The notes under the pieces: model-generated
The model's input: the letters and a program-made list of their open reading frames with translations, nothing else
The model's database searches: none
Told to the model about the DNA's origin: nothing
Assembly (NCBI GenBank): GCA_902800525.1
Contig: CADCEV010000008.1
Span: 25,057 to 89,056 of the forward strand
DNA length: 64,000 nucleotides
From: an uncultured Bacteroidales bacterium
GTDB taxonomy: Bacteria > Bacteroidota > Bacteroidia > Bacteroidales > Paludibacteraceae
Direction of reading: 5' to 3'
Shown: piece by piece, positions 1-64,000 of the stretch
Layout of the letters: each line of letters begins with the position of its first letter
Numbering within the stretch: the first letter of the stretch is position 1
Position numbers and translations under genes: made by a program

Positions 1-514
1 CGCGTTCAGGGAGAGATTTAACCTTAGGCAGTAACGATATATGATGATACCATGTAATTTGTGCAAGCGGCACTTGCACAAATGTTTCACCATCTTTTTC
101 TAATTTTGCAAGCGGCACTTGCCAAATTGGTGTTTGCGTATTTTCTGCAAGAGCCACTTGCCAAAATTCGTCCCCTTCTAATTGTGCAAGCGGGACTTGC
201 ACAAATGGGAAATCGGGATATTCTGCTGCAAATTGGCGCATGTATTTCAGATTTCGCTCTGAGTATCCGTCATCATTTGGGAAACGATGGTGTAAGTCAT
301 TTGATAATTGCTTAATGACTTGTGCTCCCCATCCCAACTCTTTTTGCTTGTGGAGAATGTCGCATCCTATTTTCCAATAGAGCGCAAGCATCTCTTTATT
401 GACATTAAGTACGGCTTGCAGTTTTGAACGTTCAATTAGCGAAATGATTTCATCACGCCAATGAGGATATTCCTGAGGAAGGAAAGAAGATGATATTTTC
501 TCTATATTTGCCAT
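1..514 (-). CDS. DUF1016 (YhcG-type) N-terminal domain protein, partial
   Basis: The gene runs off the left edge, so only about 171 N-terminal residues are visible. The protein starts MANIEKIS, and a GWGAQVIKQLSNDL stretch is followed by GYSERNLKYMRQFAAEYPDF and, near the edge, WYHHISLLPKVK. These are the landmarks of the DUF1016 N-terminal domain; family members carry a PD-(D/E)XK nuclease-like C-terminal half, which lies outside the window here. Between the two landmarks sit four copies of a QVPLA motif (one reads QVALA), a short internal repeat. I chose the ATG at 514; an in-frame ATG at 556 (MIYTNKVPEN...) is also possible, and the frame stays open further upstream to a TGA. A good promoter lies at 647-678. 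The biological role of the family is not settled. Family confidence is high, start confidence moderate. Confidence 0.85.
   Translation of the reverse strand, partial: MANIEKISSSFLPQEYPHWRDEIISLIERSKLQAVLNVNKEMLALYWKIGCDILHKQKELGWGAQVIKQLSNDLHHRFPNDDGYSERNLKYMRQFAAEYPDFPFVQVPLAQLEGDEFWQVALAENTQTPIWQVPLAKLEKDGETFVQVPLAQITWYHHISLLPKVKSLPER
61..205. repeat. Four-copy palindromic repeat inside the DUF1016 gene
   Basis: Four copies of a GCAAGnGnnACTTGC-like unit occur near positions 64, 108, 149 and 186, spaced about 37-45 bases. Read on the minus strand each encodes QVPLA or QVALA. Each unit is itself a near-perfect palindrome, so the coding strand can form serial hairpins. Confidence 0.75.
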
Positions 515-646
515 ATAATTATGGATATTTTCAGGTACTTTATTTGTATAAATCATGCATTTTGCAATCTTTTCTGCTATTTGTTGGCGTAGTGTCGTAT
601 GAGTTTTTGTTTCGTTACCGACATAGCGTATTTTTCAAATGGCTTG

Positions 647-678
647 CAAAGGTACAAATTTTTTCTGATATATGCAAA
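647..678 (-). promoter_or_regulatory. Promoter of the DUF1016 gene
   Basis: On the minus strand TTTG (675-678) is followed after 20 bases by TACCTTTG (647-654), the Bacteroidetes -33/-7 arrangement. Transcription would start near 640, leaving a leader of about 125 bases to the ATG at 514. Confidence 0.75.
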
Positions 679-756
679 TAATAGTGTGATTTTTCTATTA
701 TTTGAGAGTTGTTCGTTCGCTTTTTGTCATTTAATATACTTTACCACGCTCAAAAA

Positions 757-788
757 TTTGCATATTCCAAAAATATTTTGTAACTTTG
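757..788 (+). promoter_or_regulatory. Promoter of the GNAT gene
   Basis: TTTG (757-760), 20 bases, TAACTTTG (781-788). The predicted start near 795 gives a leader of about 165 bases before the ATG at 962. The leader is A-rich, with alternating TA tracts at 918-950, and carries no ORF. Confidence 0.75.
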
Positions 789-961
789 CACCGTTTTTTG
801 TAACTCCCTAAACAGGGTATTTACGTATCCCGGTAAGAATCAAACCAAAAGACAACCATAAAATAACCATAGGATCACCATAAGATAAGAACAAAAAAAT
901 CACATTTATTAACGAATACTATATATATACTTTGTATATATATACTTTTTAATCAAAAATC

Positions 962-1789
962 ATGGCAAAAGTAAGAGGAATAGGCGGCTTCCAAAAGAGC
1001 GGGAAACTGAACAAAAAGAGCAAGGAAGTGCATCGCGTCCGAAATGGGCGCGAGTTCGTGCATACCATCGAAAACCCGTATGACGGACCTGCGTCCAAGG
1101 CGCAAAAAGCACATCGGTCTATCTTTGGCAAAACGAACGCCATCGTCAACCTTATTATGGCGGATCCGGCGCAAGTGCAGGAATGGAAAGCGCGCATGGA
1201 GGAATACAACCGCTCGGTGACACCCTTCTCGCCGCCTTACCCAAAACGGTACAAAACAGTTCGACAGTTTGCCTATTTTGTCATTAGCGAGCAACTGAAA
1301 CAAACCCCTGCCGCTAAAAGACGCAAAGCACAACTGCCGCTTACGCTTCCCAAAGGCTACAATCTGCAAATCAAATCATTCCCGGAACTGTCCGCTGCTG
1401 AGATCTACGAGATTCTCAAGGCGCGATTCATCGTTTTTGTGGGCGAACAACACATTCATTATACCGACGAGGACAACATTGATTACCTCGCCACGCATTT
1501 CTCTATCCGCAAAAACGGTCTCGTGCTCGCGTACGCACGCCTTTTCCCGAGCGCAGATAAAGATGTACTTACTATCGGACGCATGTTAACCGTCGAACGC
1601 GGTAAGGGTTTGGCGAAGTATATCATGCAGCAAATCGTCTCTTACGCCAAGGACGCGGGCGCTCACACATTACGCCTGCACGCGCAGATGCACGCAGTTG
1701 CGTTTTATGAAAAACTCGGTTTTCATACCGCAGGTGAAACCTTTATCGAGGCAGAAATACCTCATATTCACATGGAAATGCAACTATAG
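962..1789 (+). CDS. GNAT N-acetyltransferase (ElaA-like) with a fused N-terminal domain
   Basis: This 275-residue protein has two parts. Residues 1 to about 115 are basic and unrelated to acetyltransferases (MAKVRGIGGFQKSGKLNKKS..., then KTVRQFAYFVISEQL); I do not recognise them as a named domain. Residues about 130-275 match the ElaA/GNAT fold: a FVGEQ segment, a THFSIRKNG strand, the acetyl-CoA loop around IGRMLTVERGKGLAKYIM, then LHAQMHAVAFYEKLGF and a PHIHMEM end. Known ElaA proteins are about 150 residues and stand alone, so this looks like a fusion. The substrate is unknown. The gene is monocistronic, with its own promoter at 757-788 and another promoter just after its stop. The ATG directly follows the leader and is the only sensible start. 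Confidence 0.85.
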   Translation: MAKVRGIGGFQKSGKLNKKSKEVHRVRNGREFVHTIENPYDGPASKAQKAHRSIFGKTNAIVNLIMADPAQVQEWKARMEEYNRSVTPFSPPYPKRYKTVRQFAYFVISEQLKQTPAAKRRKAQLPLTLPKGYNLQIKSFPELSAAEIYEILKARFIVFVGEQHIHYTDEDNIDYLATHFSIRKNGLVLAYARLFPSADKDVLTIGRMLTVERGKGLAKYIMQQIVSYAKDAGAHTLRLHAQMHAVAFYEKLGFHTAGETFIEAEIPHIHMEMQL

Positions 1790-1809
1790 ATGAGATTTTT
1801 CTTCTAAAA

Positions 1810-1841
1810 TTTGCATATTTGCAAAATTTTTAGTAACTTTG
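1810..1841 (+). promoter_or_regulatory. Strong promoter without a recognised gene
   Basis: TTTG (1810-1813), 20 bases, TAACTTTG (1834-1841), a textbook match. It points right into about 110 bases with no ORF, then antisense through tRNA-Asn towards the kinase at 2162. It may drive a small RNA or a long leader for that kinase. Confidence 0.6.
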
Positions 1842-1919
1842 CAGCCGTTTTAATAAAAACGTGGCAAGACGTGGAGCGCTCTTTGTAATAATAGGTGTTG
1901 GTCGGAAACAATCCGGGGA

Positions 1920-1953
1920 GAAAAACAAAAAGCATCTACCCGAAGATAGATGC
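1920..1953 (-). terminator. Terminator of tRNA-Asn
   Basis: AGCATCTA (1931-1938) pairs with TAGATGCT (1946-1953). Read on the minus strand, the hairpin follows the tRNA by a few bases and is followed by TTTTTGTTTTTC, so it fits an intrinsic terminator. Confidence 0.75.
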
Positions 1954-1958
1954 TCTTG

Positions 1959-2032
1959 CGCTCCCTCTAGGACTTGAACCTAGGACCCCCTGATTAACAG
2001 TCAGATGCTCTAACCGACTGAGCTAAGGAAGC
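1959..2032 (-). tRNA. tRNA-Asn (anticodon GTT)
   Basis: The 74-base cloverleaf has a 7-bp acceptor stem (GCTTCCT with AGGGAGC), an anticodon loop CTGTTAA and a T arm CTAGG-TTCAAGT-CCTAG. The discriminator base is G and CCA is not encoded. A promoter lies at 2054-2085 and a terminator at 1920-1953, so it is a single-gene unit. Confidence 0.96.
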
Positions 2033-2053
2033 TTGCTTTTTCGAAAGCGGGTG

Positions 2054-2085
2054 CAAAAGTACTGCTTTTTTTTGACATGACCAAA
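2054..2085 (-). promoter_or_regulatory. tRNA-Asn promoter
   Basis: Minus-strand TTTG (2082-2085), 20 bases, TACTTTTG (2054-2061). The surrounding 63 bases (2043-2105) are near-identical to the block in front of tRNA-Cys at 60610-60672. Confidence 0.8.
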
Positions 2086-2161
2086 TTTTTTGGCAAAAAA
2101 ATGCATTTTTATATCACTTTTTTTGAAAAATCCCCCAATTTGGGGCTAAAAATACGAAAAA

Positions 2162-3166
2162 ATGAAAAAAATCTTAGGTTTAGGGAACGCGTTGACCGAC
2201 ATCCTTCTTCAGGTGAGTGAGGACGATTTGCGCGAACTCGGATTTCCGAAAGGAAGTATGAATCTGATCTCGAAAGACCAGGCTGAGCAGATCCAATACC
2301 GTTTCCTTTCTGTTCGTAAACGCATGGTGGCCGGTGGTTCTGCCTCCAACACCATCAACTGCATCGCTTCTCTCGGTGGCAAAGCAGCTTTTATCGGTAA
2401 GATCGGAAACGACGAAGTCGGCGATTTCTACCGTGAAGACATGCTCAAAAACGGAGTTAAGCCGATTCTCTTACTCTCTCAAACGGCAATGTCCGGCTTT
2501 TCTATCGTCCTTGTTACGCCCGATGGCGAGCGCACGTTTGCTACGTACTTAGGCGCGGCTTCGGAATTATGCGCGGACGATATTCAAAAGGACGCCTTTA
2601 CGGGCTATGACATTTTCCACATTGAGGGCTACCTCGTGCAAAACCATGATCTGCTCGAGAAATCAATCCGCCTTGCCAAAGAAGCAGGCTGTATGGTCTC
2701 GCTTGATCTGGCGTCTTACAATGTGATCAACGAAAATCACGCTTTCCTCAAAGACCTTGTGAAGCAGTACGTGGACATCGTCTTTGCCAACGAAGACGAG
2801 TCTTTCGCTTATACGCACCTCAATCCCGAGGAATCTGTCCAGATGATGGCGGAGCAATGCGACATAGCGGTGGTCAAAGTGGGCAAGAACGGTTCGTATG
2901 TGCAGCAGGGCAGCAAGCGTCATCATATTGGCGCCATCACCACTTCTTGTACCGATTCCACCGGAGCTGGAGATTATTTCGCAGGTGGCTTCCTCCACGC
3001 GCTTGCGGATGGATTTGATATCCGTCGTTGCGCCGAGATCGGAACAATCGCTGCCGGACGTGTTGTCGAAGTGGTCGGCACGAAACTGCCGGACGAACAA
3101 TGGGAAGAGATTCGTCGTATATGCGCGCTCTACCGCGGATTTATGCAGAAATATGATAAGGATTAA
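2162..3166 (+). CDS. PfkB-family kinase, adenosine kinase-like
   Basis: This 334-residue ribokinase-fold kinase phosphorylates a sugar or nucleoside hydroxyl with ATP in the cytoplasm. The N-terminal GLGNALTDILLQV, the AGGSASNTINCIASLGGKA segment (substrate loop) and the C-terminal DSTGAGDYFAGGFLHAL (about residues 264-280, with the catalytic Asp of GAGD) are all intact. The ASNT...FIGKIGNDEVGDFY pattern is typical of proteins annotated as adenosine kinase in Bacteroidetes. The substrate cannot be fixed from sequence. There is no matching promoter directly upstream; a small CCCCAATTTGGGG palindrome lies at 2134-2146. The gene may open the run that continues with plsC. A second PfkB kinase lies at 22542. 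Confidence 0.85.
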   Translation: MKKILGLGNALTDILLQVSEDDLRELGFPKGSMNLISKDQAEQIQYRFLSVRKRMVAGGSASNTINCIASLGGKAAFIGKIGNDEVGDFYREDMLKNGVKPILLLSQTAMSGFSIVLVTPDGERTFATYLGAASELCADDIQKDAFTGYDIFHIEGYLVQNHDLLEKSIRLAKEAGCMVSLDLASYNVINENHAFLKDLVKQYVDIVFANEDESFAYTHLNPEESVQMMAEQCDIAVVKVGKNGSYVQQGSKRHHIGAITTSCTDSTGAGDYFAGGFLHALADGFDIRRCAEIGTIAAGRVVEVVGTKLPDEQWEEIRRICALYRGFMQKYDKD

Positions 3167-3263
3167 ATAATGAGCAATACTACCCCAAATAATTTCGTCC
3201 TCTTCTCGGGACGTCAGTTCCGAGCCACAATCACCAATCACCAATCACAAATAACCAATAAAA

Positions 3264-3995
3264 ATGAAATTTTTCTATATCCTCTATCAATACCTCATTG
3301 CGTGGCCGGTATTCCTGGTAATTACCATCTTTACCGCCCTTTTCACAATTATCTTTGTGCCGTTCCGCAATGCGGAGTTTGTGCATAAAGAGCAGCAGTT
3401 CTGGTCCAAATGCGCCTTCTGGCTTTTCTTCCTGCCGGTGAGTGTGGATGGTTTGGAGAACATCAAACCCGGACAGAGTTATGTGTTTGTGGCGAATCAT
3501 CAATCGATGTTCGATGTATGGCTTGTCTATGGCTGGTTGCCGGTAGTGTTCAAATGGCTGATGAAAGCCGAACTGCGCAAAGTGCCCTTCGTCGGAACGG
3601 CGTGCAAAGCGGCGGGACATATATTCGTCGATCGGCGCAATGCCAAAGCTGCCATGGAGAGTTTGCAGGAGATAGAGAAGCAGTTGACCAACGGCGTTTG
3701 TACGGTCATTTTCCCGGAAGGAACGCGTTCGCTCAACGGCGAAGTGGGACGTTTCAAACGCGGAGCATTCCAGATAGCCATGGATCTTGGTCTGCCGGTT
3801 ATACCTCTTTCGCTCAGCGGCTGTTTCGAGGTCTTGCCCAAAGGCAAGCCGTTCGTGCATCGCCACGCCGTACATATGCATGTGGGCGAACCGATAGACC
3901 TCAAGCAGTTCAAAGACGCAGAGGGCAAACCCGATGCCAATGCCGCCATCGATGCCGTCCGCAATGCCGTAATAGCAGGAATTCGCAAGTTTTAA
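3264..3995 (+). CDS. plsC: 1-acyl-sn-glycerol-3-phosphate acyltransferase
   Basis: This 243-residue inner-membrane enzyme adds the second acyl chain to lysophosphatidate in phospholipid synthesis. The LPLAT motifs are clear: NHQSMFD (about residues 78-84, the His-Asp catalytic pair), RVDRRNAKAA-like FVDRRNAK, and FPEGTRS (about 150-156) for phosphate binding. An N-terminal hydrophobic segment (FFYILYQYLIAWPVFLVITI) anchors it. The length is normal. It follows the kinase after 97 bases that contain a CCAATCA-type spacer repeat, and is followed by a TTTTTAAT-type spacer before the HIT gene, so transcription is probably continuous. Confidence 0.93.
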   Translation: MKFFYILYQYLIAWPVFLVITIFTALFTIIFVPFRNAEFVHKEQQFWSKCAFWLFFLPVSVDGLENIKPGQSYVFVANHQSMFDVWLVYGWLPVVFKWLMKAELRKVPFVGTACKAAGHIFVDRRNAKAAMESLQEIEKQLTNGVCTVIFPEGTRSLNGEVGRFKRGAFQIAMDLGLPVIPLSLSGCFEVLPKGKPFVHRHAVHMHVGEPIDLKQFKDAEGKPDANAAIDAVRNAVIAGIRKF

Positions 3996-4027
3996 TTCGT
4001 AATTTTTAATTTTTAATTTCCCATATC

Positions 4028-4459
4028 ATGTTTTCCGATCCGAAAGATTGTCTCTATTGCCAGAACAATGAGACCTTACACAATTTGATGATAGAGATCG
4101 CGCACCTGCGCGTATCGCGTGCGTTCGTATTTAAGGAGCAGACTTACCACGGTCGTTGTTTAGTGGCTTATGACGAGCATGTGAACGACCTCAACGAGTT
4201 GTCCGATGAGCAACGCAATGCGTTCATGGCGGATGTAGCCGATGTGACGCGCGCTATGCAGAAGCTCTTCAATCCCGAGAAGATCAATTACGGCGCTTAT
4301 TCCGACAAACTGAGCCACCTGCATTTCCATCTGGCGCCCAAATACGTGGATGGACCTGATTACGGCGGCACTTTCCAGATGAATCCGGGCAAAGTGTATC
4401 TCTCTGACGCTGAATACGCAGAGATGGTAGCTGCCCTCAGAAAAGAACTCGTCCACTAA
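4028..4459 (+). CDS. HIT family protein
   Basis: This 143-residue protein carries HLHFHLA (about residues 97-103), the histidine triad that gives the nucleotidyl hydrolase/transferase family its name; the middle His forms the nucleotidyl intermediate. An N-terminal CLYCQ (C9, C12) suggests half of a zinc site often seen in the family. Likely substrates are dinucleoside polyphosphates or nucleoside phosphoramidates, but the exact one cannot be read. Its length is typical. It sits between plsC and holB, with a palindromic repeat element (4461-4504) filling the gap to holB. Confidence 0.9.
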   Translation: MFSDPKDCLYCQNNETLHNLMIEIAHLRVSRAFVFKEQTYHGRCLVAYDEHVNDLNELSDEQRNAFMADVADVTRAMQKLFNPEKINYGAYSDKLSHLHFHLAPKYVDGPDYGGTFQMNPGKVYLSDAEYAEMVAALRKELVH

Positions 4460-4460
4460 A

Positions 4461-4504
4461 AAATCTCCCTTCCCTTCAGGGAAGGGTCGGGGTTAGGCTC
4501 TTAA
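4461..4504 (+). repeat. Palindromic GGGAAGGG repeat element, intergenic copy
   Basis: A stem CCCTTCCCTTCAGGGAAGGG is followed by TCGGGGTTAGGCTCTT. Near-identical copies occur inside murI at 55607-55649 (same orientation) and at 55423-55461 (opposite orientation). This copy fills almost the whole gap before holB. Confidence 0.8.
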
Positions 4505-4505
4505 T

Positions 4506-5672
4506 ATGCTTTTTCGTGAAATAATAGGACAAGAGGGCGTCAAACAACAGTTGCGCCAATCCGTGCGTGAGGGACGAATCCCTCATGCGCAGCTTTTTGC
4601 CGGAGTCTCGGGTATCGGCAAACTGCAATTAGCGCTCGCGTACGCCCAATATCTGAATTGTCCCCATCGGACAGAGGAAGATAGTTGCGGAGTATGCCCC
4701 ACTTGTCTGCAGTTTGAGAAACTGCAACATCCCGATTTGCATTTCGTTTTCCCTATCGTCAAGACCGACGATGCGGACACCTGCGATGCGTACTTGGATG
4801 CGTGGCGGGGGATTATCCTCAAAAAGCACTATTTCGACCTCGACGATTGGCACAAAGCGCTCGGCGTGGAGACCAAACAGTCGATGATCTATGAGAAAGA
4901 GAGTGGTGAAATACTGCGCAAACTGAGTCTCAAGCCGTATGGCGACGGATACAAGGTCATGATCATCTGGCAACCCGAGAAGATGAATGCCACTACCTCG
5001 AACAAACTGCTCAAGTTATTGGAAGAGCCGCCGGCACAAACGGTCTTTGTGATGGTCTCCGAGCATCCCGAGCAGTTATTGGCTACGATCCAATCCCGCG
5101 TGCAGACGATCCTCATCCCCCGTTTGGAGACAGAGACCATCGCTGAGGCGTTGATCCGGAAAGGAATAGATCCGACCAAGGCAACCGACATCGCACGGAT
5201 AGCGAACGGCAGTTTTCTCGCTGCCCTCAAAAAAGTCGATGAATCCGATGAAAACAAGCAGGAATTGCGCGATTTCATCGCACTTTTTAGGGATGCCTAT
5301 ACCGTGGGAGTGTTGAAAGACCCCGTGAAGAAATTCGAATCCCTCAAACGCCTGAAGCAATGGAGCTTGGACATGTCGGATAGCAAATTAGTGGGGCGCG
5401 AGAAACAGAAACATTTCCTCCAATATGCCCAGCAACAGGTGCGCGAGAACTATATCCGCAACATCGGGCGTGAAGAACTGAATTACCAGATGGAAGACGA
5501 ACGGGCATTCTCCGCCAAGTTTGCGCCGTTCATCCATTCCGGTAATGTGGAAGCGATCATGAACCAGCTCGACCTCGCCGAACGGCAGATAGAGCAGAAC
5601 GGAAATGCCAAAATCATTTTCTTCGACCTCTGTTTGCAGATGATCGTGCTCATCAAAAAACCAAGACCCTGA
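4506..5672 (+). CDS. holB: DNA polymerase III subunit delta'
   Basis: This clamp-loader subunit is an AAA+ ATPase-fold protein of the DnaX-delta-delta' complex that loads the beta clamp. Residues 1-40 hold the GQEGVKQQL start and a degenerate P-loop, GVSGIGKLQLA. A cysteine cluster follows (C52, C61, C64, C67), the zinc module typical of delta'. The sensor-type segment KLLKLLEEPP is present, then QSRVQTI. At 388 residues it is slightly long. The family normally lacks ATP hydrolysis. It is separated from ricT by a CAAACAA-type spacer repeat (5673-5706), which agrees with operon-like packing. The beta clamp gene dnaN is also in this window, at 53892. Confidence 0.92.
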   Translation: MLFREIIGQEGVKQQLRQSVREGRIPHAQLFAGVSGIGKLQLALAYAQYLNCPHRTEEDSCGVCPTCLQFEKLQHPDLHFVFPIVKTDDADTCDAYLDAWRGIILKKHYFDLDDWHKALGVETKQSMIYEKESGEILRKLSLKPYGDGYKVMIIWQPEKMNATTSNKLLKLLEEPPAQTVFVMVSEHPEQLLATIQSRVQTILIPRLETETIAEALIRKGIDPTKATDIARIANGSFLAALKKVDESDENKQELRDFIALFRDAYTVGVLKDPVKKFESLKRLKQWSLDMSDSKLVGREKQKHFLQYAQQQVRENYIRNIGREELNYQMEDERAFSAKFAPFIHSGNVEAIMNQLDLAERQIEQNGNAKIIFFDLCLQMIVLIKKPRP

Positions 5673-5706
5673 ACAACCTCAAACAATTTCAAACAACCTC
5701 AAACAA

Positions 5707-6813
5707 ATGAAGAATTATACCGTTGGAACCGGACATAATGAGTTGAGCGCAGCAGCTACGAAGCGCAATTCCGCACACATGCTGCCCGTGAGCGATTGGC
5801 TCTCTGATCTGCCGGAAAATACGCAGTTGACGGATTTGGTGGAAGCGCAGTTCAAGAACACGCGCAAAGGCTATTTCCATAACACGCAGCACTTGCCTTT
5901 GGAGAAAGGCGTCAAAGTGGTGGTGGAAGCGAATCCCGGCTACGATGTGGGCGAAGTAGTGCTTACCGGCAAACTGGTGGAACTGCAAATGAAGAAGAAC
6001 CGCATCGATTCGTCCCGCTATGAAGTGCGTCAGGTGATCCGTATCGCTACGGATGAGGACCTGGAGAAAGCCCGTTTGGCGCATCTGAGGGAACAAGAGA
6101 CGATGATCAAAGCGCGCCAGATCGCCAAATCGCTCGGTTTGGAGATGAAAATAGGCGATGTGGAATACCAAGGCGATGGCTCCAAAGCGATCTTCTTCTA
6201 TATCGCCGACGGTCGTGTGGATTTCCGCCAACTCATCAAAGTGTACGCCGAGACCTTCCGTATCCGTGTGGAGATGAAGCAGATCGGTGCGCGCCAGGAG
6301 GCAGGACGCATCGGTGGAACAGGTCCGTGTGGACGTGAACTGTGTTGCTCCACATGGATGATCAATTTCTCATCCGTCGGAACAGGAGCCGCACGCTTGC
6401 AGAACATCTCTCCGAATCCACAGAAGTTAGCGGGCATGTGTGCCAAACTCAAATGCTGCCTGAATTACGAAGTGCCGGTATATGAAGATGCTTCCAAACT
6501 GCTGCCTTCGCGTCATGCACAATTGGAGACGAAAGATGCTACGTTCTATTTCTTCTCCTCCGACCCCTTGGCAGGAACGATCACTTATTCCTCCGACCAG
6601 CATGTACCGGCTAATTTGACGACCCTCACAGCCGCCCGGGCGCATGAGATCATCGCTATGAACAGACGAGGCGAGAAACCCGACACGTTGGAAGGAACGC
6701 GTACCGTTTCTGCGGAAATAGGTTACCAGACAGGTCATGGCGACGTAACGCGTTTTGACAAGAAGAAGAAACACCGCGGTGACCGACGCGACAGGAGAAA
6801 CAAACAGCAATGA
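5707..6813 (+). CDS. ricT: PSP1-domain iron-sulfur regulatory protein RicT
   Basis: This 368-residue cytoplasmic protein is the Bacteroidetes form of RicT (YaaT). In Bacillus, RicT forms a complex with RicA and RicF that supports RNase Y-dependent RNA maturation. The PSP1 domain core is evident: GGTGPCGRELCCSTW (about residues 200-215) and CAKLKCCLNYE (about 244-254), whose cysteines match the iron-sulfur ligands reported for the family. The N-terminal 50 residues and a basic C-terminal tail (KKKKHRGDRRDRRNKQQ) are extra to the core. Its stop overlaps the start of gldH by four bases (ATGA), so the two are translationally coupled. Confidence 0.88.
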   Translation: MKNYTVGTGHNELSAAATKRNSAHMLPVSDWLSDLPENTQLTDLVEAQFKNTRKGYFHNTQHLPLEKGVKVVVEANPGYDVGEVVLTGKLVELQMKKNRIDSSRYEVRQVIRIATDEDLEKARLAHLREQETMIKARQIAKSLGLEMKIGDVEYQGDGSKAIFFYIADGRVDFRQLIKVYAETFRIRVEMKQIGARQEAGRIGGTGPCGRELCCSTWMINFSSVGTGAARLQNISPNPQKLAGMCAKLKCCLNYEVPVYEDASKLLPSRHAQLETKDATFYFFSSDPLAGTITYSSDQHVPANLTTLTAARAHEIIAMNRRGEKPDTLEGTRTVSAEIGYQTGHGDVTRFDKKKKHRGDRRDRRNKQQ

Positions 6814-7271
6814 AAAGATCGCTTATCGTCATAGGAATAGCGCTGGTGTCGCTGGCTTTGACAGCTTGCCGTTCAGACATCGTCTATACGCAGTTTTACC
6901 CGATTTCATCGGCTCAGTGGCATATGGATTCGGTCGCGCATTTTGAGTACCAAATCGCTGATACCGACGCCGACTACCGGATGTTGATCTATGTCCGTCA
7001 TACCGAGCGCTATCCGTATCAGAATATGTGGCTCTTTGTAGGCGACAGCCTGCATCGGGACACGATAGAGTTTTACCTCGCCGATGATCGCGGACAGTGG
7101 TTAGGCGACAAACACCACGGTTTTGTGGAGATGCCTGTGCTGTATGAAACGAATTATCATTATGCCGATACAGGCCGTTATGACCTTACTATTCAGCATG
7201 GTATGCGTGATTCGGTCTTACGAGGTATTACCGATATCGGCGTGGAAATAATAAAATGCGAAAATGAGTAA
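6810..7271 (+). CDS. gldH: Gliding motility lipoprotein GldH
   Basis: This is a 153-residue lipoprotein with signal peptide and lipobox LTAC (Cys20). The body (YTQFYPISSAQWHMDSVAHFEY..., TERYPYQNMWLFV) matches GldH. GldH is one of the Gld lipoproteins needed for gliding in Flavobacterium and is kept in non-gliding Bacteroidales, where Gld proteins are associated with type IX secretion. That link matters here because several secreted proteins in the window carry a shared C-terminal tag. The start overlaps the ricT stop, and trmB follows after 8 bases. Confidence 0.88.
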   Translation: MKRSLIVIGIALVSLALTACRSDIVYTQFYPISSAQWHMDSVAHFEYQIADTDADYRMLIYVRHTERYPYQNMWLFVGDSLHRDTIEFYLADDRGQWLGDKHHGFVEMPVLYETNYHYADTGRYDLTIQHGMRDSVLRGITDIGVEIIKCENE

Positions 7272-7279
7272 ATGATTTC

Positions 7280-8053
7280 ATGGGAAAGAATAAGTTAAAA
7301 AAGTTCGCTGAAATGGAGACATTCAGCAATGTGTTCCAATGCGGCGCACGGGAAATGCTGCCTGAAAACCAAGTCCATGAGATGGCAGGGCATTGGAGAG
7401 AGCGTTATTTCCATAATGATCATCCGATTGTGTTGGAATTAGGTTGCGGACGTGGAGAATACACGGTGGGGCTCGCGCAGAAATACCCGGAGAAGAACTT
7501 CATCGGCGTCGATATTAAGGGCGCGCGTATGTGGGCAGGTGCCAAACAGGCGGTACAAGCCGGCTTGAACAATGCCGCTTTTCTGCGTACCAATATAGAA
7601 ATCATCACTTCTTTCTTCGCCAAAGATGAAGTGGATGAGATCTGGATCACGTTCTGTGACCCGCAGATGAAGAAAGCCACCAAGCGTCTGACAAGCACCT
7701 ATTTCATGCAACGCTACCAGCAGATAGTGAAACCTTCCGGCTTGATCCATCTCAAAACGGACAGCCCTTTCCTCTATACTTATACCACCGAAATGCTGCG
7801 GCTTAATCCCTATCCGGTGCTTTGTGCAACGGATGATTTGTACGGAGAAAAGACCGATGGAATCGCGGCTTTTGAGGATGCGAAGGCGCTTCAGACCCAT
7901 TATGAGAAACAGTGGCTCGACCGAGGGTTGAGTATCAAATATATCGAGTGGCAACTCGCGCCACTTGCACAATGGGAAGAGCCCACTATTGAAATAGAAA
8001 AAGATAATTATCGTTCATACGGCAGAAACTATGTATCCACAACAAATCATTGA
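7280..8053 (+). CDS. trmB: tRNA (guanine-N7)-methyltransferase
   Basis: The enzyme makes m7G46 in the variable loop of tRNAs using S-adenosylmethionine. The Rossmann motif ELGCGRGEYT lies at about residues 54-63, followed by NFIGVDIKGARMW and the FCDPQMKKATKRLTS segment, which replaces the common FPDPWPKKRH signature and is a usual Bacteroidetes variant. At 257 residues the length is normal. The last 23 bases overlap the start of mrp, so the two genes are tightly coupled. Confidence 0.93.
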   Translation: MGKNKLKKFAEMETFSNVFQCGAREMLPENQVHEMAGHWRERYFHNDHPIVLELGCGRGEYTVGLAQKYPEKNFIGVDIKGARMWAGAKQAVQAGLNNAAFLRTNIEIITSFFAKDEVDEIWITFCDPQMKKATKRLTSTYFMQRYQQIVKPSGLIHLKTDSPFLYTYTTEMLRLNPYPVLCATDDLYGEKTDGIAAFEDAKALQTHYEKQWLDRGLSIKYIEWQLAPLAQWEEPTIEIEKDNYRSYGRNYVSTTNH

Positions 8054-9065
8054 TGCGTTACGCCATGTCCGCTATCCCGGAACTGGCAAAGACTTGATTG
8101 AAAGCGGCATGTTGGAGGATGATATCCGTATCTCCGGCTTTGAGGTGTCCTTCTCGCTTATTTTCCCCAAGGACAATGACCCTTTCCTTAAATCGGTGGT
8201 GAAAGCCGCCGAAGTGGCATTGCAGACCTATATCGATCCGAACACTACGGCGCATATTAACACCAAATTCGTAAAGCAAAACCTTCCCGCTGACGCAAAA
8301 GCTCCGGCTATCCGTGCGAAGCATATTATCGCTATTCATAGCGGCAAAGGCGGTGTCGGCAAATCTACGGTGACAGCCAACTTGGCGGTTACCTTGGCGC
8401 AGAAAGGCTATAATGTGGGCTTGTTGGATGCGGATATTCATGGTCCCTCTATGCCGAAGATGTTCCGTTGCGAGGACGCGCGGCCGTACTCGGTGGAAGA
8501 AGACGGACGGACGATGATCGAACCGATCGAGCAGTACGGCGTGAAGATGCTCTCTATCGGTTTCTTCGTGAACCCCGAGCAAGCCGTTATTTGGCGGGGC
8601 GGAATGGCTTCCAATGCCATCAAACAGTTGATTGAAGACGGACATTGGGGCGAACTGGATTATTTCCTCATTGACCTGCCTCCCGGAACAAGCGATATTC
8701 ACTTGACCCTTATCTCCGAATTGCAACTGACAGGCGTCATTGTAGTTACTACTCCGCAGCCCGTGGCGCTGGTCGATGCCCGCAAAGGTGTGGAGATGTT
8801 CCGCAACGAGAAAGTGAATGTACCTATCGTCGGTCTCATCGAGAACATGGCGTGGTTCACGCCGGCGGAGTTACCGGAAAACAAATACTATATCTTCGGC
8901 AAAGACGGCGGAAAAGCTCTGGCGGAAGAGTTGAATATCCCCTTGTTGGGACAAATCCCGCTGGTACAATCTATCCGCGAAGGCGGCGATGAGGGAATAC
9001 CTGTTGCCCTGCAAACGGGTCACCCCGCAGCGCAAGCATTTGAAGAGATAGCGAACCGATTATAA
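8031..9065 (+). CDS. mrp: Mrp/NBP35-family ATPase, iron-sulfur carrier
   Basis: This 344-residue P-loop protein transfers or assembles Fe-S clusters. A MIP18/DUF59-type domain covers about residues 1-90. The deviant Walker A GKGGVGKST (about 105-113), LDADIHGPSMPKM and DYFLIDLPPGTSDIHLTL are all present. The usual CxxC that binds a bridging cluster after ENM is missing: the sequence reads ENMAWFTPAELPENKYYIFG. I believe this loss is common in Bacteroidales Mrp, but cannot check it here. The gene overlaps trmB by 23 bases and precedes the MATE gene. Confidence 0.92.
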   Translation: MYPQQIIDALRHVRYPGTGKDLIESGMLEDDIRISGFEVSFSLIFPKDNDPFLKSVVKAAEVALQTYIDPNTTAHINTKFVKQNLPADAKAPAIRAKHIIAIHSGKGGVGKSTVTANLAVTLAQKGYNVGLLDADIHGPSMPKMFRCEDARPYSVEEDGRTMIEPIEQYGVKMLSIGFFVNPEQAVIWRGGMASNAIKQLIEDGHWGELDYFLIDLPPGTSDIHLTLISELQLTGVIVVTTPQPVALVDARKGVEMFRNEKVNVPIVGLIENMAWFTPAELPENKYYIFGKDGGKALAEELNIPLLGQIPLVQSIREGGDEGIPVALQTGHPAAQAFEEIANRL

Positions 9066-9083
9066 ACCCTCAAACAATTCACA

Positions 9084-10433
9084 ATGTCCCGAACTGCTGA
9101 ACTCGGCTCTGCGCCGGTACATAAACTCCTTTGGAAATACGCCCTGCCTGCCATCATTGCCATGACGGCTACTTCGCTGTATAACATTGTGGACAGCATT
9201 TATATCGGTCACGGTTGCGGTGCACTCGCTTTTGGTGCTTTGACCGTTGCCAAACCCTTCATGGATATATGTGCGGCGTTCGGTAGTCTGGTGGGTGTGG
9301 GAGCATCCTCGCTCCTGGCTATTTATCTGGGCGAGAAGGATTACGACCGTGCGAATCGTGTCTTGGGTAATGTGATTGTCATGAATATCGTCCTTTCGGC
9401 GATTGTCATGGCGGTGGGTTTGATCTGGTTAGACCCGATTCTGATGGCGTTCGGCGCCAGTGAAGACACCTTGTTATACGCGCACGAGTATATGGAGATT
9501 ATTCTCTACGGGAATATTCTGACGCATATCTATTTCGGTCTCAATGCTTTGTTGCGCTCGGCGGGTCATCCGCGTTTCTCCATGACAGCGACGATCGTAG
9601 CCGTGGTGATCAATATCATTCTCGACCCTATCTTCATCTTCGGTCTCGAAATGGGTGTTCGGGGAGCAGCGCTCGCTACGGTGATCTCGCAGGCAGTGGC
9701 GGTTGTCTGGCAGGTAACGAAATTCATGGATAAGAACGAGTTGGTCCGGTTTCATCGGGGAATTTGGCGCCTCAACAGACATATTACCTCTCGTACGTTA
9801 GCCATAGGCATGTCGCCTTTCCTCTATAATATCGCGCATTGCTTCGTGGTCATCATCATCAATAACCAGCTGAAGAATTTCGGCGGTGATTTGGCGATCG
9901 CTTCATACGGCGTCATCAACCGCCTGACTTTTGTGTTTGCGATGATGGTCATGGGCTTGAACCAGGGAATGCAACCTATCGCCGGTTATAACTACGGCGC
10001 CAAGCAATACGACCGGATGTTGCGTTCGTTCTATCTCACCTGCATCTATGCTACCGGCGTAATGGGCATTGTGTTTGTATTGGGCGAGTGTTTCCCCGAG
10101 CAAATGACCCGTATGTTCACGCATGACCCGATGCTCATAGATCAAACGATTCGTCCGATGCGGATCATCTGCTCCTCAATGCTGATCATCGGTTTTCAGA
10201 TGGTAACGGGTAACTTGTTCACCTCTATCGGCAAAGCGGGAAAGGCTATTTTCCTCAGCCTCACGCGCCAGGTGCTCTATCTGATCCCGTTGGCGCTATG
10301 GATGCCAACGCTGTTTGCGGACCCCTTGGACGGCGTGTGGTGGTCGATCCCCGTTTCGGACTCGCTATCCGCGGTAACGGCGGTTATTGTGCTCATCGCA
10401 GCGCGAAAAAGTGTACATTTGGAAGAATCATAA
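9084..10433 (+). CDS. MATE family efflux transporter
   Basis: This is a 449-residue inner-membrane protein with about twelve hydrophobic helices in two similar halves (starting PVHKLLWKYALPAIIAMTATSLYN and, in the second half, TLAIGMSPFLYNIAHCF). MATE proteins export drugs or metabolites in exchange for Na+ or H+. The GLNQGMQPIAGYNYGAK segment is typical of the DinF/NorM-like bacterial branch. The substrate is unknown. It is separated by only 18 bases from mrp and 13 bases from the DUF4832 gene, so it may belong to the same transcript, but a functional link is not evident. Confidence 0.92.
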   Translation: MSRTAELGSAPVHKLLWKYALPAIIAMTATSLYNIVDSIYIGHGCGALAFGALTVAKPFMDICAAFGSLVGVGASSLLAIYLGEKDYDRANRVLGNVIVMNIVLSAIVMAVGLIWLDPILMAFGASEDTLLYAHEYMEIILYGNILTHIYFGLNALLRSAGHPRFSMTATIVAVVINIILDPIFIFGLEMGVRGAALATVISQAVAVVWQVTKFMDKNELVRFHRGIWRLNRHITSRTLAIGMSPFLYNIAHCFVVIIINNQLKNFGGDLAIASYGVINRLTFVFAMMVMGLNQGMQPIAGYNYGAKQYDRMLRSFYLTCIYATGVMGIVFVLGECFPEQMTRMFTHDPMLIDQTIRPMRIICSSMLIIGFQMVTGNLFTSIGKAGKAIFLSLTRQVLYLIPLALWMPTLFADPLDGVWWSIPVSDSLSAVTAVIVLIAARKSVHLEES

Positions 10434-10446
10434 AAATAAACTGATT

Positions 10447-11979
10447 ATGAAAAACACAAATCTCCTAAAACTCTCTGTAGCCGGAGTATTGTTAGCCGGC
10501 TGGCTCATGGTCAATGCGTCCGTTGTAACTTATACATCGGATAACACCACTGTTTTCAAGAACCCCGAAAGAGGTTTCACCGATGAAATAAGCGCTGTCG
10601 TTTCAGATAAGAATCCGAATGTGCTGAAAGGCGAAATAGAAGAAGAATGGGGGGATAATTACCAAATGTCAATGCCCGTTGTGCTCTATAACTTCAAAAA
10701 TTTCAAATCGAGAGACTTATCCGATAAAGTGCTCAAAGGCTTTGACGAGGACATGCAACTGCTTCGGGCAAATGGTCTGAAATGTGTGCTGCGTTTCGCT
10801 TATACGGAAGATGAAGATGACAAAGTGGATGCATCGCCGGAATGGATTAAACGTCATTTGGAGCAGCTAAAACCTTATTTGGCGAAGAATGCGGATGTTA
10901 TTTATGTGTTGGAAGCAGGCTTTGTGGGCGTTTGGGGTGAATGGTATTATTCTACCTATTATGGCAATGAGACCCAGCATATGAATGAGAATCGCCGGAA
11001 AGTGATAGATGCTTTATTGGCAAACGTGCCGGCTGACCGCTTTATCCTTTGCCGCTATCCGCTAATCAAAACAGGTTATTTGGGAGACGAAATTCCTTTG
11101 ACGGCAGAGGAGGCTTTTACCGGCAGTGTGCGTGCCAGAATAGGACACCATAACGATGCTTTCTTGAATGAATATGGGAATGAAGGAACATACGGACGTG
11201 ACGGAGACGGACCGGACGATGACCCTCTTTTGCGTCAGTATATCGCTACGGAGACACTTTTTGTGCCGAATGGAGGGGAGACGAATGTGGAGAGTTCGAG
11301 TTTGGCGAAAAAAGTATATACCGATGGTCCGAGCGAAATGAGTACATACCACTGGTCTTTCTGCGGCTCCAATTATGCAACGCAAGTGACGAACAGATGG
11401 CGTAATAGCGGGTTGTTTGACACCCTTAATATCCATATGGGTTATCGCTATAACTTGGTGGACGGTAAATATAGCGATGAGGTAGCGCCGGAAGGGAAGA
11501 TGAACGTCACCATCCGCGTGCGAAACGATGGATACGCACCTATTTATAATAAACGCACGGCGTATATTGTGCTCAAAGGAGCAGATACATATGTCCTGCC
11601 GCTCAAATCGGACCCGAGAAGATGGTTGCCGAATGACGTTGTGTCCGCAATTAACGAGCAGGTGGACATTCCTCAGAATGCCAAAGAAGGAACGTACCGG
11701 CTTTATCTCTGGTTGCCGGATGAGTATGAGTCGATTAAGAACGATCCGCGTTACGCTGTCCGTCTGGCGAACAAGGATGTATGGGATAGCGAAACCGGAA
11801 TGAACAAACTGAATGCGTCGGTGACCATCTCCAAATCGGCTTCACAAGACCCCGGAAATTTGCCGACAGAAGCGATCTCGCTAACGGAAGAAAGTGCTCC
11901 AAAAGAACCTTGTAAGATTATTGAAAACGGAATCTTTTATATACTGATGCCCAATGGAAAAAAATACTATTGTTTTTGA
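10447..11979 (+). CDS. Secreted DUF4874/DUF4832 protein with shortened C-terminal tag
   Basis: This 510-residue protein starts with a signal peptide ending near VNAS. The N-terminal half (NPERGFTDEI, then RFAYTEDED, VIYVLEAGFVGVWGEWYY) is a DUF4874 TIM-barrel-like domain, and the second half (FRRR-like YRLYLWLPDEY and DPRYAVRLANKDVW) is DUF4832. The family is linked to glycan loci but its activity is not established. A paralogue at 41335 is a lipoprotein without a tag. This copy ends with KIIENGIFYILMPNGKKY, the front part of the tag seen in five other proteins here, and then stops early. The stop lies 26 bases inside the HAD gene. I use the ATG at 10447 because an earlier in-frame start would place a non-hydrophobic stretch before the signal peptide. 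Confidence 0.85.
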   Translation: MKNTNLLKLSVAGVLLAGWLMVNASVVTYTSDNTTVFKNPERGFTDEISAVVSDKNPNVLKGEIEEEWGDNYQMSMPVVLYNFKNFKSRDLSDKVLKGFDEDMQLLRANGLKCVLRFAYTEDEDDKVDASPEWIKRHLEQLKPYLAKNADVIYVLEAGFVGVWGEWYYSTYYGNETQHMNENRRKVIDALLANVPADRFILCRYPLIKTGYLGDEIPLTAEEAFTGSVRARIGHHNDAFLNEYGNEGTYGRDGDGPDDDPLLRQYIATETLFVPNGGETNVESSSLAKKVYTDGPSEMSTYHWSFCGSNYATQVTNRWRNSGLFDTLNIHMGYRYNLVDGKYSDEVAPEGKMNVTIRVRNDGYAPIYNKRTAYIVLKGADTYVLPLKSDPRRWLPNDVVSAINEQVDIPQNAKEGTYRLYLWLPDEYESIKNDPRYAVRLANKDVWDSETGMNKLNASVTISKSASQDPGNLPTEAISLTEESAPKEPCKIIENGIFYILMPNGKKYYCF

Positions 11980-12574
11980 TTTAGGCGGGGTGATTATTAA
12001 CCTCAATGTGCCCCGTTGTGTAGCTAATTTCAAGCAACTGATGACGGAAGAGAACGTCCGCAACGTGCTTGGTATAGACGATGACGGCGAGGGAGTAGTG
12101 GCTGTCAGTGCGGCTACCAAGCAGTTGATGCACGATTACGAGTACGGAAACATCTCCACCGATGAGTTCCTCCATACACTTCAGGAGTATTGCTTCGAAG
12201 GAACGACCATTGACCAGATCCGAGCGGCGTGGCTGAGTATGTTGGACGAACTGCCACAGGAGCGTCTGGACTACATTGCATCCTTGCGTGAGAGAGGATA
12301 CAGAACGATTTTGCTCTCTAATTCCAATGAATTGCATTGGGACCCGATTTGGGAGCAATATAACTTAGGCTCTTATTTCGATGCGGTGTTTGCCTCGCAT
12401 CATCTGCATATGGCGAAGCCGAACAAGGAGATCTTTGATCATGTGGTCAAAGAGGCAAACGTCCTCAATGCACTTTATGTGGACGATCTGGAGAAGAACC
12501 GCAAAGCCGGTGAGACCTTTGCCGGATGGCAGACTTGCGCAAGTATCGATGAACTCAAAACACTAATCCATTAA
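11954..12574 (+). CDS. HAD-IA family phosphatase (YihX-like)
   Basis: This is a 206-residue cytoplasmic hydrolase. The nucleophile motif is FDLGGV (Asp9); the usual second Asp is Gly, as in YihX-type sugar phosphatases. Motif II ILLSNSNELHW, motif III KPNKEIF and motif IV ALYVDDLEKN are intact. YihX in E. coli acts on alpha-glucose-1-phosphate, so a sugar phosphate is a reasonable substrate. The gene overlaps the end of the DUF4832 gene by 26 bases and is followed after 21 bases by a hexosamine-kinase-like gene, which fits a small sugar-phosphate group. Confidence 0.88.
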   Translation: MEKNTIVFDLGGVIINLNVPRCVANFKQLMTEENVRNVLGIDDDGEGVVAVSAATKQLMHDYEYGNISTDEFLHTLQEYCFEGTTIDQIRAAWLSMLDELPQERLDYIASLRERGYRTILLSNSNELHWDPIWEQYNLGSYFDAVFASHHLHMAKPNKEIFDHVVKEANVLNALYVDDLEKNRKAGETFAGWQTCASIDELKTLIH

Positions 12575-12595
12575 CCCACTAACCCTCTAATCCAT

Positions 12596-13699
12596 ATGAA
12601 CGAAATACTCAGGCATTTTGCTATTACGAATGAAGTAGTAGCACCCGAACCGCTGCGAATCGGATTTATCAATGACTCCTTTATCGTCCGCGCGGCGCGG
12701 ATAGGCGAGAAATCTTATTGCATGCAACGCATCAATCATCATATTTTCAAGGATGTAGAAGGACTGATGCGTAATATTCAGTTGGTAACGGATCATATTC
12801 GGCGGAAATTAGAGGCGGCAGGTGAGACAGATGTCGAGCGCAAAGTGCTGCAATTAGTGCCCACCAAAGAGGGTAAACTGTTTTACAAGACCCCGCAAGG
12901 CGATTATTGGCGTTTGTATGTGCTGGTCGAACCCGCTACTTCTCAGGAAAAAGTGACGCCGGCGTCGGCGGAACTGACAGGACAAGCCTTCGGACGTTTC
13001 CAACGCCAGTTGGCAGACCTGCCCTTTGATGCTTTGTGCGAGTCGATACCTAATTTCCATAACATGGAATACAGGTTGCAGCAACTCGATGAGGCAATTT
13101 CCGAAGCGAAAGCACTTCCGTCCTCCGATGTACGCAGAAAAAGACTCGATGCGTGTCAGGATATTATCGATGAAATCGACAAAAGACGCGAAGATATGTG
13201 CCTCGCGGAGCGTTTGTTCCGGGAGGGCAAATTGCCCAAACATATAAACCACTGCGATACGAAAGTGAATAATGTGCTCTTTGATGAAGAGGGCAGACCG
13301 ATCTGTATTGTCGATCTCGATACGGTCATGCCGGGCTTTGTCTTCAGCGACTTCGGTGATTTTATGCGTACTGCCGCTAACACCGGCGCGGAGGATGATC
13401 CGAACTTGGCGAACATCCATGTGGACTTGGACGTCTTTGAGTCGTACGCGCGAGGCTACTTGAAGGAAGCTACGTTCCTCACCGACATCGAGAAAGAGTT
13501 ATTGCCGTATGGCTGTCGTTTATTGAGTTATATGCAAACGGTTCGTTTCTTTACCGATTACATCAACGGCGATACCTATTACAAAATTGCGTACCCCGAG
13601 CATAATCTCGTCCGCACGCGTGCCCAGCTCCGCCTTGTCCAAGAGCAGGAAAATGCCGAACCTCAAATGAAAGAAATCATCTGCCGCTTGAGTAAATAA
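12596..13699 (+). CDS. APH-fold kinase, N-acetylhexosamine 1-kinase (NahK)-like
   Basis: This 367-residue cytoplasmic kinase has the aminoglycoside-phosphotransferase fold. HCDTKVNNVLF (about residues 219-229) holds the catalytic Asp, and IVDLDTVMPGFVFSDFGD (from about 239) the metal-binding Asp. The second motif and the N-terminal GFINDSF are characteristic of the NahK group, which phosphorylates GalNAc or GlcNAc at C1 and feeds the lacto-N-biose pathway. In this context a GalNAc or GlcNAc kinase is attractive, as the window has other galactosamine-type genes. The family-level call is firm; the substrate is inference. Confidence 0.82.
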   Translation: MNEILRHFAITNEVVAPEPLRIGFINDSFIVRAARIGEKSYCMQRINHHIFKDVEGLMRNIQLVTDHIRRKLEAAGETDVERKVLQLVPTKEGKLFYKTPQGDYWRLYVLVEPATSQEKVTPASAELTGQAFGRFQRQLADLPFDALCESIPNFHNMEYRLQQLDEAISEAKALPSSDVRRKRLDACQDIIDEIDKRREDMCLAERLFREGKLPKHINHCDTKVNNVLFDEEGRPICIVDLDTVMPGFVFSDFGDFMRTAANTGAEDDPNLANIHVDLDVFESYARGYLKEATFLTDIEKELLPYGCRLLSYMQTVRFFTDYINGDTYYKIAYPEHNLVRTRAQLRLVQEQENAEPQMKEIICRLSK

Positions 13700-13721
13700 A
13701 AGAAGATAAACCCCAAAAGAG

Positions 13722-14291
13722 ATGAAACTGCGAATAGAGAATGTCAATTGGCCCGAGGCGTTTCCGGAGAAACCGGAAGTGACGGTGGAACTATCCAACA
13801 ACCAATCTTGGTTGTTCCTCACCTATCATGTGAAAGGCGAACAAGTGCGGGCGGTGACGACAGAGGACCAAGGTCCTGTGTGGGAGGACTCGTGCGTGGA
13901 GTTCTTCTGCCAAGTGCCCGGAGAGGATCACTACTGCAATTTTGAGTGTAATTGCATCGGAGCCATGGTGGGGTCGAGGAGAAAGGGAAGAGCAGAGGAT
14001 GTAAAGCCGTTTTCTCCCGATGAAATGGGCAGAATTGAGCGTCAATGTACTTTCCCAAGAGAAGCGTTTGAAGAGAAAGACGGTTTGTTCGAATGGAGTG
14101 TAGAACTGCGTATTCCGTTGGATCTGATCTTCAGAGACCGGAAGCCCGACTTCCCGCAAAAACTGAAAGTGAACTTCTATAAGTGCGCGGATAAGACCAA
14201 GAAACCGCATTTCCTCAGCTGGCAACCGATTCCGCTTCCTAAACCCGATTTCCATTGCCCGCAGTTCTTCGGAGAGATCGAACTGCAATAA
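13722..14291 (+). CDS. CBM9-like carbohydrate-binding protein
   Basis: This 189-residue protein has no signal peptide. VWEDSCVEFFCQ near residue 60, and the closing LSWQPIPLPKPDFHCPQFFGEIEL, match the family-9-like carbohydrate-binding proteins (DUF5/CBM9 type) common in Bacteroidetes. These are beta-sandwich proteins of unknown cellular role; some are attached to glycosidases. Lack of an export signal makes it likely cytoplasmic. It is the last gene of a co-directional run and is followed by a clear terminator. Confidence 0.75.
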   Translation: MKLRIENVNWPEAFPEKPEVTVELSNNQSWLFLTYHVKGEQVRAVTTEDQGPVWEDSCVEFFCQVPGEDHYCNFECNCIGAMVGSRRKGRAEDVKPFSPDEMGRIERQCTFPREAFEEKDGLFEWSVELRIPLDLIFRDRKPDFPQKLKVNFYKCADKTKKPHFLSWQPIPLPKPDFHCPQFFGEIELQ

Positions 14292-14308
14292 GTGCACACC
14301 AATACATC

Positions 14309-14335
14309 AAAAAGCCCGAATTCATCGGGCTTTTT
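14309..14335 (+). terminator. Intrinsic terminator after the CBM9-like gene
   Basis: AAAAAGCCCGA pairs with TCGGGCTTTTT around an ATTCA loop. The A and T flanks make it usable in both directions, so it may also end the minus-strand transcript of the 48-residue peptide gene. Confidence 0.9.
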
Positions 14336-14366
14336 GCATATATGGCCTGTTGCGGAATGCTAAAGG

Positions 14367-14513
14367 TTACATGGGCTTTTGCAAGATGTTATTCGGGTCT
14401 CCGCTGCCGCTAAACTGCAAGCCGGAGTTGCCATGAACTGAACCCACACAAACGCTATGTGCAAATGACATCATAATGGTCGTCGAGGACGGTTGAATAT
14501 AGTTCTTTTTCAT
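14367..14513 (-). CDS. Small 48-residue peptide, 'MKKNYIQPS' type
   Basis: The reading frame is too short for routine ORF calling. It encodes a 48-residue peptide that begins MKKNYIQPS, continues with a short polar/hydrophobic stretch containing SFAHSVCVGSVHGNSG, then a Gly/Ser-rich tail (LQFSGSGDPNN) and ends KPM. It starts 20 bases after the stop of the large beta-helix gene on the same strand and is followed by a bidirectional terminator, so it is the last gene of a two-gene unit. I recall short Bacteroidales proteins with the same KK.YI.P start and an S(V/L)C.GSVH.N-like middle, but cannot verify by search. There is no clear signal peptide. Function is unknown; a precursor peptide is one possibility. 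Confidence 0.6.
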   Translation of the reverse strand: MKKNYIQPSSTTIMMSFAHSVCVGSVHGNSGLQFSGSGDPNNILQKPM

Positions 14514-14533
14514 ATGCTTTCAGGTATTAGAGG

Positions 14534-17500
14534 TTATTGAATATGTTGTCCTTGCATGTTATACATCTCATTTCCGCGGATGATGACGATCTGTCCGTTA
14601 TACAGCACTTTGCGAGCAGCATCACCGGAGGTCTCTACGTTCAGAATAGATGTGGTGATCTGTTCTTTTTCGATGATTCGTGCGCTGCGCAATGCCTTAG
14701 GTGAGCCGAGTGCTGCGGGCACATCGTGGATCTCAAACCAAGCGCGCATACCCGGCATGTCGTAATCAACTGAGAGGAAGAACACTTTGTTCTCCGGTCC
14801 CACATAGAGCAGATCATCGCTGGCTGTAAGCGGCGTCTTGACAAACGATCCTACAAAGTTGGCATTTGTTTTATTTGTGGCTGATGCGGTATATGCTGTG
14901 AATGTGACATCTGTAAATACCGGGTTCACAATATCGTGTGACGGTTTGATGAGAACCGGCGTGCCGGGCCAGATGTCTGAAGCCGGGTTTACCGTAAGGT
15001 TTAATATATAATCTTCGATGGTTGCTCCGCCCAATGTATAAATCTCCACATCGTTGCCGAATACTTCTTTGCATTGTGAGTTGCTTACTCCAAACGGCAG
15101 ACAGAAAGTATTGTTCATTCCGCCTCTGAACGAACGGATAATTTGCACGTCATATGTATGTTCATCCCCCACTTTTGCATACCATGAGGTGTTGTCCGTA
15201 GCGTTTTCATCAAGGGTAACAAATTCTGGCTCAGAAACAACCATACTTATCATATGACCATCTGAATGATTCGTTGTATTCTGAACCATTACAAAATAGT
15301 TACCTGCTTCCAGTTCAAAGTAGTGCTTAATTGTTTTCGCTCCGCTACCCGGATTTTTTGCATAAACTTCCAGTTCATTATTCTCGCTATTCAGAATAGT
15401 AATCTTATATGATTGCTCATTTGTACTACTTACATTCATCGTAAAGAGGTACAAGCCCGGAGTAGAAACACTTACTTTCCATTTTGCCCATTGATCCAAA
15501 ATATATCCTCGTTTATCAGAAGGAGTAAAATAGAGTTCTCCGCCATCCTCATAAGCCAATTCGCTGGTAATAGCGTTTCCAGCAGGTAATGTATTCGGCA
15601 GTGCAATAATAGGAGCCACAAAAGCAACCGCTTGTACACTAACTATTTTAGCATCGGAGTTACTAGTTACGGAATTTTTGATTTCCATAACATAATCTCC
15701 TGCCGGCAAGAATCTTCTACCAAGATCAAGTGCGCCTGTAGTGTTGTGCCATGCTGATTCGGCTACACGTGCCACTTGTGTCTCTCCGTCATAGAAGGTA
15801 ACGCTATAAATGTGTCCGCTTGCTACATCGCTGTTAAGTGTAATGTCGTAGTAATCGCTATTTGCTACGGTTACATTCCAGCGAAGCCATTCAGAAGCAA
15901 CTGCATTTCCGGAGAATGAAATCTTGCCATCAGCGCGGCTTCCATTAGCAGAGAAGTACGCATCGTTGATATTTGTCTCGAAATTAGCAGTATTGGTGAT
16001 AGTTTGTACATCTCCACCTGCATATGCGAGAGTTACGTTCGCTACGCCGCAACGTGTTTCTTTACGAGGATTAAGCAGTTTGACGGTGTAAACGCCTTCT
16101 GCCGGAATATGAATAGTTCCCGGTAAATTAACAGTTGGGTATGTACTATATCCATCTTCGCTTCCATCTGTGTATGGACCTTCTTGTACAGAACCAACTA
16201 AACTGTTGTTACTATCGCGTATCTCAACAACGAATATATGGTTGCCATTTTGGTACATTTTAGAATCACCCGCGTCAGTTGTCCATGTATTGTCCGCCAT
16301 GTTAACCGTTGCTTGCACGTAGCAAGCCTTTGTTGTCTTAATAATCCATTCAGCGGTTCCCGTTGTAGCATTAATGTGAATATACCGGATATAAGGATGT
16401 ATGGGGGCAGATTCGTTTGTTTCAAGTGTAATATTACCATTCAATTTTGCTTTAGCAGCAGTAAATGCATACCCGCTTGCAAAGTCAGTTTCCGGATATA
16501 TAGCCGGTGTGTACCAACGCGGATCGCCTAAATCAGAGCCATCTGTTCCGGCATTCCGCGCCGGAGAAACATTGCCGTTAGCGTAGTCACCCGGGAAAGT
16601 AAAATCACCATTTGCGGCATCTGTGAAGAGCGGATTGGAAGCATTGCAATTAGTTATTATCAAACCTGAACGAGAAGGAATGCCAATATTACTATCTTTC
16701 GTATAGTTGTACATAATACAGTTCGTTATCGTAGTTCCTGCGCTCAGACCTGAAGGAACATATACTGTTCTTTGGCTACCTGTACTTTCCGGCATCGCAA
16801 AAATACAATTGGTAACAACAGCGTTTGGTGATGCTACTTTTACTGTTCCATAATCGGTATTTAAGACTTGGCAATTATAGAATGTACAGTGATCAACCGT
16901 AAAGGATCCTGCTGCTGTTTTTGATTCAACAACACCTGCCGAAAGACTGCTTGCATTGATATTCTTAAAAGTACAGTTCGCTACCGATATATCATTATCG
17001 GCAGTATTTTCTAAAAAGATAGCACTACTTGTGATGTCGTAGAATGTGCAATTGTTAATAGCGCAAGAACCTATACTCGCGCCACTTGACTCATGAATAG
17101 CAGTGGAACTATTATTCGCAAAATCACATCTCGAGATCTCAAGGCTTGTAATAGTACCCGAACCATAATTATCTATGGCAGGATAAGTCGTAAGGTTCTC
17201 GAATTGGCTATTTGTAATACTTAAAGACCCGATAGTTCCTTGGTTGATAACTGTTCTATTGGAGTTGTTATGAAAATAACAATTTGTAATGATTATGGCA
17301 TTTGCATTCTTGCCACTCGGTATAGATACACAATATTTACTTAATGAGCAGAATTCGCAATTTTCAAATTCAAGCACATTTGCTGCATCATCATAAAGGT
17401 GAAAATAATTATCATAGGAAGATAGATTTGTTCCGTCAAACTTTACACCAATAAATTTAGCATTAACAGCTTCTCTAACTTGGAAGGGAACTTCGTACTT

Positions 17501-17752
17501 AATAACTGGATGTTTACCCTCAATCGCTCTAAAGGTGATGTGTTTACCACTTCTGAGTTTTGTATAATCAACCCCTTCTTTTTTTACATTGAAGTAAGGA
17601 GTAGCATCATCCAAATAGATGGTTTCGCCATCTCCAACGGCTATGACAGCTGCGGAAAGAGAATTTTCAACTGATGGATCAGGATACTGATCCGCTGCAT
17701 TTGCCAACATCGATAGCAAAAATGCGGGAATGAGTAAAAATAGTTTTCTCAT
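14534..17752 (-). CDS. Large secreted right-handed beta-helix protein with C-terminal tag
   Basis: This 1072-residue protein has a signal peptide (MRKLFLLIPAFLLSMLANA). Residues about 20-410 form a right-handed parallel beta-helix with repeating ITNCxFxN rungs, ending in ARNAGTDGSDLGDPRWY as in DUF4957/DUF5123-type lyase-like proteins. Three beta-sandwich modules follow (about 415-585, 585-715 and 715-845); the first resembles the N-terminal module of the protein at 29208. A region at about 845-1030 (RSFRGGMNNTFCLPFGV...) is common in Bacteroidales exoproteins. The end is the tag: KVLYNGQIVIIRGNEMYNMQ and GQHIQ. A role in binding or cleaving an extracellular glycan is likely, but no catalytic residues can be named. 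It is transcribed from about 17945 with a leader of about 190 bases. Confidence 0.8.
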   Translation of the reverse strand: MRKLFLLIPAFLLSMLANAADQYPDPSVENSLSAAVIAVGDGETIYLDDATPYFNVKKEGVDYTKLRSGKHITFRAIEGKHPVIKYEVPFQVREAVNAKFIGVKFDGTNLSSYDNYFHLYDDAANVLEFENCEFCSLSKYCVSIPSGKNANAIIITNCYFHNNSNRTVINQGTIGSLSITNSQFENLTTYPAIDNYGSGTITSLEISRCDFANNSSTAIHESSGASIGSCAINNCTFYDITSSAIFLENTADNDISVANCTFKNINASSLSAGVVESKTAAGSFTVDHCTFYNCQVLNTDYGTVKVASPNAVVTNCIFAMPESTGSQRTVYVPSGLSAGTTITNCIMYNYTKDSNIGIPSRSGLIITNCNASNPLFTDAANGDFTFPGDYANGNVSPARNAGTDGSDLGDPRWYTPAIYPETDFASGYAFTAAKAKLNGNITLETNESAPIHPYIRYIHINATTGTAEWIIKTTKACYVQATVNMADNTWTTDAGDSKMYQNGNHIFVVEIRDSNNSLVGSVQEGPYTDGSEDGYSTYPTVNLPGTIHIPAEGVYTVKLLNPRKETRCGVANVTLAYAGGDVQTITNTANFETNINDAYFSANGSRADGKISFSGNAVASEWLRWNVTVANSDYYDITLNSDVASGHIYSVTFYDGETQVARVAESAWHNTTGALDLGRRFLPAGDYVMEIKNSVTSNSDAKIVSVQAVAFVAPIIALPNTLPAGNAITSELAYEDGGELYFTPSDKRGYILDQWAKWKVSVSTPGLYLFTMNVSSTNEQSYKITILNSENNELEVYAKNPGSGAKTIKHYFELEAGNYFVMVQNTTNHSDGHMISMVVSEPEFVTLDENATDNTSWYAKVGDEHTYDVQIIRSFRGGMNNTFCLPFGVSNSQCKEVFGNDVEIYTLGGATIEDYILNLTVNPASDIWPGTPVLIKPSHDIVNPVFTDVTFTAYTASATNKTNANFVGSFVKTPLTASDDLLYVGPENKVFFLSVDYDMPGMRAWFEIHDVPAALGSPKALRSARIIEKEQITTSILNVETSGDAARKVLYNGQIVIIRGNEMYNMQGQHIQ

Positions 17753-17897
17753 GGTTAATAGATTTAAGATTAGTTTATAGTTTAGTTAATTTTTTCGTTT
17801 AAGGTAAAGTTTAATTTGTGTGTTTAATGTAATTTTTTCGTTTTAAAGGTAAGGTTTTTGGGTGTTTAAGGTAAAGTAATAAGTTTGGGGGATTGTA

Positions 17898-17960
17898 ATA
17901 AACCGAATGCTGAGAGGGTTGCTTTTCGGCAGGTTTATTTCAAAATCCGGCGCAAAATTA
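17898..17960 (-). promoter_or_regulatory. Promoter and leader hairpin of the beta-helix gene
   Basis: Minus-strand TAATTTTG (17953-17960) is a good -7 box, but no TTTG lies at the expected -33. Just downstream AATAAACC (minus strand) pairs with GGTTTATT across 17898-17940, giving a hairpin near the 5' end of an A/T-rich leader that runs to 17753. Confidence 0.45.
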
Positions 17961-18138
17961 CTAAAATATATTGAACGTGTAGGCATGCGAGAACGTGTTA
18001 TAAAACATAAAAACGAAAGATATCTATATTTGAATCGAAGATGGGGAAGAGGGAATTTGTTGTTAATGAACATAAAATCAATAAAATACGATTTTTTCTT
18101 CTCTTTCGAGTATCACCAAATTGCTTTTGTAGAAATCC

Positions 18139-18158
18139 ATTTCGTAACATTTCGAAAA
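18139..18158 (+). promoter_or_regulatory. Candidate DeoR/AgaR operator, copy 1
   Basis: The 20 bases ATTTCGTAACATTTCGAAAA are repeated exactly, in inverted orientation, at 18351-18370. A close variant lies upstream of deoR at 32496-32515. TTTCG half-sites are typical of DeoR-family operators such as that of AgaR. Confidence 0.5.
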
Positions 18159-18271
18159 ATGTACCGCGAAAGTAACCGGGAAAATGCGCGACAGAGTACT
18201 CAAGTAACGGGCGGCTACACGATGCTCGTTCCATGAATGGCAGTATTACCTACTAATAGAAAGGGGGAAAT

Positions 18272-18313
18272 GATAAGGGAGATAGGACAAGGGAGATAGG
18301 ACAAGGGAGATAG
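18272..18313 (+). repeat. Short tandem repeat, AAGGGAGATAGGAC unit
   Basis: Three tandem copies of a 14-base unit lie between the two candidate operators. No ORF or hairpin is associated. The rest of the 890-base gap 17753-18642 holds two divergent promoters, the operator pair and an A-rich leader; I see no gene in it. Confidence 0.8.
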
Positions 18314-18350
18314 AATGATGGAACAGAAAGTGTATGAAATGTTGGTGGGG

Positions 18351-18370
18351 TTTTCGAAATGTTACGAAAT
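18351..18370 (-). promoter_or_regulatory. Candidate DeoR/AgaR operator, copy 2
   Basis: This is the exact reverse complement of the 20 bases at 18139-18158, 192 bases away. The pair would suit DNA looping upstream of the agaS promoter. Confidence 0.5.
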
Positions 18371-18453
18371 AGCAAATGAAATATCTAAAACGCTTATTAT
18401 TAGAGAGTTATGTTTGATGCTTTCGAAAATATGTTCTATAGCATAAACAAGGG

Positions 18454-18485
18454 TTGCGAATTTCGTAGAAATTGTAGTAATTTTG
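18454..18485 (+). promoter_or_regulatory. Promoter of the agaS operon
   Basis: TTGC (18454-18457), 20 bases, TAATTTTG (18478-18485). Between the boxes is ATTTCGTAGAAATTG, which resembles the start of the candidate operator. The transcript would begin near 18492 with an A-rich leader of about 150 bases. Confidence 0.65.
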
Positions 18486-18642
18486 CAGCAAAATTATGGC
18501 AATCAGCCTCCAGAACAACTCCAAAGACCTAAACAAAATAAAAACAAACTACCATAAACTAAACCAAAACACAAAGATAAGAACAAAAAATACCATAAAG
18601 ACATAAGCAAACACAAAGAATAAACAAAAATACCTTAAAGAT

Positions 18643-19764
18643 ATGAACACAGGGTTTACATTTAATGAGATTCATCAGCAGCCGGCGATGTGGCGGAAGG
18701 AGCTGGAAGCATTGTTGGCAAACAAGGCTGAGATAAGTGCGTTCATGCACAAGTATTTGACCCCGGAGACGGATATCGTGTTGACCGGAGCCGGCACATC
18801 GGCGTTTATCGGCGATGCTTTGTTGCCCGTTATGCGCGGCATATGGAAGAATGTGCGTTCGGTGGCTACGACCGATCTGATTACTCATGCCGAGTATCTG
18901 TTAGACAAAGAGCGTCCGTTGCTGCTGGTTAGTTTTGCGCGTTCGGGCAACAGTCCTGAGAGTGTGGGAGCTGTGAACTTGGCGAACAAGATATGCAAGA
19001 ACGTGGCTCATGTGTATATCACTTGCAACAAGAACGGCAAGCTCGCTTTGCAGGCAGAGGGCAAGGACAATATCCTCTTGCTGTTGTTGCCGGAAGAGAC
19101 GGATGACAAGAGTTTGGCAATGACGAGTTCGTTCTCGACGATGTTGCTGACCTGCCAGATGTTGGGACATATTGATTGCTTGGAGCAGGATGTGGAGATG
19201 ATCGAAAAAGCGGCTAAGAACGCTGAGGCTGTGATGGCTGAATACGAAGAGCAGATCAAGGCGATCGCTGAGCGTCCGTTTGAGCGCGGTGTGTTCTTGG
19301 GTTCGGGCGCGCTGAAAGGTATCGCGGAAGAGTGCCATTTGAAGTTGCAGGAGTTGACCGACGGAGCTGTAGTATGCAAGTTCGACAGTTTCTTGGGCTT
19401 CCGTCATGGACCGAAAGCCGTGGTGAACGACAAGTCGATTGTTGTTTATCTGATGGTGGACGACGAGAAAGTGCAGCGTTACGAGCGCGACTTGGTTAAA
19501 CAGGTGGATGCGAACAACAAGCCGGTAGCGCAAGTGGTGGTATGTGCCGGCAAGGCGCCGCAGTTGGAGGGCGTGAATGCGGATCTGGTGGTAAAAATGC
19601 CTTACGGACCGGAAGAGAACACGTTCTACGGCGTTGTGCCTTACGTATTAGTGGGTCAGCTGTTAGGCTACTACGCTTCGCTGGCACACGGCTTGAACCC
19701 CGATGCTCCGTCGGTTAGCGGAAACATCCATCGCGTGGTGGAGGGAGTGACGATTTATGAATAG
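18643..19764 (+). CDS. agaS: SIS-domain sugar isomerase/deaminase AgaS
   Basis: This 373-residue cytoplasmic enzyme has two SIS domains. LTGAGTSAFIGDA (about residues 48-60) and SFARSGNSPESVGA (about 100-112) are the phosphosugar-binding loops of the first domain; SGALKGIAEEC and SFLGFRHGPKAVV mark the second. The overall pattern is that of AgaS, which converts galactosamine-6-phosphate to tagatose-6-phosphate with release of ammonia. It differs from GlmS in lacking a glutaminase domain. It opens a seven-gene run with kbaZ next, which strongly supports the galactosamine/tagatose assignment. A TTGAAAG-type spacer repeat separates it from kbaZ. Two candidate DeoR operators lie upstream. Confidence 0.9.
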   Translation: MNTGFTFNEIHQQPAMWRKELEALLANKAEISAFMHKYLTPETDIVLTGAGTSAFIGDALLPVMRGIWKNVRSVATTDLITHAEYLLDKERPLLLVSFARSGNSPESVGAVNLANKICKNVAHVYITCNKNGKLALQAEGKDNILLLLLPEETDDKSLAMTSSFSTMLLTCQMLGHIDCLEQDVEMIEKAAKNAEAVMAEYEEQIKAIAERPFERGVFLGSGALKGIAEECHLKLQELTDGAVVCKFDSFLGFRHGPKAVVNDKSIVVYLMVDDEKVQRYERDLVKQVDANNKPVAQVVVCAGKAPQLEGVNADLVVKMPYGPEENTFYGVVPYVLVGQLLGYYASLAHGLNPDAPSVSGNIHRVVEGVTIYE

Positions 19765-19822
19765 TTGAGAGTTGAGAGTTGAAAGTTGAAAGAAGTCGTC
19801 TAGTTGAAAGTTGAAAGTTTTT
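19765..19822 (+). repeat. TTGAAAG-type intergenic spacer repeat
   Basis: Units of about 7 bases (GTTGAGA, GTTGAAA) plus the phrase GAAGTCGTCTAGTTGAAAG fill the agaS-kbaZ gap and start at the agaS stop codon. The same phrase occurs three times at 33764-33860. Confidence 0.85.
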
Positions 19823-19849
19823 AAACGTTAAATATTAAAGTTCACGAAT

Positions 19850-21079
19850 ATGGCAAAGACTGAAAATATCCTCCGCGTAATGGAGGAACGTAAAAAAGCA
19901 ACAGGTATTCCAATGACGTTGTTTGCGGCATGTCCGAACTCATTGGCAGTAATCAAAGCATCGTTCCGCGCAGCGAAACGTAATAACTCGCCGATCTATT
20001 TCGCGACGACCTTGAACCAAGTGGATTGCGACGGCGGTTATACCGGTATGACGCAGGAGGCGTTTACGAAGATCTTAGCTCGCGAGGCGGCGGCTGTTCA
20101 TTACACGGGTCCGTACGTAGTGGCTATCGATCACGGTGGCCCGTGGTTAAAGGACAAACAGTCCATCGAGCGTTGGGACACCGAGCGCGCTATGAACGGC
20201 GTGAAGAAGAGTTACGAGGCGGCTATCCTTGCCGGCTATGACCTGATCCACGTGGACCCGACCGTAGATATCTTCCTGCCGAAGGGACAGATCATTGATA
20301 TTCACGTAGTGGTAAAACGCACGGTAGAGTTGATTAAGCATGCTGAGGACTTCCGCAAGGCGCATAATATCGCTCCTATCTCTTATGAAGTGGGAACCGA
20401 GGAAGTACACGGCGGTTTGGCAGACGAGAAGACCTTTGACACGTTCTTAGAGGGTCTGAAAGCCGGTTTGCACGAGGTGGGCTTGGACGATATTTGGCCT
20501 TGCTTCATTGTGGGCAAAGTGGGCACCGACCTGCACACGACGTTCTTTGATCCGGAAGTAGCACGTAACTTGACGGCGAAAGTTCGTCCTTACGGAAGCT
20601 ATATCAAGGGCCACTACAGCGACGACGTAGAGAACCCGGAGGATTATCCGAAGGCAGGTATGGGCGCAGCGAACGTGGGACCGGAGTTCACGATGAACGA
20701 GTACGACGCGCTGGCTGAGCTGGAAGAAGAGGAGAAGAAACTGTATGCAGAGGGCAAGATTGCTCAGTTGAGCCACATGACCGATGTGCTCTGGCAATGC
20801 GTGTATGAGTCCAACCGCTGGAAAAAATGGCTGCACGGAGAAGAAGTGGGTAAAGACCTCAAAGAGTGTACGCCGGATCGTCAGTTGTGGCTCGTGAAGA
20901 CCGGTTGCCGTTACATCTGGCAGAAACCGGAAGCGCTGGTGGCTCGTCAGACCCTGTATGAGAACCTCGAGCGTCTGGGCATCCACGCGGAAGAGGTAGT
21001 ATTGATGCGCATTGAGCACAATATGGATAAATACTACAATGCCTTCAACATCGTCAATTTGAATGATTATTTGAAATAA
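19850..21079 (+). CDS. kbaZ: Tagatose-1,6-bisphosphate aldolase non-catalytic subunit KbaZ/GatZ
   Basis: This 409-residue protein matches KbaZ/GatZ over its whole length: YFATTLNQVDCDGGYTGMT, VAIDHGGPWLKDKQS, LIHVDPTVDIF and the late YGSYIKGHYSDDVENPEDYP. In E. coli this subunit stabilises the class II aldolase KbaY/GatY that splits tagatose-1,6-bisphosphate; a direct catalytic role in tagatose metabolism has also been proposed for some homologues. No KbaY gene is in the window, so a partner must lie elsewhere. With agaS before it and a PfkB kinase two genes later, the pathway galactosamine-6-P to tagatose-6-P to tagatose-1,6-P2 is nearly complete. Confidence 0.9.
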   Translation: MAKTENILRVMEERKKATGIPMTLFAACPNSLAVIKASFRAAKRNNSPIYFATTLNQVDCDGGYTGMTQEAFTKILAREAAAVHYTGPYVVAIDHGGPWLKDKQSIERWDTERAMNGVKKSYEAAILAGYDLIHVDPTVDIFLPKGQIIDIHVVVKRTVELIKHAEDFRKAHNIAPISYEVGTEEVHGGLADEKTFDTFLEGLKAGLHEVGLDDIWPCFIVGKVGTDLHTTFFDPEVARNLTAKVRPYGSYIKGHYSDDVENPEDYPKAGMGAANVGPEFTMNEYDALAELEEEEKKLYAEGKIAQLSHMTDVLWQCVYESNRWKKWLHGEEVGKDLKECTPDRQLWLVKTGCRYIWQKPEALVARQTLYENLERLGIHAEEVVLMRIEHNMDKYYNAFNIVNLNDYLK

Positions 21080-21095
21080 TTGACAATTGATAATT

Positions 21096-22499
21096 ATGAA
21101 GAACAGGCGATTTTACATATACGCGCTCGCGTTCCTATTATTAATGGGTGCGTGCGGGTGCGAGAAGCCAAAATCTCAGGACGATCCGCAACCTCAGCAG
21201 GACACTACGCAAGTACCGGAAACTATTATGGATAATCCGGACATGAAGCTTATTGTTTCTTCGGTTCTGGTGACGGATAACTGGGTGTGGAGCGGAAAGC
21301 CTCAGATCACATTGCGGATTTCCAATGCCAACGCCGGAGCGGTCAAATTAGGCGCGAAAGTAGTTGTAACGACCGACAAGAAAGTGGATGTAGTGACGCT
21401 GACAGACAGTGTGATAATCGGAGCCAAGGCGGAGAAGGATTTCGTGATAACAACCACGCAAAATCTTGAGCCGGGTATTTATCATGCTGTATGTTCTGTT
21501 GAGGCGAAAGAGGTTCGTGCTTTCAATTTTGCGATCGATCCGTTCGAGATCACTTCTGTGAACGATAAGCCGCAGGATTTCGATACGTTCTGGCAGAGTG
21601 CCAAGGATCAGTTGGCGGGCGTGGCAATGAATGCGAGCTTGAAGGAGATCCCGGAGCGCAGCAGTGCTCAATGCAAGGTGTATTTGGTGGAGATGTATTC
21701 CGTTCCTGACGGGTTGACCGGTGAACCGGTGAAGATCCGCGGTTATTACTGCGATCCGCAGGACGGGAAGAAACATCCGGTGATCCTGCATTTCTACGGC
21801 TATGACACACAAGGTTATACCGGAGAGGTTGCTTGTCCTTGGGGCGGTAAGTATGCAGAGTTTTATTTGTCTCACCGCGGTCAGTATTTGAATAACCGCC
21901 CGGCAGGTACTAACTTAGGCGTCGATGAGGCGACGGAGAATATCTATGGCGACTGGTTCCGTTACAACTTAGGCGAGCGCGACAGTTATTATTACCGCGG
22001 AGCGTATATGGATGTCGTTCAGGCAATTCGTTTTATGGCTACTCGCGAGTCGAGCGACATGACGAAGCTGTTTGCCGAGGGCTCGAGTCAAGGCGGCGCG
22101 TTGACTTACGTGGCAGCGGCATTGAGCGATTATCCGTTTACGGCGATTGCTGCGAACGTAGCCTTCATGGGCGATTTTGCGGATGCTAAAGATATAGAGA
22201 GTTTGGCTTATTGGGAGATCAGCGACCATTACTGGGTAGATGGTATACCGCAAGAGCAGAGTTTGAAATACCTGCCGTATTTCGATATCAAGCATATGAC
22301 CCCGCGTATCTCTTGTCCCGTATTGGGATCCAGCGGTTTGGCGGATGATGTATGTCCGGCGCGTCTGAACTTGGTCCCGTTTAACAACTTAGCTACTCCG
22401 AAGGATAAAAAAGAGTATATCATTGAACCGGAGATGGGACATAGCTATCCTGCTCAATGGGAAAGCAAGAAGAATGCGTTGTTTGAGAAATACATGTAA
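21096..22499 (+). CDS. Lipoprotein esterase, acetyl xylan esterase (CE7)-type
   Basis: This 467-residue protein has a lipobox near LLLMGAC (Cys20), so it is membrane-anchored. Residues about 40-160 form an Ig-like beta domain. An alpha/beta-hydrolase follows: GYYCDPQDGKKHPVILHFYGY, the nucleophile motif GSSQGG (about 329-334), an Asp in GLADDVCP and a His in GHSYPAQW near the end complete a serine-hydrolase triad. The GSSQGG and RGQ motifs (HRGQYLNN) are characteristic of CE7 deacetylases. It may remove acetyl groups from the glycan taken up by this locus. The start is ATG at 21096; an in-frame TTG nine bases earlier is less likely. Confidence 0.85.
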   Translation: MKNRRFYIYALAFLLLMGACGCEKPKSQDDPQPQQDTTQVPETIMDNPDMKLIVSSVLVTDNWVWSGKPQITLRISNANAGAVKLGAKVVVTTDKKVDVVTLTDSVIIGAKAEKDFVITTTQNLEPGIYHAVCSVEAKEVRAFNFAIDPFEITSVNDKPQDFDTFWQSAKDQLAGVAMNASLKEIPERSSAQCKVYLVEMYSVPDGLTGEPVKIRGYYCDPQDGKKHPVILHFYGYDTQGYTGEVACPWGGKYAEFYLSHRGQYLNNRPAGTNLGVDEATENIYGDWFRYNLGERDSYYYRGAYMDVVQAIRFMATRESSDMTKLFAEGSSQGGALTYVAAALSDYPFTAIAANVAFMGDFADAKDIESLAYWEISDHYWVDGIPQEQSLKYLPYFDIKHMTPRISCPVLGSSGLADDVCPARLNLVPFNNLATPKDKKEYIIEPEMGHSYPAQWESKKNALFEKYM

Positions 22500-22541
22500 T
22501 TCACAATTCACAATTCACAATTCACAATGCACAATTATATT
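22500..22541 (+). repeat. ATTCACA-type intergenic spacer repeat
   Basis: About four copies of TTCACAA and two of a CACAATT variant run from the esterase stop codon to the kinase start. The mirror type ATTGTGCA/ATTGTGAA occurs at 63652-63700 and inside a gene at 63058-63084. Confidence 0.85.
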
Positions 22542-23489
22542 ATGAAGACATTTGATATTATAGCCTTAGGCGAGCTGAATGTAGATCTGATTCTGAATCA
22601 GATAGAAGGCGAGCCGGAGATCGGCAAAGAGAAGTTTGCCAAACAAATGACCCTTACTTTGGGTAGTTCCACCGCTATCTTTGCCGCCAATGCAGCAGCG
22701 CTCGGTGCGAAAGTGGCGTTCTGCGGTATGATCGGTAACGATAGTTTCGGCGACTTGGTGGAGAGTTCTCTCCAAGCCAAGGGCGTGGACACGCGTTTCC
22801 TGATCCGTCAGGACAAATACGCTACCGGTGCTACCATCTGCATGAGTTACGACGAGGACCGCGCTAACCTGACCTATCAGGGTGCGATGGATTACATGTC
22901 TTTGGCAGACATCAACCCCGAGGTCTTCAAAGAGGCGAAACATATTCATATCTCCTCTATTTTCATGCAAAGCGGCGTGAAACGCGATCTGATGAAAATC
23001 CTGGAACTCTGCAAAGAGAACGGTGTTACTACTTCTTTGGACAGCCAATGGGATCCGACGGAGCAGTGGGATCTGGATTACAAAGCCGTTCTGCCGCTCT
23101 TGACCGTCTTTATGCCGAATGAGACGGAGCTGAAGTTCCTGACCAAGAGCGAGACTTTGGAAGAAGCCATCGAGAAGATCCGTCCATATGCCAATGCTGC
23201 GGTGATCAAATGTGGCAGTAAGGGTTCGTTGCTGATACGGAAAGGTCAACCGGATCGGATGCAAGCCGCGTTGCTGAACAAGAATGTGGTCGATTGCATC
23301 GGAGCAGGAGATAGTTTCAACAGCGGTTTCATTACCCGTCTGGCGGCAGGTGACGAATTGGATAAATGCCAGCAGTACGGCAACATGACCGGAGCGGTGA
23401 ACACCACCGCTGCGGGCGGAACGACAGCGTTTACCTGCAAAGAGGACGTAGAACGTATCGGACGTGAGGTGTTCGGGTTTAATTGTTAA
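22542..23489 (+). CDS. PfkB-family sugar kinase, possible tagatose-6-phosphate kinase
   Basis: This 315-residue cytoplasmic kinase has ALGELNVDLIL at its start, GSSTAIFAANAAALG as the substrate-binding segment and CIGAGDSFNSGF (catalytic Asp in GAGD, about residue 250) near the end. Family members phosphorylate fructose-, tagatose- or other sugar phosphates and sugars. Placed after agaS and kbaZ, the missing tagatose-6-phosphate kinase step is the natural assignment, but sequence alone does not show it. I take ATG 22542 (MKTFDIIALG) rather than 22527 because the earlier codons are part of the ATTCACA spacer repeat. Confidence 0.82.
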   Translation: MKTFDIIALGELNVDLILNQIEGEPEIGKEKFAKQMTLTLGSSTAIFAANAAALGAKVAFCGMIGNDSFGDLVESSLQAKGVDTRFLIRQDKYATGATICMSYDEDRANLTYQGAMDYMSLADINPEVFKEAKHIHISSIFMQSGVKRDLMKILELCKENGVTTSLDSQWDPTEQWDLDYKAVLPLLTVFMPNETELKFLTKSETLEEAIEKIRPYANAAVIKCGSKGSLLIRKGQPDRMQAALLNKNVVDCIGAGDSFNSGFITRLAAGDELDKCQQYGNMTGAVNTTAAGGTTAFTCKEDVERIGREVFGFNC

Positions 23490-23558
23490 ATCGTTAAGCT
23501 GTTAAATCGTTAAACCGTTAAATTGTTAAGCTGTTATTTCGTTGCTACGAAAAATTAG

Positions 23559-25892
23559 ATGAAAAGGCTTTCCTTCATAGTATCCTGCATAGCTCTGGCA
23601 CTGAATGTGTCAGGGGCTATGCGGTACGTGAGCAAGACGGGGTATGAAGGCTATGACGCGGAGAGCAGAGAGCACGCTGTACGTACTATTCAGTTGGGAC
23701 TGGATTATTGTCACGCAGGAGATACCTTGTTGATAGAAGAGGGCGTATATCATGAAGGTATTCTGTTGAAAGACGGTGTGACGATTCTTGGTGAGGGGAC
23801 GGTCATTTTAGATGGTACGGATCTGCCTATGCGGCTCATTACTTGTTCGGAGGATTGTGTGTTACCTACAAGGGTAGAGAATCTGATATTACAGAATGCC
23901 CGTCATAACGAACGCGGAGGTGCGGCATGGCTTAGGGGCAAAGTGGTGATGCGGCATTGCGTCATACGCGGGTGTAGCGGCCAACAATGCGGCGGTGTAC
24001 TGATCAAAGGCGATTTGCCGGAAGCCAGCGGTAAGGGCGCTACCATGACGGATTGTATCGTGCATAACTGCGAGGCGACAGGCAGTTACTGGCCGGACGC
24101 GGGCGGTGTGGCTAATTTCGACGGTGCGATACGAGAGTGCGTTGTAGCTAATTGTTATGGCAAACGTTACGGCGGCATTCATAGCGAGAGTTCGGTAACC
24201 GGATGTACGTTATGGGGAAACCGCAATGAGTACGGATTTGTGGATCCGGCGAACTATATCTCCGATGAGAGCGACTCCGATATGAGCCGCGCGGATGAAG
24301 GGTTTGAGGAGAAATTCTTCCGGAAGCCGTGGTTAGACACCCATAACGAAGCGCCGAACGGTCCACATTTTGTCGATCCGACGGGTTTTGCCGGTGTTCC
24401 TCAGACGCCCGAGGAAGAGGCGATGTTGTTAGTGGCGGATTATCGCATCGGACAGCCGACCCATCGTATCGCTGCCATGCCGCAGGGTCAGAAAAGGGTA
24501 GATCCCTATGCAGACTACAGGCTGTACGAGAAAGCGGATTACAGTATTCCGAGTTTTGTGGCACATCTGACGGATGAGACGGTAGCGTTGCAACCGAAAG
24601 AGCAACCTTATTGCGCGGTGGCTACCATCAACGGTGACCCGAAGAGCCGGATGGCTTTTGCCTGGTTTACCAACGAAGGCGTGAAAGAAGGAGAGGTAGA
24701 GATCACGAGATTACGGGATCACGTGGTCACGAGAGTAAAAGCCTCCACAACTACTACGATTCCGCTTCATTACGCCATTTCCAGTTCGGGGGTTCTGAAT
24801 GCCGCGAAGATGGACAAGCGGACTTCATTCCGGTATGAGAGCCATAAGGCATTGGCGGAAGGTTTGACGCCGGGAACGGAATATAGTTGGCGCGTCGGGT
24901 ATGAAGGACATTGGAGCGAAATAGGGCATTTCCGCACGGCGGACGATGAGACTGACTTTCAGTTTGTCTATATGACCGACAGCCATATACAGAATAAAGA
25001 ATATATAGATCAGGCGCGCCTGTGCGCGGACGCTGTGGCGCGAAATGAGAAAGAGGCGCGGTTCTGTGTCTTCCCGGGTGATTTTGTAGATACAGGCACC
25101 GAGAATAACTCCGAATGGGAATGGGAAAGGTGGTTCGAAGAGGCGATGAAACCGGTGCTTTTGGCTATGCCGGTTGTTCCGACCGATGGTAACCATGACG
25201 ACAGTCCGCTGATGAACTACAGTTACCATTTCAACACGGACACCACTTTTAATAAGGAAACCCAAGTACGGCCACAGTTCGCAGGAATCAACTATAGTTT
25301 TGTCTATGGACCGATGCAGATGATTGTCTTCTCAATGCAGGATTTCTGGCGGGGTGAGTATGATTTGGCAGGGAGAAGATCCGCGTATTTGGAGCAAGAT
25401 CTTGGTCCGTGGATGCAACGTCAGGCTGCGGCTCATCCGGAAGCGAAATGGCGTGTGGGCTTGGTACATAAGAATCTCTTCTCCGGCTCGGGACATCAAC
25501 ATGACAAGGAGTCGCCTCTGTTACGGAAGACGATGCTGCCGGTAATGAAAGAGGTGAAGATGGATTTAGTGTTACAAGGTCATGACCATTGTTACGAAGT
25601 AATAGGTCCGGTGGACAGTACGTTGTATTTCATCGGAGCTACCTGCGGCGCCAAACGATATGAACCCTTTACCCGCGAAGAGATGGAAGCGAGCAAAGCG
25701 ATTCACGAAGTAGAGAATTACTATGATCTTTTCCAACATCTAGCGCAAACGGGCGCACCGAGTTATACGCGGGTGACGGTCAGCAAAAAAGAGTTGCTAT
25801 TGGAGACATTCAAAGTGCTGGAAGACGGAAAGACGGAGCTATTTAACCGATTTACTTATTCCCGAAATAACGGAATAACGAAACAACGATAA
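23559..25892 (+). CDS. Secreted beta-helix + metallophosphatase protein without tag
   Basis: This 777-residue protein has a signal peptide (ending near VSGA). Residues about 20-260 are a right-handed beta-helix (HAVRTIQLGLDYCHAGDTLL, DGVTILGEGTVILDGTD, MTDCIVHNCEATG). An FN3-like purple-acid-phosphatase N-domain follows (GDPKSRMAFAWFTN ... TPGTEYSWRVGYEGHWSEIG). A calcineurin-like phosphoesterase covers about 465-720: MTDSH (472), GDFVDTG (507), GNHDD (545), HKN (636) and GHDHC (674), so the bimetal site appears intact. It likely cleaves a phosphate ester outside the cytoplasm. Its paralogue follows directly, carries an extra Ig-like domain and a C-terminal tag; this copy ends KVLEDGKTELFNRFTYS, with no tag. 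Confidence 0.85.
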   Translation: MKRLSFIVSCIALALNVSGAMRYVSKTGYEGYDAESREHAVRTIQLGLDYCHAGDTLLIEEGVYHEGILLKDGVTILGEGTVILDGTDLPMRLITCSEDCVLPTRVENLILQNARHNERGGAAWLRGKVVMRHCVIRGCSGQQCGGVLIKGDLPEASGKGATMTDCIVHNCEATGSYWPDAGGVANFDGAIRECVVANCYGKRYGGIHSESSVTGCTLWGNRNEYGFVDPANYISDESDSDMSRADEGFEEKFFRKPWLDTHNEAPNGPHFVDPTGFAGVPQTPEEEAMLLVADYRIGQPTHRIAAMPQGQKRVDPYADYRLYEKADYSIPSFVAHLTDETVALQPKEQPYCAVATINGDPKSRMAFAWFTNEGVKEGEVEITRLRDHVVTRVKASTTTTIPLHYAISSSGVLNAAKMDKRTSFRYESHKALAEGLTPGTEYSWRVGYEGHWSEIGHFRTADDETDFQFVYMTDSHIQNKEYIDQARLCADAVARNEKEARFCVFPGDFVDTGTENNSEWEWERWFEEAMKPVLLAMPVVPTDGNHDDSPLMNYSYHFNTDTTFNKETQVRPQFAGINYSFVYGPMQMIVFSMQDFWRGEYDLAGRRSAYLEQDLGPWMQRQAAAHPEAKWRVGLVHKNLFSGSGHQHDKESPLLRKTMLPVMKEVKMDLVLQGHDHCYEVIGPVDSTLYFIGATCGAKRYEPFTREEMEASKAIHEVENYYDLFQHLAQTGAPSYTRVTVSKKELLLETFKVLEDGKTELFNRFTYSRNNGITKQR

Positions 25893-25921
25893 TTTTTATT
25901 AACCCCAAAATAATTAATAAC

Positions 25922-28900
25922 ATGAAACGATTTTTACTTCTTTTGACGTTGAGCGCAGCGGTGCTGTGCGCGTCAGCAAGTAACCGTTATGTTTCGCCGA
26001 CAGGCGATGATGGAGACGGTAAGTCCTGGGAACATGCGAAGACCACTATTGCCGGAGCAATTTGGAGTGTGGGCGTTGGCGACACGATGTTTATCGCCGA
26101 AGGAGTGTATAACGAGGCGATCTCGGCGCAAGACGGAGCTACCTATATGGGTGGTTACAATGCCGAGACAGGAGAGCGTGACCTTGAGTTGTACGAGAGT
26201 ATCTTGGACGGTACCGGTATGACTTCATGGTTACTGGTTAAATACGACAATCCACCTGCTAATCCAATTATGATTGATGGTTTGGTGTTCCAAAACGCCA
26301 AACATAACACATGGGGCGCAGCGGCTGTGTATATGCGTGGAAACATGACGGTACAGAACTGTCATTTCCGCGATTGTGAGAGCGGTTCGAATGCCGGTGC
26401 TATCTGGATAGAGCAAGGCGCGAGCGAAGTAGCTGCTGTTGTTCGTAACTGCCTTATTGAGAACTGTGTATGTACCGGTACCGAAAGCGGTGTCGGCGGA
26501 ATTTACAGTACAGAAGGACAAGGACTTATTGAGAACTGTGTTATCCGTGGTTGTAAGGGAAGTATAGGTGGAATTCGCAACAATGCGGGTATTGTGCAGA
26601 ATTGTGTGCTGTATAACAACCACTCGACCTATAACGGATGTATTTATGGAGCGGGTTCGTTCTTCAATAATACGATTTGTAATAACTACGGCGACCGTTA
26701 TGCCGGCAGCCGTACGACGGGTCGCGTGACGAATACGGTATTTTGGGGCAATTCGACGACTTATGAATATGTCAATTATGTAGATGCTTCTTCCGGAGCC
26801 ACTATGAATATCGGTGATGCAGGAACAGGTATCACGTTGGGCCTGAATACCAACAACAGTGCAGAAGACGGACCGAACTTTATGAACCCGACAAATTTCG
26901 TGGGTCTGCCGAAGACGGAAGTAGAGAAGACATCGATGGCTAAAGCCAGCTTTGCTTTAACGGCATTCTCGACGAAGTTATTGGATAAGGCGGACGATGC
27001 GAGTGCTCCGGCTAAAGATATAGATGGTGTAAGCCGTCCGAAAGGAACGAAAGCTGATATAGGCGCGTACGAGTATGATCCGAACGCCGTGGTGGTTTCC
27101 GTAACCGGCGTAAGTATTGTGCCTGCATCGATTGAGATTATCGAAGGAAAGACGGGTACGTTAGTAGCGCAAGTAGTACCGGAGAATGCGAACAACAAAC
27201 GCGTAGAGTGGTCAATTGACAATCCGGCGATAGCTACTATTCAGAACGGTAAGGTAACGGGAGTGGCAGTTGGAACCACCACCGCACGCGTAAAGACCCT
27301 GGACGGTGAGTTCACAGCCAGCGCATCGGTTATAATCAAGCCGAAACCGCCTGTAAAATATCCGCAAGAGGTATTGGACGCTGAGGCGAAGTATAAGATG
27401 GAGGACTTCACAGTTCCGAGTTATATTAAGTTCCTTGTGCCGAAGACTGCCGCTAAGATCGACAGCCTTGAAGAGGATAACGCACCTCTGCTGCCGACTA
27501 TTGCAGGCAATATCGCCAAGATGAACGAGGCAATCGCTAATCTACAGCCGAAACAAATGCCATATAACCAGATTGCTACTATCTACGGCGATCCGGCAAC
27601 GCATATGGGTTTCTGCTGGTTCACGAACGGCGGTATCACCGAGGGCAAGGTGCAATTGGTAGCCAAGGCGAATGCTACGGCAGCAGATTTTACCGAGTCT
27701 AACGGTGTGATAGAAGTGAGCGCTCAGACGACCAACGCCAATCTCCACTATACGCCTATTCAGGCTTCCGAAAGCCCAAAGTACGATATCTGTACTGCTG
27801 CGGGTCTGCCGCGTAACACGAAGTTTGATTACGTGAGCCATAAGGCGCAAGCAACTAATCTGACCCCGGGAACCGTTTATAGCTGGCGTGTGGGTTACGG
27901 CGAGTACTGGAGCGAGATTGCACAATTTGTCACCAAAGATGCTAACCAGGGTGATTTCTCGTTCATTTATATGTCGGACAGCCATATACAAGATTATGAG
28001 TATATTGAGGAAGCGCGTAAATGCGCCGCGGCAGTAGCCAAGAATGAGTCCGATGCCAAGTTCTGTCTCTTCCCGGGTGACTTTGCCGATACAGGCGGAG
28101 ACACGAACTCGGAGTGGCAGTGGGAGCAATGGTTTGACGGCTCAATGCGTGCGGCATTGAACAAGATGGCTTTTGTTCCGACCGATGGAAACCACGACGA
28201 CAGTAAGAGCCTGAACTACGACTACCATTTCAACACCGATTGGGGATTTGCGAATGCAGCGCAGACCAAGCCACAGTTCAAGGGTATTACGTACAGTTTC
28301 GTCTATGGCGATGTGCTGTTCCTCGTCTATTCGTTGCAGGATTGGTGGCGTGCAGAAGGAACAACGGAAGAGGGAATGCAGTCACCGTATTTGTCACTGG
28401 ATGTACGTAACTGGTTCTTGGACGAGATTGCCAAACACCCGAACACGAAGTACCGTGTGACCCTGTCGCACAAGAACATCTTCTCCGGTGCAGGTCACCA
28501 CACGGACGACGAGTGCCCGCTGATCCGTAATATGATGCTTCCGATCTTCAAGGAGTGTGAGATCGACTTGGCTATTCAAGGTCACGACCACTGCTACGAG
28601 GTAATGGGTCCCGTTAATCCGGATACGCGTACGGTGATTGAAAATGCGATAAGCGGTGTAGAATCGGTATCCGTGAATACAAATACGAATATGACCGGAA
28701 AGAGCGGTGGTACGTTTACCACTGACGACGGAACGCTTTATTTCATCGGTGCTACTTGCGGACGCAAGCGTTACTATCCATATACCAAACAGAAAATGGA
28801 GGAAGAATATACGGAAGATCCGTCGATCCTGTTTGATTATCACCACCATAACGTGCAAGACCTGTTTAGCATGTTCACTTCCCGTTTCGGTCAGCCGGGT

Positions 28901-29158
28901 GCTCCTTCTTATTCCCGCTTTAATGTAACGAGCGAGGGTATAGAGGTAGTGACATACAAGACAGATGACAGTGGCAACAAGGAGGTATTCAACACTATTA
29001 AGGTAAAACGTACCAAACCGCATACTTCCACTACGGGTATTGAGAATGTGAATGTTATGCCGAATGTGCAGAATGGAGAGAAATTCATCCACAACGGCCA
29101 GCTCTACATCCTCAAAGATGGCAGAATTTTCAATATGATGGGACAAAAAGTGCAATAA
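25922..29158 (+). CDS. Secreted beta-helix + Big_2 + metallophosphatase protein with C-terminal tag
   Basis: This 1078-residue paralogue of the previous gene has a signal peptide (MKRFLLLLTLSAAVLCASAS). The order is beta-helix (about 20-385, many ENCVIRGC-like rungs), a Big_2 Ig-like domain (about 392-473), a spacer, the purple-acid-phosphatase N-domain and the phosphoesterase domain: SDSH (684), GDFADTG (719), DGNHDD (755), SHKN (850), GHDHC (886). All metal ligands are present. The end carries the tag: TGIENVNVMPNVQNGEKF, then HNGQLYILKDGRIFNMMGQK and VQ. It is exported and probably surface-attached. Gene spacing of 29 bases on the left and 49 on the right keeps it in the operon. Confidence 0.87.
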   Translation: MKRFLLLLTLSAAVLCASASNRYVSPTGDDGDGKSWEHAKTTIAGAIWSVGVGDTMFIAEGVYNEAISAQDGATYMGGYNAETGERDLELYESILDGTGMTSWLLVKYDNPPANPIMIDGLVFQNAKHNTWGAAAVYMRGNMTVQNCHFRDCESGSNAGAIWIEQGASEVAAVVRNCLIENCVCTGTESGVGGIYSTEGQGLIENCVIRGCKGSIGGIRNNAGIVQNCVLYNNHSTYNGCIYGAGSFFNNTICNNYGDRYAGSRTTGRVTNTVFWGNSTTYEYVNYVDASSGATMNIGDAGTGITLGLNTNNSAEDGPNFMNPTNFVGLPKTEVEKTSMAKASFALTAFSTKLLDKADDASAPAKDIDGVSRPKGTKADIGAYEYDPNAVVVSVTGVSIVPASIEIIEGKTGTLVAQVVPENANNKRVEWSIDNPAIATIQNGKVTGVAVGTTTARVKTLDGEFTASASVIIKPKPPVKYPQEVLDAEAKYKMEDFTVPSYIKFLVPKTAAKIDSLEEDNAPLLPTIAGNIAKMNEAIANLQPKQMPYNQIATIYGDPATHMGFCWFTNGGITEGKVQLVAKANATAADFTESNGVIEVSAQTTNANLHYTPIQASESPKYDICTAAGLPRNTKFDYVSHKAQATNLTPGTVYSWRVGYGEYWSEIAQFVTKDANQGDFSFIYMSDSHIQDYEYIEEARKCAAAVAKNESDAKFCLFPGDFADTGGDTNSEWQWEQWFDGSMRAALNKMAFVPTDGNHDDSKSLNYDYHFNTDWGFANAAQTKPQFKGITYSFVYGDVLFLVYSLQDWWRAEGTTEEGMQSPYLSLDVRNWFLDEIAKHPNTKYRVTLSHKNIFSGAGHHTDDECPLIRNMMLPIFKECEIDLAIQGHDHCYEVMGPVNPDTRTVIENAISGVESVSVNTNTNMTGKSGGTFTTDDGTLYFIGATCGRKRYYPYTKQKMEEEYTEDPSILFDYHHHNVQDLFSMFTSRFGQPGAPSYSRFNVTSEGIEVVTYKTDDSGNKEVFNTIKVKRTKPHTSTTGIENVNVMPNVQNGEKFIHNGQLYILKDGRIFNMMGQKVQ

Positions 29159-29207
29159 TTGCATAAAAACCAATTATATTTAATTAACCAATTAAAAAAA
29201 ATCTATT

Positions 29208-31100
29208 ATGAAAAAACTATTTCTATTTTTCGCTGCGATGCTGGTAGCAGTAGCAGTGAATGCGCAAACGGATTTCTCAACCCCGGGTTATTCCTGCGCA
29301 GCAGATGACGCTGTTCTTGCTAATGTCTACGGATTATCTCTTGTCACATCCGCAGAGCCTCACTACATTCAATGTGCAGAAGCAACTTATAACGTTGTAC
29401 TGGCAACTTGGACTGTTTCAGCTACACGTGGTTGCTATATCTCTGCTTCTTTGGACATGGGTCCAGCTTACGGATCTAACAAACATATCTTTGAGGTTAC
29501 AATAAAGGATAGCAAAGGTAATACCAAAGGTACGTTAGTTGAAGCTGCAGAAAGTACGGCTGCTGACAAAGTAGTAGCTTTGGATGGCACCATTCTTATC
29601 CCGGCTGAAGGCGAATATACCGTAGAATTAATAAGCAGACGCCAATATGGTAAAGGTACTATCAAGAATATCATCCTAACTTATGCAGCTGATGCTCCGT
29701 CGGAGATCATTGATGTTGCTTCTGTTGAACTCAACAAGAGCGAGGTAATGCTGGATCTTGAGGAAGTAGAATTACTCGTAGCTACCGTTAGTCCGGACAA
29801 TGCTACCGATCCTACGGTAACTTGGGAAAGTAGTGATGAAGCTGTTGCAACAGTAAGCGAAACCGGTTTGGTTAAAGCAATTGCTGAGGGTACTGCTACT
29901 ATTAAAGCAAAAGCTGGCGAGAAAGAAGCTACATGTGCAGTTACCGTAGCAGCTGCGGCTGTTCCGGAGGTTAATTTCGCTGATCCTTGCGTTTTGGCTG
30001 GTAAAGTAGCGCATCTGGAAGGAGCTATCTGGAAAAATGAGAACTATAAACTTTATGGTGACGGTGGTAGCAACAAAAATTATGGAACAGCATCTTGGAC
30101 GATTAATGTAACCAAACCGTGCGTTGTAAATGGTGTACTTAATGGAGTAGAAGGTGGTCATATTTTTGGTGTAGATTTGTATCAAGGCGAAAAGTTGATC
30201 GGTTCTCTGGAACAACCGGAAGGAAAAACTTGGAGTGCAGGTGAGATTGCTTTAGATGGAACACTTACCTTCGCAACCGCAGGCAATTATACTATCAAAC
30301 TCCGTAATACGCAAGAGTGGTCTTCGGGTAAAGTGGCCGGTGTAACCCTTACATATGTAAGTGATCTGCCGAAAACACTCTATTTGAAGCCGGGTGTATG
30401 GGCTGCTGATGGCGCTAAGTTTGCCGTTTGGGATATTACCCATAGTGCATGGTCTGATTTTATGACTTTAGCTGCCGGAGAGACCGACATCTATACCACT
30501 ACGGTTTCTGCTGCTGCCGCTAAAGTAATCTTCGTTCGTTTGAATGGTGAAGCCACTGCGCCTGACTGGAAAGACAAATGGAATCAATCGGGTGATCTGG
30601 ATATCGTAGAAGGCAAACTGTACGTTATTACTACCGCTGAGGGAGCAGGTGCTTGGGGAAATCTTGATCCTGTTTTGGAGAACGGATACTATCTCGTTGG
30701 TAAATTCAATGGTGTTGAACAATGGGATTATGCAAGTCTGAGCGCGGAGAAGAAACTCGCTACAAGCCCTGAGACTGAGAACGAATACATCATTACAGTA
30801 GCTTTGAAAGCAGATGATAAATTCAAAGTTATCTCTTTAGAGAATGACGTTTTCATGACTTGGTATGGAGAAAATGATTATGTAGTTACTGCCGCTACTG
30901 CCGGAGCATCAAAGACCATTTATTTCAGTCCGGTTTATAAAGATGCTTGGGGTGGTCATTATTACATCCAAGCTAACGATCCGACAGCTATTTCTAACAC
31001 AGAGGCTGAGGTGAAGGCACAGAAAGTTATTGAGAACGGACAGATCTTTATTCTCAAGAACGGCGTTAAGTACAACGTATTAGGTGCAAGTGTAAAGTAA
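29208..31100 (+). CDS. Secreted multi-module glycan-binding protein with C-terminal tag
   Basis: This 630-residue protein has a signal peptide (ending near VNAQ). Module 1 (about 20-165) is a beta-sandwich similar to the first module of the beta-helix protein at 14534. A Big_2 domain covers about 168-247. A second beta-sandwich lies at about 250-390, then a module of the LYLKPGVWAADGAKFAVW type (about 390-485), frequent in Bacteroidales exoproteins, and a YYLVGKFNGVEQWDYA module (about 487-590) like the starch-binding modules of SusE/SusF. The end is the tag, KVIENGQIFILKNGVKYNVL followed by GASVK. No catalytic domain is visible, so a binding role is likely. It is the last gene of the operon and is followed by a terminator. 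Confidence 0.8.
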   Translation: MKKLFLFFAAMLVAVAVNAQTDFSTPGYSCAADDAVLANVYGLSLVTSAEPHYIQCAEATYNVVLATWTVSATRGCYISASLDMGPAYGSNKHIFEVTIKDSKGNTKGTLVEAAESTAADKVVALDGTILIPAEGEYTVELISRRQYGKGTIKNIILTYAADAPSEIIDVASVELNKSEVMLDLEEVELLVATVSPDNATDPTVTWESSDEAVATVSETGLVKAIAEGTATIKAKAGEKEATCAVTVAAAAVPEVNFADPCVLAGKVAHLEGAIWKNENYKLYGDGGSNKNYGTASWTINVTKPCVVNGVLNGVEGGHIFGVDLYQGEKLIGSLEQPEGKTWSAGEIALDGTLTFATAGNYTIKLRNTQEWSSGKVAGVTLTYVSDLPKTLYLKPGVWAADGAKFAVWDITHSAWSDFMTLAAGETDIYTTTVSAAAAKVIFVRLNGEATAPDWKDKWNQSGDLDIVEGKLYVITTAEGAGAWGNLDPVLENGYYLVGKFNGVEQWDYASLSAEKKLATSPETENEYIITVALKADDKFKVISLENDVFMTWYGENDYVVTAATAGASKTIYFSPVYKDAWGGHYYIQANDPTAISNTEAEVKAQKVIENGQIFILKNGVKYNVLGASVK

Positions 31101-31127
31101 TTCGGTGAAAAGCCAAGTTTTAATCAG

Positions 31128-31153
31128 AAAAAGCGCATTTCGGTGCGCTTTTT
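31128..31153 (+). terminator. Terminator of the agaS operon
   Basis: AAAAAGCGCA pairs with TGCGCTTTTT around TTTCGG. It lies 27 bases after the last stop codon and ends in a run of T. Confidence 0.9.
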
Positions 31154-31221
31154 CGTTGTATATGAGAGGTGTGAAGGAGGTGTGAAAAAGGGGGAAGAGA
31201 GGTGAGGAGTGTGTAAAGAGG

Positions 31222-31347
31222 GAGTGAAAGGGTGGTGAAAGGGTGGTGAAGGGGTGGTGAAAGGGTAGCTAAAAAGCAGCGAGTTACCCTTATTACCTCG
31301 CACTTATGACGCACTTATGACGCACTTATGACGCACTTATCACGCAC
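31222..31347. repeat. Two tandem-repeat tracts between convergent genes
   Basis: The first tract (31222-31268) has five copies of a GGTGAAAGGGT-like unit. The second (31300-31346) has four copies of the 11-base unit GCACTTATGAC. They lie between the operon terminator and deoR. A 25-base near-perfect palindrome of GTATTATATAC with GTATATAATAC follows at 31372-31396 and may serve as the deoR terminator. I see no gene in 31101-31458. Confidence 0.8.
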
Positions 31348-31458
31348 TAATTTTTCACAGTTAACACGTTGGTATTATATACTATGTATATAATACTGCC
31401 ATGATGATGTGTTTGGCGCCCAAAAAGCGATAAATATGGTATATTTTCGGCGTGGAAG

Positions 31459-32235
31459 TTATACCGCGCGGACTTCGATACCGAGTGATCTGAGTTTGGA
31501 GGAAATACCTGTGGGGATAGCTGTGTCTGTGATGATGCAATGCAGATCCGAGGCGTCGGCGATATGGACGTAACTGCGTTTATTGAATTTGGAGGAATCG
31601 AAGACCGCAATCACTTTCGCCGCCTGTTGGATCATGATTTGGTTGAGGAGGGCTTCTTCGAGGCTTGCCGCCGAGACACCGTTTTCTATATTGAACGAGT
31701 CCACACCGAGGAAGAGTTTGTATCCGCTGAAGTTTCGTAGCGTTGAGATAGCGAGCGGACCGACCGTAGCATGGCTGTTGACGCGCACATGTCCGCCAAG
31801 GAGCATGACATCAAAACGCTTGTATTCCATGAGTTCGGTAGCGATATTCATGGCGTTTGTGATGATGTGGAGATTGTTGAAGCGCTGTAGATGTCTTGCC
31901 ACTTCGAGTGTAGTAGTGCCGGAATCGAGCATGATAAAATCGCCGTCCTTGATCATCTTCGCCGCTTCTTCTCCGATGCGCTCTTTCTCCTTGAAGTTGA
32001 ACATCTGCTTTTTGGAGATCGCCACATCTTCGTTTTGGTTGTCGATGGGTTTGCGCATGGCTCCTCCCCGTGTGCGGACAAGCAGATTTCGGGCCTGTAA
32101 GATAGTGAGGTCCTTCCGAATAGTGACTTCCGAGATACCTGTTTCGCGGCTGAGTTCCGTAACAAGCACTTCCTCTTTGTGTTCCAATTGGCGTAAGATC
32201 AAGGCTCTACGCTCTTTTGCGGACGAAGCGTTCAT
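31459..32235 (-). CDS. DeoR/GlpR-family transcriptional regulator, AgaR-like
   Basis: This 258-residue cytoplasmic repressor-type protein has a winged helix-turn-helix at about residues 5-60 (RRALILRQLEHKEEVLVTEL, TGISEVTIRKDLTIL) and a DeoRC sugar-phosphate-sensing domain (MLDSGTTTLEVARHL, IITNAMNIATEL, LLGGHVR, FLGVDSFNIENG). Members bind sugar phosphates and repress sugar catabolism; AgaR controls GalNAc genes. Its location between the agaS operon and the PUL suggests it controls both. The start is the ATG at 32235. The frame stays open upstream, but the promoter and TSS lie inside that stretch, so a longer protein is not real. The leader of about 200 bases holds a strong hairpin (32291-32381). 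Confidence 0.9.
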   Translation of the reverse strand: MNASSAKERRALILRQLEHKEEVLVTELSRETGISEVTIRKDLTILQARNLLVRTRGGAMRKPIDNQNEDVAISKKQMFNFKEKERIGEEAAKMIKDGDFIMLDSGTTTLEVARHLQRFNNLHIITNAMNIATELMEYKRFDVMLLGGHVRVNSHATVGPLAISTLRNFSGYKLFLGVDSFNIENGVSAASLEEALLNQIMIQQAAKVIAVFDSSKFNKRSYVHIADASDLHCIITDTAIPTGISSKLRSLGIEVRAV

Positions 32236-32290
32236 GGCGATTAGCTTTTTTGTAGTTAAAAAAAGCACGAGCCGGAAGTCCAAAAAACGA

Positions 32291-32381
32291 AGTCGGTCAA
32301 CTCTGTAACGATGTCCTTCCGACTCATGCAGACATGAGTAACGAGGACACATTTCTTTCGTTACATAAAGTTTGACCGACT
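32291..32381 (-). promoter_or_regulatory. Long hairpin in the deoR leader, attenuator-like
   Basis: On the minus strand four nested perfect stems line up: AGTCGGTCAA/TTGACCGACT (10 bp), TGTAACGA/TCGTTACA (8 bp), TGTCCT/AGGACA (6 bp) and ACTCAT/ATGAGT (6 bp) closing a GTCTGC loop. The hairpin is directly followed by TCGTTTTTT. It lies about 57 bases downstream of the predicted transcription start and about 55 bases before the ATG. This has the form of an intrinsic terminator or a structured small RNA. Confidence 0.7.
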
Positions 32382-32444
32382 CGTTTTTAAGAAATATGTC
32401 TATGTGCTGTAGTACACTAACAGCATTTTTTTTAAAATTCGGTG

Positions 32445-32476
32445 CAAAGTTACAACAAATTTTCGATATATGCAAA
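32445..32476 (-). promoter_or_regulatory. deoR promoter
   Basis: Minus-strand TTTG (32473-32476), 20 bases, TAACTTTG (32445-32452). The predicted start is near 32438, about 200 bases before the ATG at 32235. Confidence 0.8.
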
Positions 32477-32495
32477 TAAAAACGTTTCATTGAAA

Positions 32496-32515
32496 CTTTC
32501 GAAACGTTATGAAAG
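32496..32515. promoter_or_regulatory. Candidate DeoR operator between deoR and the PUL
   Basis: On the minus strand this reads CTTTCATAACGTTTCGAAAG, 16 of 20 identical to the inverted pair at 18139-18158 and 18351-18370. It sits 20 bases upstream of the deoR -33 box and near the start of the intergenic region towards the PUL. A GTTTCATTGAAAC palindrome overlaps its left side. Confidence 0.5.
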
Positions 32516-32622
32516 GTTATTTTTAATCGTTAAATTATTGAAATATAGCGATTTACGATATTTTGAATATTTTTCTGCTATTTAGCATATTTTAGTATAT
32601 AGTATAATTCCTAAAAAAGTAG

Positions 32623-32630
32623 TAATTTTG
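32623..32630 (+). promoter_or_regulatory. Possible -7 box of the PUL promoter
   Basis: TAATTTTG lies 33 bases before the amidohydrolase start. No TTTG is found at the expected -33, so the promoter may be weak or activator-dependent. Confidence 0.45.
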
Positions 32631-32662
32631 CAACCGTTAACAAAGTTAAAACCTAATCGATC

Positions 32663-33763
32663 ATGAAAAAATATTGTTTATTTCTTGCGGTAATAGCCTT
32701 ATTAACAGCGAGTTGCGCTGCTCCGAAAGGTGAAAATGCGTCGGCAAACCCGGCAGACAAGATTTTGCTGAAAGATTTTAATCCGATTGTGGTGAACAAT
32801 CTCCCAGTGACGAAAGTGGATCGTGCCAAGTACACGATTATCGACATGCACTCCCATGATTATGCTGTTAATCAGGAGGAGATAGCACAATGGGTGAAAG
32901 TGATGGATGAAGTGGGTGTGGAGCACACGGCGATCATGCATTGCTCATGGATCGGTCGTCCGTTTGAGGAGGTAGTAGAGGCTTATGCGCCGTTCAAGGA
33001 GCGTTTCCGTCTGTGGTGTTGCTTCGATTATTCGGACATGAGCGAAGAAGGTATTCAGAAGGCGTGTGCGTTGTTGGAGCGTTACCACAATGAGCTTGGC
33101 GCAGTTGGTGTCGGCGAATTGGGCGACAAGGGCGAAGGCGATACCTATGCGCGTCCGGTAGAAGGCAAAGATATTCATATTGACGATCCTCGCATCCGTC
33201 CGCTGATCCGGAAAGCCGGCGAGTTGAAGATGCCGATCAGCATTCATATTGCCGAGCCGTACTGGATGTACCTGCCGATGGATGAGACGAATGACGGTCT
33301 GGTGAATGCGGTTACATGGCATGTGGACACGACCAACTGTTATGGTTATAACAAGCTGATGGAGACGTTTGAGAACGCACTTCGCGAGAACCCGAACACG
33401 CTTTTCATTGCTTGCCACTATCTGAATATGAACCACGACCTGCCGCGTTTAGGTGCGTTGTTGGACAAATATCCGAACATGTATATGGATATTTCCGCCC
33501 GCGTAGCGGAGTCCGCGCACACGCCACGCGCGACGCGCGAGTTCCTTATTAAATATCAGGACCGCGTTCTTTTCGGAACCGACAACGGTATGGAGGCGGA
33601 TATGTACCGCAAGATTTTCCGTGTTTTGGAGACGAACGACGAGCATTTCTATGTGCCGGAGTATGGTTATCATTGGGCATTGAGCGGATTTAATCTGCCG
33701 GACGAAGTGCTCTATAAGTTGTATAGAGGAAATGCTGAGAGGATTATCAAGGAGTATAAGTAG
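32663..33763 (+). CDS. Amidohydrolase-family lipoprotein
   Basis: This 366-residue protein has a lipobox LLTASC (Cys18). The rest is an amidohydrolase_2-type TIM barrel: IIDMHSHDY (metal ligands, about residues 60-67), VGVGELG, ISIHIAEP, FIACHYLN (metal-binding His) and VLFGTDNG (catalytic Asp, about residue 307). Family members hydrolyse or decarboxylate a wide range of small molecules; the substrate here is unknown. The lipid anchor places it in the envelope, unlike the cytoplasmic deacetylase NagA, so it should not be taken as GalNAc-6-phosphate deacetylase. First gene of the nine-gene run that contains SusC/SusD. Confidence 0.85.
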   Translation: MKKYCLFLAVIALLTASCAAPKGENASANPADKILLKDFNPIVVNNLPVTKVDRAKYTIIDMHSHDYAVNQEEIAQWVKVMDEVGVEHTAIMHCSWIGRPFEEVVEAYAPFKERFRLWCCFDYSDMSEEGIQKACALLERYHNELGAVGVGELGDKGEGDTYARPVEGKDIHIDDPRIRPLIRKAGELKMPISIHIAEPYWMYLPMDETNDGLVNAVTWHVDTTNCYGYNKLMETFENALRENPNTLFIACHYLNMNHDLPRLGALLDKYPNMYMDISARVAESAHTPRATREFLIKYQDRVLFGTDNGMEADMYRKIFRVLETNDEHFYVPEYGYHWALSGFNLPDEVLYKLYRGNAERIIKEYK

Positions 33764-33860
33764 TCGTCTAGTTGAAAGTTGATAGTTGATAGAAGTCGTC
33801 TAGTTGAAAGTTGATAGTTGATAGTTGATAGTTGAAAGAAGTCGTCTAGTTGAAAGTTTT
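33764..33860 (+). repeat. TTGAAAG/TTGATAG intergenic spacer repeat
   Basis: Three copies of GTCGTCTAGTTGAAAG alternate with TTGATAG units between the amidohydrolase stop and the glycosidase start. It belongs to the same family as 19765-19822 and starts at the stop codon. Confidence 0.85.
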
Positions 33861-35735
33861 ATGAAACGTAATTTATTATATATTCTTGCGGCGGTGGCAT
33901 TGTTTGGATGCACGAAGCCCCAGAGCGAACGGTTGATCTGCGCGGAAGCGGAGATGAGTGCTTTTCCGTATAGCCAGAATGGTTTGAAAGTGACCCGTCA
34001 CCAGACAGTAACGCCGGTAGAAGGCGTTGAAGGTCTGGAGGTGATCGAGACCTATTTTTTGAACGAGGGCAAGGCCGTTACCGTCAAAGCCTATGAGCTT
34101 TGCCGTACAGAGGTGGTGGCGAAAGACAGCGTTGTATGGTCGTTGCAACCGAGTAGCACCTCCGCCCGTCTGGACTGGGTTCTGCCTGTAACGGAAGGTT
34201 TCAGCAAAGAGAACTACCTCGGCATGAACAATACCGATTACGGAGGCGGCATTCCGGTAGTGGATCTATGGCAGAAGGACGGCGGAATAGCGCTGGGTCT
34301 GTTTGAGCCGGTGCTCCGCATGATCTCCATGCCGGTGGAATGGAAACGGTATGACAACAAAGTGACGATAGCGCTTCGTTATACTTTGCCGGAGCCGGTG
34401 GAATTAGAAAAAGGCGATACGCTGCATTGCTTCAAGGCATTCCGCTATGCGCACAAAGGCGATTATTTCAATGCGCTCCGTACATTCTCGGATTATATGC
34501 AAGCGAATGAGGGCGTGAAGATGAAACCGTCCGAGCCGGAAGCGTTTGAGCCGGTTTGGTGTGCGTGGGGCTACGGCCGTCCGTTCAAGATGGACATGGT
34601 GTTGGGCACGTTGGACAAGGTAGCTGAACTCGGTTTTACCTGGGTCGATATCGATGACGGTTATCAGATCGCAGAGGGCGATTGGAACACCAACAAATAT
34701 TTCCCAGGCGGCGATAAAGACATGCGTCACATTACCGATGAGGTACACAAACGCGGCATGAAAGCCAAATTATGGTGGGCGCCGTTAGCGGCTGATCCGG
34801 ACACGAAGCTGGTGAAAGAGCACCCGGAGATGTTGCTCAAGACCGAAGAATGGGCGCACGAGTATATCACGTGGTGGGACAGCTGGTATCTCTCGCCGGT
34901 GAACCCCGCCGTAGATGCCTATACGACCGACCTGCTGAAAATGTTCCTGCAGAGATGGAACTTCGACGGTCTGAAGATCGACGGTCAACACCTGAACTGC
35001 TGTCTGCCGGATTATAACGAGGCTTCCGGTCTGAGCAGCGCGTGGGATGCACCGGAACAGATGCCGAGTTATTTCGGAAAGATCTATGATCAGGCGCGTG
35101 CGATGAAGCCGGACGCTGTCATTCAAGTATGCCCGTGCGGCTGTGCGGTGAACTATTTCCTTGTTCCGGAGATCAACCAAGCGGTAGCATCGGATCCGAT
35201 GAGTTCTCGTCAGGTGCGTATGAAACGCAAAGCGTACGCGGCGATGGCTCCCGGTCTGGCGTATTACGGAGATCATATTGAGTTGACCGACGGCGGCGAT
35301 GATTTTGCCACACAGATCGGTACCGGTTCGGTTATCGGAACGAAGTTCACGTATCCGGAAGATAATCCCGATTGGAATGAAGGTCCGTTCAAGTTGACGC
35401 CGGAGAAAGAGGCGCTGATCAAGAAATGGATGAAGATCTACAAGGAGAATAACCTTGCCCGCGGCGAGTATCTGAATCTCTATACCTGGGGGTATGATTA
35501 TCCCGAGGCACACGTTATTCGTCAAAACGGGGCGATGTACTATGCGTTCTATATTGACGATGATCCGCTGTTTGACGGTACCATCGAGCTTCGCGGCTTG
35601 GAGAAGGGCAGGACTTATACCGCCGTTGAATACACGGCGGATGAACCGCGCGAGTTCAAAGTAAGCGGAGACAATCCGTTTATTGACGTGCAATTTGCAC
35701 GCAATTACTTGTTGAAATTGACAATGGACAATTAA
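33861..35735 (+). CDS. Clan GH-D glycoside hydrolase lipoprotein, GH36-like
   Basis: This 624-residue protein has a lipobox (LFGC, Cys17), an N-terminal beta-sandwich (about 20-230) and a TIM barrel. WCAWGYG, WVDIDDGYQIAEGDW, KLWWAPLAADP, FDGLKIDG (probable nucleophile Asp, about residue 373) and the SDPMSSRQVR segment (probable acid/base Asp, about residue 444) follow the order known for GH36 alpha-galactosidases. A Greek-key-like C-terminus follows. In this galactosamine-type locus an alpha-galactosidase or alpha-N-acetylgalactosaminidase activity is plausible, but the substrate cannot be read from sequence. The start is ATG at 33861, immediately before the lipoprotein signal; the longer frame runs back into the repeat. 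Confidence 0.82.
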   Translation: MKRNLLYILAAVALFGCTKPQSERLICAEAEMSAFPYSQNGLKVTRHQTVTPVEGVEGLEVIETYFLNEGKAVTVKAYELCRTEVVAKDSVVWSLQPSSTSARLDWVLPVTEGFSKENYLGMNNTDYGGGIPVVDLWQKDGGIALGLFEPVLRMISMPVEWKRYDNKVTIALRYTLPEPVELEKGDTLHCFKAFRYAHKGDYFNALRTFSDYMQANEGVKMKPSEPEAFEPVWCAWGYGRPFKMDMVLGTLDKVAELGFTWVDIDDGYQIAEGDWNTNKYFPGGDKDMRHITDEVHKRGMKAKLWWAPLAADPDTKLVKEHPEMLLKTEEWAHEYITWWDSWYLSPVNPAVDAYTTDLLKMFLQRWNFDGLKIDGQHLNCCLPDYNEASGLSSAWDAPEQMPSYFGKIYDQARAMKPDAVIQVCPCGCAVNYFLVPEINQAVASDPMSSRQVRMKRKAYAAMAPGLAYYGDHIELTDGGDDFATQIGTGSVIGTKFTYPEDNPDWNEGPFKLTPEKEALIKKWMKIYKENNLARGEYLNLYTWGYDYPEAHVIRQNGAMYYAFYIDDDPLFDGTIELRGLEKGRTYTAVEYTADEPREFKVSGDNPFIDVQFARNYLLKLTMDN

Positions 35736-35752
35736 AAAATGATTCATATACC

Positions 35753-38700
35753 ATGAAACGAATCCAAACAATCCTTTTCAGCCTAATGGTAGTCGGTGCA
35801 GCTTTTGCCGATGTCCATGTGCGAGGAACCGTTATTGATGCGGACACCTCTGAGCCAATGATCGGAGTTAGTATTCTGGTAAAGGGTACAACTACCGGTA
35901 CCATCACAGACTTTGACGGAAACTTCGAGATGAATGTTCCCGATAAGGCTACGCTGCAACTGTCGTATATGGGTTATAAGACCATTGAGGTTCGGGCAGT
36001 AGATGATATGAAGATTATCATGGAGTCCGACGCCCAGCAACTGCAAGAGGTAGTTTCTTTGGGTTATTCCGCTGTTAAAAAGGCGGAGTTGAGTTCAGCA
36101 GTAGTGACTGTAGATGCCGAAAAACTGACGGATGTCACGACGCCGGATGTGGGAAACATGCTTCAAGGTAAAGTGGCCGGTGTGCAAGTGACGAATTCAG
36201 GAGGTCAGCCCGGTGATGCGGCTCAGATCCGGATCCGCGGTACAGGTTCTATCACCGCATCTTCAGCACCGGTGTATGTGGTTGATGGTGTGATGGGCGG
36301 TACCTTTAACCCCAATGATGTAGAGACCATCTCCGTCCTGAAAGACGCGGGTTCTACCGGTATTTACGGTGCGGCAGCTGCCGGTGGTGTTATCGTAGTT
36401 ACGACCAAAAGCGGTAAGAAAGGCTCGAAAGTGAGTGTGGACCTGAAAGGAACGGTCGGCGGCAAACAGGCGTTGTTCGGAAACTACCGGATGATGGATT
36501 CGCGGGAGTTGTATAACTACCATAAAACCTTATATTCCACTCCCGAGGCTTTTGCGGAGGAGCGTCCGAAATCATTGCTGCAGCAAGATTGGAACTGGCA
36601 GAACGAGTTCTTCCATACCGGCGTTATTCAGAATTATAACGTAGCCGTGAAAGGCGGTTCGGAGCATGTGGGCTATTATGCATCTTTAGACTACTTCGGA
36701 GAGCAGGGAACACTCGTTGGAACGGGCATGCAGAAAGTAAGCGGTCACGCCTCCATCAAGGCTGATATAGCCAAATGGTTAGATATGAATGTGAAAGTGG
36801 ATTTCACCAAATCGACCGTCAGTTATGCCCCCTCATGGATGATGTTGGATGATGCTTTCAATAAGATGCCTTGGGACTGCCCGTATGTTTTAGATGCCAG
36901 CGGCAAGCCGACATCGGAGTATATCTATATGGATGAAAGCCGCAAGCGTTCTGACAATGGAGGCGACTGGTACAGTTACAACTCCTATTGGAATTCACTC
37001 CATTCGGCTAAATACAACTACTCCAGATCCAATAACTTTGATTTCTCCGGTGTGTTACAACTCAATGTGCATTTCACCGACTGGTTACATTTTACCACCA
37101 CCAATACGTTCAGCAGCGGTTATTCGAAAGGCTCGGAATATACGGACCGCCGCACGTATGACGCAACCTTTAAGAAAGGATATATGCACGAGAGTGTGGG
37201 GTTAAGCAAGACTTTCGGAACAACCAATATTCTGAAAGGAAGCGGGCAGTGGGGTGCCAATAGTTTCAATGCGATGGCGGGCTTCGAGTATGGTTATTGG
37301 AAGTCGGAATATACATCCACCGCGGGAACGGGCATGCCGAACGGTATTGATGCGCTGAATGCGTCGGTGCCATACTCAGTAGGTGGATATAATATTCCGG
37401 GAGCTTCATGGTCGGCATTCGTACAAGCCAGTTATGATTATGGCAAACGCTATTTCATAACAGGTACATACCGTGCTGAGGCCAGTTCGATCTTTGCTCC
37501 CAAACACCGTGTCGGACATTTCCCCTCTGTGGCAGCCAGCTGGTTGATCAGCAACGAGGAATTCATGAAAGAGCAGAGTGTAGTCAGTTTCTTCAAACTT
37601 CGTGCAAGTTACGGTGTGACGGGTAATAATAATATCCCACCGTACCAGTATCTGGCTACCTACCAATTGAATAATCTGTATCAAAATTCGGTATCTGCAA
37701 CTTCCAGTCGTCTGGCCAGTCCTGATTTGCGATGGGAGAGTGCTTATATGGCAGCCGTAGGTATTGACCTGACTTTCATCAAACGCATTGATATGTCAGT
37801 TGATTTGTACCAAACGGATAATACCGATTTGCTGCTCGATGTGCCGGTAGCGCCGTCAACCGGTTTCTTCAAGGTGACACAAAATGCCGGTTCGGTTCGT
37901 AACAGAGGTGTCGAGTTCCGTCTGGATGCCAATATCTTGGAAATGAACAAATGGCGTTGGGATGTGGGCTTCAACATCGGCTTTAACCAAAACCGCGTGA
38001 CCAAAACTCCGGGGCATATACCATTCTTGCAGACATCCATAGACGTGAGCCAGCAGGTAAAGGAGGGTCAGGATATATACTCCTGGTACATGAAAGAGTG
38101 GGCAGGAGTTGATCCGGCAAACGGCAGTCCGCTGTGGTATGTAGTAGATCAGGACGGCAACTACGTGTTAGATGCCGCAGGTAACAAAACCACCACCAGT
38201 GATTACAACGCTACCAATGCACGCGTTGTGGGTACGGCTACTCCGCTTTTCTCGGGAGGTTTGAATACCCAAGTGAGCTGGAACGGCATCTTCGTACATG
38301 TGAACACCAACTTCACATACGGAAACAAAATATACAACAAGACCCGTGAGGTAACCGATGCCGATGGCGCATACATGGATGCCAACCAGTTGTCTTTGAT
38401 CCATTCTAATCAGGGTTGGACGAGATGGCAAAAGCCGGGCGATATAGCAACCCATCCGGTAGCCGTTAGTGCTAACGACTCGCATTCGAACGCCGTATCT
38501 TCACGTTTCTTGGAGGATGGATCGTTCTTCCGTCTAAGAAATATAACGGTCGGTTATGACTTCCCGGCGAAACTGATCGGTAAAGCGCACATGACCAAAT
38601 GCCGTATCTATTTTACGGCCGACAACCTGGCTACGGCTACCAAGTTCTCCGGTATGGATCCTGAGATCAATATGGTCAGCGGAAATAATATCCTCGCCGG

Positions 38701-38764
38701 TCTTTATACCTCAAACTATCCGGTTGGTCGCACCTTCCAGGGTGGAGTGGAAATATCGTTCTAA
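35753..38764 (+). CDS. SusC/RagA-type TonB-dependent outer membrane transporter
   Basis: This 1003-residue outer-membrane protein has a signal peptide (ending near AAFA). A carboxypeptidase-regulatory-like beta domain follows (VRGTVIDADTSEPMIGVSIL..., about 20-95), then the TonB/plug region (LQGKVAGVQVTNSGGQPGDA, IRIRGTGSI, about 100-215) and the barrel, ending GRTFQGGVEISF with an aromatic terminal residue. With SusD it imports oligosaccharides across the outer membrane using TonB energy. The SusD gene follows after 33 bases. Length and architecture are normal. Confidence 0.96.
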   Translation: MKRIQTILFSLMVVGAAFADVHVRGTVIDADTSEPMIGVSILVKGTTTGTITDFDGNFEMNVPDKATLQLSYMGYKTIEVRAVDDMKIIMESDAQQLQEVVSLGYSAVKKAELSSAVVTVDAEKLTDVTTPDVGNMLQGKVAGVQVTNSGGQPGDAAQIRIRGTGSITASSAPVYVVDGVMGGTFNPNDVETISVLKDAGSTGIYGAAAAGGVIVVTTKSGKKGSKVSVDLKGTVGGKQALFGNYRMMDSRELYNYHKTLYSTPEAFAEERPKSLLQQDWNWQNEFFHTGVIQNYNVAVKGGSEHVGYYASLDYFGEQGTLVGTGMQKVSGHASIKADIAKWLDMNVKVDFTKSTVSYAPSWMMLDDAFNKMPWDCPYVLDASGKPTSEYIYMDESRKRSDNGGDWYSYNSYWNSLHSAKYNYSRSNNFDFSGVLQLNVHFTDWLHFTTTNTFSSGYSKGSEYTDRRTYDATFKKGYMHESVGLSKTFGTTNILKGSGQWGANSFNAMAGFEYGYWKSEYTSTAGTGMPNGIDALNASVPYSVGGYNIPGASWSAFVQASYDYGKRYFITGTYRAEASSIFAPKHRVGHFPSVAASWLISNEEFMKEQSVVSFFKLRASYGVTGNNNIPPYQYLATYQLNNLYQNSVSATSSRLASPDLRWESAYMAAVGIDLTFIKRIDMSVDLYQTDNTDLLLDVPVAPSTGFFKVTQNAGSVRNRGVEFRLDANILEMNKWRWDVGFNIGFNQNRVTKTPGHIPFLQTSIDVSQQVKEGQDIYSWYMKEWAGVDPANGSPLWYVVDQDGNYVLDAAGNKTTTSDYNATNARVVGTATPLFSGGLNTQVSWNGIFVHVNTNFTYGNKIYNKTREVTDADGAYMDANQLSLIHSNQGWTRWQKPGDIATHPVAVSANDSHSNAVSSRFLEDGSFFRLRNITVGYDFPAKLIGKAHMTKCRIYFTADNLATATKFSGMDPEINMVSGNNILAGLYTSNYPVGRTFQGGVEISF

Positions 38765-38797
38765 GTGTAATGTATAATGTGTAATGTGTAAAGAATT

Positions 38798-40483
38798 ATG
38801 AAAACGAGCATGAAGAATATAATTATTCGAACCATTGTACTTGGTACTTTGTCACTTTGTACCTTATCTTGCAACATGGATTATTATCCCTCAGATGAAC
38901 AGAGTGCAGATGTAATCATGCAAGAAGCCAGTTCTACCATCATGGATGGATGCTACGCATTGCTGAAAGATGAGATAGAGTATCTGGGATGGCCCAGCGG
39001 GAATACGTATTGCCGTCATTATTTCCAGATGGCGGAGTTTCCGGCAGATAATATCTGTCTGTCCGGAAAGAGTACGGATCCTCTCTTCCAGGCAACAACC
39101 TACACCATGACCGATAACCTGCAGAATGTGGGAACGCTTTGGATGGTGGGGTATAAGATCATTTATATGACCAATACGCTCATCGGATCTTTGGATGAGA
39201 AAAAAGCGGAAGACAAGCAGGTATTAGGCGAAGCCTATTTCATGCGTGCAATGATGCATCTTAATCTAGTGACACTCTACGCAAAACCGTATTCTTTCGG
39301 TCGTGGCGAAAAAGGCATTCCATTGCGCATCACAGCCACAGCTCAGGATGTAAAGCGTAACACCGTGGGTGAGGTGTATGATCAAATAGTGAGCGATCTG
39401 AAGAAGGCTTCCGAATTGATGGGTCCGTCGCGCGGCAATGCCGGCTATCCATGCAAGGATGCAGCATTGGGTTTACTCTCCCGCGTGTATCTATATATGG
39501 AAGATTATGCAAATTGTATCGCTACCGTGAACACAATGCTTAACGGAGCAACCCCGTCAAGCAAACTGGATGATAATTTTGCCAATTATTTCGCAAATGC
39601 GAAGAGTTCCAAGGAGACGCTTTTCTGTATCGCCCATGAGCTGACCGATGACCGGGGACAATCGTCTATCGGATCGATGTACAGCAGCGACGGAGGAGGT
39701 TGGGGAGAGATATATCCGTCATTCCCGCTGCTGAACCTCTATGAGCGTTACCCGATGGATGTCCGTTATACCGCTTTTATTCATCCTCAGTACGAAGACG
39801 AAGTGCCCAGCAGTACCTATAAAGTGTTTATACCCAACGGTAAAGCCGGATCAACGGACAGACGTGATATAGTCAGCTATGAGGTGGAGAATACCGGCGG
39901 AGATTACTCTTTCACCTATAAGGGAGACAAGTATGCGGTTGAGAAACGTCTTATCCAGGGAGAATATACCGAGTATCATGTTAATTTCAAGGGTGAGGAT
40001 TTGGTTGTCCGTATCGAGCCGGAGAATATTAAAAAGCGTAACAGTTATCCCCGCTATTTCATTTCCAAATTCGGCTATCAGGATGGCAACCCCACTTTAT
40101 CCTCTCCTGTATGCTGCCGTTGGGCGGAAGTAATACTGAATGCAGCAGAGGCATATGCCCGTACCGGAGATGATGCGAATGCGCTGGCTTATGTCAATGC
40201 CATCCGGACGCGTGCAGGCATTCCCGATGCGGGATTGTTCTCCACCGGTAACATGCACGGTTATGCCAATACTACGGATATCGTAATGGATGAGCGCAGA
40301 TTGGAATTGGCCTTTGAGGGACATCGTATGTTTGATGTTTACCGCAATAAACAAAACATGGATCGTCGCTACCCGGGATTACAGCCATGGGAGATAGTGG
40401 ATTCATCTGATCCCCGCATTCAATACCCGATTCCGTACGGTGAATGGACCGTCAGTGGAATTGAAAAGAATCCGGGATATTAA
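38798..40483 (+). CDS. RagB/SusD-type surface glycan-binding lipoprotein
   Basis: This 561-residue lipoprotein (lipobox TLSC, Cys25) is the lid partner of SusC. The TPR-like helices (GEAYFMRAMMHLNLVTLYAKPY, GEVYDQIVSDLKKA) and the C-terminal hallmark VMDERRLELAFEGHRMFDVYR are typical. The spacer from susC consists of TGTAATG-type repeats. The start could be ATG 38798 or 38810 (four codons later); both leave a good signal peptide. Glycan specificity cannot be read. Confidence 0.95.
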   Translation: MKTSMKNIIIRTIVLGTLSLCTLSCNMDYYPSDEQSADVIMQEASSTIMDGCYALLKDEIEYLGWPSGNTYCRHYFQMAEFPADNICLSGKSTDPLFQATTYTMTDNLQNVGTLWMVGYKIIYMTNTLIGSLDEKKAEDKQVLGEAYFMRAMMHLNLVTLYAKPYSFGRGEKGIPLRITATAQDVKRNTVGEVYDQIVSDLKKASELMGPSRGNAGYPCKDAALGLLSRVYLYMEDYANCIATVNTMLNGATPSSKLDDNFANYFANAKSSKETLFCIAHELTDDRGQSSIGSMYSSDGGGWGEIYPSFPLLNLYERYPMDVRYTAFIHPQYEDEVPSSTYKVFIPNGKAGSTDRRDIVSYEVENTGGDYSFTYKGDKYAVEKRLIQGEYTEYHVNFKGEDLVVRIEPENIKKRNSYPRYFISKFGYQDGNPTLSSPVCCRWAEVILNAAEAYARTGDDANALAYVNAIRTRAGIPDAGLFSTGNMHGYANTTDIVMDERRLELAFEGHRMFDVYRNKQNMDRRYPGLQPWEIVDSSDPRIQYPIPYGEWTVSGIEKNPGY

Positions 40484-40543
40484 TACAAAAACGAAAACAA
40501 GCAATAAATACCCTTTTTATTAACCCGTTAAAATGTTAAAATT

Positions 40544-41290
40544 ATGAAAACAAATTGGAAAATTGCACTGATGTGCATGGCAATGCTTGCAATGATTGCA
40601 TGTAAATCAAAAAATCCGGTAGATGATCCGTCAGGAGGCGACAATCCGGGTACGGAGTATGTAAGCCCGATTAAAGTCAACGATCAATCTGTAGCTGACT
40701 GGGATGCATTGGATCCGGCTTATGTAGCTGTAAGTACAATTGCGGAAGGTGCTTTGTGGGATGGCGTCAAGATGGTCAAAGTATATGCCGACAAGGTCTA
40801 TATTAACTGGATGATGGTCTATGATCCGGCTAAGTATGCAAAACACAGAGACGTAGATGTAATGCACCTCTTTATGGATATCGACCATAGCGAAGAGACC
40901 GGTGGATATTATGATCTCTTCCAGGATGCAAGTGCAGACTTGATGTTCGAGGGTTCGTTATATGATGAGGCAGGAACGGCTATTCCTTATTCTCCGAATG
41001 TAAGCAAGTGGATCGGTGAAATAAACGGTATCGGCTGGGAAGGTTGCTGGGAGCTTGTTTCCTCCATTAAAGGTCAGAGCCAGTTCGTGGGCGACAGCAT
41101 CATAGAGGCACGTATCATGAGAGACTATATCCCGGGAAAAGAGAAATTTAACAAAGACGGTTTTGGCTTTGGTATTACACTGACCCAGAATTTCCAACCG
41201 GATGCTGTTGGATTCCTGCCGCAAGGTAAATCTCCTGATGGTGAATTGATCGGACGTAAACCGATGCTCTACGTCAAGTTCGCCAAATAA
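40544..41290 (+). CDS. Surface lipoprotein, possible glycan-binding protein of the PUL
   Basis: This 248-residue protein has a lipobox (MIAC, Cys20) followed by a polar DPSGGDNPG linker typical of surface export in Bacteroidetes. The remaining about 200 residues are predicted beta-rich, with WDALDPAYVAVSTIAEG and KVYADKVYINWMMVYDP segments reminiscent of CBM9/DOMON-like sandwiches, plus HLFMDIDHSEETGGY. I do not recognise a named family with confidence. Position directly after susD matches the usual place of SusE/F-like or other surface glycan-binding proteins, so a binding role is likely. Confidence 0.7.
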   Translation: MKTNWKIALMCMAMLAMIACKSKNPVDDPSGGDNPGTEYVSPIKVNDQSVADWDALDPAYVAVSTIAEGALWDGVKMVKVYADKVYINWMMVYDPAKYAKHRDVDVMHLFMDIDHSEETGGYYDLFQDASADLMFEGSLYDEAGTAIPYSPNVSKWIGEINGIGWEGCWELVSSIKGQSQFVGDSIIEARIMRDYIPGKEKFNKDGFGFGITLTQNFQPDAVGFLPQGKSPDGELIGRKPMLYVKFAK

Positions 41291-41334
41291 TTGAGCAGGC
41301 TATAACGTATTATTGATTTTGATTTATCATTCGT

Positions 41335-42738
41335 ATGAAGAACAAATATCTTATATTGGCAGCAGCATTGTTGTTACTCGCTTGTAAAAAAGATGAGCCG
41401 GTGATACCGATACCGGAACCGGATCCGGAAGGCACGGTCTATTTCACGGAAAGCGAAGAACAGATAGCCAACCCTGAACGTGGATTCTATGTCCAGAAAT
41501 ACTACACGACAGAAGATTTGGAAGACACAGTGACGATAGCTACCATCACCAACCAACGCGACTTGTCTCATATTACGCTCTTCCTTCACTCTTATTATCT
41601 GACGGATTATATTGAGAGTGATATCGCCCCCGCGTTTCTGGAGCGTTTGGAGCGAAATATGAACGCACTTCGAGCTGGCGGTGCGAAAGTAATATTGCGT
41701 TTTTCATACAAATCAAATCATAATAAAAACGATAAACCGTGGGATGCTACTCCCCAATGGGCCAATAAGCATATTGACCAGATAGCTCCGTATCTGATGA
41801 AGCACGCAGATGTGATTTATTGCATCCAATGCGGCTTCATCGGATCGTGGGGAGAGTGGTATTACACAGATAATTATCCGTTTAATCCGTACGATGATGA
41901 TGAGTTCAAGCCGTATTTCGAAATAGCAGATCATCTAATGAATGTGACTCCGAAAGACCGTCAGATTTGTTTCCGTCAACCGCAGTTCAAGATGCGTTAT
42001 TTGAAGATGCACAAGATGGAAGTGGCGCCCCTTACCCCGTCAGAAGCTTATCAGCAGACCGTTAAAGCGCGTTGGGCAGGACATAATGACTGTTTCGTTT
42101 CTTCTCCGAGTGATAAGGGAACGTATCATAACGATGAAGAGAGAGCATTCTGGGCCGAGGACACCAAATATACCCTCATGGGAGGAGAGACGTGTGAGGA
42201 ATGTGAATATTCTGTCGGCGAGAATGCCATCAAGGAAATGGAAAAATACCACTGGTCGTACATCTGCAATTCGTATCACCCCGCTATTTTGGGTTCATGG
42301 GTAACAGATGGCTATTATGAGGAGATAAAGCGCCGGATAGGTTACCGTTTCGTACTGGATAAGGCATATTTAACACAGCAGCCGGCGGCAGGAAACACCT
42401 TCGAGGCAAAAATCACGCTGCATAACGCCGGTTTTGCTGCTCCGGCTAACAAACGCGAACTGGAAATGATATTTGTATCGGTGAGTGACCCGGATAAGAA
42501 ATTTGTATATAAACAAACCGAAGATCCTCGTTTCTGGATGGCTGGCGAGAAACGTGTAGTCAATCTCAGCTGCAAGCTGGATGCCGGAATGAAAGGCGAA
42601 TACAAATTATATCTCAACTTGCCCGATCCGTATGCATCGCTTCATGATGATCCGCGATATAGCATCCGTCTGGCGAACAAGGATTGTTGGGATGAAAAGA
42701 CCGGCTATAACTACCTGACCACGGTCACTATAGAGTAA
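41335..42738 (+). CDS. DUF4874/DUF4832 lipoprotein
   Basis: This 467-residue lipoprotein (lipobox LLAC, Cys17) is a paralogue of the protein at 10447: NPERGFYVQKY, LRFSYKSNHNKND, VIYCIQCGFIGSWGEWYY, GGETCE, SYHPAILGSWVTDGYYEEIKRRIGYRF and DPRYSIRLANKDCWDE align with it. The DUF4874 part is barrel-like and the DUF4832 part a beta domain. Function is not established. This copy is lipid-anchored and has no C-terminal tag, whereas the other copy has a plain signal peptide plus the start of the tag. It lies between the surface lipoprotein and the transporter, within the PUL. Confidence 0.88.
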   Translation: MKNKYLILAAALLLLACKKDEPVIPIPEPDPEGTVYFTESEEQIANPERGFYVQKYYTTEDLEDTVTIATITNQRDLSHITLFLHSYYLTDYIESDIAPAFLERLERNMNALRAGGAKVILRFSYKSNHNKNDKPWDATPQWANKHIDQIAPYLMKHADVIYCIQCGFIGSWGEWYYTDNYPFNPYDDDEFKPYFEIADHLMNVTPKDRQICFRQPQFKMRYLKMHKMEVAPLTPSEAYQQTVKARWAGHNDCFVSSPSDKGTYHNDEERAFWAEDTKYTLMGGETCEECEYSVGENAIKEMEKYHWSYICNSYHPAILGSWVTDGYYEEIKRRIGYRFVLDKAYLTQQPAAGNTFEAKITLHNAGFAAPANKRELEMIFVSVSDPDKKFVYKQTEDPRFWMAGEKRVVNLSCKLDAGMKGEYKLYLNLPDPYASLHDDPRYSIRLANKDCWDEKTGYNYLTTVTIE

Positions 42739-42768
42739 AAGACAATGGTTTAAATAACAAACTATTTT

Positions 42769-43653
42769 ATGAAAGACAAACTTTGGTTGCTATTTATCCT
42801 CATCACCGTTGTTACGTGGGGTATATGGGGAGCGTTCTCGGATTTGCAAATGGGTCGTGACGGGATTCCCGAGACCGTAGTGTATATCCTTTGGGCATTA
42901 TCCATGGTGCCGTGTGCTATCGTGGCGCTGATCATCAATAAAGGCAAACTTCAGACCGATTGGAAATCTATTCTGTTAGGCTGTACAGTGGGTTTGTTGG
43001 GTGCAGGTGGTCAGTTGGTGCTCTTCAAAGCACTGGCTATCGGTCCGGCATATATCATCTTCCCCTTTATCTCCATGTCTCCGGTGATAGTGATCACGCT
43101 GGCGGCTGTCTTCCTCAAGGAGAAAGCCACGCGATGGCAGATAGCCGGTATCGTAGTGGCTTTAGCGGCTATTTTGCTGCTCTCTATCCAAACCGGCGGA
43201 GATGAAGGTCCCGTAAGCGGCTGGTTATGGATCGTATTGGCTGTTTTAGTGCTCTGCGCATGGGGTATTCAGGGATTCTTCATGAAGTTTGCCAATAACT
43301 CCATGGATGCGGAATCCATCTTTGTATGGATGGCTATTTCGGGCTTGGTTCTCATTCCTGTAGCATGGTTCATGCAGAGTGAGCCGATGAATGCGCCGGA
43401 GTTCTTTGCCGGAGCGGACGTAACTGCGAAGAGCCTCAAGTGTTTCGGCATTCAGAGCCTCAACTCGATCGGTGCTTTGACGCTCGTTTATGCGTATCGT
43501 TATGGCAAGGCGGTGATTGTTTCGCCGATGGAAGGTCTCTCGCCGATGGTGACCGTACTGCTTTCGCTTATCATCCTCAGCGTAATCCCGACCCCGCTGC
43601 AAATAGGCGGTATCTGCTGCGCGGCATTTGCCATGTATGCTTTATCCAAATAA
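42769..43653 (+). CDS. EamA/DMT-family inner membrane transporter
   Basis: This 294-residue protein has about ten transmembrane helices in two EamA repeats (WGIWGAFSDLQMG... and CAWGIQGFFMKFAN...). The second half ends VTVLLSLIILSVIPTPLQIGG. Such proteins move small molecules, including sugars in related groups, but the substrate is unknown. In the PUL it may be the inner-membrane importer for the released sugar. It begins 30 bases after the DUF4832 stop. Confidence 0.87.
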   Translation: MKDKLWLLFILITVVTWGIWGAFSDLQMGRDGIPETVVYILWALSMVPCAIVALIINKGKLQTDWKSILLGCTVGLLGAGGQLVLFKALAIGPAYIIFPFISMSPVIVITLAAVFLKEKATRWQIAGIVVALAAILLLSIQTGGDEGPVSGWLWIVLAVLVLCAWGIQGFFMKFANNSMDAESIFVWMAISGLVLIPVAWFMQSEPMNAPEFFAGADVTAKSLKCFGIQSLNSIGALTLVYAYRYGKAVIVSPMEGLSPMVTVLLSLIILSVIPTPLQIGGICCAAFAMYALSK

Positions 43654-43681
43654 TAGTATTAACCCATTAAATTTAATCAGT

Positions 43682-44299
43682 ATGAAAAAACTTTTCCTTT
43701 TTGCTGCTTTGTTTGCAGCTGTAACAATGAGTGCAAAAGAATTGACCATTGATCTTTCGAAAGGCCAATCAACCGGTGGAGCAGCTTTGGCTTTGGATAA
43801 TGGAGAGCTGACCGTTTCCTACAATTTGGAATCATGGGGAGCCGGTGGTGTTTCATTCGCGCTGGACAATCAGGATGTAACCAATATCGCTTTTGAATAT
43901 ATAGGTGATGCAACGGTAGAAGCATGGGTATCGTTCCTCGTATATCTGGTTGACAGTGAAGGCGGTATGTGGTATAGTTCGACAGCGGATTTGAGTATAT
44001 CTTCCTGGGTAAACGAATGGTCTAGTCAGAGTTATATGCCGAGTGATATACTTTGGGAATCCAGTACTGCTGAAGCTCCGGTTAAACCGTTCACTGCGTT
44101 GGTTTTCATTGCTAATCCCGAAGTAGCAACCGCAGCTACCTTTGCTATCCGCAATGTAAAAATCACCGTTCCGGATGATGAAACTGCTATCGATAATACA
44201 GTAGTAGAAGGTAAGGCAGTGAAAGTGATCCGTGACGGTCAAGTGATGATTATTCGTGACGGCAAGGCATTCAATGCACTTGGAGTAGAAATGAAATAA
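43682..44299 (+). CDS. Small secreted protein with novel module and C-terminal tag
   Basis: This 205-residue protein has a signal peptide (MKKLFLFAALFAAVTMSA). One module follows, about residues 20-165: ELTIDLSKGQS, VSYNLESWGAGG, SFLVYLVDSEG, ALVFIANPEVAT and FAIRNVKITV. The next protein carries the same module, so it forms a paralogous pair. The end is the tag, with AIDNT and KVIRDGQVMIIRDGKAFNAL followed by GVEMK. I do not recognise the module; a beta-sandwich binding role is a guess. The start is ATG 43682, since the upstream open frame encodes no signal-like sequence. Confidence 0.75.
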   Translation: MKKLFLFAALFAAVTMSAKELTIDLSKGQSTGGAALALDNGELTVSYNLESWGAGGVSFALDNQDVTNIAFEYIGDATVEAWVSFLVYLVDSEGGMWYSSTADLSISSWVNEWSSQSYMPSDILWESSTAEAPVKPFTALVFIANPEVATAATFAIRNVKITVPDDETAIDNTVVEGKAVKVIRDGQVMIIRDGKAFNALGVEMK

Positions 44300-44307
44300 A
44301 CATTATT

Positions 44308-45888
44308 ATGAAAAAATTATTCCTTTTGGCGGCAGCCATTTGTGCTGCAGTCGGTATCAATGCAGCTGTCATTGAACTGGATTTGAGTAAAGCCTCGCAG
44401 TACGCCACTGCGGGGTCGGCAACGCTAAACTATGCCAATGGGGAACTGACCGTTGACTGGACTGTAACTGAGGCATGGGAAGTGAGTGGTATTGAGATTC
44501 CTTTGAAAAGTGTCAAGGGAATAGTGGGTATTCAGTATGAATATGCAGGCGACGGTTCAGCACATAGTTTCTTGCACTATCTCAGGGACTTACAAGGTAA
44601 CTTTTGGTGGGATTCGAACGGATGGTTTAACTTTGAATCAACCTCTTGGCAATCCGCCTCTGTCACTCCTTCTACCGCTTTGTGGTGTACGCCGAGTTAC
44701 GAGTATGGCGTATCTCCAATGCTCGCATTGTGCTTTGTGGCTAATCCCGAAACACCGACTTCGGGAACGTTCAAACTGCGTAATGTGAAGATTATTACTT
44801 CCGGAGAAGGAGGCGGTGATACAATCCCTGAAGGACAATCGCTGCCGCTGACCTATAACGGCGAGATTCTGCCGATTAATACGGAATTTGAGCGTAGTAT
44901 GACAGGAACCCTCAGCGAATCACTCTTACTACCGGAGATCTCCGGCATAGCTTGTTCGCGCGTTACTCCGGGCTATATATGGATGCAAGGAGATGAGACG
45001 GATAGAGATACGAACCCATTTATCATTGCTACTGATGAGACCGGCTCCAAACTGGCGGCTAAAGTAAGTTTTAACAAGGTCTATCGTTGGGACTGGGAAG
45101 ATATGTGCGGCGGTGTGTATAATGATACTAATTATCTTTTCATCGGTGGTTTTGGTGATAACAACCATACCGACGGAGAATATTGCATCATTTATTTCAA
45201 AGAGCCGGCTATCACCCCTCAAAGCCCGGATGTATCGGTTACGGCTTCTCGTATCAAATTTGCTTATCCGGATGGTCAGAAACATAACTGCGAGGCATTG
45301 ATGTACGACAATATAGAGCAAAAACTATACATCATCACCAAAGTATATTACGATGTTTGCCAGGTATTTAGTTTGCCGTTCAGCCTCAATTACGGCGAAA
45401 CGCAACAAACACTCACGTATGTTTGTGATTTAGGTGTGACGAGTGATATAGGGATGAATGAAATGAATCAGCGCTGCCGAGGCTTCCATCTCGTTACGGC
45501 TGCCGATATTACTCCGGATGGTAAATATATCCTGATCAAGAATCACAATAATATCGAGGCTATCTATTCCTGGACGTTGTATTGGGAGAGAACCGGAAAC
45601 GAGAGCATCAGTGAGACGTTGAAACGCCAGCCGCAAGTGATTGATTGCTATCAGTATGAGTGGCAGGGAGAAGCTATCTGTTGGTTAGATAACAACACAT
45701 TCTATACAACCTCTGATTCGGACGGGGAGCCGCCTATTTATAAGTACGTCAGAGATGCCCAAACAGGTATTGACAACGTGAGCAAAACGACTTCGTCACA
45801 GCGGGAAATGGTCTGCATTGATAACGTGCTGTACGTCCGTAGTGCAGAGGGGTTGTATTCGTTAGACGGACGAAAAGTGAAGTTCTGA
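44308..45888 (+). CDS. Secreted protein: novel module plus beta-propeller-like domain, C-terminal tag
   Basis: This 526-residue protein starts with a signal peptide (ending near GINA). Residues about 20-165 repeat the module of the previous gene (VIELDLSKAS, LALCFVANPETPTSGTF, KLRNVKIIT). From about 175 to 485 a beta-rich domain contains LLPEISGIACSRVTPGYIWMQGDE, DDNHTDGEYC-like GGFGDNNHTDGEYC and NCEALMYDNIEQKLYIITK. Such repeats resemble a six-bladed-propeller fold. The tag at the end is diverged: TGIDNV, then a DNVLYVRSAEGLYSLDGRKV stretch. Last gene of the PUL; the next gene is convergent, and I see no strong terminator in between. Confidence 0.72.
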   Translation: MKKLFLLAAAICAAVGINAAVIELDLSKASQYATAGSATLNYANGELTVDWTVTEAWEVSGIEIPLKSVKGIVGIQYEYAGDGSAHSFLHYLRDLQGNFWWDSNGWFNFESTSWQSASVTPSTALWCTPSYEYGVSPMLALCFVANPETPTSGTFKLRNVKIITSGEGGGDTIPEGQSLPLTYNGEILPINTEFERSMTGTLSESLLLPEISGIACSRVTPGYIWMQGDETDRDTNPFIIATDETGSKLAAKVSFNKVYRWDWEDMCGGVYNDTNYLFIGGFGDNNHTDGEYCIIYFKEPAITPQSPDVSVTASRIKFAYPDGQKHNCEALMYDNIEQKLYIITKVYYDVCQVFSLPFSLNYGETQQTLTYVCDLGVTSDIGMNEMNQRCRGFHLVTAADITPDGKYILIKNHNNIEAIYSWTLYWERTGNESISETLKRQPQVIDCYQYEWQGEAICWLDNNTFYTTSDSDGEPPIYKYVRDAQTGIDNVSKTTSSQREMVCIDNVLYVRSAEGLYSLDGRKVKF

Positions 45889-45938
45889 TCCCGAAAGACC
45901 CGCGAAATGCCCACGAAATACCCGCGAAAACTCCGCGA

Positions 45939-46337
45939 TCAGGTATGTGAACGGCGCTCGCGGACGATGAGAAGCGCTTCCTCCCGGATATCGGGGGGGA
46001 GCGCTATGTTTCTGAGTTGCAGGGAACGACACCAGCCGGGGACATCGGATTCCTGAAGGGTATAGAATACCTGCGCTATGGCGTCGTGTTGCGCGGGAGT
46101 GAAATCTTCCGGGGCGATACCTGCAAAAGCATCCAGTTCCTCATCGTCGTAATATTCGATTTCGGCGTTTGTCTGCAAGAGTGTTTCGCGTTCGCACACC
46201 AAGTGCTCTCCGCAACATCCGTCCGGGCGCGCAGAGGTTTTTGGCTCTTCCGGCGCTTTCGCCCGTTGCCGCTCGCGGATCTCATAGAGCACGACGACCA
46301 CCACGACCAATACTATGAATAAAATCAAAGGAAGCAT
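45939..46337 (-). CDS. Conserved membrane-anchored hypothetical protein
   Basis: This 132-residue protein begins with one transmembrane helix (MLPLILFIVLVVVVVVLYEI), then a charged linker, and a cytoplasmic domain with GCCGEHLVCERE (a Cys cluster), IEYYDDEELDAFAG and DVPGWCRSLQLRNIALP. I recall homologues in other Bacteroidales with the same GCCG..VCE and EYYDDEELD motifs; function is unknown. The start is only 14 bases after the parE stop, so it is probably co-transcribed. The Cys cluster could bind metal. Confidence 0.75.
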   Translation of the reverse strand: MLPLILFIVLVVVVVVLYEIRERQRAKAPEEPKTSARPDGCCGEHLVCERETLLQTNAEIEYYDDEELDAFAGIAPEDFTPAQHDAIAQVFYTLQESDVPGWCRSLQLRNIALPPDIREEALLIVRERRSHT

Positions 46338-46351
46338 AGGATAACAGGTGT

Positions 46352-48268
46352 TTATTCTTCTGTTTCGTCCACGCGGTCTTCCTCAATGACGAGGTTATCG
46401 ATGATGAACTGCTGACGCTCGGTGGTGTTCTTACCCATATAGTATGCCAGGAGTTCGTTTACAGCATCCTCTTTGCGCAGGGTTACCTGGTCCAAACGGA
46501 TGCCGGCACCTATAAAACCCTTGAATTCATCGGGAGAAATCTCTCCAAGACCTTTGAATCGGGTGATCTCGGGATTCTTGATTTGTGCGATGGCATTCTG
46601 GCGTTCCTCTTCGGAATAGCAGTACACCGTCTGGTTCTTGTCCTTCACGCGGAAAAGCGGCGTTTGGAGGATATAGACATGCCCTTTTTTCACCAGATCC
46701 GGGAAGAACTGGAGGAAAAACGTGAGCATCAGCAAACGAATGTGCATACCGTCCACATCGGCATCGGTAGCGATAATCACTTTGTTGTAACGCAACTCAT
46801 CCAAGCCGTCTTCTATATTCAGCGCGGATTGGAGGCAGTTGAACTCCTCGTTCTCATAGACAACCGATTTGCTGAGGCCGTAACTATTGAGCGGTTTACC
46901 GCGCAGGGAGAAGACCGCCTGTGTACGGACGTCACGGCTTTTGGTGATCGAACCCGATGCGGAAAGACCCTCGGTGATGAAGATGCAGCTCTCCAGACGC
47001 AGGTCGTCATCTGCATCTTTTGCCGATTTCACCGGCTTTGAATCGTTGAGGTGGATCTGGCAGTCACGCAGTTTGGGGTTGTTGACCAAGTTCTTTTTTG
47101 CGCGCTCACGCGCTGCTTTGGTCACGCCGGCGATTGCTTTGCGCTCCTTCTCCGAATCCTGGATCTTCTGGAGCATGGTCTCCACGGTCTGCGGGTTCTT
47201 ATGCAGATAATTGTCCAGTTGGGTCTTGACGAAGTCGTTGACGAACTTATTGACAGAGATGCCGCCGGTAGGACTCATGTCTTTCGAGCCGAGTTTGACT
47301 TTGGTCTGAGACTCAAAGACAGGTTCCTCTACGTTGATGGCGATCGCTCCGACCACGCCGTTACGTATGTCCGCCAGCTCCTGGTTCTTATTGAAGAACT
47401 CTTTGATGGTACGACCGATGGCTTCGCGGTACGCCGCCTGGTGTGTTCCGCCTTGGATCGTGTGCTGACCGTTGACGAAGGAGAAATACTCATCGCCGTT
47501 CTGGTCGGTGTGGGTCAACGCGATCTCTATATCTTCGCCTTTGAGGTGAATAATCGGGTAGAGCGGATTGACCGTCATGTTCTCCGTCAAGAGGTCCAAG
47601 AGACCGTTCTTGGAGGTGTATTTCTTGCCGTTATAGATCAGCGTCAAGCCGGTATTGAGGTATGCGTAGTTGCGCAGCAGTTCCTCGATGTAATCATCGC
47701 GGAAATGGTAATTCTCAAAGAGTCCTTTGCTGCTATCCGGCACGAACTCAATGATGGTTCCCCGTCTCTCGGCGCCGTTATAATCGAGGATTCCTGTGTC
47801 GGAGGTCAGTTTGCCTTGTGCGAACTCCGCGCGGCGTGTTTTGCCTTCCCTGAAGGATTCTACGGCAAAGAACGACGAGAGGGCGTTGACGGCTTTGGTA
47901 CCGACACCGTTCAGGCCGACCGATTTCTTGAAGGCCTTGCTGTCGTATTTACCGCCGGTGTTGAGCACCGAAACCACTTCCACCAGTTTACCCAAAGGAA
48001 TACCGCGTCCGTAGTCGCGCACGCGAACCCGTCCGTCCTTGACATCCACTTCAATCACTTTTCCTTCCCCCATACGGAACTCATCAATGGAGTTGTCGAT
48101 ACTCTCCTTGATGAGCACATAAATACCATCGTCGGAGTGACTTCCGTCGCCTAATTTACCGATGTACATACCCGGTCTCCGCCGAATATGCTCCATATCA
48201 TCAAGGTGGATGATGTTTTCATCGCCGTAGTCCACGGCTGCCAAATTTATTTCGTTTTCTTCTGCCAT
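46352..48268 (-). CDS. parE: DNA topoisomerase IV subunit B
   Basis: This 638-residue ATPase subunit works with ParC to decatenate chromosomes. The GHKL part ([43 protein letters not shown]) and the Toprim part ([25 protein letters not shown]) are intact. Length and the Toprim end distinguish it from the longer GyrB of many bacteria, but gyrase is a possible alternative name. No parC gene is in the window; a membrane protein follows instead. Its start overlaps the 3' end of cca by 22 bases, so the order cca-parE-45939 is a coupled unit. Confidence 0.92.
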
Positions 48269-49653
48269 AATTCAGTAACATATTGTATTGCGGCTTCGCG
48301 TTCATTAGGAATGATGCCGTCGAGGATTGCATCTTTGACGGCTGCTTTCAGTTCACCCACGAGGGAGCAGGGTTCGAGACCGAACATCTGCATGATCTCA
48401 TCGCCGTTAACAGGCGGCTGGAAATTGCGTATCCGGTCGCGTTCTTCGAGTTCCACCATCTTCTCTCGAACGAGCTGATAGTTCCGATGGAATCGGGCTT
48501 TTTTCTCTTCGTTGCGGCTAGTGATGTCCGCGTCGCAGAGGAGCATCAGATCGTCTATATCGTCTCCGGCCTCAAAGAGCAAACGGCGTACCGCACTATC
48601 GGTCACGATGTCTTCAATGAGGTTAATGGGGCGCATATGCAGGTCCACCATCTTCTTGACGTATTCCATCTTTTCGTTCAAAGGGAATTTCATCTTTGCA
48701 AAGATCTTAGGTACCATTTTGGCGCCTATGTAGTTGTGATTTCTGAAGGTCCATCCGGCTTTCGGATCCCATGATTTGGAGCGCGGTTTGCCGATGTCGT
48801 GTAACAACGCCGCCCAGCGGAGCCAGAGACCACCTCCCGCTTCTGCCACATTATCGAGCACTTTGAGGGTGTGGAAGAAGACGTCTTTGTGTCCTTTTCC
48901 TTCTTTGACCTCAACGCCTTTGAGGGCAGCCAATTCCGGGAAGATAAGCGGTAAAAGTCCGGTTTTATCGAGTAAAATCCACCCTTCTGATGGCCGGCGG
49001 CTGAGCATGATCTTGTTCAGTTCGTCCGCTATGCGCTCTTTGGTGATGATCTTGATGCGTTCGTTATTGCGGACGATGGCGTCGAAAGTCTCTTCATACA
49101 CGTTGAAGCCCAATTGGGTTGCAAACCGGATCGCCCGCATCATACGGAGCGGATCGTCGCTGAACGTGATGTCCGGATCAAGGGGTGTACGGATGATGCA
49201 ACGCTCTAAATCCCCGATTCCATCGAAAGGATCGAGCAATTCGCCATAGCGTTCTTTATTGAGACAAATCGCCATGGCATTGATGGTGAAATCGCGTCTG
49301 TTTTGGTCTTCTTCGAGCGTTCCGTTCTCTACAATGGGGTTTCTGCTGTCATGCTGATAACTTTCCCGACGCGCGCCTACAAACTCCAATTCTATATCTT
49401 TTTTCTTCACTTGCGCCGTTCCGTATGTCTTGAAAACCGCCAAGTGCGTACCCTTACCAAGCCGTTTGGTGACAGCTTCCGCCAACTGGATGCCAGAACC
49501 GACCACCACGACATCTATATCTTTGCTCTCGCGGTGGAGGAACAGGTCCCGCACGTATCCGCCGATAACATAGCATTCCAAACCAAGGCGGTCGGCTTCT
49601 TCGCCGACTAAATGCAGGGTGGTGTTATCTATTTTCGGGTCTTGAATGATCAT
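48247..49653 (-). CDS. cca: CCA tRNA nucleotidyltransferase with HD domain
   Basis: This 468-residue enzyme adds or repairs the 3'-CCA of tRNAs, which matters here because the two tRNA genes in the window do not encode [14 protein letters not shown] (about 30-40) and the metal-binding DID (45-47) form the nucleotidyltransferase core, with [10 protein letters not shown] and the [14 protein letters not shown] segments of the neck. The C-terminal half has an HD domain (LLHDIGKP), seen in many HD-containing CCA enzymes. Its 3' end overlaps parE by 22 bases. Confidence 0.93.
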
Positions 49654-49664
49654 GTAAGTCTTCT

Positions 49665-51029
49665 TTATTTGGTGATCAATAACCGGAACGCATCGGTCAC
49701 TTTCTTTACCGGCACTATTTGTATGGTGTAACGGCTGCTGTCTATTTTCTGCTCCGCGGGGATGAGAATGCGGTGGAAACCGAGTTTCTGGGCTTCGGCT
49801 ATACGCTGCTCAATGCGGTTAACGGGCCGGATCTCTCCTGCTAATCCCACTTCGCCGCAAAGGCATGTACCGGCGTCAAGGGCGATGTCCATGTTACTGC
49901 TGAGTACGGCAGCCAAGACCGCCAGATCAATGGCGGGATCCTGTACGCGCAAACCGCCGGCTATATTGAGGAACACATCTTTCTGGAGCAGTTTGAAGCC
50001 CACACGTTTCTCCAACACAGCGAGTAACATATTCAGTCTCCTGCCGTCAAAGCCGGTGGAGGAGCGTTGCGGTGTACCATACGCGGCGGATGAGACGAGT
50101 GCCTGCACTTCGATGAGGAACGGACGGACGCCTTCCACCGCAGCGGCGATCGCAATTCCCGACAATCCTTCCCGCGCGGTGGAGAGCAAAAGTTCCGATG
50201 GATTCGACACTTCTCGCAATCCGTTCTGCCTCATTTCGTATATTCCTATCTCCGACGTAGAACCGAAACGGTTCTTTTGTGCGCGTAATATACGGTACAT
50301 ATATTGCTGGTCTCCCTCGAACTGCAGCACGGTGTCCACGATGTGTTCGAGCACTTTCGGTCCCGCCAATGAGCCTTCCTTGTTGATGTGTCCTATGATG
50401 ATAAAAGGTATGTTGCGCGTTTTGGCGAACTCTAAAATGCGTGCGGCGCATTCGCGTACCTGACTCAACGAACCGATCGAAGCCTCAATACCTTCTGTTC
50501 CGATGGTCTGAATCGAATCGATAACCACTATTTCGGGTTCTATCTCTTTGACCTGCTCCAAGATGCGTTCAAGGGAAGTCTCTGAGGAGATAAAGAGGTT
50601 TTTTGCGTTTCCGGCAAGGCGTTCAGCGCGCAGTTTGAGTTGGCGTACGGACTCTTCGCCGGAGGCGTATAAGGTCTTTCGTTCGCCTTGCTGCATCAGT
50701 ACTTGCAGCGCGAGGGTTGATTTGCCGATACCGGGTTCACCGCCTAACAAGACCAGACTGCCGTTCACCAATCCGCCGCCTAAGACGCGGTTGAACTCGC
50801 CGTTGAACATGTCAATACGCATCTCTTCCGTGGCTTCGACGTCTTGGAGCCGTTTAGGCGCGGAGGACTTGTCGGTATTTCGGAATTTCGTTATACCGGC
50901 ATTCCGACCGCTTTCCAGAACTTCTTCTTCGTACGTACCCCATTCTCCGCAAACGGGACAACGGCCTAACATCTGCGGGGCTTTTGCGCCGCAGGAAGAA
51001 CAGACATATTGGATAGTGGGCTTTGCCAT
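49665..51029 (-). CDS. radA: DNA repair protein RadA
   Basis: This 454-residue protein supports homologous recombination as a branch-migration helicase. An N-terminal zinc finger (C10, C13, C24, C27) precedes the RecA-like ATPase (Walker A GGEPGIGKST, about 95-104), the family signature KNRFGSTSEIGIYEM and a Lon-like C-terminal domain (GLAGEIRPVNRIEQR). All motifs are intact. It follows rnz on the minus strand, separated by a spacer of AATCGTAA-type repeats, and precedes cca after 11 bases. Confidence 0.95.
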   Translation of the reverse strand: MAKPTIQYVCSSCGAKAPQMLGRCPVCGEWGTYEEEVLESGRNAGITKFRNTDKSSAPKRLQDVEATEEMRIDMFNGEFNRVLGGGLVNGSLVLLGGEPGIGKSTLALQVLMQQGERKTLYASGEESVRQLKLRAERLAGNAKNLFISSETSLERILEQVKEIEPEIVVIDSIQTIGTEGIEASIGSLSQVRECAARILEFAKTRNIPFIIIGHINKEGSLAGPKVLEHIVDTVLQFEGDQQYMYRILRAQKNRFGSTSEIGIYEMRQNGLREVSNPSELLLSTAREGLSGIAIAAAVEGVRPFLIEVQALVSSAAYGTPQRSSTGFDGRRLNMLLAVLEKRVGFKLLQKDVFLNIAGGLRVQDPAIDLAVLAAVLSSNMDIALDAGTCLCGEVGLAGEIRPVNRIEQRIAEAQKLGFHRILIPAEQKIDSSRYTIQIVPVKKVTDAFRLLITK

Positions 51030-51057
51030 TCAGATTTACGATTTGACGATTTACGAT
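51030..51057 (-). repeat. AATCGTAA intergenic spacer repeat
   Basis: The gap between rnz and radA consists of ATCGTAA/ATCGTCA units beginning at the rnz stop. Related units fill 62835-62870 and 53859-53891. Confidence 0.8.
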
Positions 51058-51867
51058 TTAAAGGGGTATCACGTCGTTTTCCTCCGCGAGGATGGTGTTG
51101 TCGAAGATCGGTTTCGCTTCTTGCAGGAAGAGGTTATGGTCTTCGACGCGCGCGGAATAGTGCCCCAGGATCAGTTTGCCGACATTTGCTTTCTTGGCAA
51201 TAGTGGCGGCGTCTTTGGCGGTGGAGTGTTTCACCTCTTTGCTCCGCGCTGCCATGGATTGCAGGAAAGTGGACTCGTGATAAAGCGTTCCGACGCCTTC
51301 GATGATGGGGATGATCTTCTCGCTGTACTGCGTGTCCGAGCAATAGGCATAGCGTTTTTGCGTGACACGCTCGAACGTACCGTCTTCCTTCTTGACGCGG
51401 TGTGTCTCTTTGAAGAGGAAGCCGCAAGTGGGTACGCCGTGTTTGAGCGGAATAGTCTCTACAGACACTGTGCGGTCTTCATAAATAACCTCATGTTTGC
51501 GCGGATTGATCGGATGAAAAATGATTTCGTAGAGCCGGTCGTTCGCGTGGTATTCGAGAAGCGGCGTCAGCAGTTTCTCCAGATCCGGGTGCGCATAGAT
51601 GTGCATCGGCTGTGTTCGTTTGAGCATGCCGAGGGTCGTGAGAAGCCCGATGAGACCGAAGCAATGATCACCATGCAGGTGGGAAATGAAGATGTTATAC
51701 AGCCTTCCGGTGCGTACACCCAAACGCTGCATGGTCAGCAACACCCCCTCGCCGCAATCGACGAGGAAAGATTTGTCGCTGATCTCCACTAACTGCCCGG
51801 ACGGAGAGGTGGTCTTCGTCGGTTTGGCACTTCCGCAGCCTAATATGGTGAGTTTCGCTTCGCTCAT
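51058..51867 (-). CDS. rnz: Ribonuclease Z
   Basis: This 269-residue metallo-beta-lactamase-fold endonuclease trims tRNA 3' ends. SGQLVEISDKSFLVDCGEG, the metal motif SHLHGDH (His63, His65, Asp67, His68), and the late ILGHYSAR with its metal-binding His are present; GSAKPT near the start is typical. It is a little shorter than most bacterial RNase Z proteins (about 300 residues). Its job fits the neighbouring cca gene, as both act on tRNA 3' ends. Confidence 0.93.
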   Translation of the reverse strand: MSEAKLTILGCGSAKPTKTTSPSGQLVEISDKSFLVDCGEGVLLTMQRLGVRTGRLYNIFISHLHGDHCFGLIGLLTTLGMLKRTQPMHIYAHPDLEKLLTPLLEYHANDRLYEIIFHPINPRKHEVIYEDRTVSVETIPLKHGVPTCGFLFKETHRVKKEDGTFERVTQKRYAYCSDTQYSEKIIPIIEGVGTLYHESTFLQSMAARSKEVKHSTAKDAATIAKKANVGKLILGHYSARVEDHNLFLQEAKPIFDNTILAEENDVIPL

Positions 51868-51875
51868 TTGAAGAT

Positions 51876-53858
51876 TTATTTTACTTTTGCCAGTTTGTCT
51901 AACATTTTATCGCCGAGGGCGGATTTGGTATCGATGTGTTCAAGTACGGCTTTGACGAATGAGTTGGATTCGAAAGAACCGCGTACTTCTTCGAAGTCCG
52001 CTTGTGCGGTTTCGCGGTCACCGTCCATACCAAAACCGGTCTGACTGTTGAGGTCGAACTCTTTGCGTGCATCGTCATAAACCATGCGATCCAGTTTGAC
52101 AACCGCGGTTTTCCAATCGGAAACGGCTTTTCTGATCTGGTCCAGCGTCACGTTCTCTACGGAGCAACCCCACACTTGTTCCAATTTCTCCAACGCCCAG
52201 GTCCATTCGTACGAGTAGTAGTTCGCGTGCATCTCTTCCAGACGTGTCTGGATAGCCTGGAGGTCGAGTTGTCCGTTCTCTACATCGTCCATGAGGCGGC
52301 TTACTTCGCTCCGCGGAGCGATCATACCTGCCAAATCAACCCATTGACCTAAGCCTGTCTCGCTATCCGGACGCAGGGCTGCGCGTAACTCGTCCATGGT
52401 GTTCCATGGCGTTTTCTCCAAACGGCTGATCAAGCTGTTACCCAGAAATTTCTGGATGCCGATGGTGTATAACTCGCGTCCGTGACGAAGCGAACTGTTA
52501 CGGATCTTGCAGTTCTTGTAGCCGTACACTTCCGTGTTCTCGCCGCTGAGTGCCTGCAACTCATCCAACACCTCGCGTCCGCGCCACATTTTCTGTACAG
52601 TATAAGGACTGAGGAGGTTGAAGTTGATCAGGTCGAGCTTATGCGGGTCTTTGCGGTTATCACGTTTCGGCCATTTCTGTGCGTCGCGGATCGTACCCAC
52701 GGTGCGCAGGTTCGCACCCGGCACGAGGTAACTCTCAGAGTTATTCTCAATCAGGTACGAGAACGGCAGGTCGGACGTGTCGGCATGGTGAGTATGTCGT
52801 CCCATGACGAGGGAGAAAGCACCCACTTTGGAAGGCCAGAGCAGATAACTGTCGCTGGTGGTCTTGGCGCCGCGCTCCGCTATACCCTGGTGAATCGGAC
52901 CCAACTTATACATGTGGTTCGATTGGTTAGAACCCGAACCGGCATTGAGGAACGAGAACATTCCGGCGATGAGAAGGGTCGATTTATGGTGTGTTACGGT
53001 GTACGGACCGGCAAAGATGGCACATGCTTCTCCGTGCATACCCTGGCAGTTGGAGAAGAAGAGACTCTCGCTGGCGGAGTAGTGTTTGTCGAATACACAT
53101 CCCTGTCCCACGAAGCACTTGTCCACTAAGGTGGAATCGCCTATTTCTACTCCGGAAGCTACGATGAAATCGGCACATTTGACACCACTGCCCAAACGGA
53201 CGGGGGCTGCTTCGTTGGAGTTGATGGTACCGTTCTTGAGGCGGCTGACACCCTTCAGTACGGCATAATCGCCGATATGCACATTCTTGATAGAACCGCA
53301 GTTGACGATACGCACATTGTCGCCGATGTAACCGTGATCCGAAGTGTGCGCCTCGGCATAAGCGTCTATCTGACGCTCCAACTCATGAATCATCTTCGGG
53401 CGATGACGATAGAGGGTCAGGATATACGCCAGACTCGCACTCAGTTCATTGAAGATCGGTATCTCGCGTCCACCACCTTCATTCATCACCGGAACGCGCA
53501 CGCCATTTCCGAAAGCGGTCTTTCCGTCCACGAGGATAGCGTTGACGTTCTCAATGCAGGTGTTCTTGCCCACATGGTAGTTCGCGATGTAGTTATGGAT
53601 GTTATAGAGGTGTGCATCGTCGCCGATCTCGCAGTTATGCAAGGTGGCGTTATAGATACCGGAATGAATAGTCAAACCGCCCGGCAATTTTATCTCGCGG
53701 CGGAAGACACCTAATTGGTTTTTGCCGGAGAAATGGGCGTTTTGTACGTATTTGGGTTCAAAATCGGACGCCACAAGAATGTCTGCCCAATTCGTGGCAG
53801 AACATCCTTGTGCCTCCAGTTGCGTTATCTCTTGTGGAGTTAAGGAACGGCAATTCAT
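51876..53858 (-). CDS. DUF4954 family protein, left-handed beta-helix
   Basis: This 660-residue cytoplasmic protein is a DUF4954 member. Hexapeptide-type repeats fill the N-terminal two thirds (IGDDAHLYNI, VGKNTCIENV, IGDNVRIVNCGS, IGDYAVLKG, IGDSTLVDK), giving a left-handed beta-helix like that of acyl- and nucleotidyltransferases. Segments such as FLNAGSGSNQSNHMYKLGPIHQG and MGRHTHHADTSDLPFSYL are strongly conserved in Bacteroidetes. The C-terminal third is helical. The function is unknown; a sugar-nucleotide or acyl transfer role is only suggested by the fold. It lies between dnaN and rnz on the minus strand with small gaps. Confidence 0.88.
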   Translation of the reverse strand: MNCRSLTPQEITQLEAQGCSATNWADILVASDFEPKYVQNAHFSGKNQLGVFRREIKLPGGLTIHSGIYNATLHNCEIGDDAHLYNIHNYIANYHVGKNTCIENVNAILVDGKTAFGNGVRVPVMNEGGGREIPIFNELSASLAYILTLYRHRPKMIHELERQIDAYAEAHTSDHGYIGDNVRIVNCGSIKNVHIGDYAVLKGVSRLKNGTINSNEAAPVRLGSGVKCADFIVASGVEIGDSTLVDKCFVGQGCVFDKHYSASESLFFSNCQGMHGEACAIFAGPYTVTHHKSTLLIAGMFSFLNAGSGSNQSNHMYKLGPIHQGIAERGAKTTSDSYLLWPSKVGAFSLVMGRHTHHADTSDLPFSYLIENNSESYLVPGANLRTVGTIRDAQKWPKRDNRKDPHKLDLINFNLLSPYTVQKMWRGREVLDELQALSGENTEVYGYKNCKIRNSSLRHGRELYTIGIQKFLGNSLISRLEKTPWNTMDELRAALRPDSETGLGQWVDLAGMIAPRSEVSRLMDDVENGQLDLQAIQTRLEEMHANYYSYEWTWALEKLEQVWGCSVENVTLDQIRKAVSDWKTAVVKLDRMVYDDARKEFDLNSQTGFGMDGDRETAQADFEEVRGSFESNSFVKAVLEHIDTKSALGDKMLDKLAKVK

Positions 53859-53891
53859 AATTGACGATTAGGCGATTTATGATTTTGTGGT

Positions 53892-55016
53892 TTAGTCATT
53901 CAAAAGCATCGGCATGAGCAGCATCAGCACATCCTCATTTTCCTCGTTTTCAACGGGCATGATGAGCCCTGCACGAGCGGGGTCAGCCAGTTTGAGTTGT
54001 ACGTCTGCGCTGGAGATCGAGTTCAGCAGATCGATGAGGAACGGTGCTTTGAAACCGATAGCCATCGGCATGCCCGCATAGTCGCAAGCGATGGTCTCCT
54101 CTGCGCTGGTAGAGAAATCGATGTCTTGTGCCGAGATCTTAATACTGTTCTCGCTCAAAGCCAAGCGGAGTTGAGCGGTACCGTTGTTAGCGAAGACTGC
54201 TACGCGCTTGCAGGCATTGATGATGGTCTGACGATCCACGGTCACCACGTTCTGGTTGCCTTGCGGAATAACGGCGTTGTAGTTCGGGAAACGGCCTTCG
54301 ATCTGACGGCAAACGATGATCGTGCTGCCGAACTCGAAGCGTGCGTTCTTGGCGCCGAAAGTCACTTTGACATCATCCTCTTCTTTAGCAAGGAGGTTCT
54401 TGAGCAGTGAAGCCGGTTTCTTGGGGAGGATGAAGCTGGCTGCTGTTCCTGCTTGCACGCCGGTGTTGGTATAACGGACGAGGCGGTGTGCATCGGTAGC
54501 TACCATGGTCACTTTGTCCTCGGCGATATCGAAGAAGATACCGTTCATCACCGGACGCAGATCATCATCGGCGGTACAGAAAATCGTTTTCTCAATAGCG
54601 CTTTGCAGCACATTAGCCGGCAGGGCGATCGTACGTGCGTCTGCTTCCGCCTCCGGCATTTCCGGGTATTCGTTTCCGTTTACGCCCACGAAAGAATAAG
54701 TACCGTTCTGGCTAACCATGCTAACGGCAAAATTCTGCTCGTCAATGGTGAATGCCAACGGTTGCTCGCTGAACTCTTTGAGGGTCTCTAACAATAACTT
54801 GGCTGCGGAAGCTACTTTACCGCTACCTTCCACACCTTCCACTTCGACCGAAGTACGGATCGTGGTCTCACCGTCAGAGGCGGTTAGTTTCAACTCATTG
54901 CCCACTAAATCGAACAGAACATCGTCCAAAATAGGAAGGGCATTCTTGCTGTTAATAACGCGGCTTACAGCCTGCAATTGGGAAAAGAGTTTGGAACTCG
55001 AAACATTAAATTTCAT
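53892..55016 (-). CDS. dnaN: DNA polymerase III beta clamp
   Basis: This 374-residue protein forms the ring clamp that tethers polymerase to DNA. Three repeated clamp domains are visible (starting MKFNVSSSKLFSQLQAVSRVI; ALPANVLQSAIEKTIF; VTVDRQTIINACKRVAVF) with the normal C-terminus (LMLLMPMLLND) that forms part of the hydrophobic binding pocket. It is divergent from murI with a 136-base gap containing two overlapping promoters. DUF4954 follows after a 33-base spacer repeat. Confidence 0.96.
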   Translation of the reverse strand: MKFNVSSSKLFSQLQAVSRVINSKNALPILDDVLFDLVGNELKLTASDGETTIRTSVEVEGVEGSGKVASAAKLLLETLKEFSEQPLAFTIDEQNFAVSMVSQNGTYSFVGVNGNEYPEMPEAEADARTIALPANVLQSAIEKTIFCTADDDLRPVMNGIFFDIAEDKVTMVATDAHRLVRYTNTGVQAGTAASFILPKKPASLLKNLLAKEEDDVKVTFGAKNARFEFGSTIIVCRQIEGRFPNYNAVIPQGNQNVVTVDRQTIINACKRVAVFANNGTAQLRLALSENSIKISAQDIDFSTSAEETIACDYAGMPMAIGFKAPFLIDLLNSISSADVQLKLADPARAGLIMPVENEENEDVLMLLMPMLLND

Positions 55017-55074
55017 ATACGTATATTTTTAGTTATTTTTTACAATTTTATTGTAATTCGTACAATTTAGCCCG

Positions 55075-55106
55075 CAAAGTTACAAATTTTTTTTGAAATA
55101 TACAAG
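55075..55106 (-). promoter_or_regulatory. dnaN promoter
   Basis: Minus-strand CTTG (55103-55106), 20 bases, TAACTTTG (55075-55082). The predicted start near 55068 leaves about 52 bases to the ATG. Confidence 0.7.
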
Positions 55107-55111
55107 TTTTT

Positions 55112-55143
55112 TTTGCATATTTGCGAAAAAAGTAGTAATTTTG
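55112..55143 (+). promoter_or_regulatory. murI promoter
   Basis: TTTG (55112-55115), 20 bases, TAATTTTG (55136-55143). The predicted start is near 55149-55150, only 3-4 bases before the ATG at 55153, which suggests a leaderless or nearly leaderless mRNA. Confidence 0.75.
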
Positions 55144-55152
55144 CAGCGAATT

Positions 55153-56091
55153 ATGGCAAAAATTGGTATTTTTGATAGCGGTTACGGTGGTTTGACGATC
55201 CTGGAAGCCATCCGTAAAGAGTTGCCGGAGTACGACTATTTGTACCTCGGAGACAACGCACGTGCGCCGTATGGTACGCACTCGTTCGATGTTATTTATC
55301 GTTATACGCTTCAGGCGGTCAAGTATCTCTTTGAGCAGGAATGTGCGCTGGTTATTCTGGCATGCAATACCGCGAGCGCGAAGGCGTTGCGGACGATCCA
55401 GCAGAGGGATCTGCCCCCAATGAATAAGCCTATCCCCGACCCTTCCCTAAAGGGAAATGGGTGTTTGCCGGTGAATGTGTTGGGTGTCATCCGTCCGACC
55501 GTTGAGGCAGTTCCGGGTATTACCAAAACCGGTCATGTGGGCATCCTCGCAACACCGGCAACCGTCTCTTCCGAGAGTTATGTCCTCGAATTAAACAAGA
55601 TCAGCGAAAATCTCCCTTCCCTTCAGGGAGGGGCAGGGGGTAGGCTCTTCATCTCCCAGCAGGCTTGTCCGATGTGGGTTCCGCTGATTGAAGCAGGGGA
55701 ACATCATAGCGATGGAGCGAAGTTTTTTGTGGGCAAGTATCTGCGTGAGATCTTGTCGAAAGATCCGCAAATAGATACTTTGGTTTTGGGTTGTACGCAC
55801 TATCCGCTTTTGAAAGAGAAGATTGAAGGTTGGCTTCGCTATCACGAGGAGATTGAGGAGTCGGAGTTTCCGGTAGCGATTCATACCGAACATATTCAGA
55901 TCATTTCGCAAGGAACATTAGTGGCGGAGAGCCTAAAGGACTATTTGAAGCGTCATCCGGAGTACCGCGAGCAGTTGAGTTTAGGCGGCACTTGTGCTTA
56001 TCTGACTACAGAAAATGCGAACCGCTTTGCGCAATCCGCATCTATCTTCCTTTCCGCTCCCGTCTCCGCCGAGCACATCGATCTGGAGTAA
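55153..56091 (+). CDS. murI: Glutamate racemase with two repeat-derived insertions
   Basis: This 312-residue enzyme makes D-glutamate for peptidoglycan. Catalytic cysteines Cys71 (ACNTASAK) and Cys214 (LGCTHYPLL) are intact, as are FDSGYGGLTIL, YLGDNARAPYG and ILATPATVSSESY. Two stretches are not part of the family fold: residues about 91-103 (PIPDPSLKGNGC region) and about 152-166 (NLPSLQGGAGGRLF). Both translate the palindromic repeat element also seen at 4461-4504, in opposite orientations and in frame. They lie in surface-loop positions between conserved segments, so the enzyme could still work. The start is the ATG at 55153, directly after the promoter. The gene ends 2 bases from the convergent protease gene. 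Confidence 0.92.
   Translation: MAKIGIFDSGYGGLTILEAIRKELPEYDYLYLGDNARAPYGTHSFDVIYRYTLQAVKYLFEQECALVILACNTASAKALRTIQQRDLPPMNKPIPDPSLKGNGCLPVNVLGVIRPTVEAVPGITKTGHVGILATPATVSSESYVLELNKISENLPSLQGGAGGRLFISQQACPMWVPLIEAGEHHSDGAKFFVGKYLREILSKDPQIDTLVLGCTHYPLLKEKIEGWLRYHEEIEESEFPVAIHTEHIQIISQGTLVAESLKDYLKRHPEYREQLSLGGTCAYLTTENANRFAQSASIFLSAPVSAEHIDLE
55423..55461 (-). repeat. Palindromic repeat element inside murI, reverse copy
   Basis: Read on the minus strand this is TTTCCCTTTAGGGAAGGGTC followed by GGGGATAGGCTTATT, matching the element at 4461-4504. It is translated in frame as part of murI. Confidence 0.8.
55607..55649 (+). repeat. Palindromic repeat element inside murI, forward copy
   Basis: CCCTTCCCTTCAGGGAGGGG followed by CAGGGGGTAGGCTCTT differs at only a few positions from 4461-4504. 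It is in frame and adds about 14 residues (NLPSLQGGAGGRLF). Confidence 0.85.
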
Positions 56092-56093
56092 TT

Positions 56094-57590
56094 TTACCAC
56101 GCAACGCCGAGGGTGAGACCGACGCCGTGCTGGAGGTATTGGTTAAAGGCCTCTTTGTTGGTTTGCTTTTTGTACTCCGGTATTTTCAATTGGTTCTTGG
56201 TCCACTGACAATCCATCGCGTAATGAAGTCCCAGAACCAAGTCCACGGAGTTGAACGGGATACGCCAATCGAGTCCGATACGGGTATCCGTGAGAAGGGC
56301 AAAACCGCCATATATATTTCCCGTCTTCATTGGTCCGGCTCCGGCACTCTGGGTGATACGAGGAACGAGCATGTGTTTACCCACCTGAATAGGCAGCTGT
56401 CCTCCGACATAAAGCCCGAACATGGCTCCAGCGCGGGTCTTGTAGCCTAATGGGGTACCAAAAACATCGTCTTCGGTCATGGCTTCTTCGATGAGCGCAG
56501 TTATCTGAATGCCGGTAACGATATAGCCAAACCAATCATGCCCTACTTGCACCCCCACCTGCTGATTCATTCCCAGATAATTGTCATAGACTAACCGCAC
56601 ATGGTTCGTATTGTCCATATCGGTCACGATACGTGTTGCGGAGCGCTCGAACTTTTTATCGTCTTTTCCTTTGTTCGTTACCAGGCTGTCACGGACGGCA
56701 AGTGTACGCAAAGCGGGATCGAGCGGCAAATGCCAGTCCATGTCCCCTATCTCTTTCTGAACCGAATCCGGCAATTGGCGGAAGATATACAGCCAGTCTT
56801 CGCCGGAAAGGGACCGCAGCGGCTCAATCTCCTTGCCGGCATCGGTTTTGGAGGTTTCTAATGTAGCGATAAACGCTTGCACGTCTTCTTTTCCGATCGC
56901 CAAGCCCACTCCTTCGCGGTAGAAAGCCTTCCATGTATTGACACCAAGGATCTCGTATTTGCCGTCTTTATTCTTGAGCAACAGCGGTCCGCCGCTGCTA
57001 CCGGGATCGATAGAAGCCGTATGTTGGATGATACGCGAAGCGTGCTCGTGGCTGTCCACGTCCACATGTGCATTAGAAATGATACCGCGCGTGAGCTGCC
57101 AAGAGGGTTTGTCCGCCAACTCAGGGAAGCCCGCTGCCACGATGGAGATGTCTTCCTCTATCTCTCCGGCATAAACAGGAAGCGCAATCATCTCGCAATC
57201 CGAAGGAAGAGCAACCGTAGCCAGATCCGTCAGACCGACATGAACTACATCGCAATGCTCGTAGCGGACGGTCTTTTCGTGGAGTTGGAAGATAATAGTT
57301 GCTTTCCCGGCGTAGCCGACCACATGCAGGTTGGTCAGAATATATTTCTTGCCGCCCTGCTCTATCACGACACCCGAACCGAAAGTGCCTTCGTTTTTGT
57401 ATGCCGACAAGGCACGGGATGCGCTTCGCATTCCGGCTCTCGCCGTATAGAGGGCGTAGTCGCCCATGAGCGATTTGTCCGCATCGGAATACTCCGGTTC
57501 TACAATACAGACACTATGCCGCAAGCCTTGCGCCGAAGCCGGCAGGAGTACATACAGCAGCATAGCTGCCAAATAGAAAATACGTTTCAT
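56094..57590 (-). CDS. Secreted trypsin-like serine protease with barrel-like C-terminus
   Basis: This 498-residue protein has a signal peptide (ending ASAQ). Residues about 60-250 are an S1C-type trypsin-like domain with the triad TNLHVVG (His about 88), GLTDLATV (Asp about 123) and DPGSSGGPLL (Ser about 199). There is no PDZ domain, unlike DegP. A linker follows (about 250-310). From about 325 to 498 the sequence is glycine-rich with alternating hydrophobic residues (VGVQVGHDWFGYIVTGIQIT, GLYVGGQLPIQVG, GGFALLTDTRIGLDWRIP) and ends GVGLTLGVAW, an aromatic terminal residue typical of outer-membrane barrels. A protease tethered by its own barrel is my inference. It converges on murI. Confidence 0.8.
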   Translation of the reverse strand: MKRIFYLAAMLLYVLLPASAQGLRHSVCIVEPEYSDADKSLMGDYALYTARAGMRSASRALSAYKNEGTFGSGVVIEQGGKKYILTNLHVVGYAGKATIIFQLHEKTVRYEHCDVVHVGLTDLATVALPSDCEMIALPVYAGEIEEDISIVAAGFPELADKPSWQLTRGIISNAHVDVDSHEHASRIIQHTASIDPGSSGGPLLLKNKDGKYEILGVNTWKAFYREGVGLAIGKEDVQAFIATLETSKTDAGKEIEPLRSLSGEDWLYIFRQLPDSVQKEIGDMDWHLPLDPALRTLAVRDSLVTNKGKDDKKFERSATRIVTDMDNTNHVRLVYDNYLGMNQQVGVQVGHDWFGYIVTGIQITALIEEAMTEDDVFGTPLGYKTRAGAMFGLYVGGQLPIQVGKHMLVPRITQSAGAGPMKTGNIYGGFALLTDTRIGLDWRIPFNSVDLVLGLHYAMDCQWTKNQLKIPEYKKQTNKEAFNQYLQHGVGLTLGVAW

Positions 57591-57601
57591 ATCAGGAAAA
57601 A

Positions 57602-58351
57602 TTATTCGTCGTCACCCGCTACACCATTATGTACCGAATCAGTCTTCGTCTCGGGAACAGCTTCTTCCTCAGGGATCACCTTTACCGGCATTTCCGCTTT
57701 CTTGCCGCCCGCCATCTCGTCCAAGATATACTGCATATCCGAGCCTTTGAGTTTGCCATTTTTGATAGCCGTAGCAATCTCTTCATTTTCAGCAAACAGT
57801 TCTGCTGATTTCTTTTTCTGCGGGAAACCTCCGTTAAACAGGACCAGTTCCGCCTGTTTCCACTCCGGGCGAACCAGATAGAAGAGTGTGGGCGTATCGG
57901 GTGCGTTTCCTCCTACGAACTTCACGAAGTCCAGGTCGCCTGTTTTCTTGTTCATCTGGTAGTTTTGCTCACATTGGAAGACCACACCCCAGGCGCTGCC
58001 CATAATGGGATTTCCCCACTGGTGATCGCTCTGCATATACGATTTGCGGGCATGGATATAATAGAGCACATGTTGCTTGTCCGGAAAATTCTTATGCCAG
58101 ATCTTGATACCTATGATGTCCGCTGCGTCAATATCCGTATGCCCCTTGTCATCGGAGTTCTTCTTCACGCCCAGTTTGTGTTTTCCGACTCGCGGCAATT
58201 CCAGTTCGGCAAACTTTTCCATATGACCGTCTTTAAAATACACTTCCCCCGGGTAATAATGAGGAGTAAGCAGACTCAGTTGAGCAAACTGCGCGTGCAG
58301 CGCAACGCTGGCAAAGAAGGCCGCCAGCACAAGAAGAAATCTTTTTTTCAT
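57602..58351 (-). CDS. Secreted hypothetical protein
   Basis: This 249-residue protein has a signal peptide (MKKRFLLVLAAFFASVALHA). The body contains GEVYFKDGHMEKFAELELPRV, DIDAADIIGIKIWHKNFPDK and MGSAWGVVFQCEQNY, which suggest a periplasmic or outer-membrane-associated beta protein related to uncharacterised Bacteroidetes proteins. The tail is acidic and low in complexity (EEEAVPETKTDSVHNG). No function can be given. I chose ATG at 58351 because the upstream frame overlaps the promoter. It precedes the protease gene by 11 bases, so the two are co-transcribed. Confidence 0.7.
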   Translation of the reverse strand: MKKRFLLVLAAFFASVALHAQFAQLSLLTPHYYPGEVYFKDGHMEKFAELELPRVGKHKLGVKKNSDDKGHTDIDAADIIGIKIWHKNFPDKQHVLYYIHARKSYMQSDHQWGNPIMGSAWGVVFQCEQNYQMNKKTGDLDFVKFVGGNAPDTPTLFYLVRPEWKQAELVLFNGGFPQKKKSAELFAENEEIATAIKNGKLKGSDMQYILDEMAGGKKAEMPVKVIPEEEAVPETKTDSVHNGVAGDDE

Positions 58352-58381
58352 AAATTTGAACGCTTTATTAACAATTCGCTG

Positions 58382-58413
58382 CAAAGGTACAGCTTTTTCT
58401 TGAAATATGCAAT
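58382..58413 (-). promoter_or_regulatory. Promoter of the hypothetical-protease pair
   Basis: Minus-strand ATTG (58410-58413), 20 bases, TACCTTTG (58382-58389), about 24 bases from the predicted start to the ATG at 58351. Confidence 0.7.
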
Positions 58414-58439
58414 AGTTCATGTTATTTTTTTGTCATTTT

Positions 58440-58632
58440 ACACAAAAAAGCGTGCGCTTTCGTTCGCTTCATTTGATTTGTTGAGGTCTTCGACTACCTT
58501 TATCACTCAAATAAATGCACGGAAAACTCACGCTACTACGTGAGCGTGCATAAACCGTACTTGAGTGATTTTGATTTTGTTAAAAGTGTCGAAGTTTCAA
58601 CAAATCAAGCTTTGGCTTATTACGCTATTTTG
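58440..58632. repeat. Large imperfect inverted repeat
   Basis: Arms pair around a CTCACG/CGTGAG centre at 58527-58544. Successive matching blocks are ATGCAC, CACTCAA, TTCGAC and TTGATTTGTTGA (left arm 58469-58481), with unequal gaps. Weaker similarity reaches the outer GCGT/GCTT blocks. No ORF in the interval has a recognisable product; the frame 58540-58788 is not gene-like. It may be a decayed non-autonomous element. Confidence 0.65.
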
Positions 58633-58690
58633 GGCGCGACGCTTCGCGCTTGTATTTCTCCATTTTACGTCCGGAAAGGGACGAGACTCT

Positions 58691-58936
58691 TTATGCCGGA
58701 GTGCCTATTTCATATAAATACTCCGGAGCTATATCTAAGCGACCATCTTGCCAAGAAACTGTCCATCCGTCCAACTGGAATTGGCTGAACAATTGTTTGT
58801 CTTTAAGAGACGCAAACAAAGGGTGAGACGCGATAAACTCTTTCGCATCAAAAACACGTTGCTCGCCATTAGAAAATGACAGAGACAAACGGTAATCGCC
58901 TAAATACTTGGCGCTATTTATCCAAATCAGATTCAT
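58691..58936 (-). CDS. DUF2442 domain protein
   Basis: This 81-residue protein has the DUF2442 layout: a start with YLGDYRLSLSFSNGEQRVFDAKEF, then a middle LFASLKDKQLFSQFQLDG and a WQDGRLDIAPEYLYEIG end. Members are often next to DUF4160 proteins in two-gene, toxin-antitoxin-like units, but no DUF4160 gene is present here. It follows sufB by 3 bases on the same strand, an unusual partner for an iron-sulfur gene. It borders the large inverted repeat. Confidence 0.85.
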   Translation of the reverse strand: MNLIWINSAKYLGDYRLSLSFSNGEQRVFDAKEFIASHPLFASLKDKQLFSQFQLDGWTVSWQDGRLDIAPEYLYEIGTPA

Positions 58937-58939
58937 ATT

Positions 58940-60403
58940 TTATCCCACCGAGCCTTCGAGGGAGACTTGGAGGAGTTTCTGGGCTTCGACGGCGAACTCC
59001 ATGGGGAGTTTGTCCATTACCTCTTTGGCATAACCGTTGACGATGAGACCGACGGCATCTTCGAGGGAGATTCCCCGTTGCTGGCAGTAGAAGAGCTGGT
59101 CTTCGTTGATCTTGGAAGTCGTGGCTTCGTGTTCAACGGTAGCCGTGGGATTGGAGATGATCATGTCCGGGAAGGTGTGTGCGCCGCACTTATCGCCCAA
59201 GAGGAGCGAGTCGCATTGGCTGTAGTTGCGGGCGTTCTCGGCGTGAAGACCCATCTTGACGAGTCCGCGGTACGCGTTCTGGCTATGTCCGGCGGAGATA
59301 CCTTTGGAGACGATGCGCGAGCGGGTGTTTTTACCGATGTGGATCATCTTCGTGCCGGTGTCCGCCTGCTGGTAGTTATTGGTGAGCGCTACGGAGTAGA
59401 ACTCCGCGGTGGAATTATCGCCTTTGAGGATGCAGGACGGGTATTTCCACGTGATGGCAGAGCCGGTCTCGACCTGCGTCCAGGAGAGCCGTGCGTTCTC
59501 GTGGGTGATACCGCGTTTGGTAACGAAGTTATAGATACCGCCTTTGCCGTTTTTGTCTCCCGGGTACCAGTTCTGTACGGTCGAATACTTGACTTCGGCG
59601 TCTTTGTGAACAACGATCTCGACGATAGCAGCATGCAACTGGTTCTCATCGCGCATCGGGGCGGTACATCCCTCCAAATACGAGAGATACGCGCCTTCGT
59701 CGGCTATCAGAAGCGTACGCTCGAACTGACCTGTGTTGCCGGCGTTGATGCGGAAATAGGTGCTCAGTTCCATCGGGCAACGAACGCCTTTGGGCACATA
59801 GACAAACGAACCATCGGAGAAGACGGCGGAGTTGAGTGCCGCGTAGAAATTATCTGTCGGAGGTACGACCGAGCCGAGGTATTTCTGAACTAATTCCGGG
59901 TACTCGCGCACGGCTTCGGAGATGGAACAGAAAATGATACCTTTCTCCGCGAGTGTCTCGCGGAAGGTGGTCTTGACGGAAACGGAGTCCATGACTGCAT
60001 CCACCGCCATGTTACCTGCGAGTGCTGCGCGTTCCTCCAAAGGAATACCGAGTTTGTCGAAGGTCTTCATGATTTCAGAGTCGATTTCATCGACTGTTTG
60101 TGAGCCTTCGGCTGTTTGAGGGTTTGAAGGTTTGACCTTCGTTTTTGGGGCAGCGTAATAGGAGATAGCTTGGAAGTCGATCTCGGGAATATTCAGGTGT
60201 GCCCAAGTGGGAAGCGGCATGGTCTGCCATTTGCGGAACGCTTTGAGACGGAACTCAAGGAGCCATTCGGGTTCGTTTTTCTTCGCAGAAATAAGCCGAA
60301 CGATGTCTTCGTTCAGCCCTGCCGGCACAATATCGGTCTCTACATCGGTTGTGAAACCGTATTTGTACTCCTGCGAAGTAATATCGTGGATGATAGTATC
60401 CAA
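58940..60403 (-). CDS. sufB: Fe-S cluster assembly protein SufB
   Basis: This 487-residue scaffold component of the SufBCD complex builds [4Fe-4S] clusters. [67 protein letters not shown] and the late [16 protein letters not shown] are the conserved segments of SufB. The first codon is TTG at 60403 (no in-frame ATG upstream before a stop, and downstream ATGs would remove conserved N-terminal residues). SufC, SufD and SufS are not adjacent as they usually are in Bacteroidetes; the next gene downstream is DUF2442. No good own promoter is visible, so read-through from tRNA-Cys is possible. Confidence 0.93.
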
Positions 60404-60453
60404 ATTAAAAATTAAAAATTACGAATTAAAAAATCCAAATTATATTATAAATT

Positions 60454-60481
60454 AAGAGCCACCCTTGGTCGGGCGGCTCTC
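60454..60481 (-). terminator. Hairpin after tRNA-Cys
   Basis: On the minus strand AGAGCCGCCC pairs with GGGTGGCTCT just after the tRNA. The downstream tract is TAATTTATAATATAATTTGG rather than a T run, so termination may be incomplete and the sufB gene may be reached. Confidence 0.6.
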
Positions 60482-60483
60482 AG

Positions 60484-60555
60484 AGGCCGGTAGCGGAGTC
60501 AAACCGCTCTAAACGGTTTTGCAGACCGCTGACTAAGTCGCTCATCCAACCGGCC
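60484..60555 (-). tRNA. tRNA-Cys (anticodon GCA), atypical D and T loops
   Basis: The 72-base cloverleaf has an acceptor stem GGCCGGT/ACCGGCC, an anticodon arm GCGGT-CTGCAAA-ACCGT and a T arm AGCGG-TTTGACT-CCGCT. The discriminator is T, as usual in tRNA-Cys, and CCA is not encoded. The D loop (AGCGACTT) lacks the GG pair and the T loop reads TTT where TTC is expected, so the normal G19-C56 contact is absent on both sides. A full promoter at 60621-60652 speaks for a functional gene. Confidence 0.85.
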
Positions 60556-60620
60556 GGTGTCACTTTCCAAAAATCGGAATTTTCGGAAGGTCGAGAATCC
60601 TAATTTTGTGAAAGCGGGTG

Positions 60621-60652
60621 CAAAGGTACTACATTTTTTTGAAATATGCAAA
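60621..60652 (-). promoter_or_regulatory. tRNA-Cys promoter
   Basis: Minus-strand TTTG (60649-60652), 20 bases, TACCTTTG (60621-60628). It lies within 60610-60672, which matches 2043-2105 (tRNA-Asn) at 56 of 63 positions without gaps. Confidence 0.8.
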
Positions 60653-60680
60653 TTTTTTGGCAAAAAAATGCAGTTATTTG

Positions 60681-61559
60681 TTAAAAAAGGCTCAAATCGG
60701 CGTCTGTGATGGTACCTTTTGTGCGTTTTTTGCCTCTCGAGGGTGTTTTGGGAGCAGCGTTCGAAACAACCGGTTGAGGGGGTGTGACGGGCTTCGGATG
60801 CATCACATTCAGGATGATCTGACGCGTCTGATCGTCCGTCCATTTGCATTTATTGATAATCCAATCCAGGTATGATTGATCAATGCGCATCATGGACTCT
60901 ATGGATTCGCCTTTGTGTGCGCCCTGCGTGAGGTAATAATAGTTGCCTTTCTTGACTAACCAGCGGTCAAAACAGATGAAACCGAACTCGTCGCGTTCTG
61001 CCCACTGCCATCCGTGTTCGGCTATTTGGGCTTTGAAGACCTCGATCGTAGCCATCACATCGTCCAGCGAGTTATGAGCGCCTTCAAAGGGATGACCATA
61101 ATATCGCGTGTACGCGGAAGTAAGGTTATTATGCAGTTTTTCTCCGTTCTCATCGACTTTTCCTGCGGTGTGAATACGCTCCAAGAGCAGCGCATCGTAC
61201 CATGTGCGACCCTCGAACCGGAAGTCCAAACCCAGACGCTTGAGGTTATAGTGCAAGATCGGGGCATCGTAGCCGTTTCCGTTGTAAGAGAGGAAGTCGC
61301 AACCCTTGGTAAAGCCGATGAAATCGTCGTAAATGCTGCGCATACTTACTCCGTTTTCCAACAGGAACGCCTTGCTGATATGATGTACCGCTTCCGCTTC
61401 GGCAGGTATGGTGAACTCGCCTTCCGGCAATATATACCAATCGCGCTGGTCGATGATGGACCAATCGGAGGTTTCGATCTTCACTAATGAGAGCTGGATG
61501 ATATGCTCTTTTTGTACATCCAAGCCGGTGGTTTCGGTATCAAAGCAGATGAGGTTCAT
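60681..61559 (-). CDS. DEDDh 3'-5' exonuclease, PolC/DnaQ-like
   Basis: This 292-residue protein starts with FDTETTGLD (Asp7, Glu9, metal ligands), then FLSYNGNGYDAPIL (Asp) and the final AHNSLDDVMATIEV (His and Asp), giving the DEDDh set typical of DNA polymerase proofreading and related exonucleases. A basic C-terminal tail (SRGKKRTKGTITDADL) is extra. It acts on DNA or RNA 3' ends in the cytoplasm; its exact pathway is unknown. It is separated from the methyltransferase by a spacer of GTTTAAC-type repeats (61560-61616). Confidence 0.9.
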   Translation of the reverse strand: MNLICFDTETTGLDVQKEHIIQLSLVKIETSDWSIIDQRDWYILPEGEFTIPAEAEAVHHISKAFLLENGVSMRSIYDDFIGFTKGCDFLSYNGNGYDAPILHYNLKRLGLDFRFEGRTWYDALLLERIHTAGKVDENGEKLHNNLTSAYTRYYGHPFEGAHNSLDDVMATIEVFKAQIAEHGWQWAERDEFGFICFDRWLVKKGNYYYLTQGAHKGESIESMMRIDQSYLDWIINKCKWTDDQTRQIILNVMHPKPVTPPQPVVSNAAPKTPSRGKKRTKGTITDADLSLF

Positions 61560-61616
61560 AAATGAACGTTAAACGGTTAAATTGTTAAACTGTTAAATTG
61601 TTAAACTGTTAAATGG
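61560..61616 (-). repeat. GTTTAACA/ATTTAACA spacer repeat
   Basis: About six 8-9-base units (minus strand ATTTAACAG, TTTAACAAT) lie between the stop of the methyltransferase gene and the exonuclease start. Each unit carries TAA. A similar GTTAAATC type is at 23490-23540. Confidence 0.8.
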
Positions 61617-62834
61617 TTATTCAACGTAAAGCACTAATCCCTTCAGGTATTCGCCTTCGGGGTGATAGATGTTAATAGGGTGGTCTTGGGGTTGATGCAG
61701 TTGGTGTAGGATGCGCACTTTGCGTCCCACTTGTGCGGCAGCGGAGAAGACGGCAAGTCGGAAAGCCTCTTTGTCCACCGCCTGCGAGCAGGAGAACGTG
61801 AAGAGAATACCTCCCGGACGGATCATCTCAATCGCCTTGGCGTTGATGCGCTGGTAGCCGCGCAGGGCATTTTTTACAGCGTCACGGTGTTTGGCAAAAG
61901 CCGGCGGGTCGAGGATGATCAGGTCGAAAGTCTTGCCTTCCGCTTTCTGCGCGCTGAGGTATTCAAAAGCATCGGCGGTAACGGCTTTGTGGTTGCGGGC
62001 GTCGGGGAAATTTTGGGCTACGTTGATGTTCACCAGATCAATCGCCTTTTGGCTCACATCCACCGAATCCACCGTCTTCGCGCCCCCGCGCAAGGCATAT
62101 AAGGAGAAACCGCCGGTGTAGCAGAACATATTCAGTACGTCTTTGTCCTTGGCATAGCGTTCTACCAATGCCCGGTTCTCCCGCTGGTCGATGAAAAAGC
62201 CTGTTTTCTGACCTTTTAACCAATCGATACGGAAAGAAAGTCCGTTTTCGAGCGACCAGAACTCGTCTGACTCCTGTTGATGAGCGGCAATGAGCCACCC
62301 TGTTTTCTCTCCCTCGATCGGCGCTTTGAAAGGCAGGGTGTCGTCGGACTTGTAATAGACATTCTTGACCTGTGGCACGTTGGCTACCACGGCTTCGGCG
62401 ATCTCTTTCCTGTTCCGATGCATGCCCACCGAGTGCGCCTGAATAACCGCCGTGTCGGCATAGACGTCAATGATGAGTCCCGGCAAAAAATCCCCCTCGC
62501 CGTGAATGAGCCGGAAGGTGTTGCCGGAAGGCTGGATAAGTCCGATGGAATCGCGCATTTTGTATGCTTTTCGGATGCGTTCGCCCCAGAAGTCCTTCGG
62601 CAATTTATCTACACCAAAGGCCAGTATGCGTACGGCAATACTTCCTACCTGCCAATGCCCCACGCCCATAACATCGCAGGTGATTGTCTGTACGCATACC
62701 AGCTCGCCTTCTTGCGGCTCGTCGCCTTGGTGGTGTTCGTCTAATATAACGCGTGCAATCGCCCCCGAGAACACCCAGGGATGAAAGCGTTTGAGCGATT
62801 CTTCTTTATGTGGTTTTAAAATGACGGTAGTCAT
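61617..62834 (-). CDS. Class I SAM-dependent rRNA methyltransferase, RlmI-like
   Basis: This 405-residue enzyme has an N-terminal PUA domain (HPWVFSGAI, EGELVCVQTITCDVMGVGHW), then a methyltransferase Rossmann fold: VLNMFCYTGGFSLYALRGGAKTVDSVDVS (about 230-260), LIILDPPAFAK and TFSCSQAVD. The order matches the RlmI/YccW group, which methylates C5 of a cytosine in 23S rRNA. Substrate identity is inferred from the family only. The upstream gap to the nucleosidase-like gene is an AATCGTAA-type spacer repeat. Confidence 0.9.
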   Translation of the reverse strand: MTTVILKPHKEESLKRFHPWVFSGAIARVILDEHHQGDEPQEGELVCVQTITCDVMGVGHWQVGSIAVRILAFGVDKLPKDFWGERIRKAYKMRDSIGLIQPSGNTFRLIHGEGDFLPGLIIDVYADTAVIQAHSVGMHRNRKEIAEAVVANVPQVKNVYYKSDDTLPFKAPIEGEKTGWLIAAHQQESDEFWSLENGLSFRIDWLKGQKTGFFIDQRENRALVERYAKDKDVLNMFCYTGGFSLYALRGGAKTVDSVDVSQKAIDLVNINVAQNFPDARNHKAVTADAFEYLSAQKAEGKTFDLIILDPPAFAKHRDAVKNALRGYQRINAKAIEMIRPGGILFTFSCSQAVDKEAFRLAVFSAAAQVGRKVRILHQLHQPQDHPINIYHPEGEYLKGLVLYVE

Positions 62835-62870
62835 ATTAATTGACGATTGGACGATTTACGATTTAATGAT

Positions 62871-63356
62871 TTATTCCACGCCGTGCGTGAGTTCGTGATA
62901 GGAGTGTAGCGAGAGGTTGTCGCTCACATACTTGAAGCTATGCAGGTTCTTGAACCCGAGAGCAGCGATGAAAGCCAACTCCATGTCGAAGACGCAATCC
63001 TTATAGTCCGAAGCCAGCACAAAATCGCAGTTGGTATAGCATACCGCCTGCCGGCAATTTGTGCATTGTGCATTGTGAATTGTCAGTCTCGGCTCCGGGT
63101 ACGTCACGTTAGGGTGATTTAGCCGTACTTCCGTCACTTCGACCCAAGTTCCTAAATCGAAGTTTGCACTTCCGGCATAACCGATGTTATACAGTTCTGC
63201 ATCTCGGTCAAGGCCTTGCAGGGACTTTATTATATTGATCGCGCCTACGCCCGTGATCAGCACCTCTGCGTCGCTCAGGTCCAAACCTAATTCTTCGCGT
63301 GCTTTTTCGATCAATTCGTGTTCACCTTCTTCTGCCTGAATAATGTATTTAGCCAT
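62871..63356 (-). CDS. MTA/SAH-nucleosidase-like protein with repeat-derived insert
   Basis: This 161-residue protein resembles 5'-methylthioadenosine/S-adenosylhomocysteine nucleosidase-type phosphorylases, with LITGVGAINIIKSLQ, YNIGYAGSANFDLGTWVEV and the late CVFDMELAFIAALGF, where the FDME motif is the purine-site glutamate of the family. It is shorter than usual (about 230), so parts of the fold are reduced. Residues around 92-100 (RLTIHNAQCTNCRQ) are the translation of the intergenic ATTGTGCATTGTGAATT repeat (63058-63084), an in-frame insertion. Activity cannot be assumed. Own promoter at 63377-63408; leader about 14 bases. Confidence 0.72.
   Translation of the reverse strand: MAKYIIQAEEGEHELIEKAREELGLDLSDAEVLITGVGAINIIKSLQGLDRDAELYNIGYAGSANFDLGTWVEVTEVRLNHPNVTYPEPRLTIHNAQCTNCRQAVCYTNCDFVLASDYKDCVFDMELAFIAALGFKNLHSFKYVSDNLSLHSYHELTHGVE
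63058..63084 (-). repeat. TTGTGCA spacer repeat inserted in a coding region
   Basis: TTGTGCATTGTGCATTGTGA plus ATTGTC is the same as the intergenic repeat at 63652-63700 and lies inside the nucleosidase-like gene in frame. Confidence 0.8.
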
Positions 63357-63376
63357 AGTTTGTCAAAATTATTTTG

Positions 63377-63408
63377 CAAAGGTACAACAAATTTTGCACA
63401 TATGCAAG
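63377..63408 (-). promoter_or_regulatory. Promoter of the nucleosidase-like gene
   Basis: Minus-strand CTTG (63405-63408), 20 bases, TACCTTTG (63377-63384). Predicted start near 63370, about 14 bases before the ATG. Confidence 0.75.
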
Positions 63409-63451
63409 CGTTCGGGCATTTTTTTTGGAAAAAAGCGATTTATCGCGTTTT

Positions 63452-63618
63452 ATCAGGCTATAGGACGGTTATTGGGAGCTTGCTCACGGATAATTGTCCT
63501 ATAGCCTGATAAGCAGGGACGTTAGTCCCGTTTTCAAAAAAAATACCCGCCCTTGCTTATGCTCAGCACAATGCGAACGTACCTTCGGCGGGAACCCGCT
63601 TGCGGGAGGGCCGAAGTA
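63452..63618. repeat. Cluster of hairpins in the 344-base gap
   Basis: ATCAGGCTATAGGAC pairs perfectly (15 bp) with GTCCTATAGCCTGAT across 63452-63510. GGGAC-GTTA-GTCCC follows, with TTTTC after it. A nested hairpin GTACTTCGGC...GCCGAAGGTAC with inner CCCGCAAGCGGG lies at 63577-63618. I see no credible gene here; the short plus-strand frame at 63494 is low-complexity. Confidence 0.7.
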
Positions 63619-63622
63619 CAAC

Positions 63623-63652
63623 AAAAAAAGCGCCCCGAAGGACGCTTTTCCA
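63623..63652 (-). terminator. Terminator of the right-edge gene
   Basis: On the minus strand AAAAGCGTCC pairs with GGGGCGCTTTT and is followed by TTTGTTG. Confidence 0.75.
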
Positions 63653-63700
63653 ATTGTGCATTGTGCATTGTGCATTGTGAATTGTGAATTGTGAATTGTC
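63652..63700 (-). repeat. ATTGTGCA/ATTGTGAA spacer repeat
   Basis: Six or more 7-8-base units lie between the stop of the right-edge gene and its terminator, starting at the stop codon. Same family as 22500-22541 and 63058-63084. Confidence 0.85.
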
Positions 63701-64000
63701 TTACGCGTGCTCTGCGTCGTACTCCTGTCCGCAGATCTTCCACAGGTACTTGCGCATGGTTTTGCAACCATCGGCACGGTTCTTCTGCTCTGCGAAGTTG
63801 ACTTGGTCCTCGGACATGTGGCTGAGGTCGTTCTTACGCGCACGAACCATTGCTTCAACGGCGGTAAAGCGCGCTTTCGCTTTGAGCTCGTCTGCGGTGA
63901 TCGGCGTGGTGCGTTTCGCCTTTTTCTGCATGTACAGACGGTTGCAGTCGTTGCTACAGGTCGGGGCTGTACGGTGGGTCGCGAGCAACATACGCTCGCA
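63701..64000 (-). CDS. Zinc-ribbon-type hypothetical protein, partial
   Basis: The gene enters from the right edge. The visible 99 residues begin CER(M)LLATHRTAPTCSNDCNRLYMQKK, where the spacing of cysteines (TCSNDC plus an upstream Cys) and the following basic helix look like the second half of a small zinc-ribbon of the CxxC...CSxxC type. The remainder (ITADELKAKARFTAVEAMVR, ... KTMRKYLWKICGQEYDAEHA) is helical. No function can be assigned. The true start probably lies outside the window, so the ATG at 63991 need not be the start. Confidence 0.65.
   Translation of the reverse strand, partial: CERMLLATHRTAPTCSNDCNRLYMQKKAKRTTPITADELKAKARFTAVEAMVRARKNDLSHMSEDQVNFAEQKNRADGCKTMRKYLWKICGQEYDAEHA

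Follow-up and report, generated by a model that had tools for sequence, protein, structure and literature searches.

Among the C-terminal sorting signals (CTDs) of the type IX secretion system (T9SS), those of type A (TIGR04183, Por_Secre_tail) are ~70-80 residues long and seven-stranded, with motifs in the order B-D-E; they end signal-peptide proteins of varied bodies, follow a cleavage-like linker and contain the motif B loop (aromatic-D/N-x-x-G-x-x-V). Shorter CTDs of 43-55 residues have been described in Prevotella intermedia (PMC11969387), where they occur in the genome alongside long ones, are predicted to form a three-stranded sheet, are cleaved at PT/GI with a conserved Ile, retain the order B-D-E and are mostly found by ordinary CTD profiles. 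CTDs of type B (TIGR04131) are also C-terminal signals for the same translocon, are longer and different in sequence and use PorP/SprF shuttles (PMC12618676).

The tag described here resembles type A CTDs in its position, in the signal peptides and varied bodies of its carriers, in its linker and in its motif B loop, and the two replace each other on homologous proteins. However, it has ~38 residues, ends with motif B and is not matched by TIGR04183. It shares with the P. intermedia signals its shortness, the predicted sheet, the conserved Ile and the coexistence with long CTDs, but its K strand comes first and motif B stands at the end. We consider it very probable, from sequence comparison, that the tag is a compact CTD of the T9SS, and the data suggest that a known outer-membrane secretion machine has here a new, compact address label, which the standard cargo model does not see.

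We found that this rumen-type bacterium carries one very short C-terminal tag on ~100 otherwise varied secreted proteins. A profile of five ends from the window (the whole 64,000-nucleotide stretch that was analysed) gave 100 matches in the 2.39-Mb draft genome, which probably belongs to a member of the Paludibacteraceae. One of these (C9:135335), a second-frame overlap with another match, was left aside; 93 of the 94 non-window matches that were fetched finish at the stop codon, bringing the tagged proteins to 98 with the five from the window. A loose heuristic recognised a signal peptide in 93 of the 98 and none in the remaining five frames; of 39 untagged ORFs in the window, 18 likewise passed it. 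Hence the tag forms the extreme C-terminus of signal-peptide proteins, as expected of a T9SS CTD. The bodies are diverse, as the preliminary description had anticipated for such a profile: they include C10 peptidases, BspA-type LRRs, a cleaved-adhesin domain, glycoside hydrolases (GH13, GH32 and GH53 among them), subtilase, endonuclease I and pectinesterase.

The tag had initially been attributed to six window proteins. We scored the window in six frames with a leave-window-out HMM built from the 93 non-window tags only (Table 1). The ends of 29208, 43682, 25922 and 14534 obtained strong scores, with matches ending at most one residue from the stop, and the next-best ORF after the window tags had an E-value of 4.6 (3912 ORFs, window and reversed window). 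From these scores and end positions, four of the six ends stand as full tags, that of 44308 has diverged and that of 10447 is incomplete: it covers model positions 12-44 of 52, stops short of motif B (terminal G-x-x-V), and its gene end overlaps the beginning, at 11954, of the gene that follows. All six proteins do have SPI-type signals and no lipobox when read by eye, and the reported gldH was recovered. The claim that their folds are unrelated, on the other hand, does not hold for two window pairs, 43682 and 44308 having a common body (38% identity) and 25922 and 29208 both containing Big_2; it fares better genome-wide.

Table 1. Tagged proteins and related features in the window (HMM, leave-window-out model).
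Feature	Position	Strand	Evidence
C-terminal tag of 14534-17752 (beta-helix/DUF5123 body)	14537..14674	-	C8:39593-39730; HMM E 2.4e-15
C-terminal tag of 25922-29158	29012..29155	+	genome profile match; HMM E 1.5e-15
C-terminal tag of Big_2 protein 29208-31100	30960..31097	+	genome profile match; HMM E 3.5e-19
C-terminal tag of 43682-44299	44159..44296	+	genome profile match; HMM E 5.3e-17
Diverged C-terminal tag of 44308-45888	45739..45882	+	part of the building profile; leave-window-out E 0.01
Incomplete tag of DUF4874/DUF4832 protein 10447-11979	11857..11967	+	HMM E 0.0026, Pfam, sequence
Untagged secreted paralogue of 25922	23559..25892	+	alignment, 45% identical
Untagged lipoprotein resembling 10447 protein (likeness by eye only)	41335..42738	+	ends and N-terminus
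GldH lipoprotein, gliding/T9SS-associated marker	6810..7271	+	TIGR03511, E 1.8e-28

The protein 25922-29158 combines a beta-helix, Big_2, a purple-acid-phosphatase N domain and a metallophosphoesterase, and the K, G, I and G of its tag are invariant across 40 aligned tagged relatives. Its relatives terminate in the tag or in a classical CTD, with the junction at one common point. The tag is present in 80 of 150 homologues, and on related bodies its place is taken by a long CTD at 5 loci and by a short B-D-E CTD in L275, L277 and L289. A lipobox was found in none of the 77 tagged homologues with a readable start and in 23 of the 54 lacking both tag and CTD, one of the 23 being spurious by eye, which leaves about 22 lipoproteins; another 31 of the 150 have a signal peptide but no tag, CTD or lipobox. 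The untagged paralogue next to 25922 ends about where the tag of its neighbour starts.

These comparisons bear on whether the tag might simply be a conserved C-terminal domain that belongs to one adhesin-like family and plays no part in sorting. Single-linkage clustering at 1e-5 placed 56 of the 98 bodies in one group, as such a domain would predict. Nevertheless, this group is probably held together by repeats, e.g. Big_2, LRR and fn3, the bodies still fall into 32 clusters with many enzymes among them, and close paralogues differ in having the tag. We therefore regard a family-specific domain as very improbable.

The reading as a CTD extends what had first been noticed in the window since, judged by sequence, the tag has the T9SS CTD motif B and a cleavage-like motif and replaces CTDs on homologous bodies. 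In hhalign against a set of 42 classical CTDs, its end matches the essential motif B over nine columns with a score of 19.5 and a probability of 38.9% (an earlier six-row set, now replaced, gave 3.9%). The maximum score in 30 column-shuffled controls was 10.9, and the match was reached in 0 of 2000 column permutations. Both the motif-B Gly and the aromatic of this loop (L-beta3-beta4) occur in 83/83 tags. Only four residues follow the Gly in 73 of the 98 tags; given that the final CTD residues are essential in P. gingivalis (PMC11285876), an end only about four residues after this Gly counts against the CTD reading. For the same reason, a ~38-residue signal ending at motif B would make the CTD parts needed by PorV directly testable.

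Beyond motif B and strand a (the K strand), which lies upstream of it and best fits the terminal motif E, the profile similarity of the tag to classical CTDs is weak. No final Lys strand (motif E, C-t) follows motifs B and D, and the P. intermedia-type order B-D-E is not kept, motif B being last. The next-best fit to motif E (5.5, against 8.5 for the best) is given by the last six residues of the tag, and the terminal V-K might therefore substitute for this motif. At motif D (GxY-I), strand b ranks 3-4 of 84 offsets and, in the full set, the linker (12-19) is the tag window that scores best there; strand b itself fits best just after motif B, with a score that 119 of 2000 permutations reach. 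Its equation with motif D is suggestive at best, this motif not being clearly matched.

Since the K strand best fits motif E, the motifs may run in the opposite order, E-(D)-B. We tentatively envisage a re-wired CTD that would present the PorV-contacting elements in reverse order, namely an E strand (K-V/I-I/L), a D-like strand (Y/F-I) and a terminal B loop, forming the same three-stranded surface with opposite connectivity, and that would have spread to the majority of recognisable cargo in most genomes sampled from one genus. Alternatively, the tag could derive from simple truncation, in which a type A CTD retained its N-terminal half with the order unchanged, was cut just after motif B and lost D and E. 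The end of the tag coincides with the end of motif B, 12 of the best 18 classical CTDs align through it, and a score of at least 0 bits is reached by 25/41 classical CTDs compared with 130/2050 shuffles. Moreover, one classical CTD (L141, genome G098) is collinear with almost all of the tag (E 0.0017 in a genome search, 19.9 bits), although such a per-genome value is not strong for the top classical CTD out of 149 genomes. Truncation is opposed by the better fit of strand a to the terminal motif E and by the conserved N-half element VTIYPNPA, which gives at most about 1.9 bits with any window on the tag strands; we consider this origin possible but doubtful.

The linker G/A/S-I-D/E/S-N pointed out in the window is indeed present and is similar to the cleavage motif published for the T9SS, the T/GI form of which has been reported for P. 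intermedia (PMC11969387). A cleavage-like motif was found in 78/98 tags with a loose pattern, at a median of 38 residues from the stop, and classical CTDs of the same genus show the cleavage-like TAVEN (L206) and TAVED (L204). In the predicted structure the linker appears disordered (residues 501-510, pLDDT under 50) and the tag forms a three-stranded sheet. Under the compact-CTD reading, cargo would cross the inner membrane via its Sec signal peptide, seen in the sequence, and the small C-terminal sheet, with the motif-B loop last, would pass to Sov/SprA and the shuttle PorV. By analogy with the work on P. intermedia and P. gingivalis, PorU may then cut within the T/(G,A)-I-(E,D)-N linker, predicted to be disordered, and attach the body to a glycolipid at the surface.

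The tag is not accounted for by any Pfam or NCBIfam family: the TIGR04183/Pfam model of the type A CTD matched 0/83 tags, and TIGR04131 gave no match at E 0.01 among the 83. IscA-like, Gar1 and KHA appeared as one-off, single-tag matches (E 0.003-0.0044) that we take as chance. Foldseek with a 50-residue tag model found nothing in the PDB at E 0.001 or below, the model being too small to inform. We also considered whether, in place of PorV, a different outer-membrane sorting route or shuttle, of PorP/SprF type or some unknown machine, handles the tag, as the lack of any matching T9SS CTD model and the confinement of sampled tags to one family and three stray genomes would allow. We judge this improbable, as the tag is swapped with classical CTDs on homologous bodies and has motif B and the cleavage-like motif in common with them. 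An exosortase- or sortase-type signal was rejected because the ends, read by eye, show no hydrophobic segment with a basic tail. The comparative evidence thus supports the original proposal of a probable export or anchoring signal shorter than the usual T9SS tag.

If correct, the tag would represent a separate class of T9SS signal undetected by the standard model TIGR04183, and surveys of secreted enzymes of rumen Bacteroidales based on that model, as in PMC5831590, would overlook a large part of this genus's cargo.

Consistent with a T9SS role, the host genome encodes SprA, PorU, PorV (C3:165559-166668) and PorZ. The expectation that tags occur only with T9SS genes was largely borne out: SprA was found in 115/120 family genomes, but three tag-bearing family genomes (G179 with 9 tags, G228 and G247 with 1 each) gave no SprA match. 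This co-occurrence is a weak check and proves little, since nearly all sampled genomes, including those of the family, have a T9SS. Matches L142 and L143 were dropped as internal, not C-terminal, and L134 as spurious (E 0.31); L301 and L302 cover model positions 13-42, as in L142 and L143, in frames of similar size.

In the host genome, carriers of the tag outnumber those of the standard long CTD about ninefold (~98 vs 11 TIGR04183 carriers, a model that may miss short classical CTDs), and PorU and PorZ of this genome retain the long form. Across genomes, the numbers of tags and of TIGR04183 matches show an anticorrelation too weak to serve as proof (rho -0.42, p 0.07 in 19 genomes; rho -0.35, p 0.10 in 24, some counts being 'at least' values; rho -0.36 in a third subset), with p in no subset below about 0.07. 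Two genomes of the same genus, G248 and G258, have mainly classical CTDs.

We consider it very probable that the tag, a compact C-terminal module of about 38 residues, is a T9SS-type sorting signal. The preliminary description had proposed that six secreted window proteins with unrelated bodies share this end. When the window was scored in six frames with an HMM trained on 93 tags from outside it, the shared end proved strong in four proteins (E 3.5e-19 to 2.4e-15, each match at most one residue from the stop), but incomplete in 10447 (E 0.0026) and weak in 44308 (E 0.01). The next best ORF reached E 4.6 (3912 six-frame ORFs, reversed window included). L135, similar to the DUF4832 protein 10447, has a full tag. 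The unrelatedness of the bodies held only in part within the window, whose bodies are not all independent since 43682 and 44308 are paralogues; genome-wide, however, Pfam scans of the 93 non-window tagged proteins turned up peptidases, glycoside hydrolases, lyases and nucleases as well as LRR and adhesin-type domains.

A profile of five window ends gave 100 matches at E <=1 in the own draft genome (2,388,893 bases). Among the 94 retrieved of the 95 non-window matches, 93 had a stop within four residues of the match end, and the genome's tagged proteins number 98, the window's five counted in. As the earlier reading had anticipated, these proteins appear to be exported: 93 of the 98 passed a loose signal-peptide test, which 18 of 39 untagged window ORFs also pass. 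The five failing frames are L050, L059, L065, L107 and L114, of which L059 lies at a contig end and L114 has, by eye, a late hydrophobic stretch. A lipobox pattern flagged 5/98, by eye mostly within the hydrophobic core. The profile of all 98 tags recovered 98/98 real proteins, which are its own training set, and found no match at E 1 in their tag-less bodies, reversed copies or shuffled copies.

On an alignment of 83 of the 98 tags, Gly46 was invariant, Lys26 was found in 82, Ile35 in 79, and position 42 was always Tyr or Phe; exactly four residues follow the Gly in 73/98 tags. A loose T/G-I or T/A-I-like pattern, whose chance expectation was not computed, occurred in 78/98, its median distance to the stop being 38 residues (32-44). 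AlphaFold2 modelled the tag as strands 24-29, 32-37 and 40-42 followed by a turn (mean pLDDT 82.5, pTM 0.45). A prediction for a 541-residue stretch of 25922, together with 39 tagged relatives, again gave the tag three strands, and residues 501-510, containing the TGIEN motif, had pLDDT <50. The Lys, Gly, Ile and Gly were invariant in these 40/40 sequences, all picked among tagged relatives, and the linker was variable.

The point of most interest in the tag is its internal motif order. When the tag columns were compared, without gaps, to those of 42 classical CTDs and scored against permutations, strand c with the loop fitted motif B best, at a score reached by 0/2000 permutations (1/2000 in the subset of 15 CTDs labelled other families). 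With hhalign, the last nine tag columns scored 19.5 against motif B (probability 38.9%; 30 column-shuffled controls, <=10.9). Strand a found its best place among 86 offsets at the terminal motif E (2/720 in the full set, 3/720 and 4/720 in two subsets). Strand b fitted best just after motif B and ranked a weak 4/84 at motif D, which linker window 12-19 fitted better in the full set. For windows lying on the tag strands, the N-half CTD element VTIYPNPA scored no higher than about 1.9 bits. On balance, these results favour a reversed order E-(D)-B over simple truncation of a classical CTD. A truncation that kept the order may nevertheless account for the tag, as one classical CTD, L141, can be aligned with it, without reordering, over almost its full length, although the placement of strand a and the VTIYPNPA score speak against it. 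The terminal V-K of the tag may stand in for motif E, since the last six residues gave the second-best fit there.

We found no earlier report of the compact tag in the open-licence literature. PMC11969387 describes short CTDs of 43-55 residues in P. intermedia, with order B-D-E and cleavage at PT/GI, whereas motif B comes last in the compact tag; in that paper, P. intermedia is given as the only species of the phylum for which both CTD lengths have been reported. According to PMC11285876, secretion was blocked by motif-B loop replacement or by changing the motif-B Gly to Arg, while Gly to Pro had not blocked it, and the C-terminal residues of the CTD are essential, yet extension is tolerated.

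Relatives of 25922 are encoded at 265 places (genome_contigs), and the best 80 of these, forming 73 named loci, belong mostly to Paludibacteraceae and uncultured Bacteroidales; many are of ruminant origin. Of their 150 homologous ORFs, 80 are tagged, 9 carry a classical CTD and 61 have neither. Long CTDs end L276, L279 and L280 (Barnesiella-labelled), also L281 and L285; short classical CTDs end L275, L277 and two ORFs of L289. No lipobox was present in the 77 tagged homologues with a readable start, as against 23 (one spurious by eye) of the 61 with neither signal; of the remainder of these 61, 31 show a signal peptide that lacks a lipobox and 7 could not be read at the start. The Fisher p (4e-11) overstates independence, because the homologues fall into a few paralogue groups. 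Since some secreted homologues carry neither tag nor CTD, the swap between the two is not universal. The own-genome neighbour 23559 (45% identity to 25922) ends about where the tag would begin. Related metallophosphoesterases stand in side-by-side arrays in the window, L229, L232, L248 and others, as untagged SPI, lipoprotein and tagged forms.

Coordinates of features in the window and on own-genome contigs (C)
Feature	Position	Observation
End of 10447	window 11954-11979	tag stops short of last motif; overlaps start of next gene (HAD-family)
Metallophosphoesterase array	window 23559-29158	lipoprotein form not seen between untagged SPI and tagged forms
PorU (L002)	C3:166933	long classical CTD kept
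PorZ (L009)	C2:45847	long classical CTD kept
Further PorV-family protein	C12:76153-77100	probably PorQ; tagged gene L089 ends ~100 bases before the match

The own genome encodes SprA, PorU and, adjoining PorU, PorV. TIGR04183 gave 11 matches, and the 10 scanned include one PorU and one PorZ; here the compact tag occurs more often than the classical CTD.

The tag was matched in 41/120 family genomes, including all 8 of the own genus, and 19 same-genus genomes hold 11-102 tags and 5-39 TIGR04183 matches each; the same search found no match in 12 genomes of other families. In the order sample, the profile matched 7/149 genomes, the own genome among them, the other six matches being three at or within about 10 residues of the C-terminus, one classical CTD and two internal. 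In the phylum sample, 2/295 other genomes matched, both over part of the tag model. SprA was found in 140/149 order-sample and 115/120 family genomes. The nine SprA-less order genomes have no tag, but most SprA-bearing ones have none either. Against the expectation that tags occur only alongside T9SS genes stand the tag-bearing family genomes G179 (9 tags), G228 and G247, drafts 88-96% complete in which the SprA search gave no match; SprA is present in G206 and G224, of the same genus as G179.

Three further families of the order each have one protein with the tag (L138 in G111, L139 in G108, L140 in G068); these may stem from gene transfer or hint at where the tag arose. Genomes G248 (11 tags, 39 TIGR04183 matches) and G258 (9 and 41) lean to the classical signal. 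G248, with the fewest tags among the genus genomes compared, also has the top PorV model score in the genus (no statistic computed), which could reflect phylogeny or adaptation to the tag.
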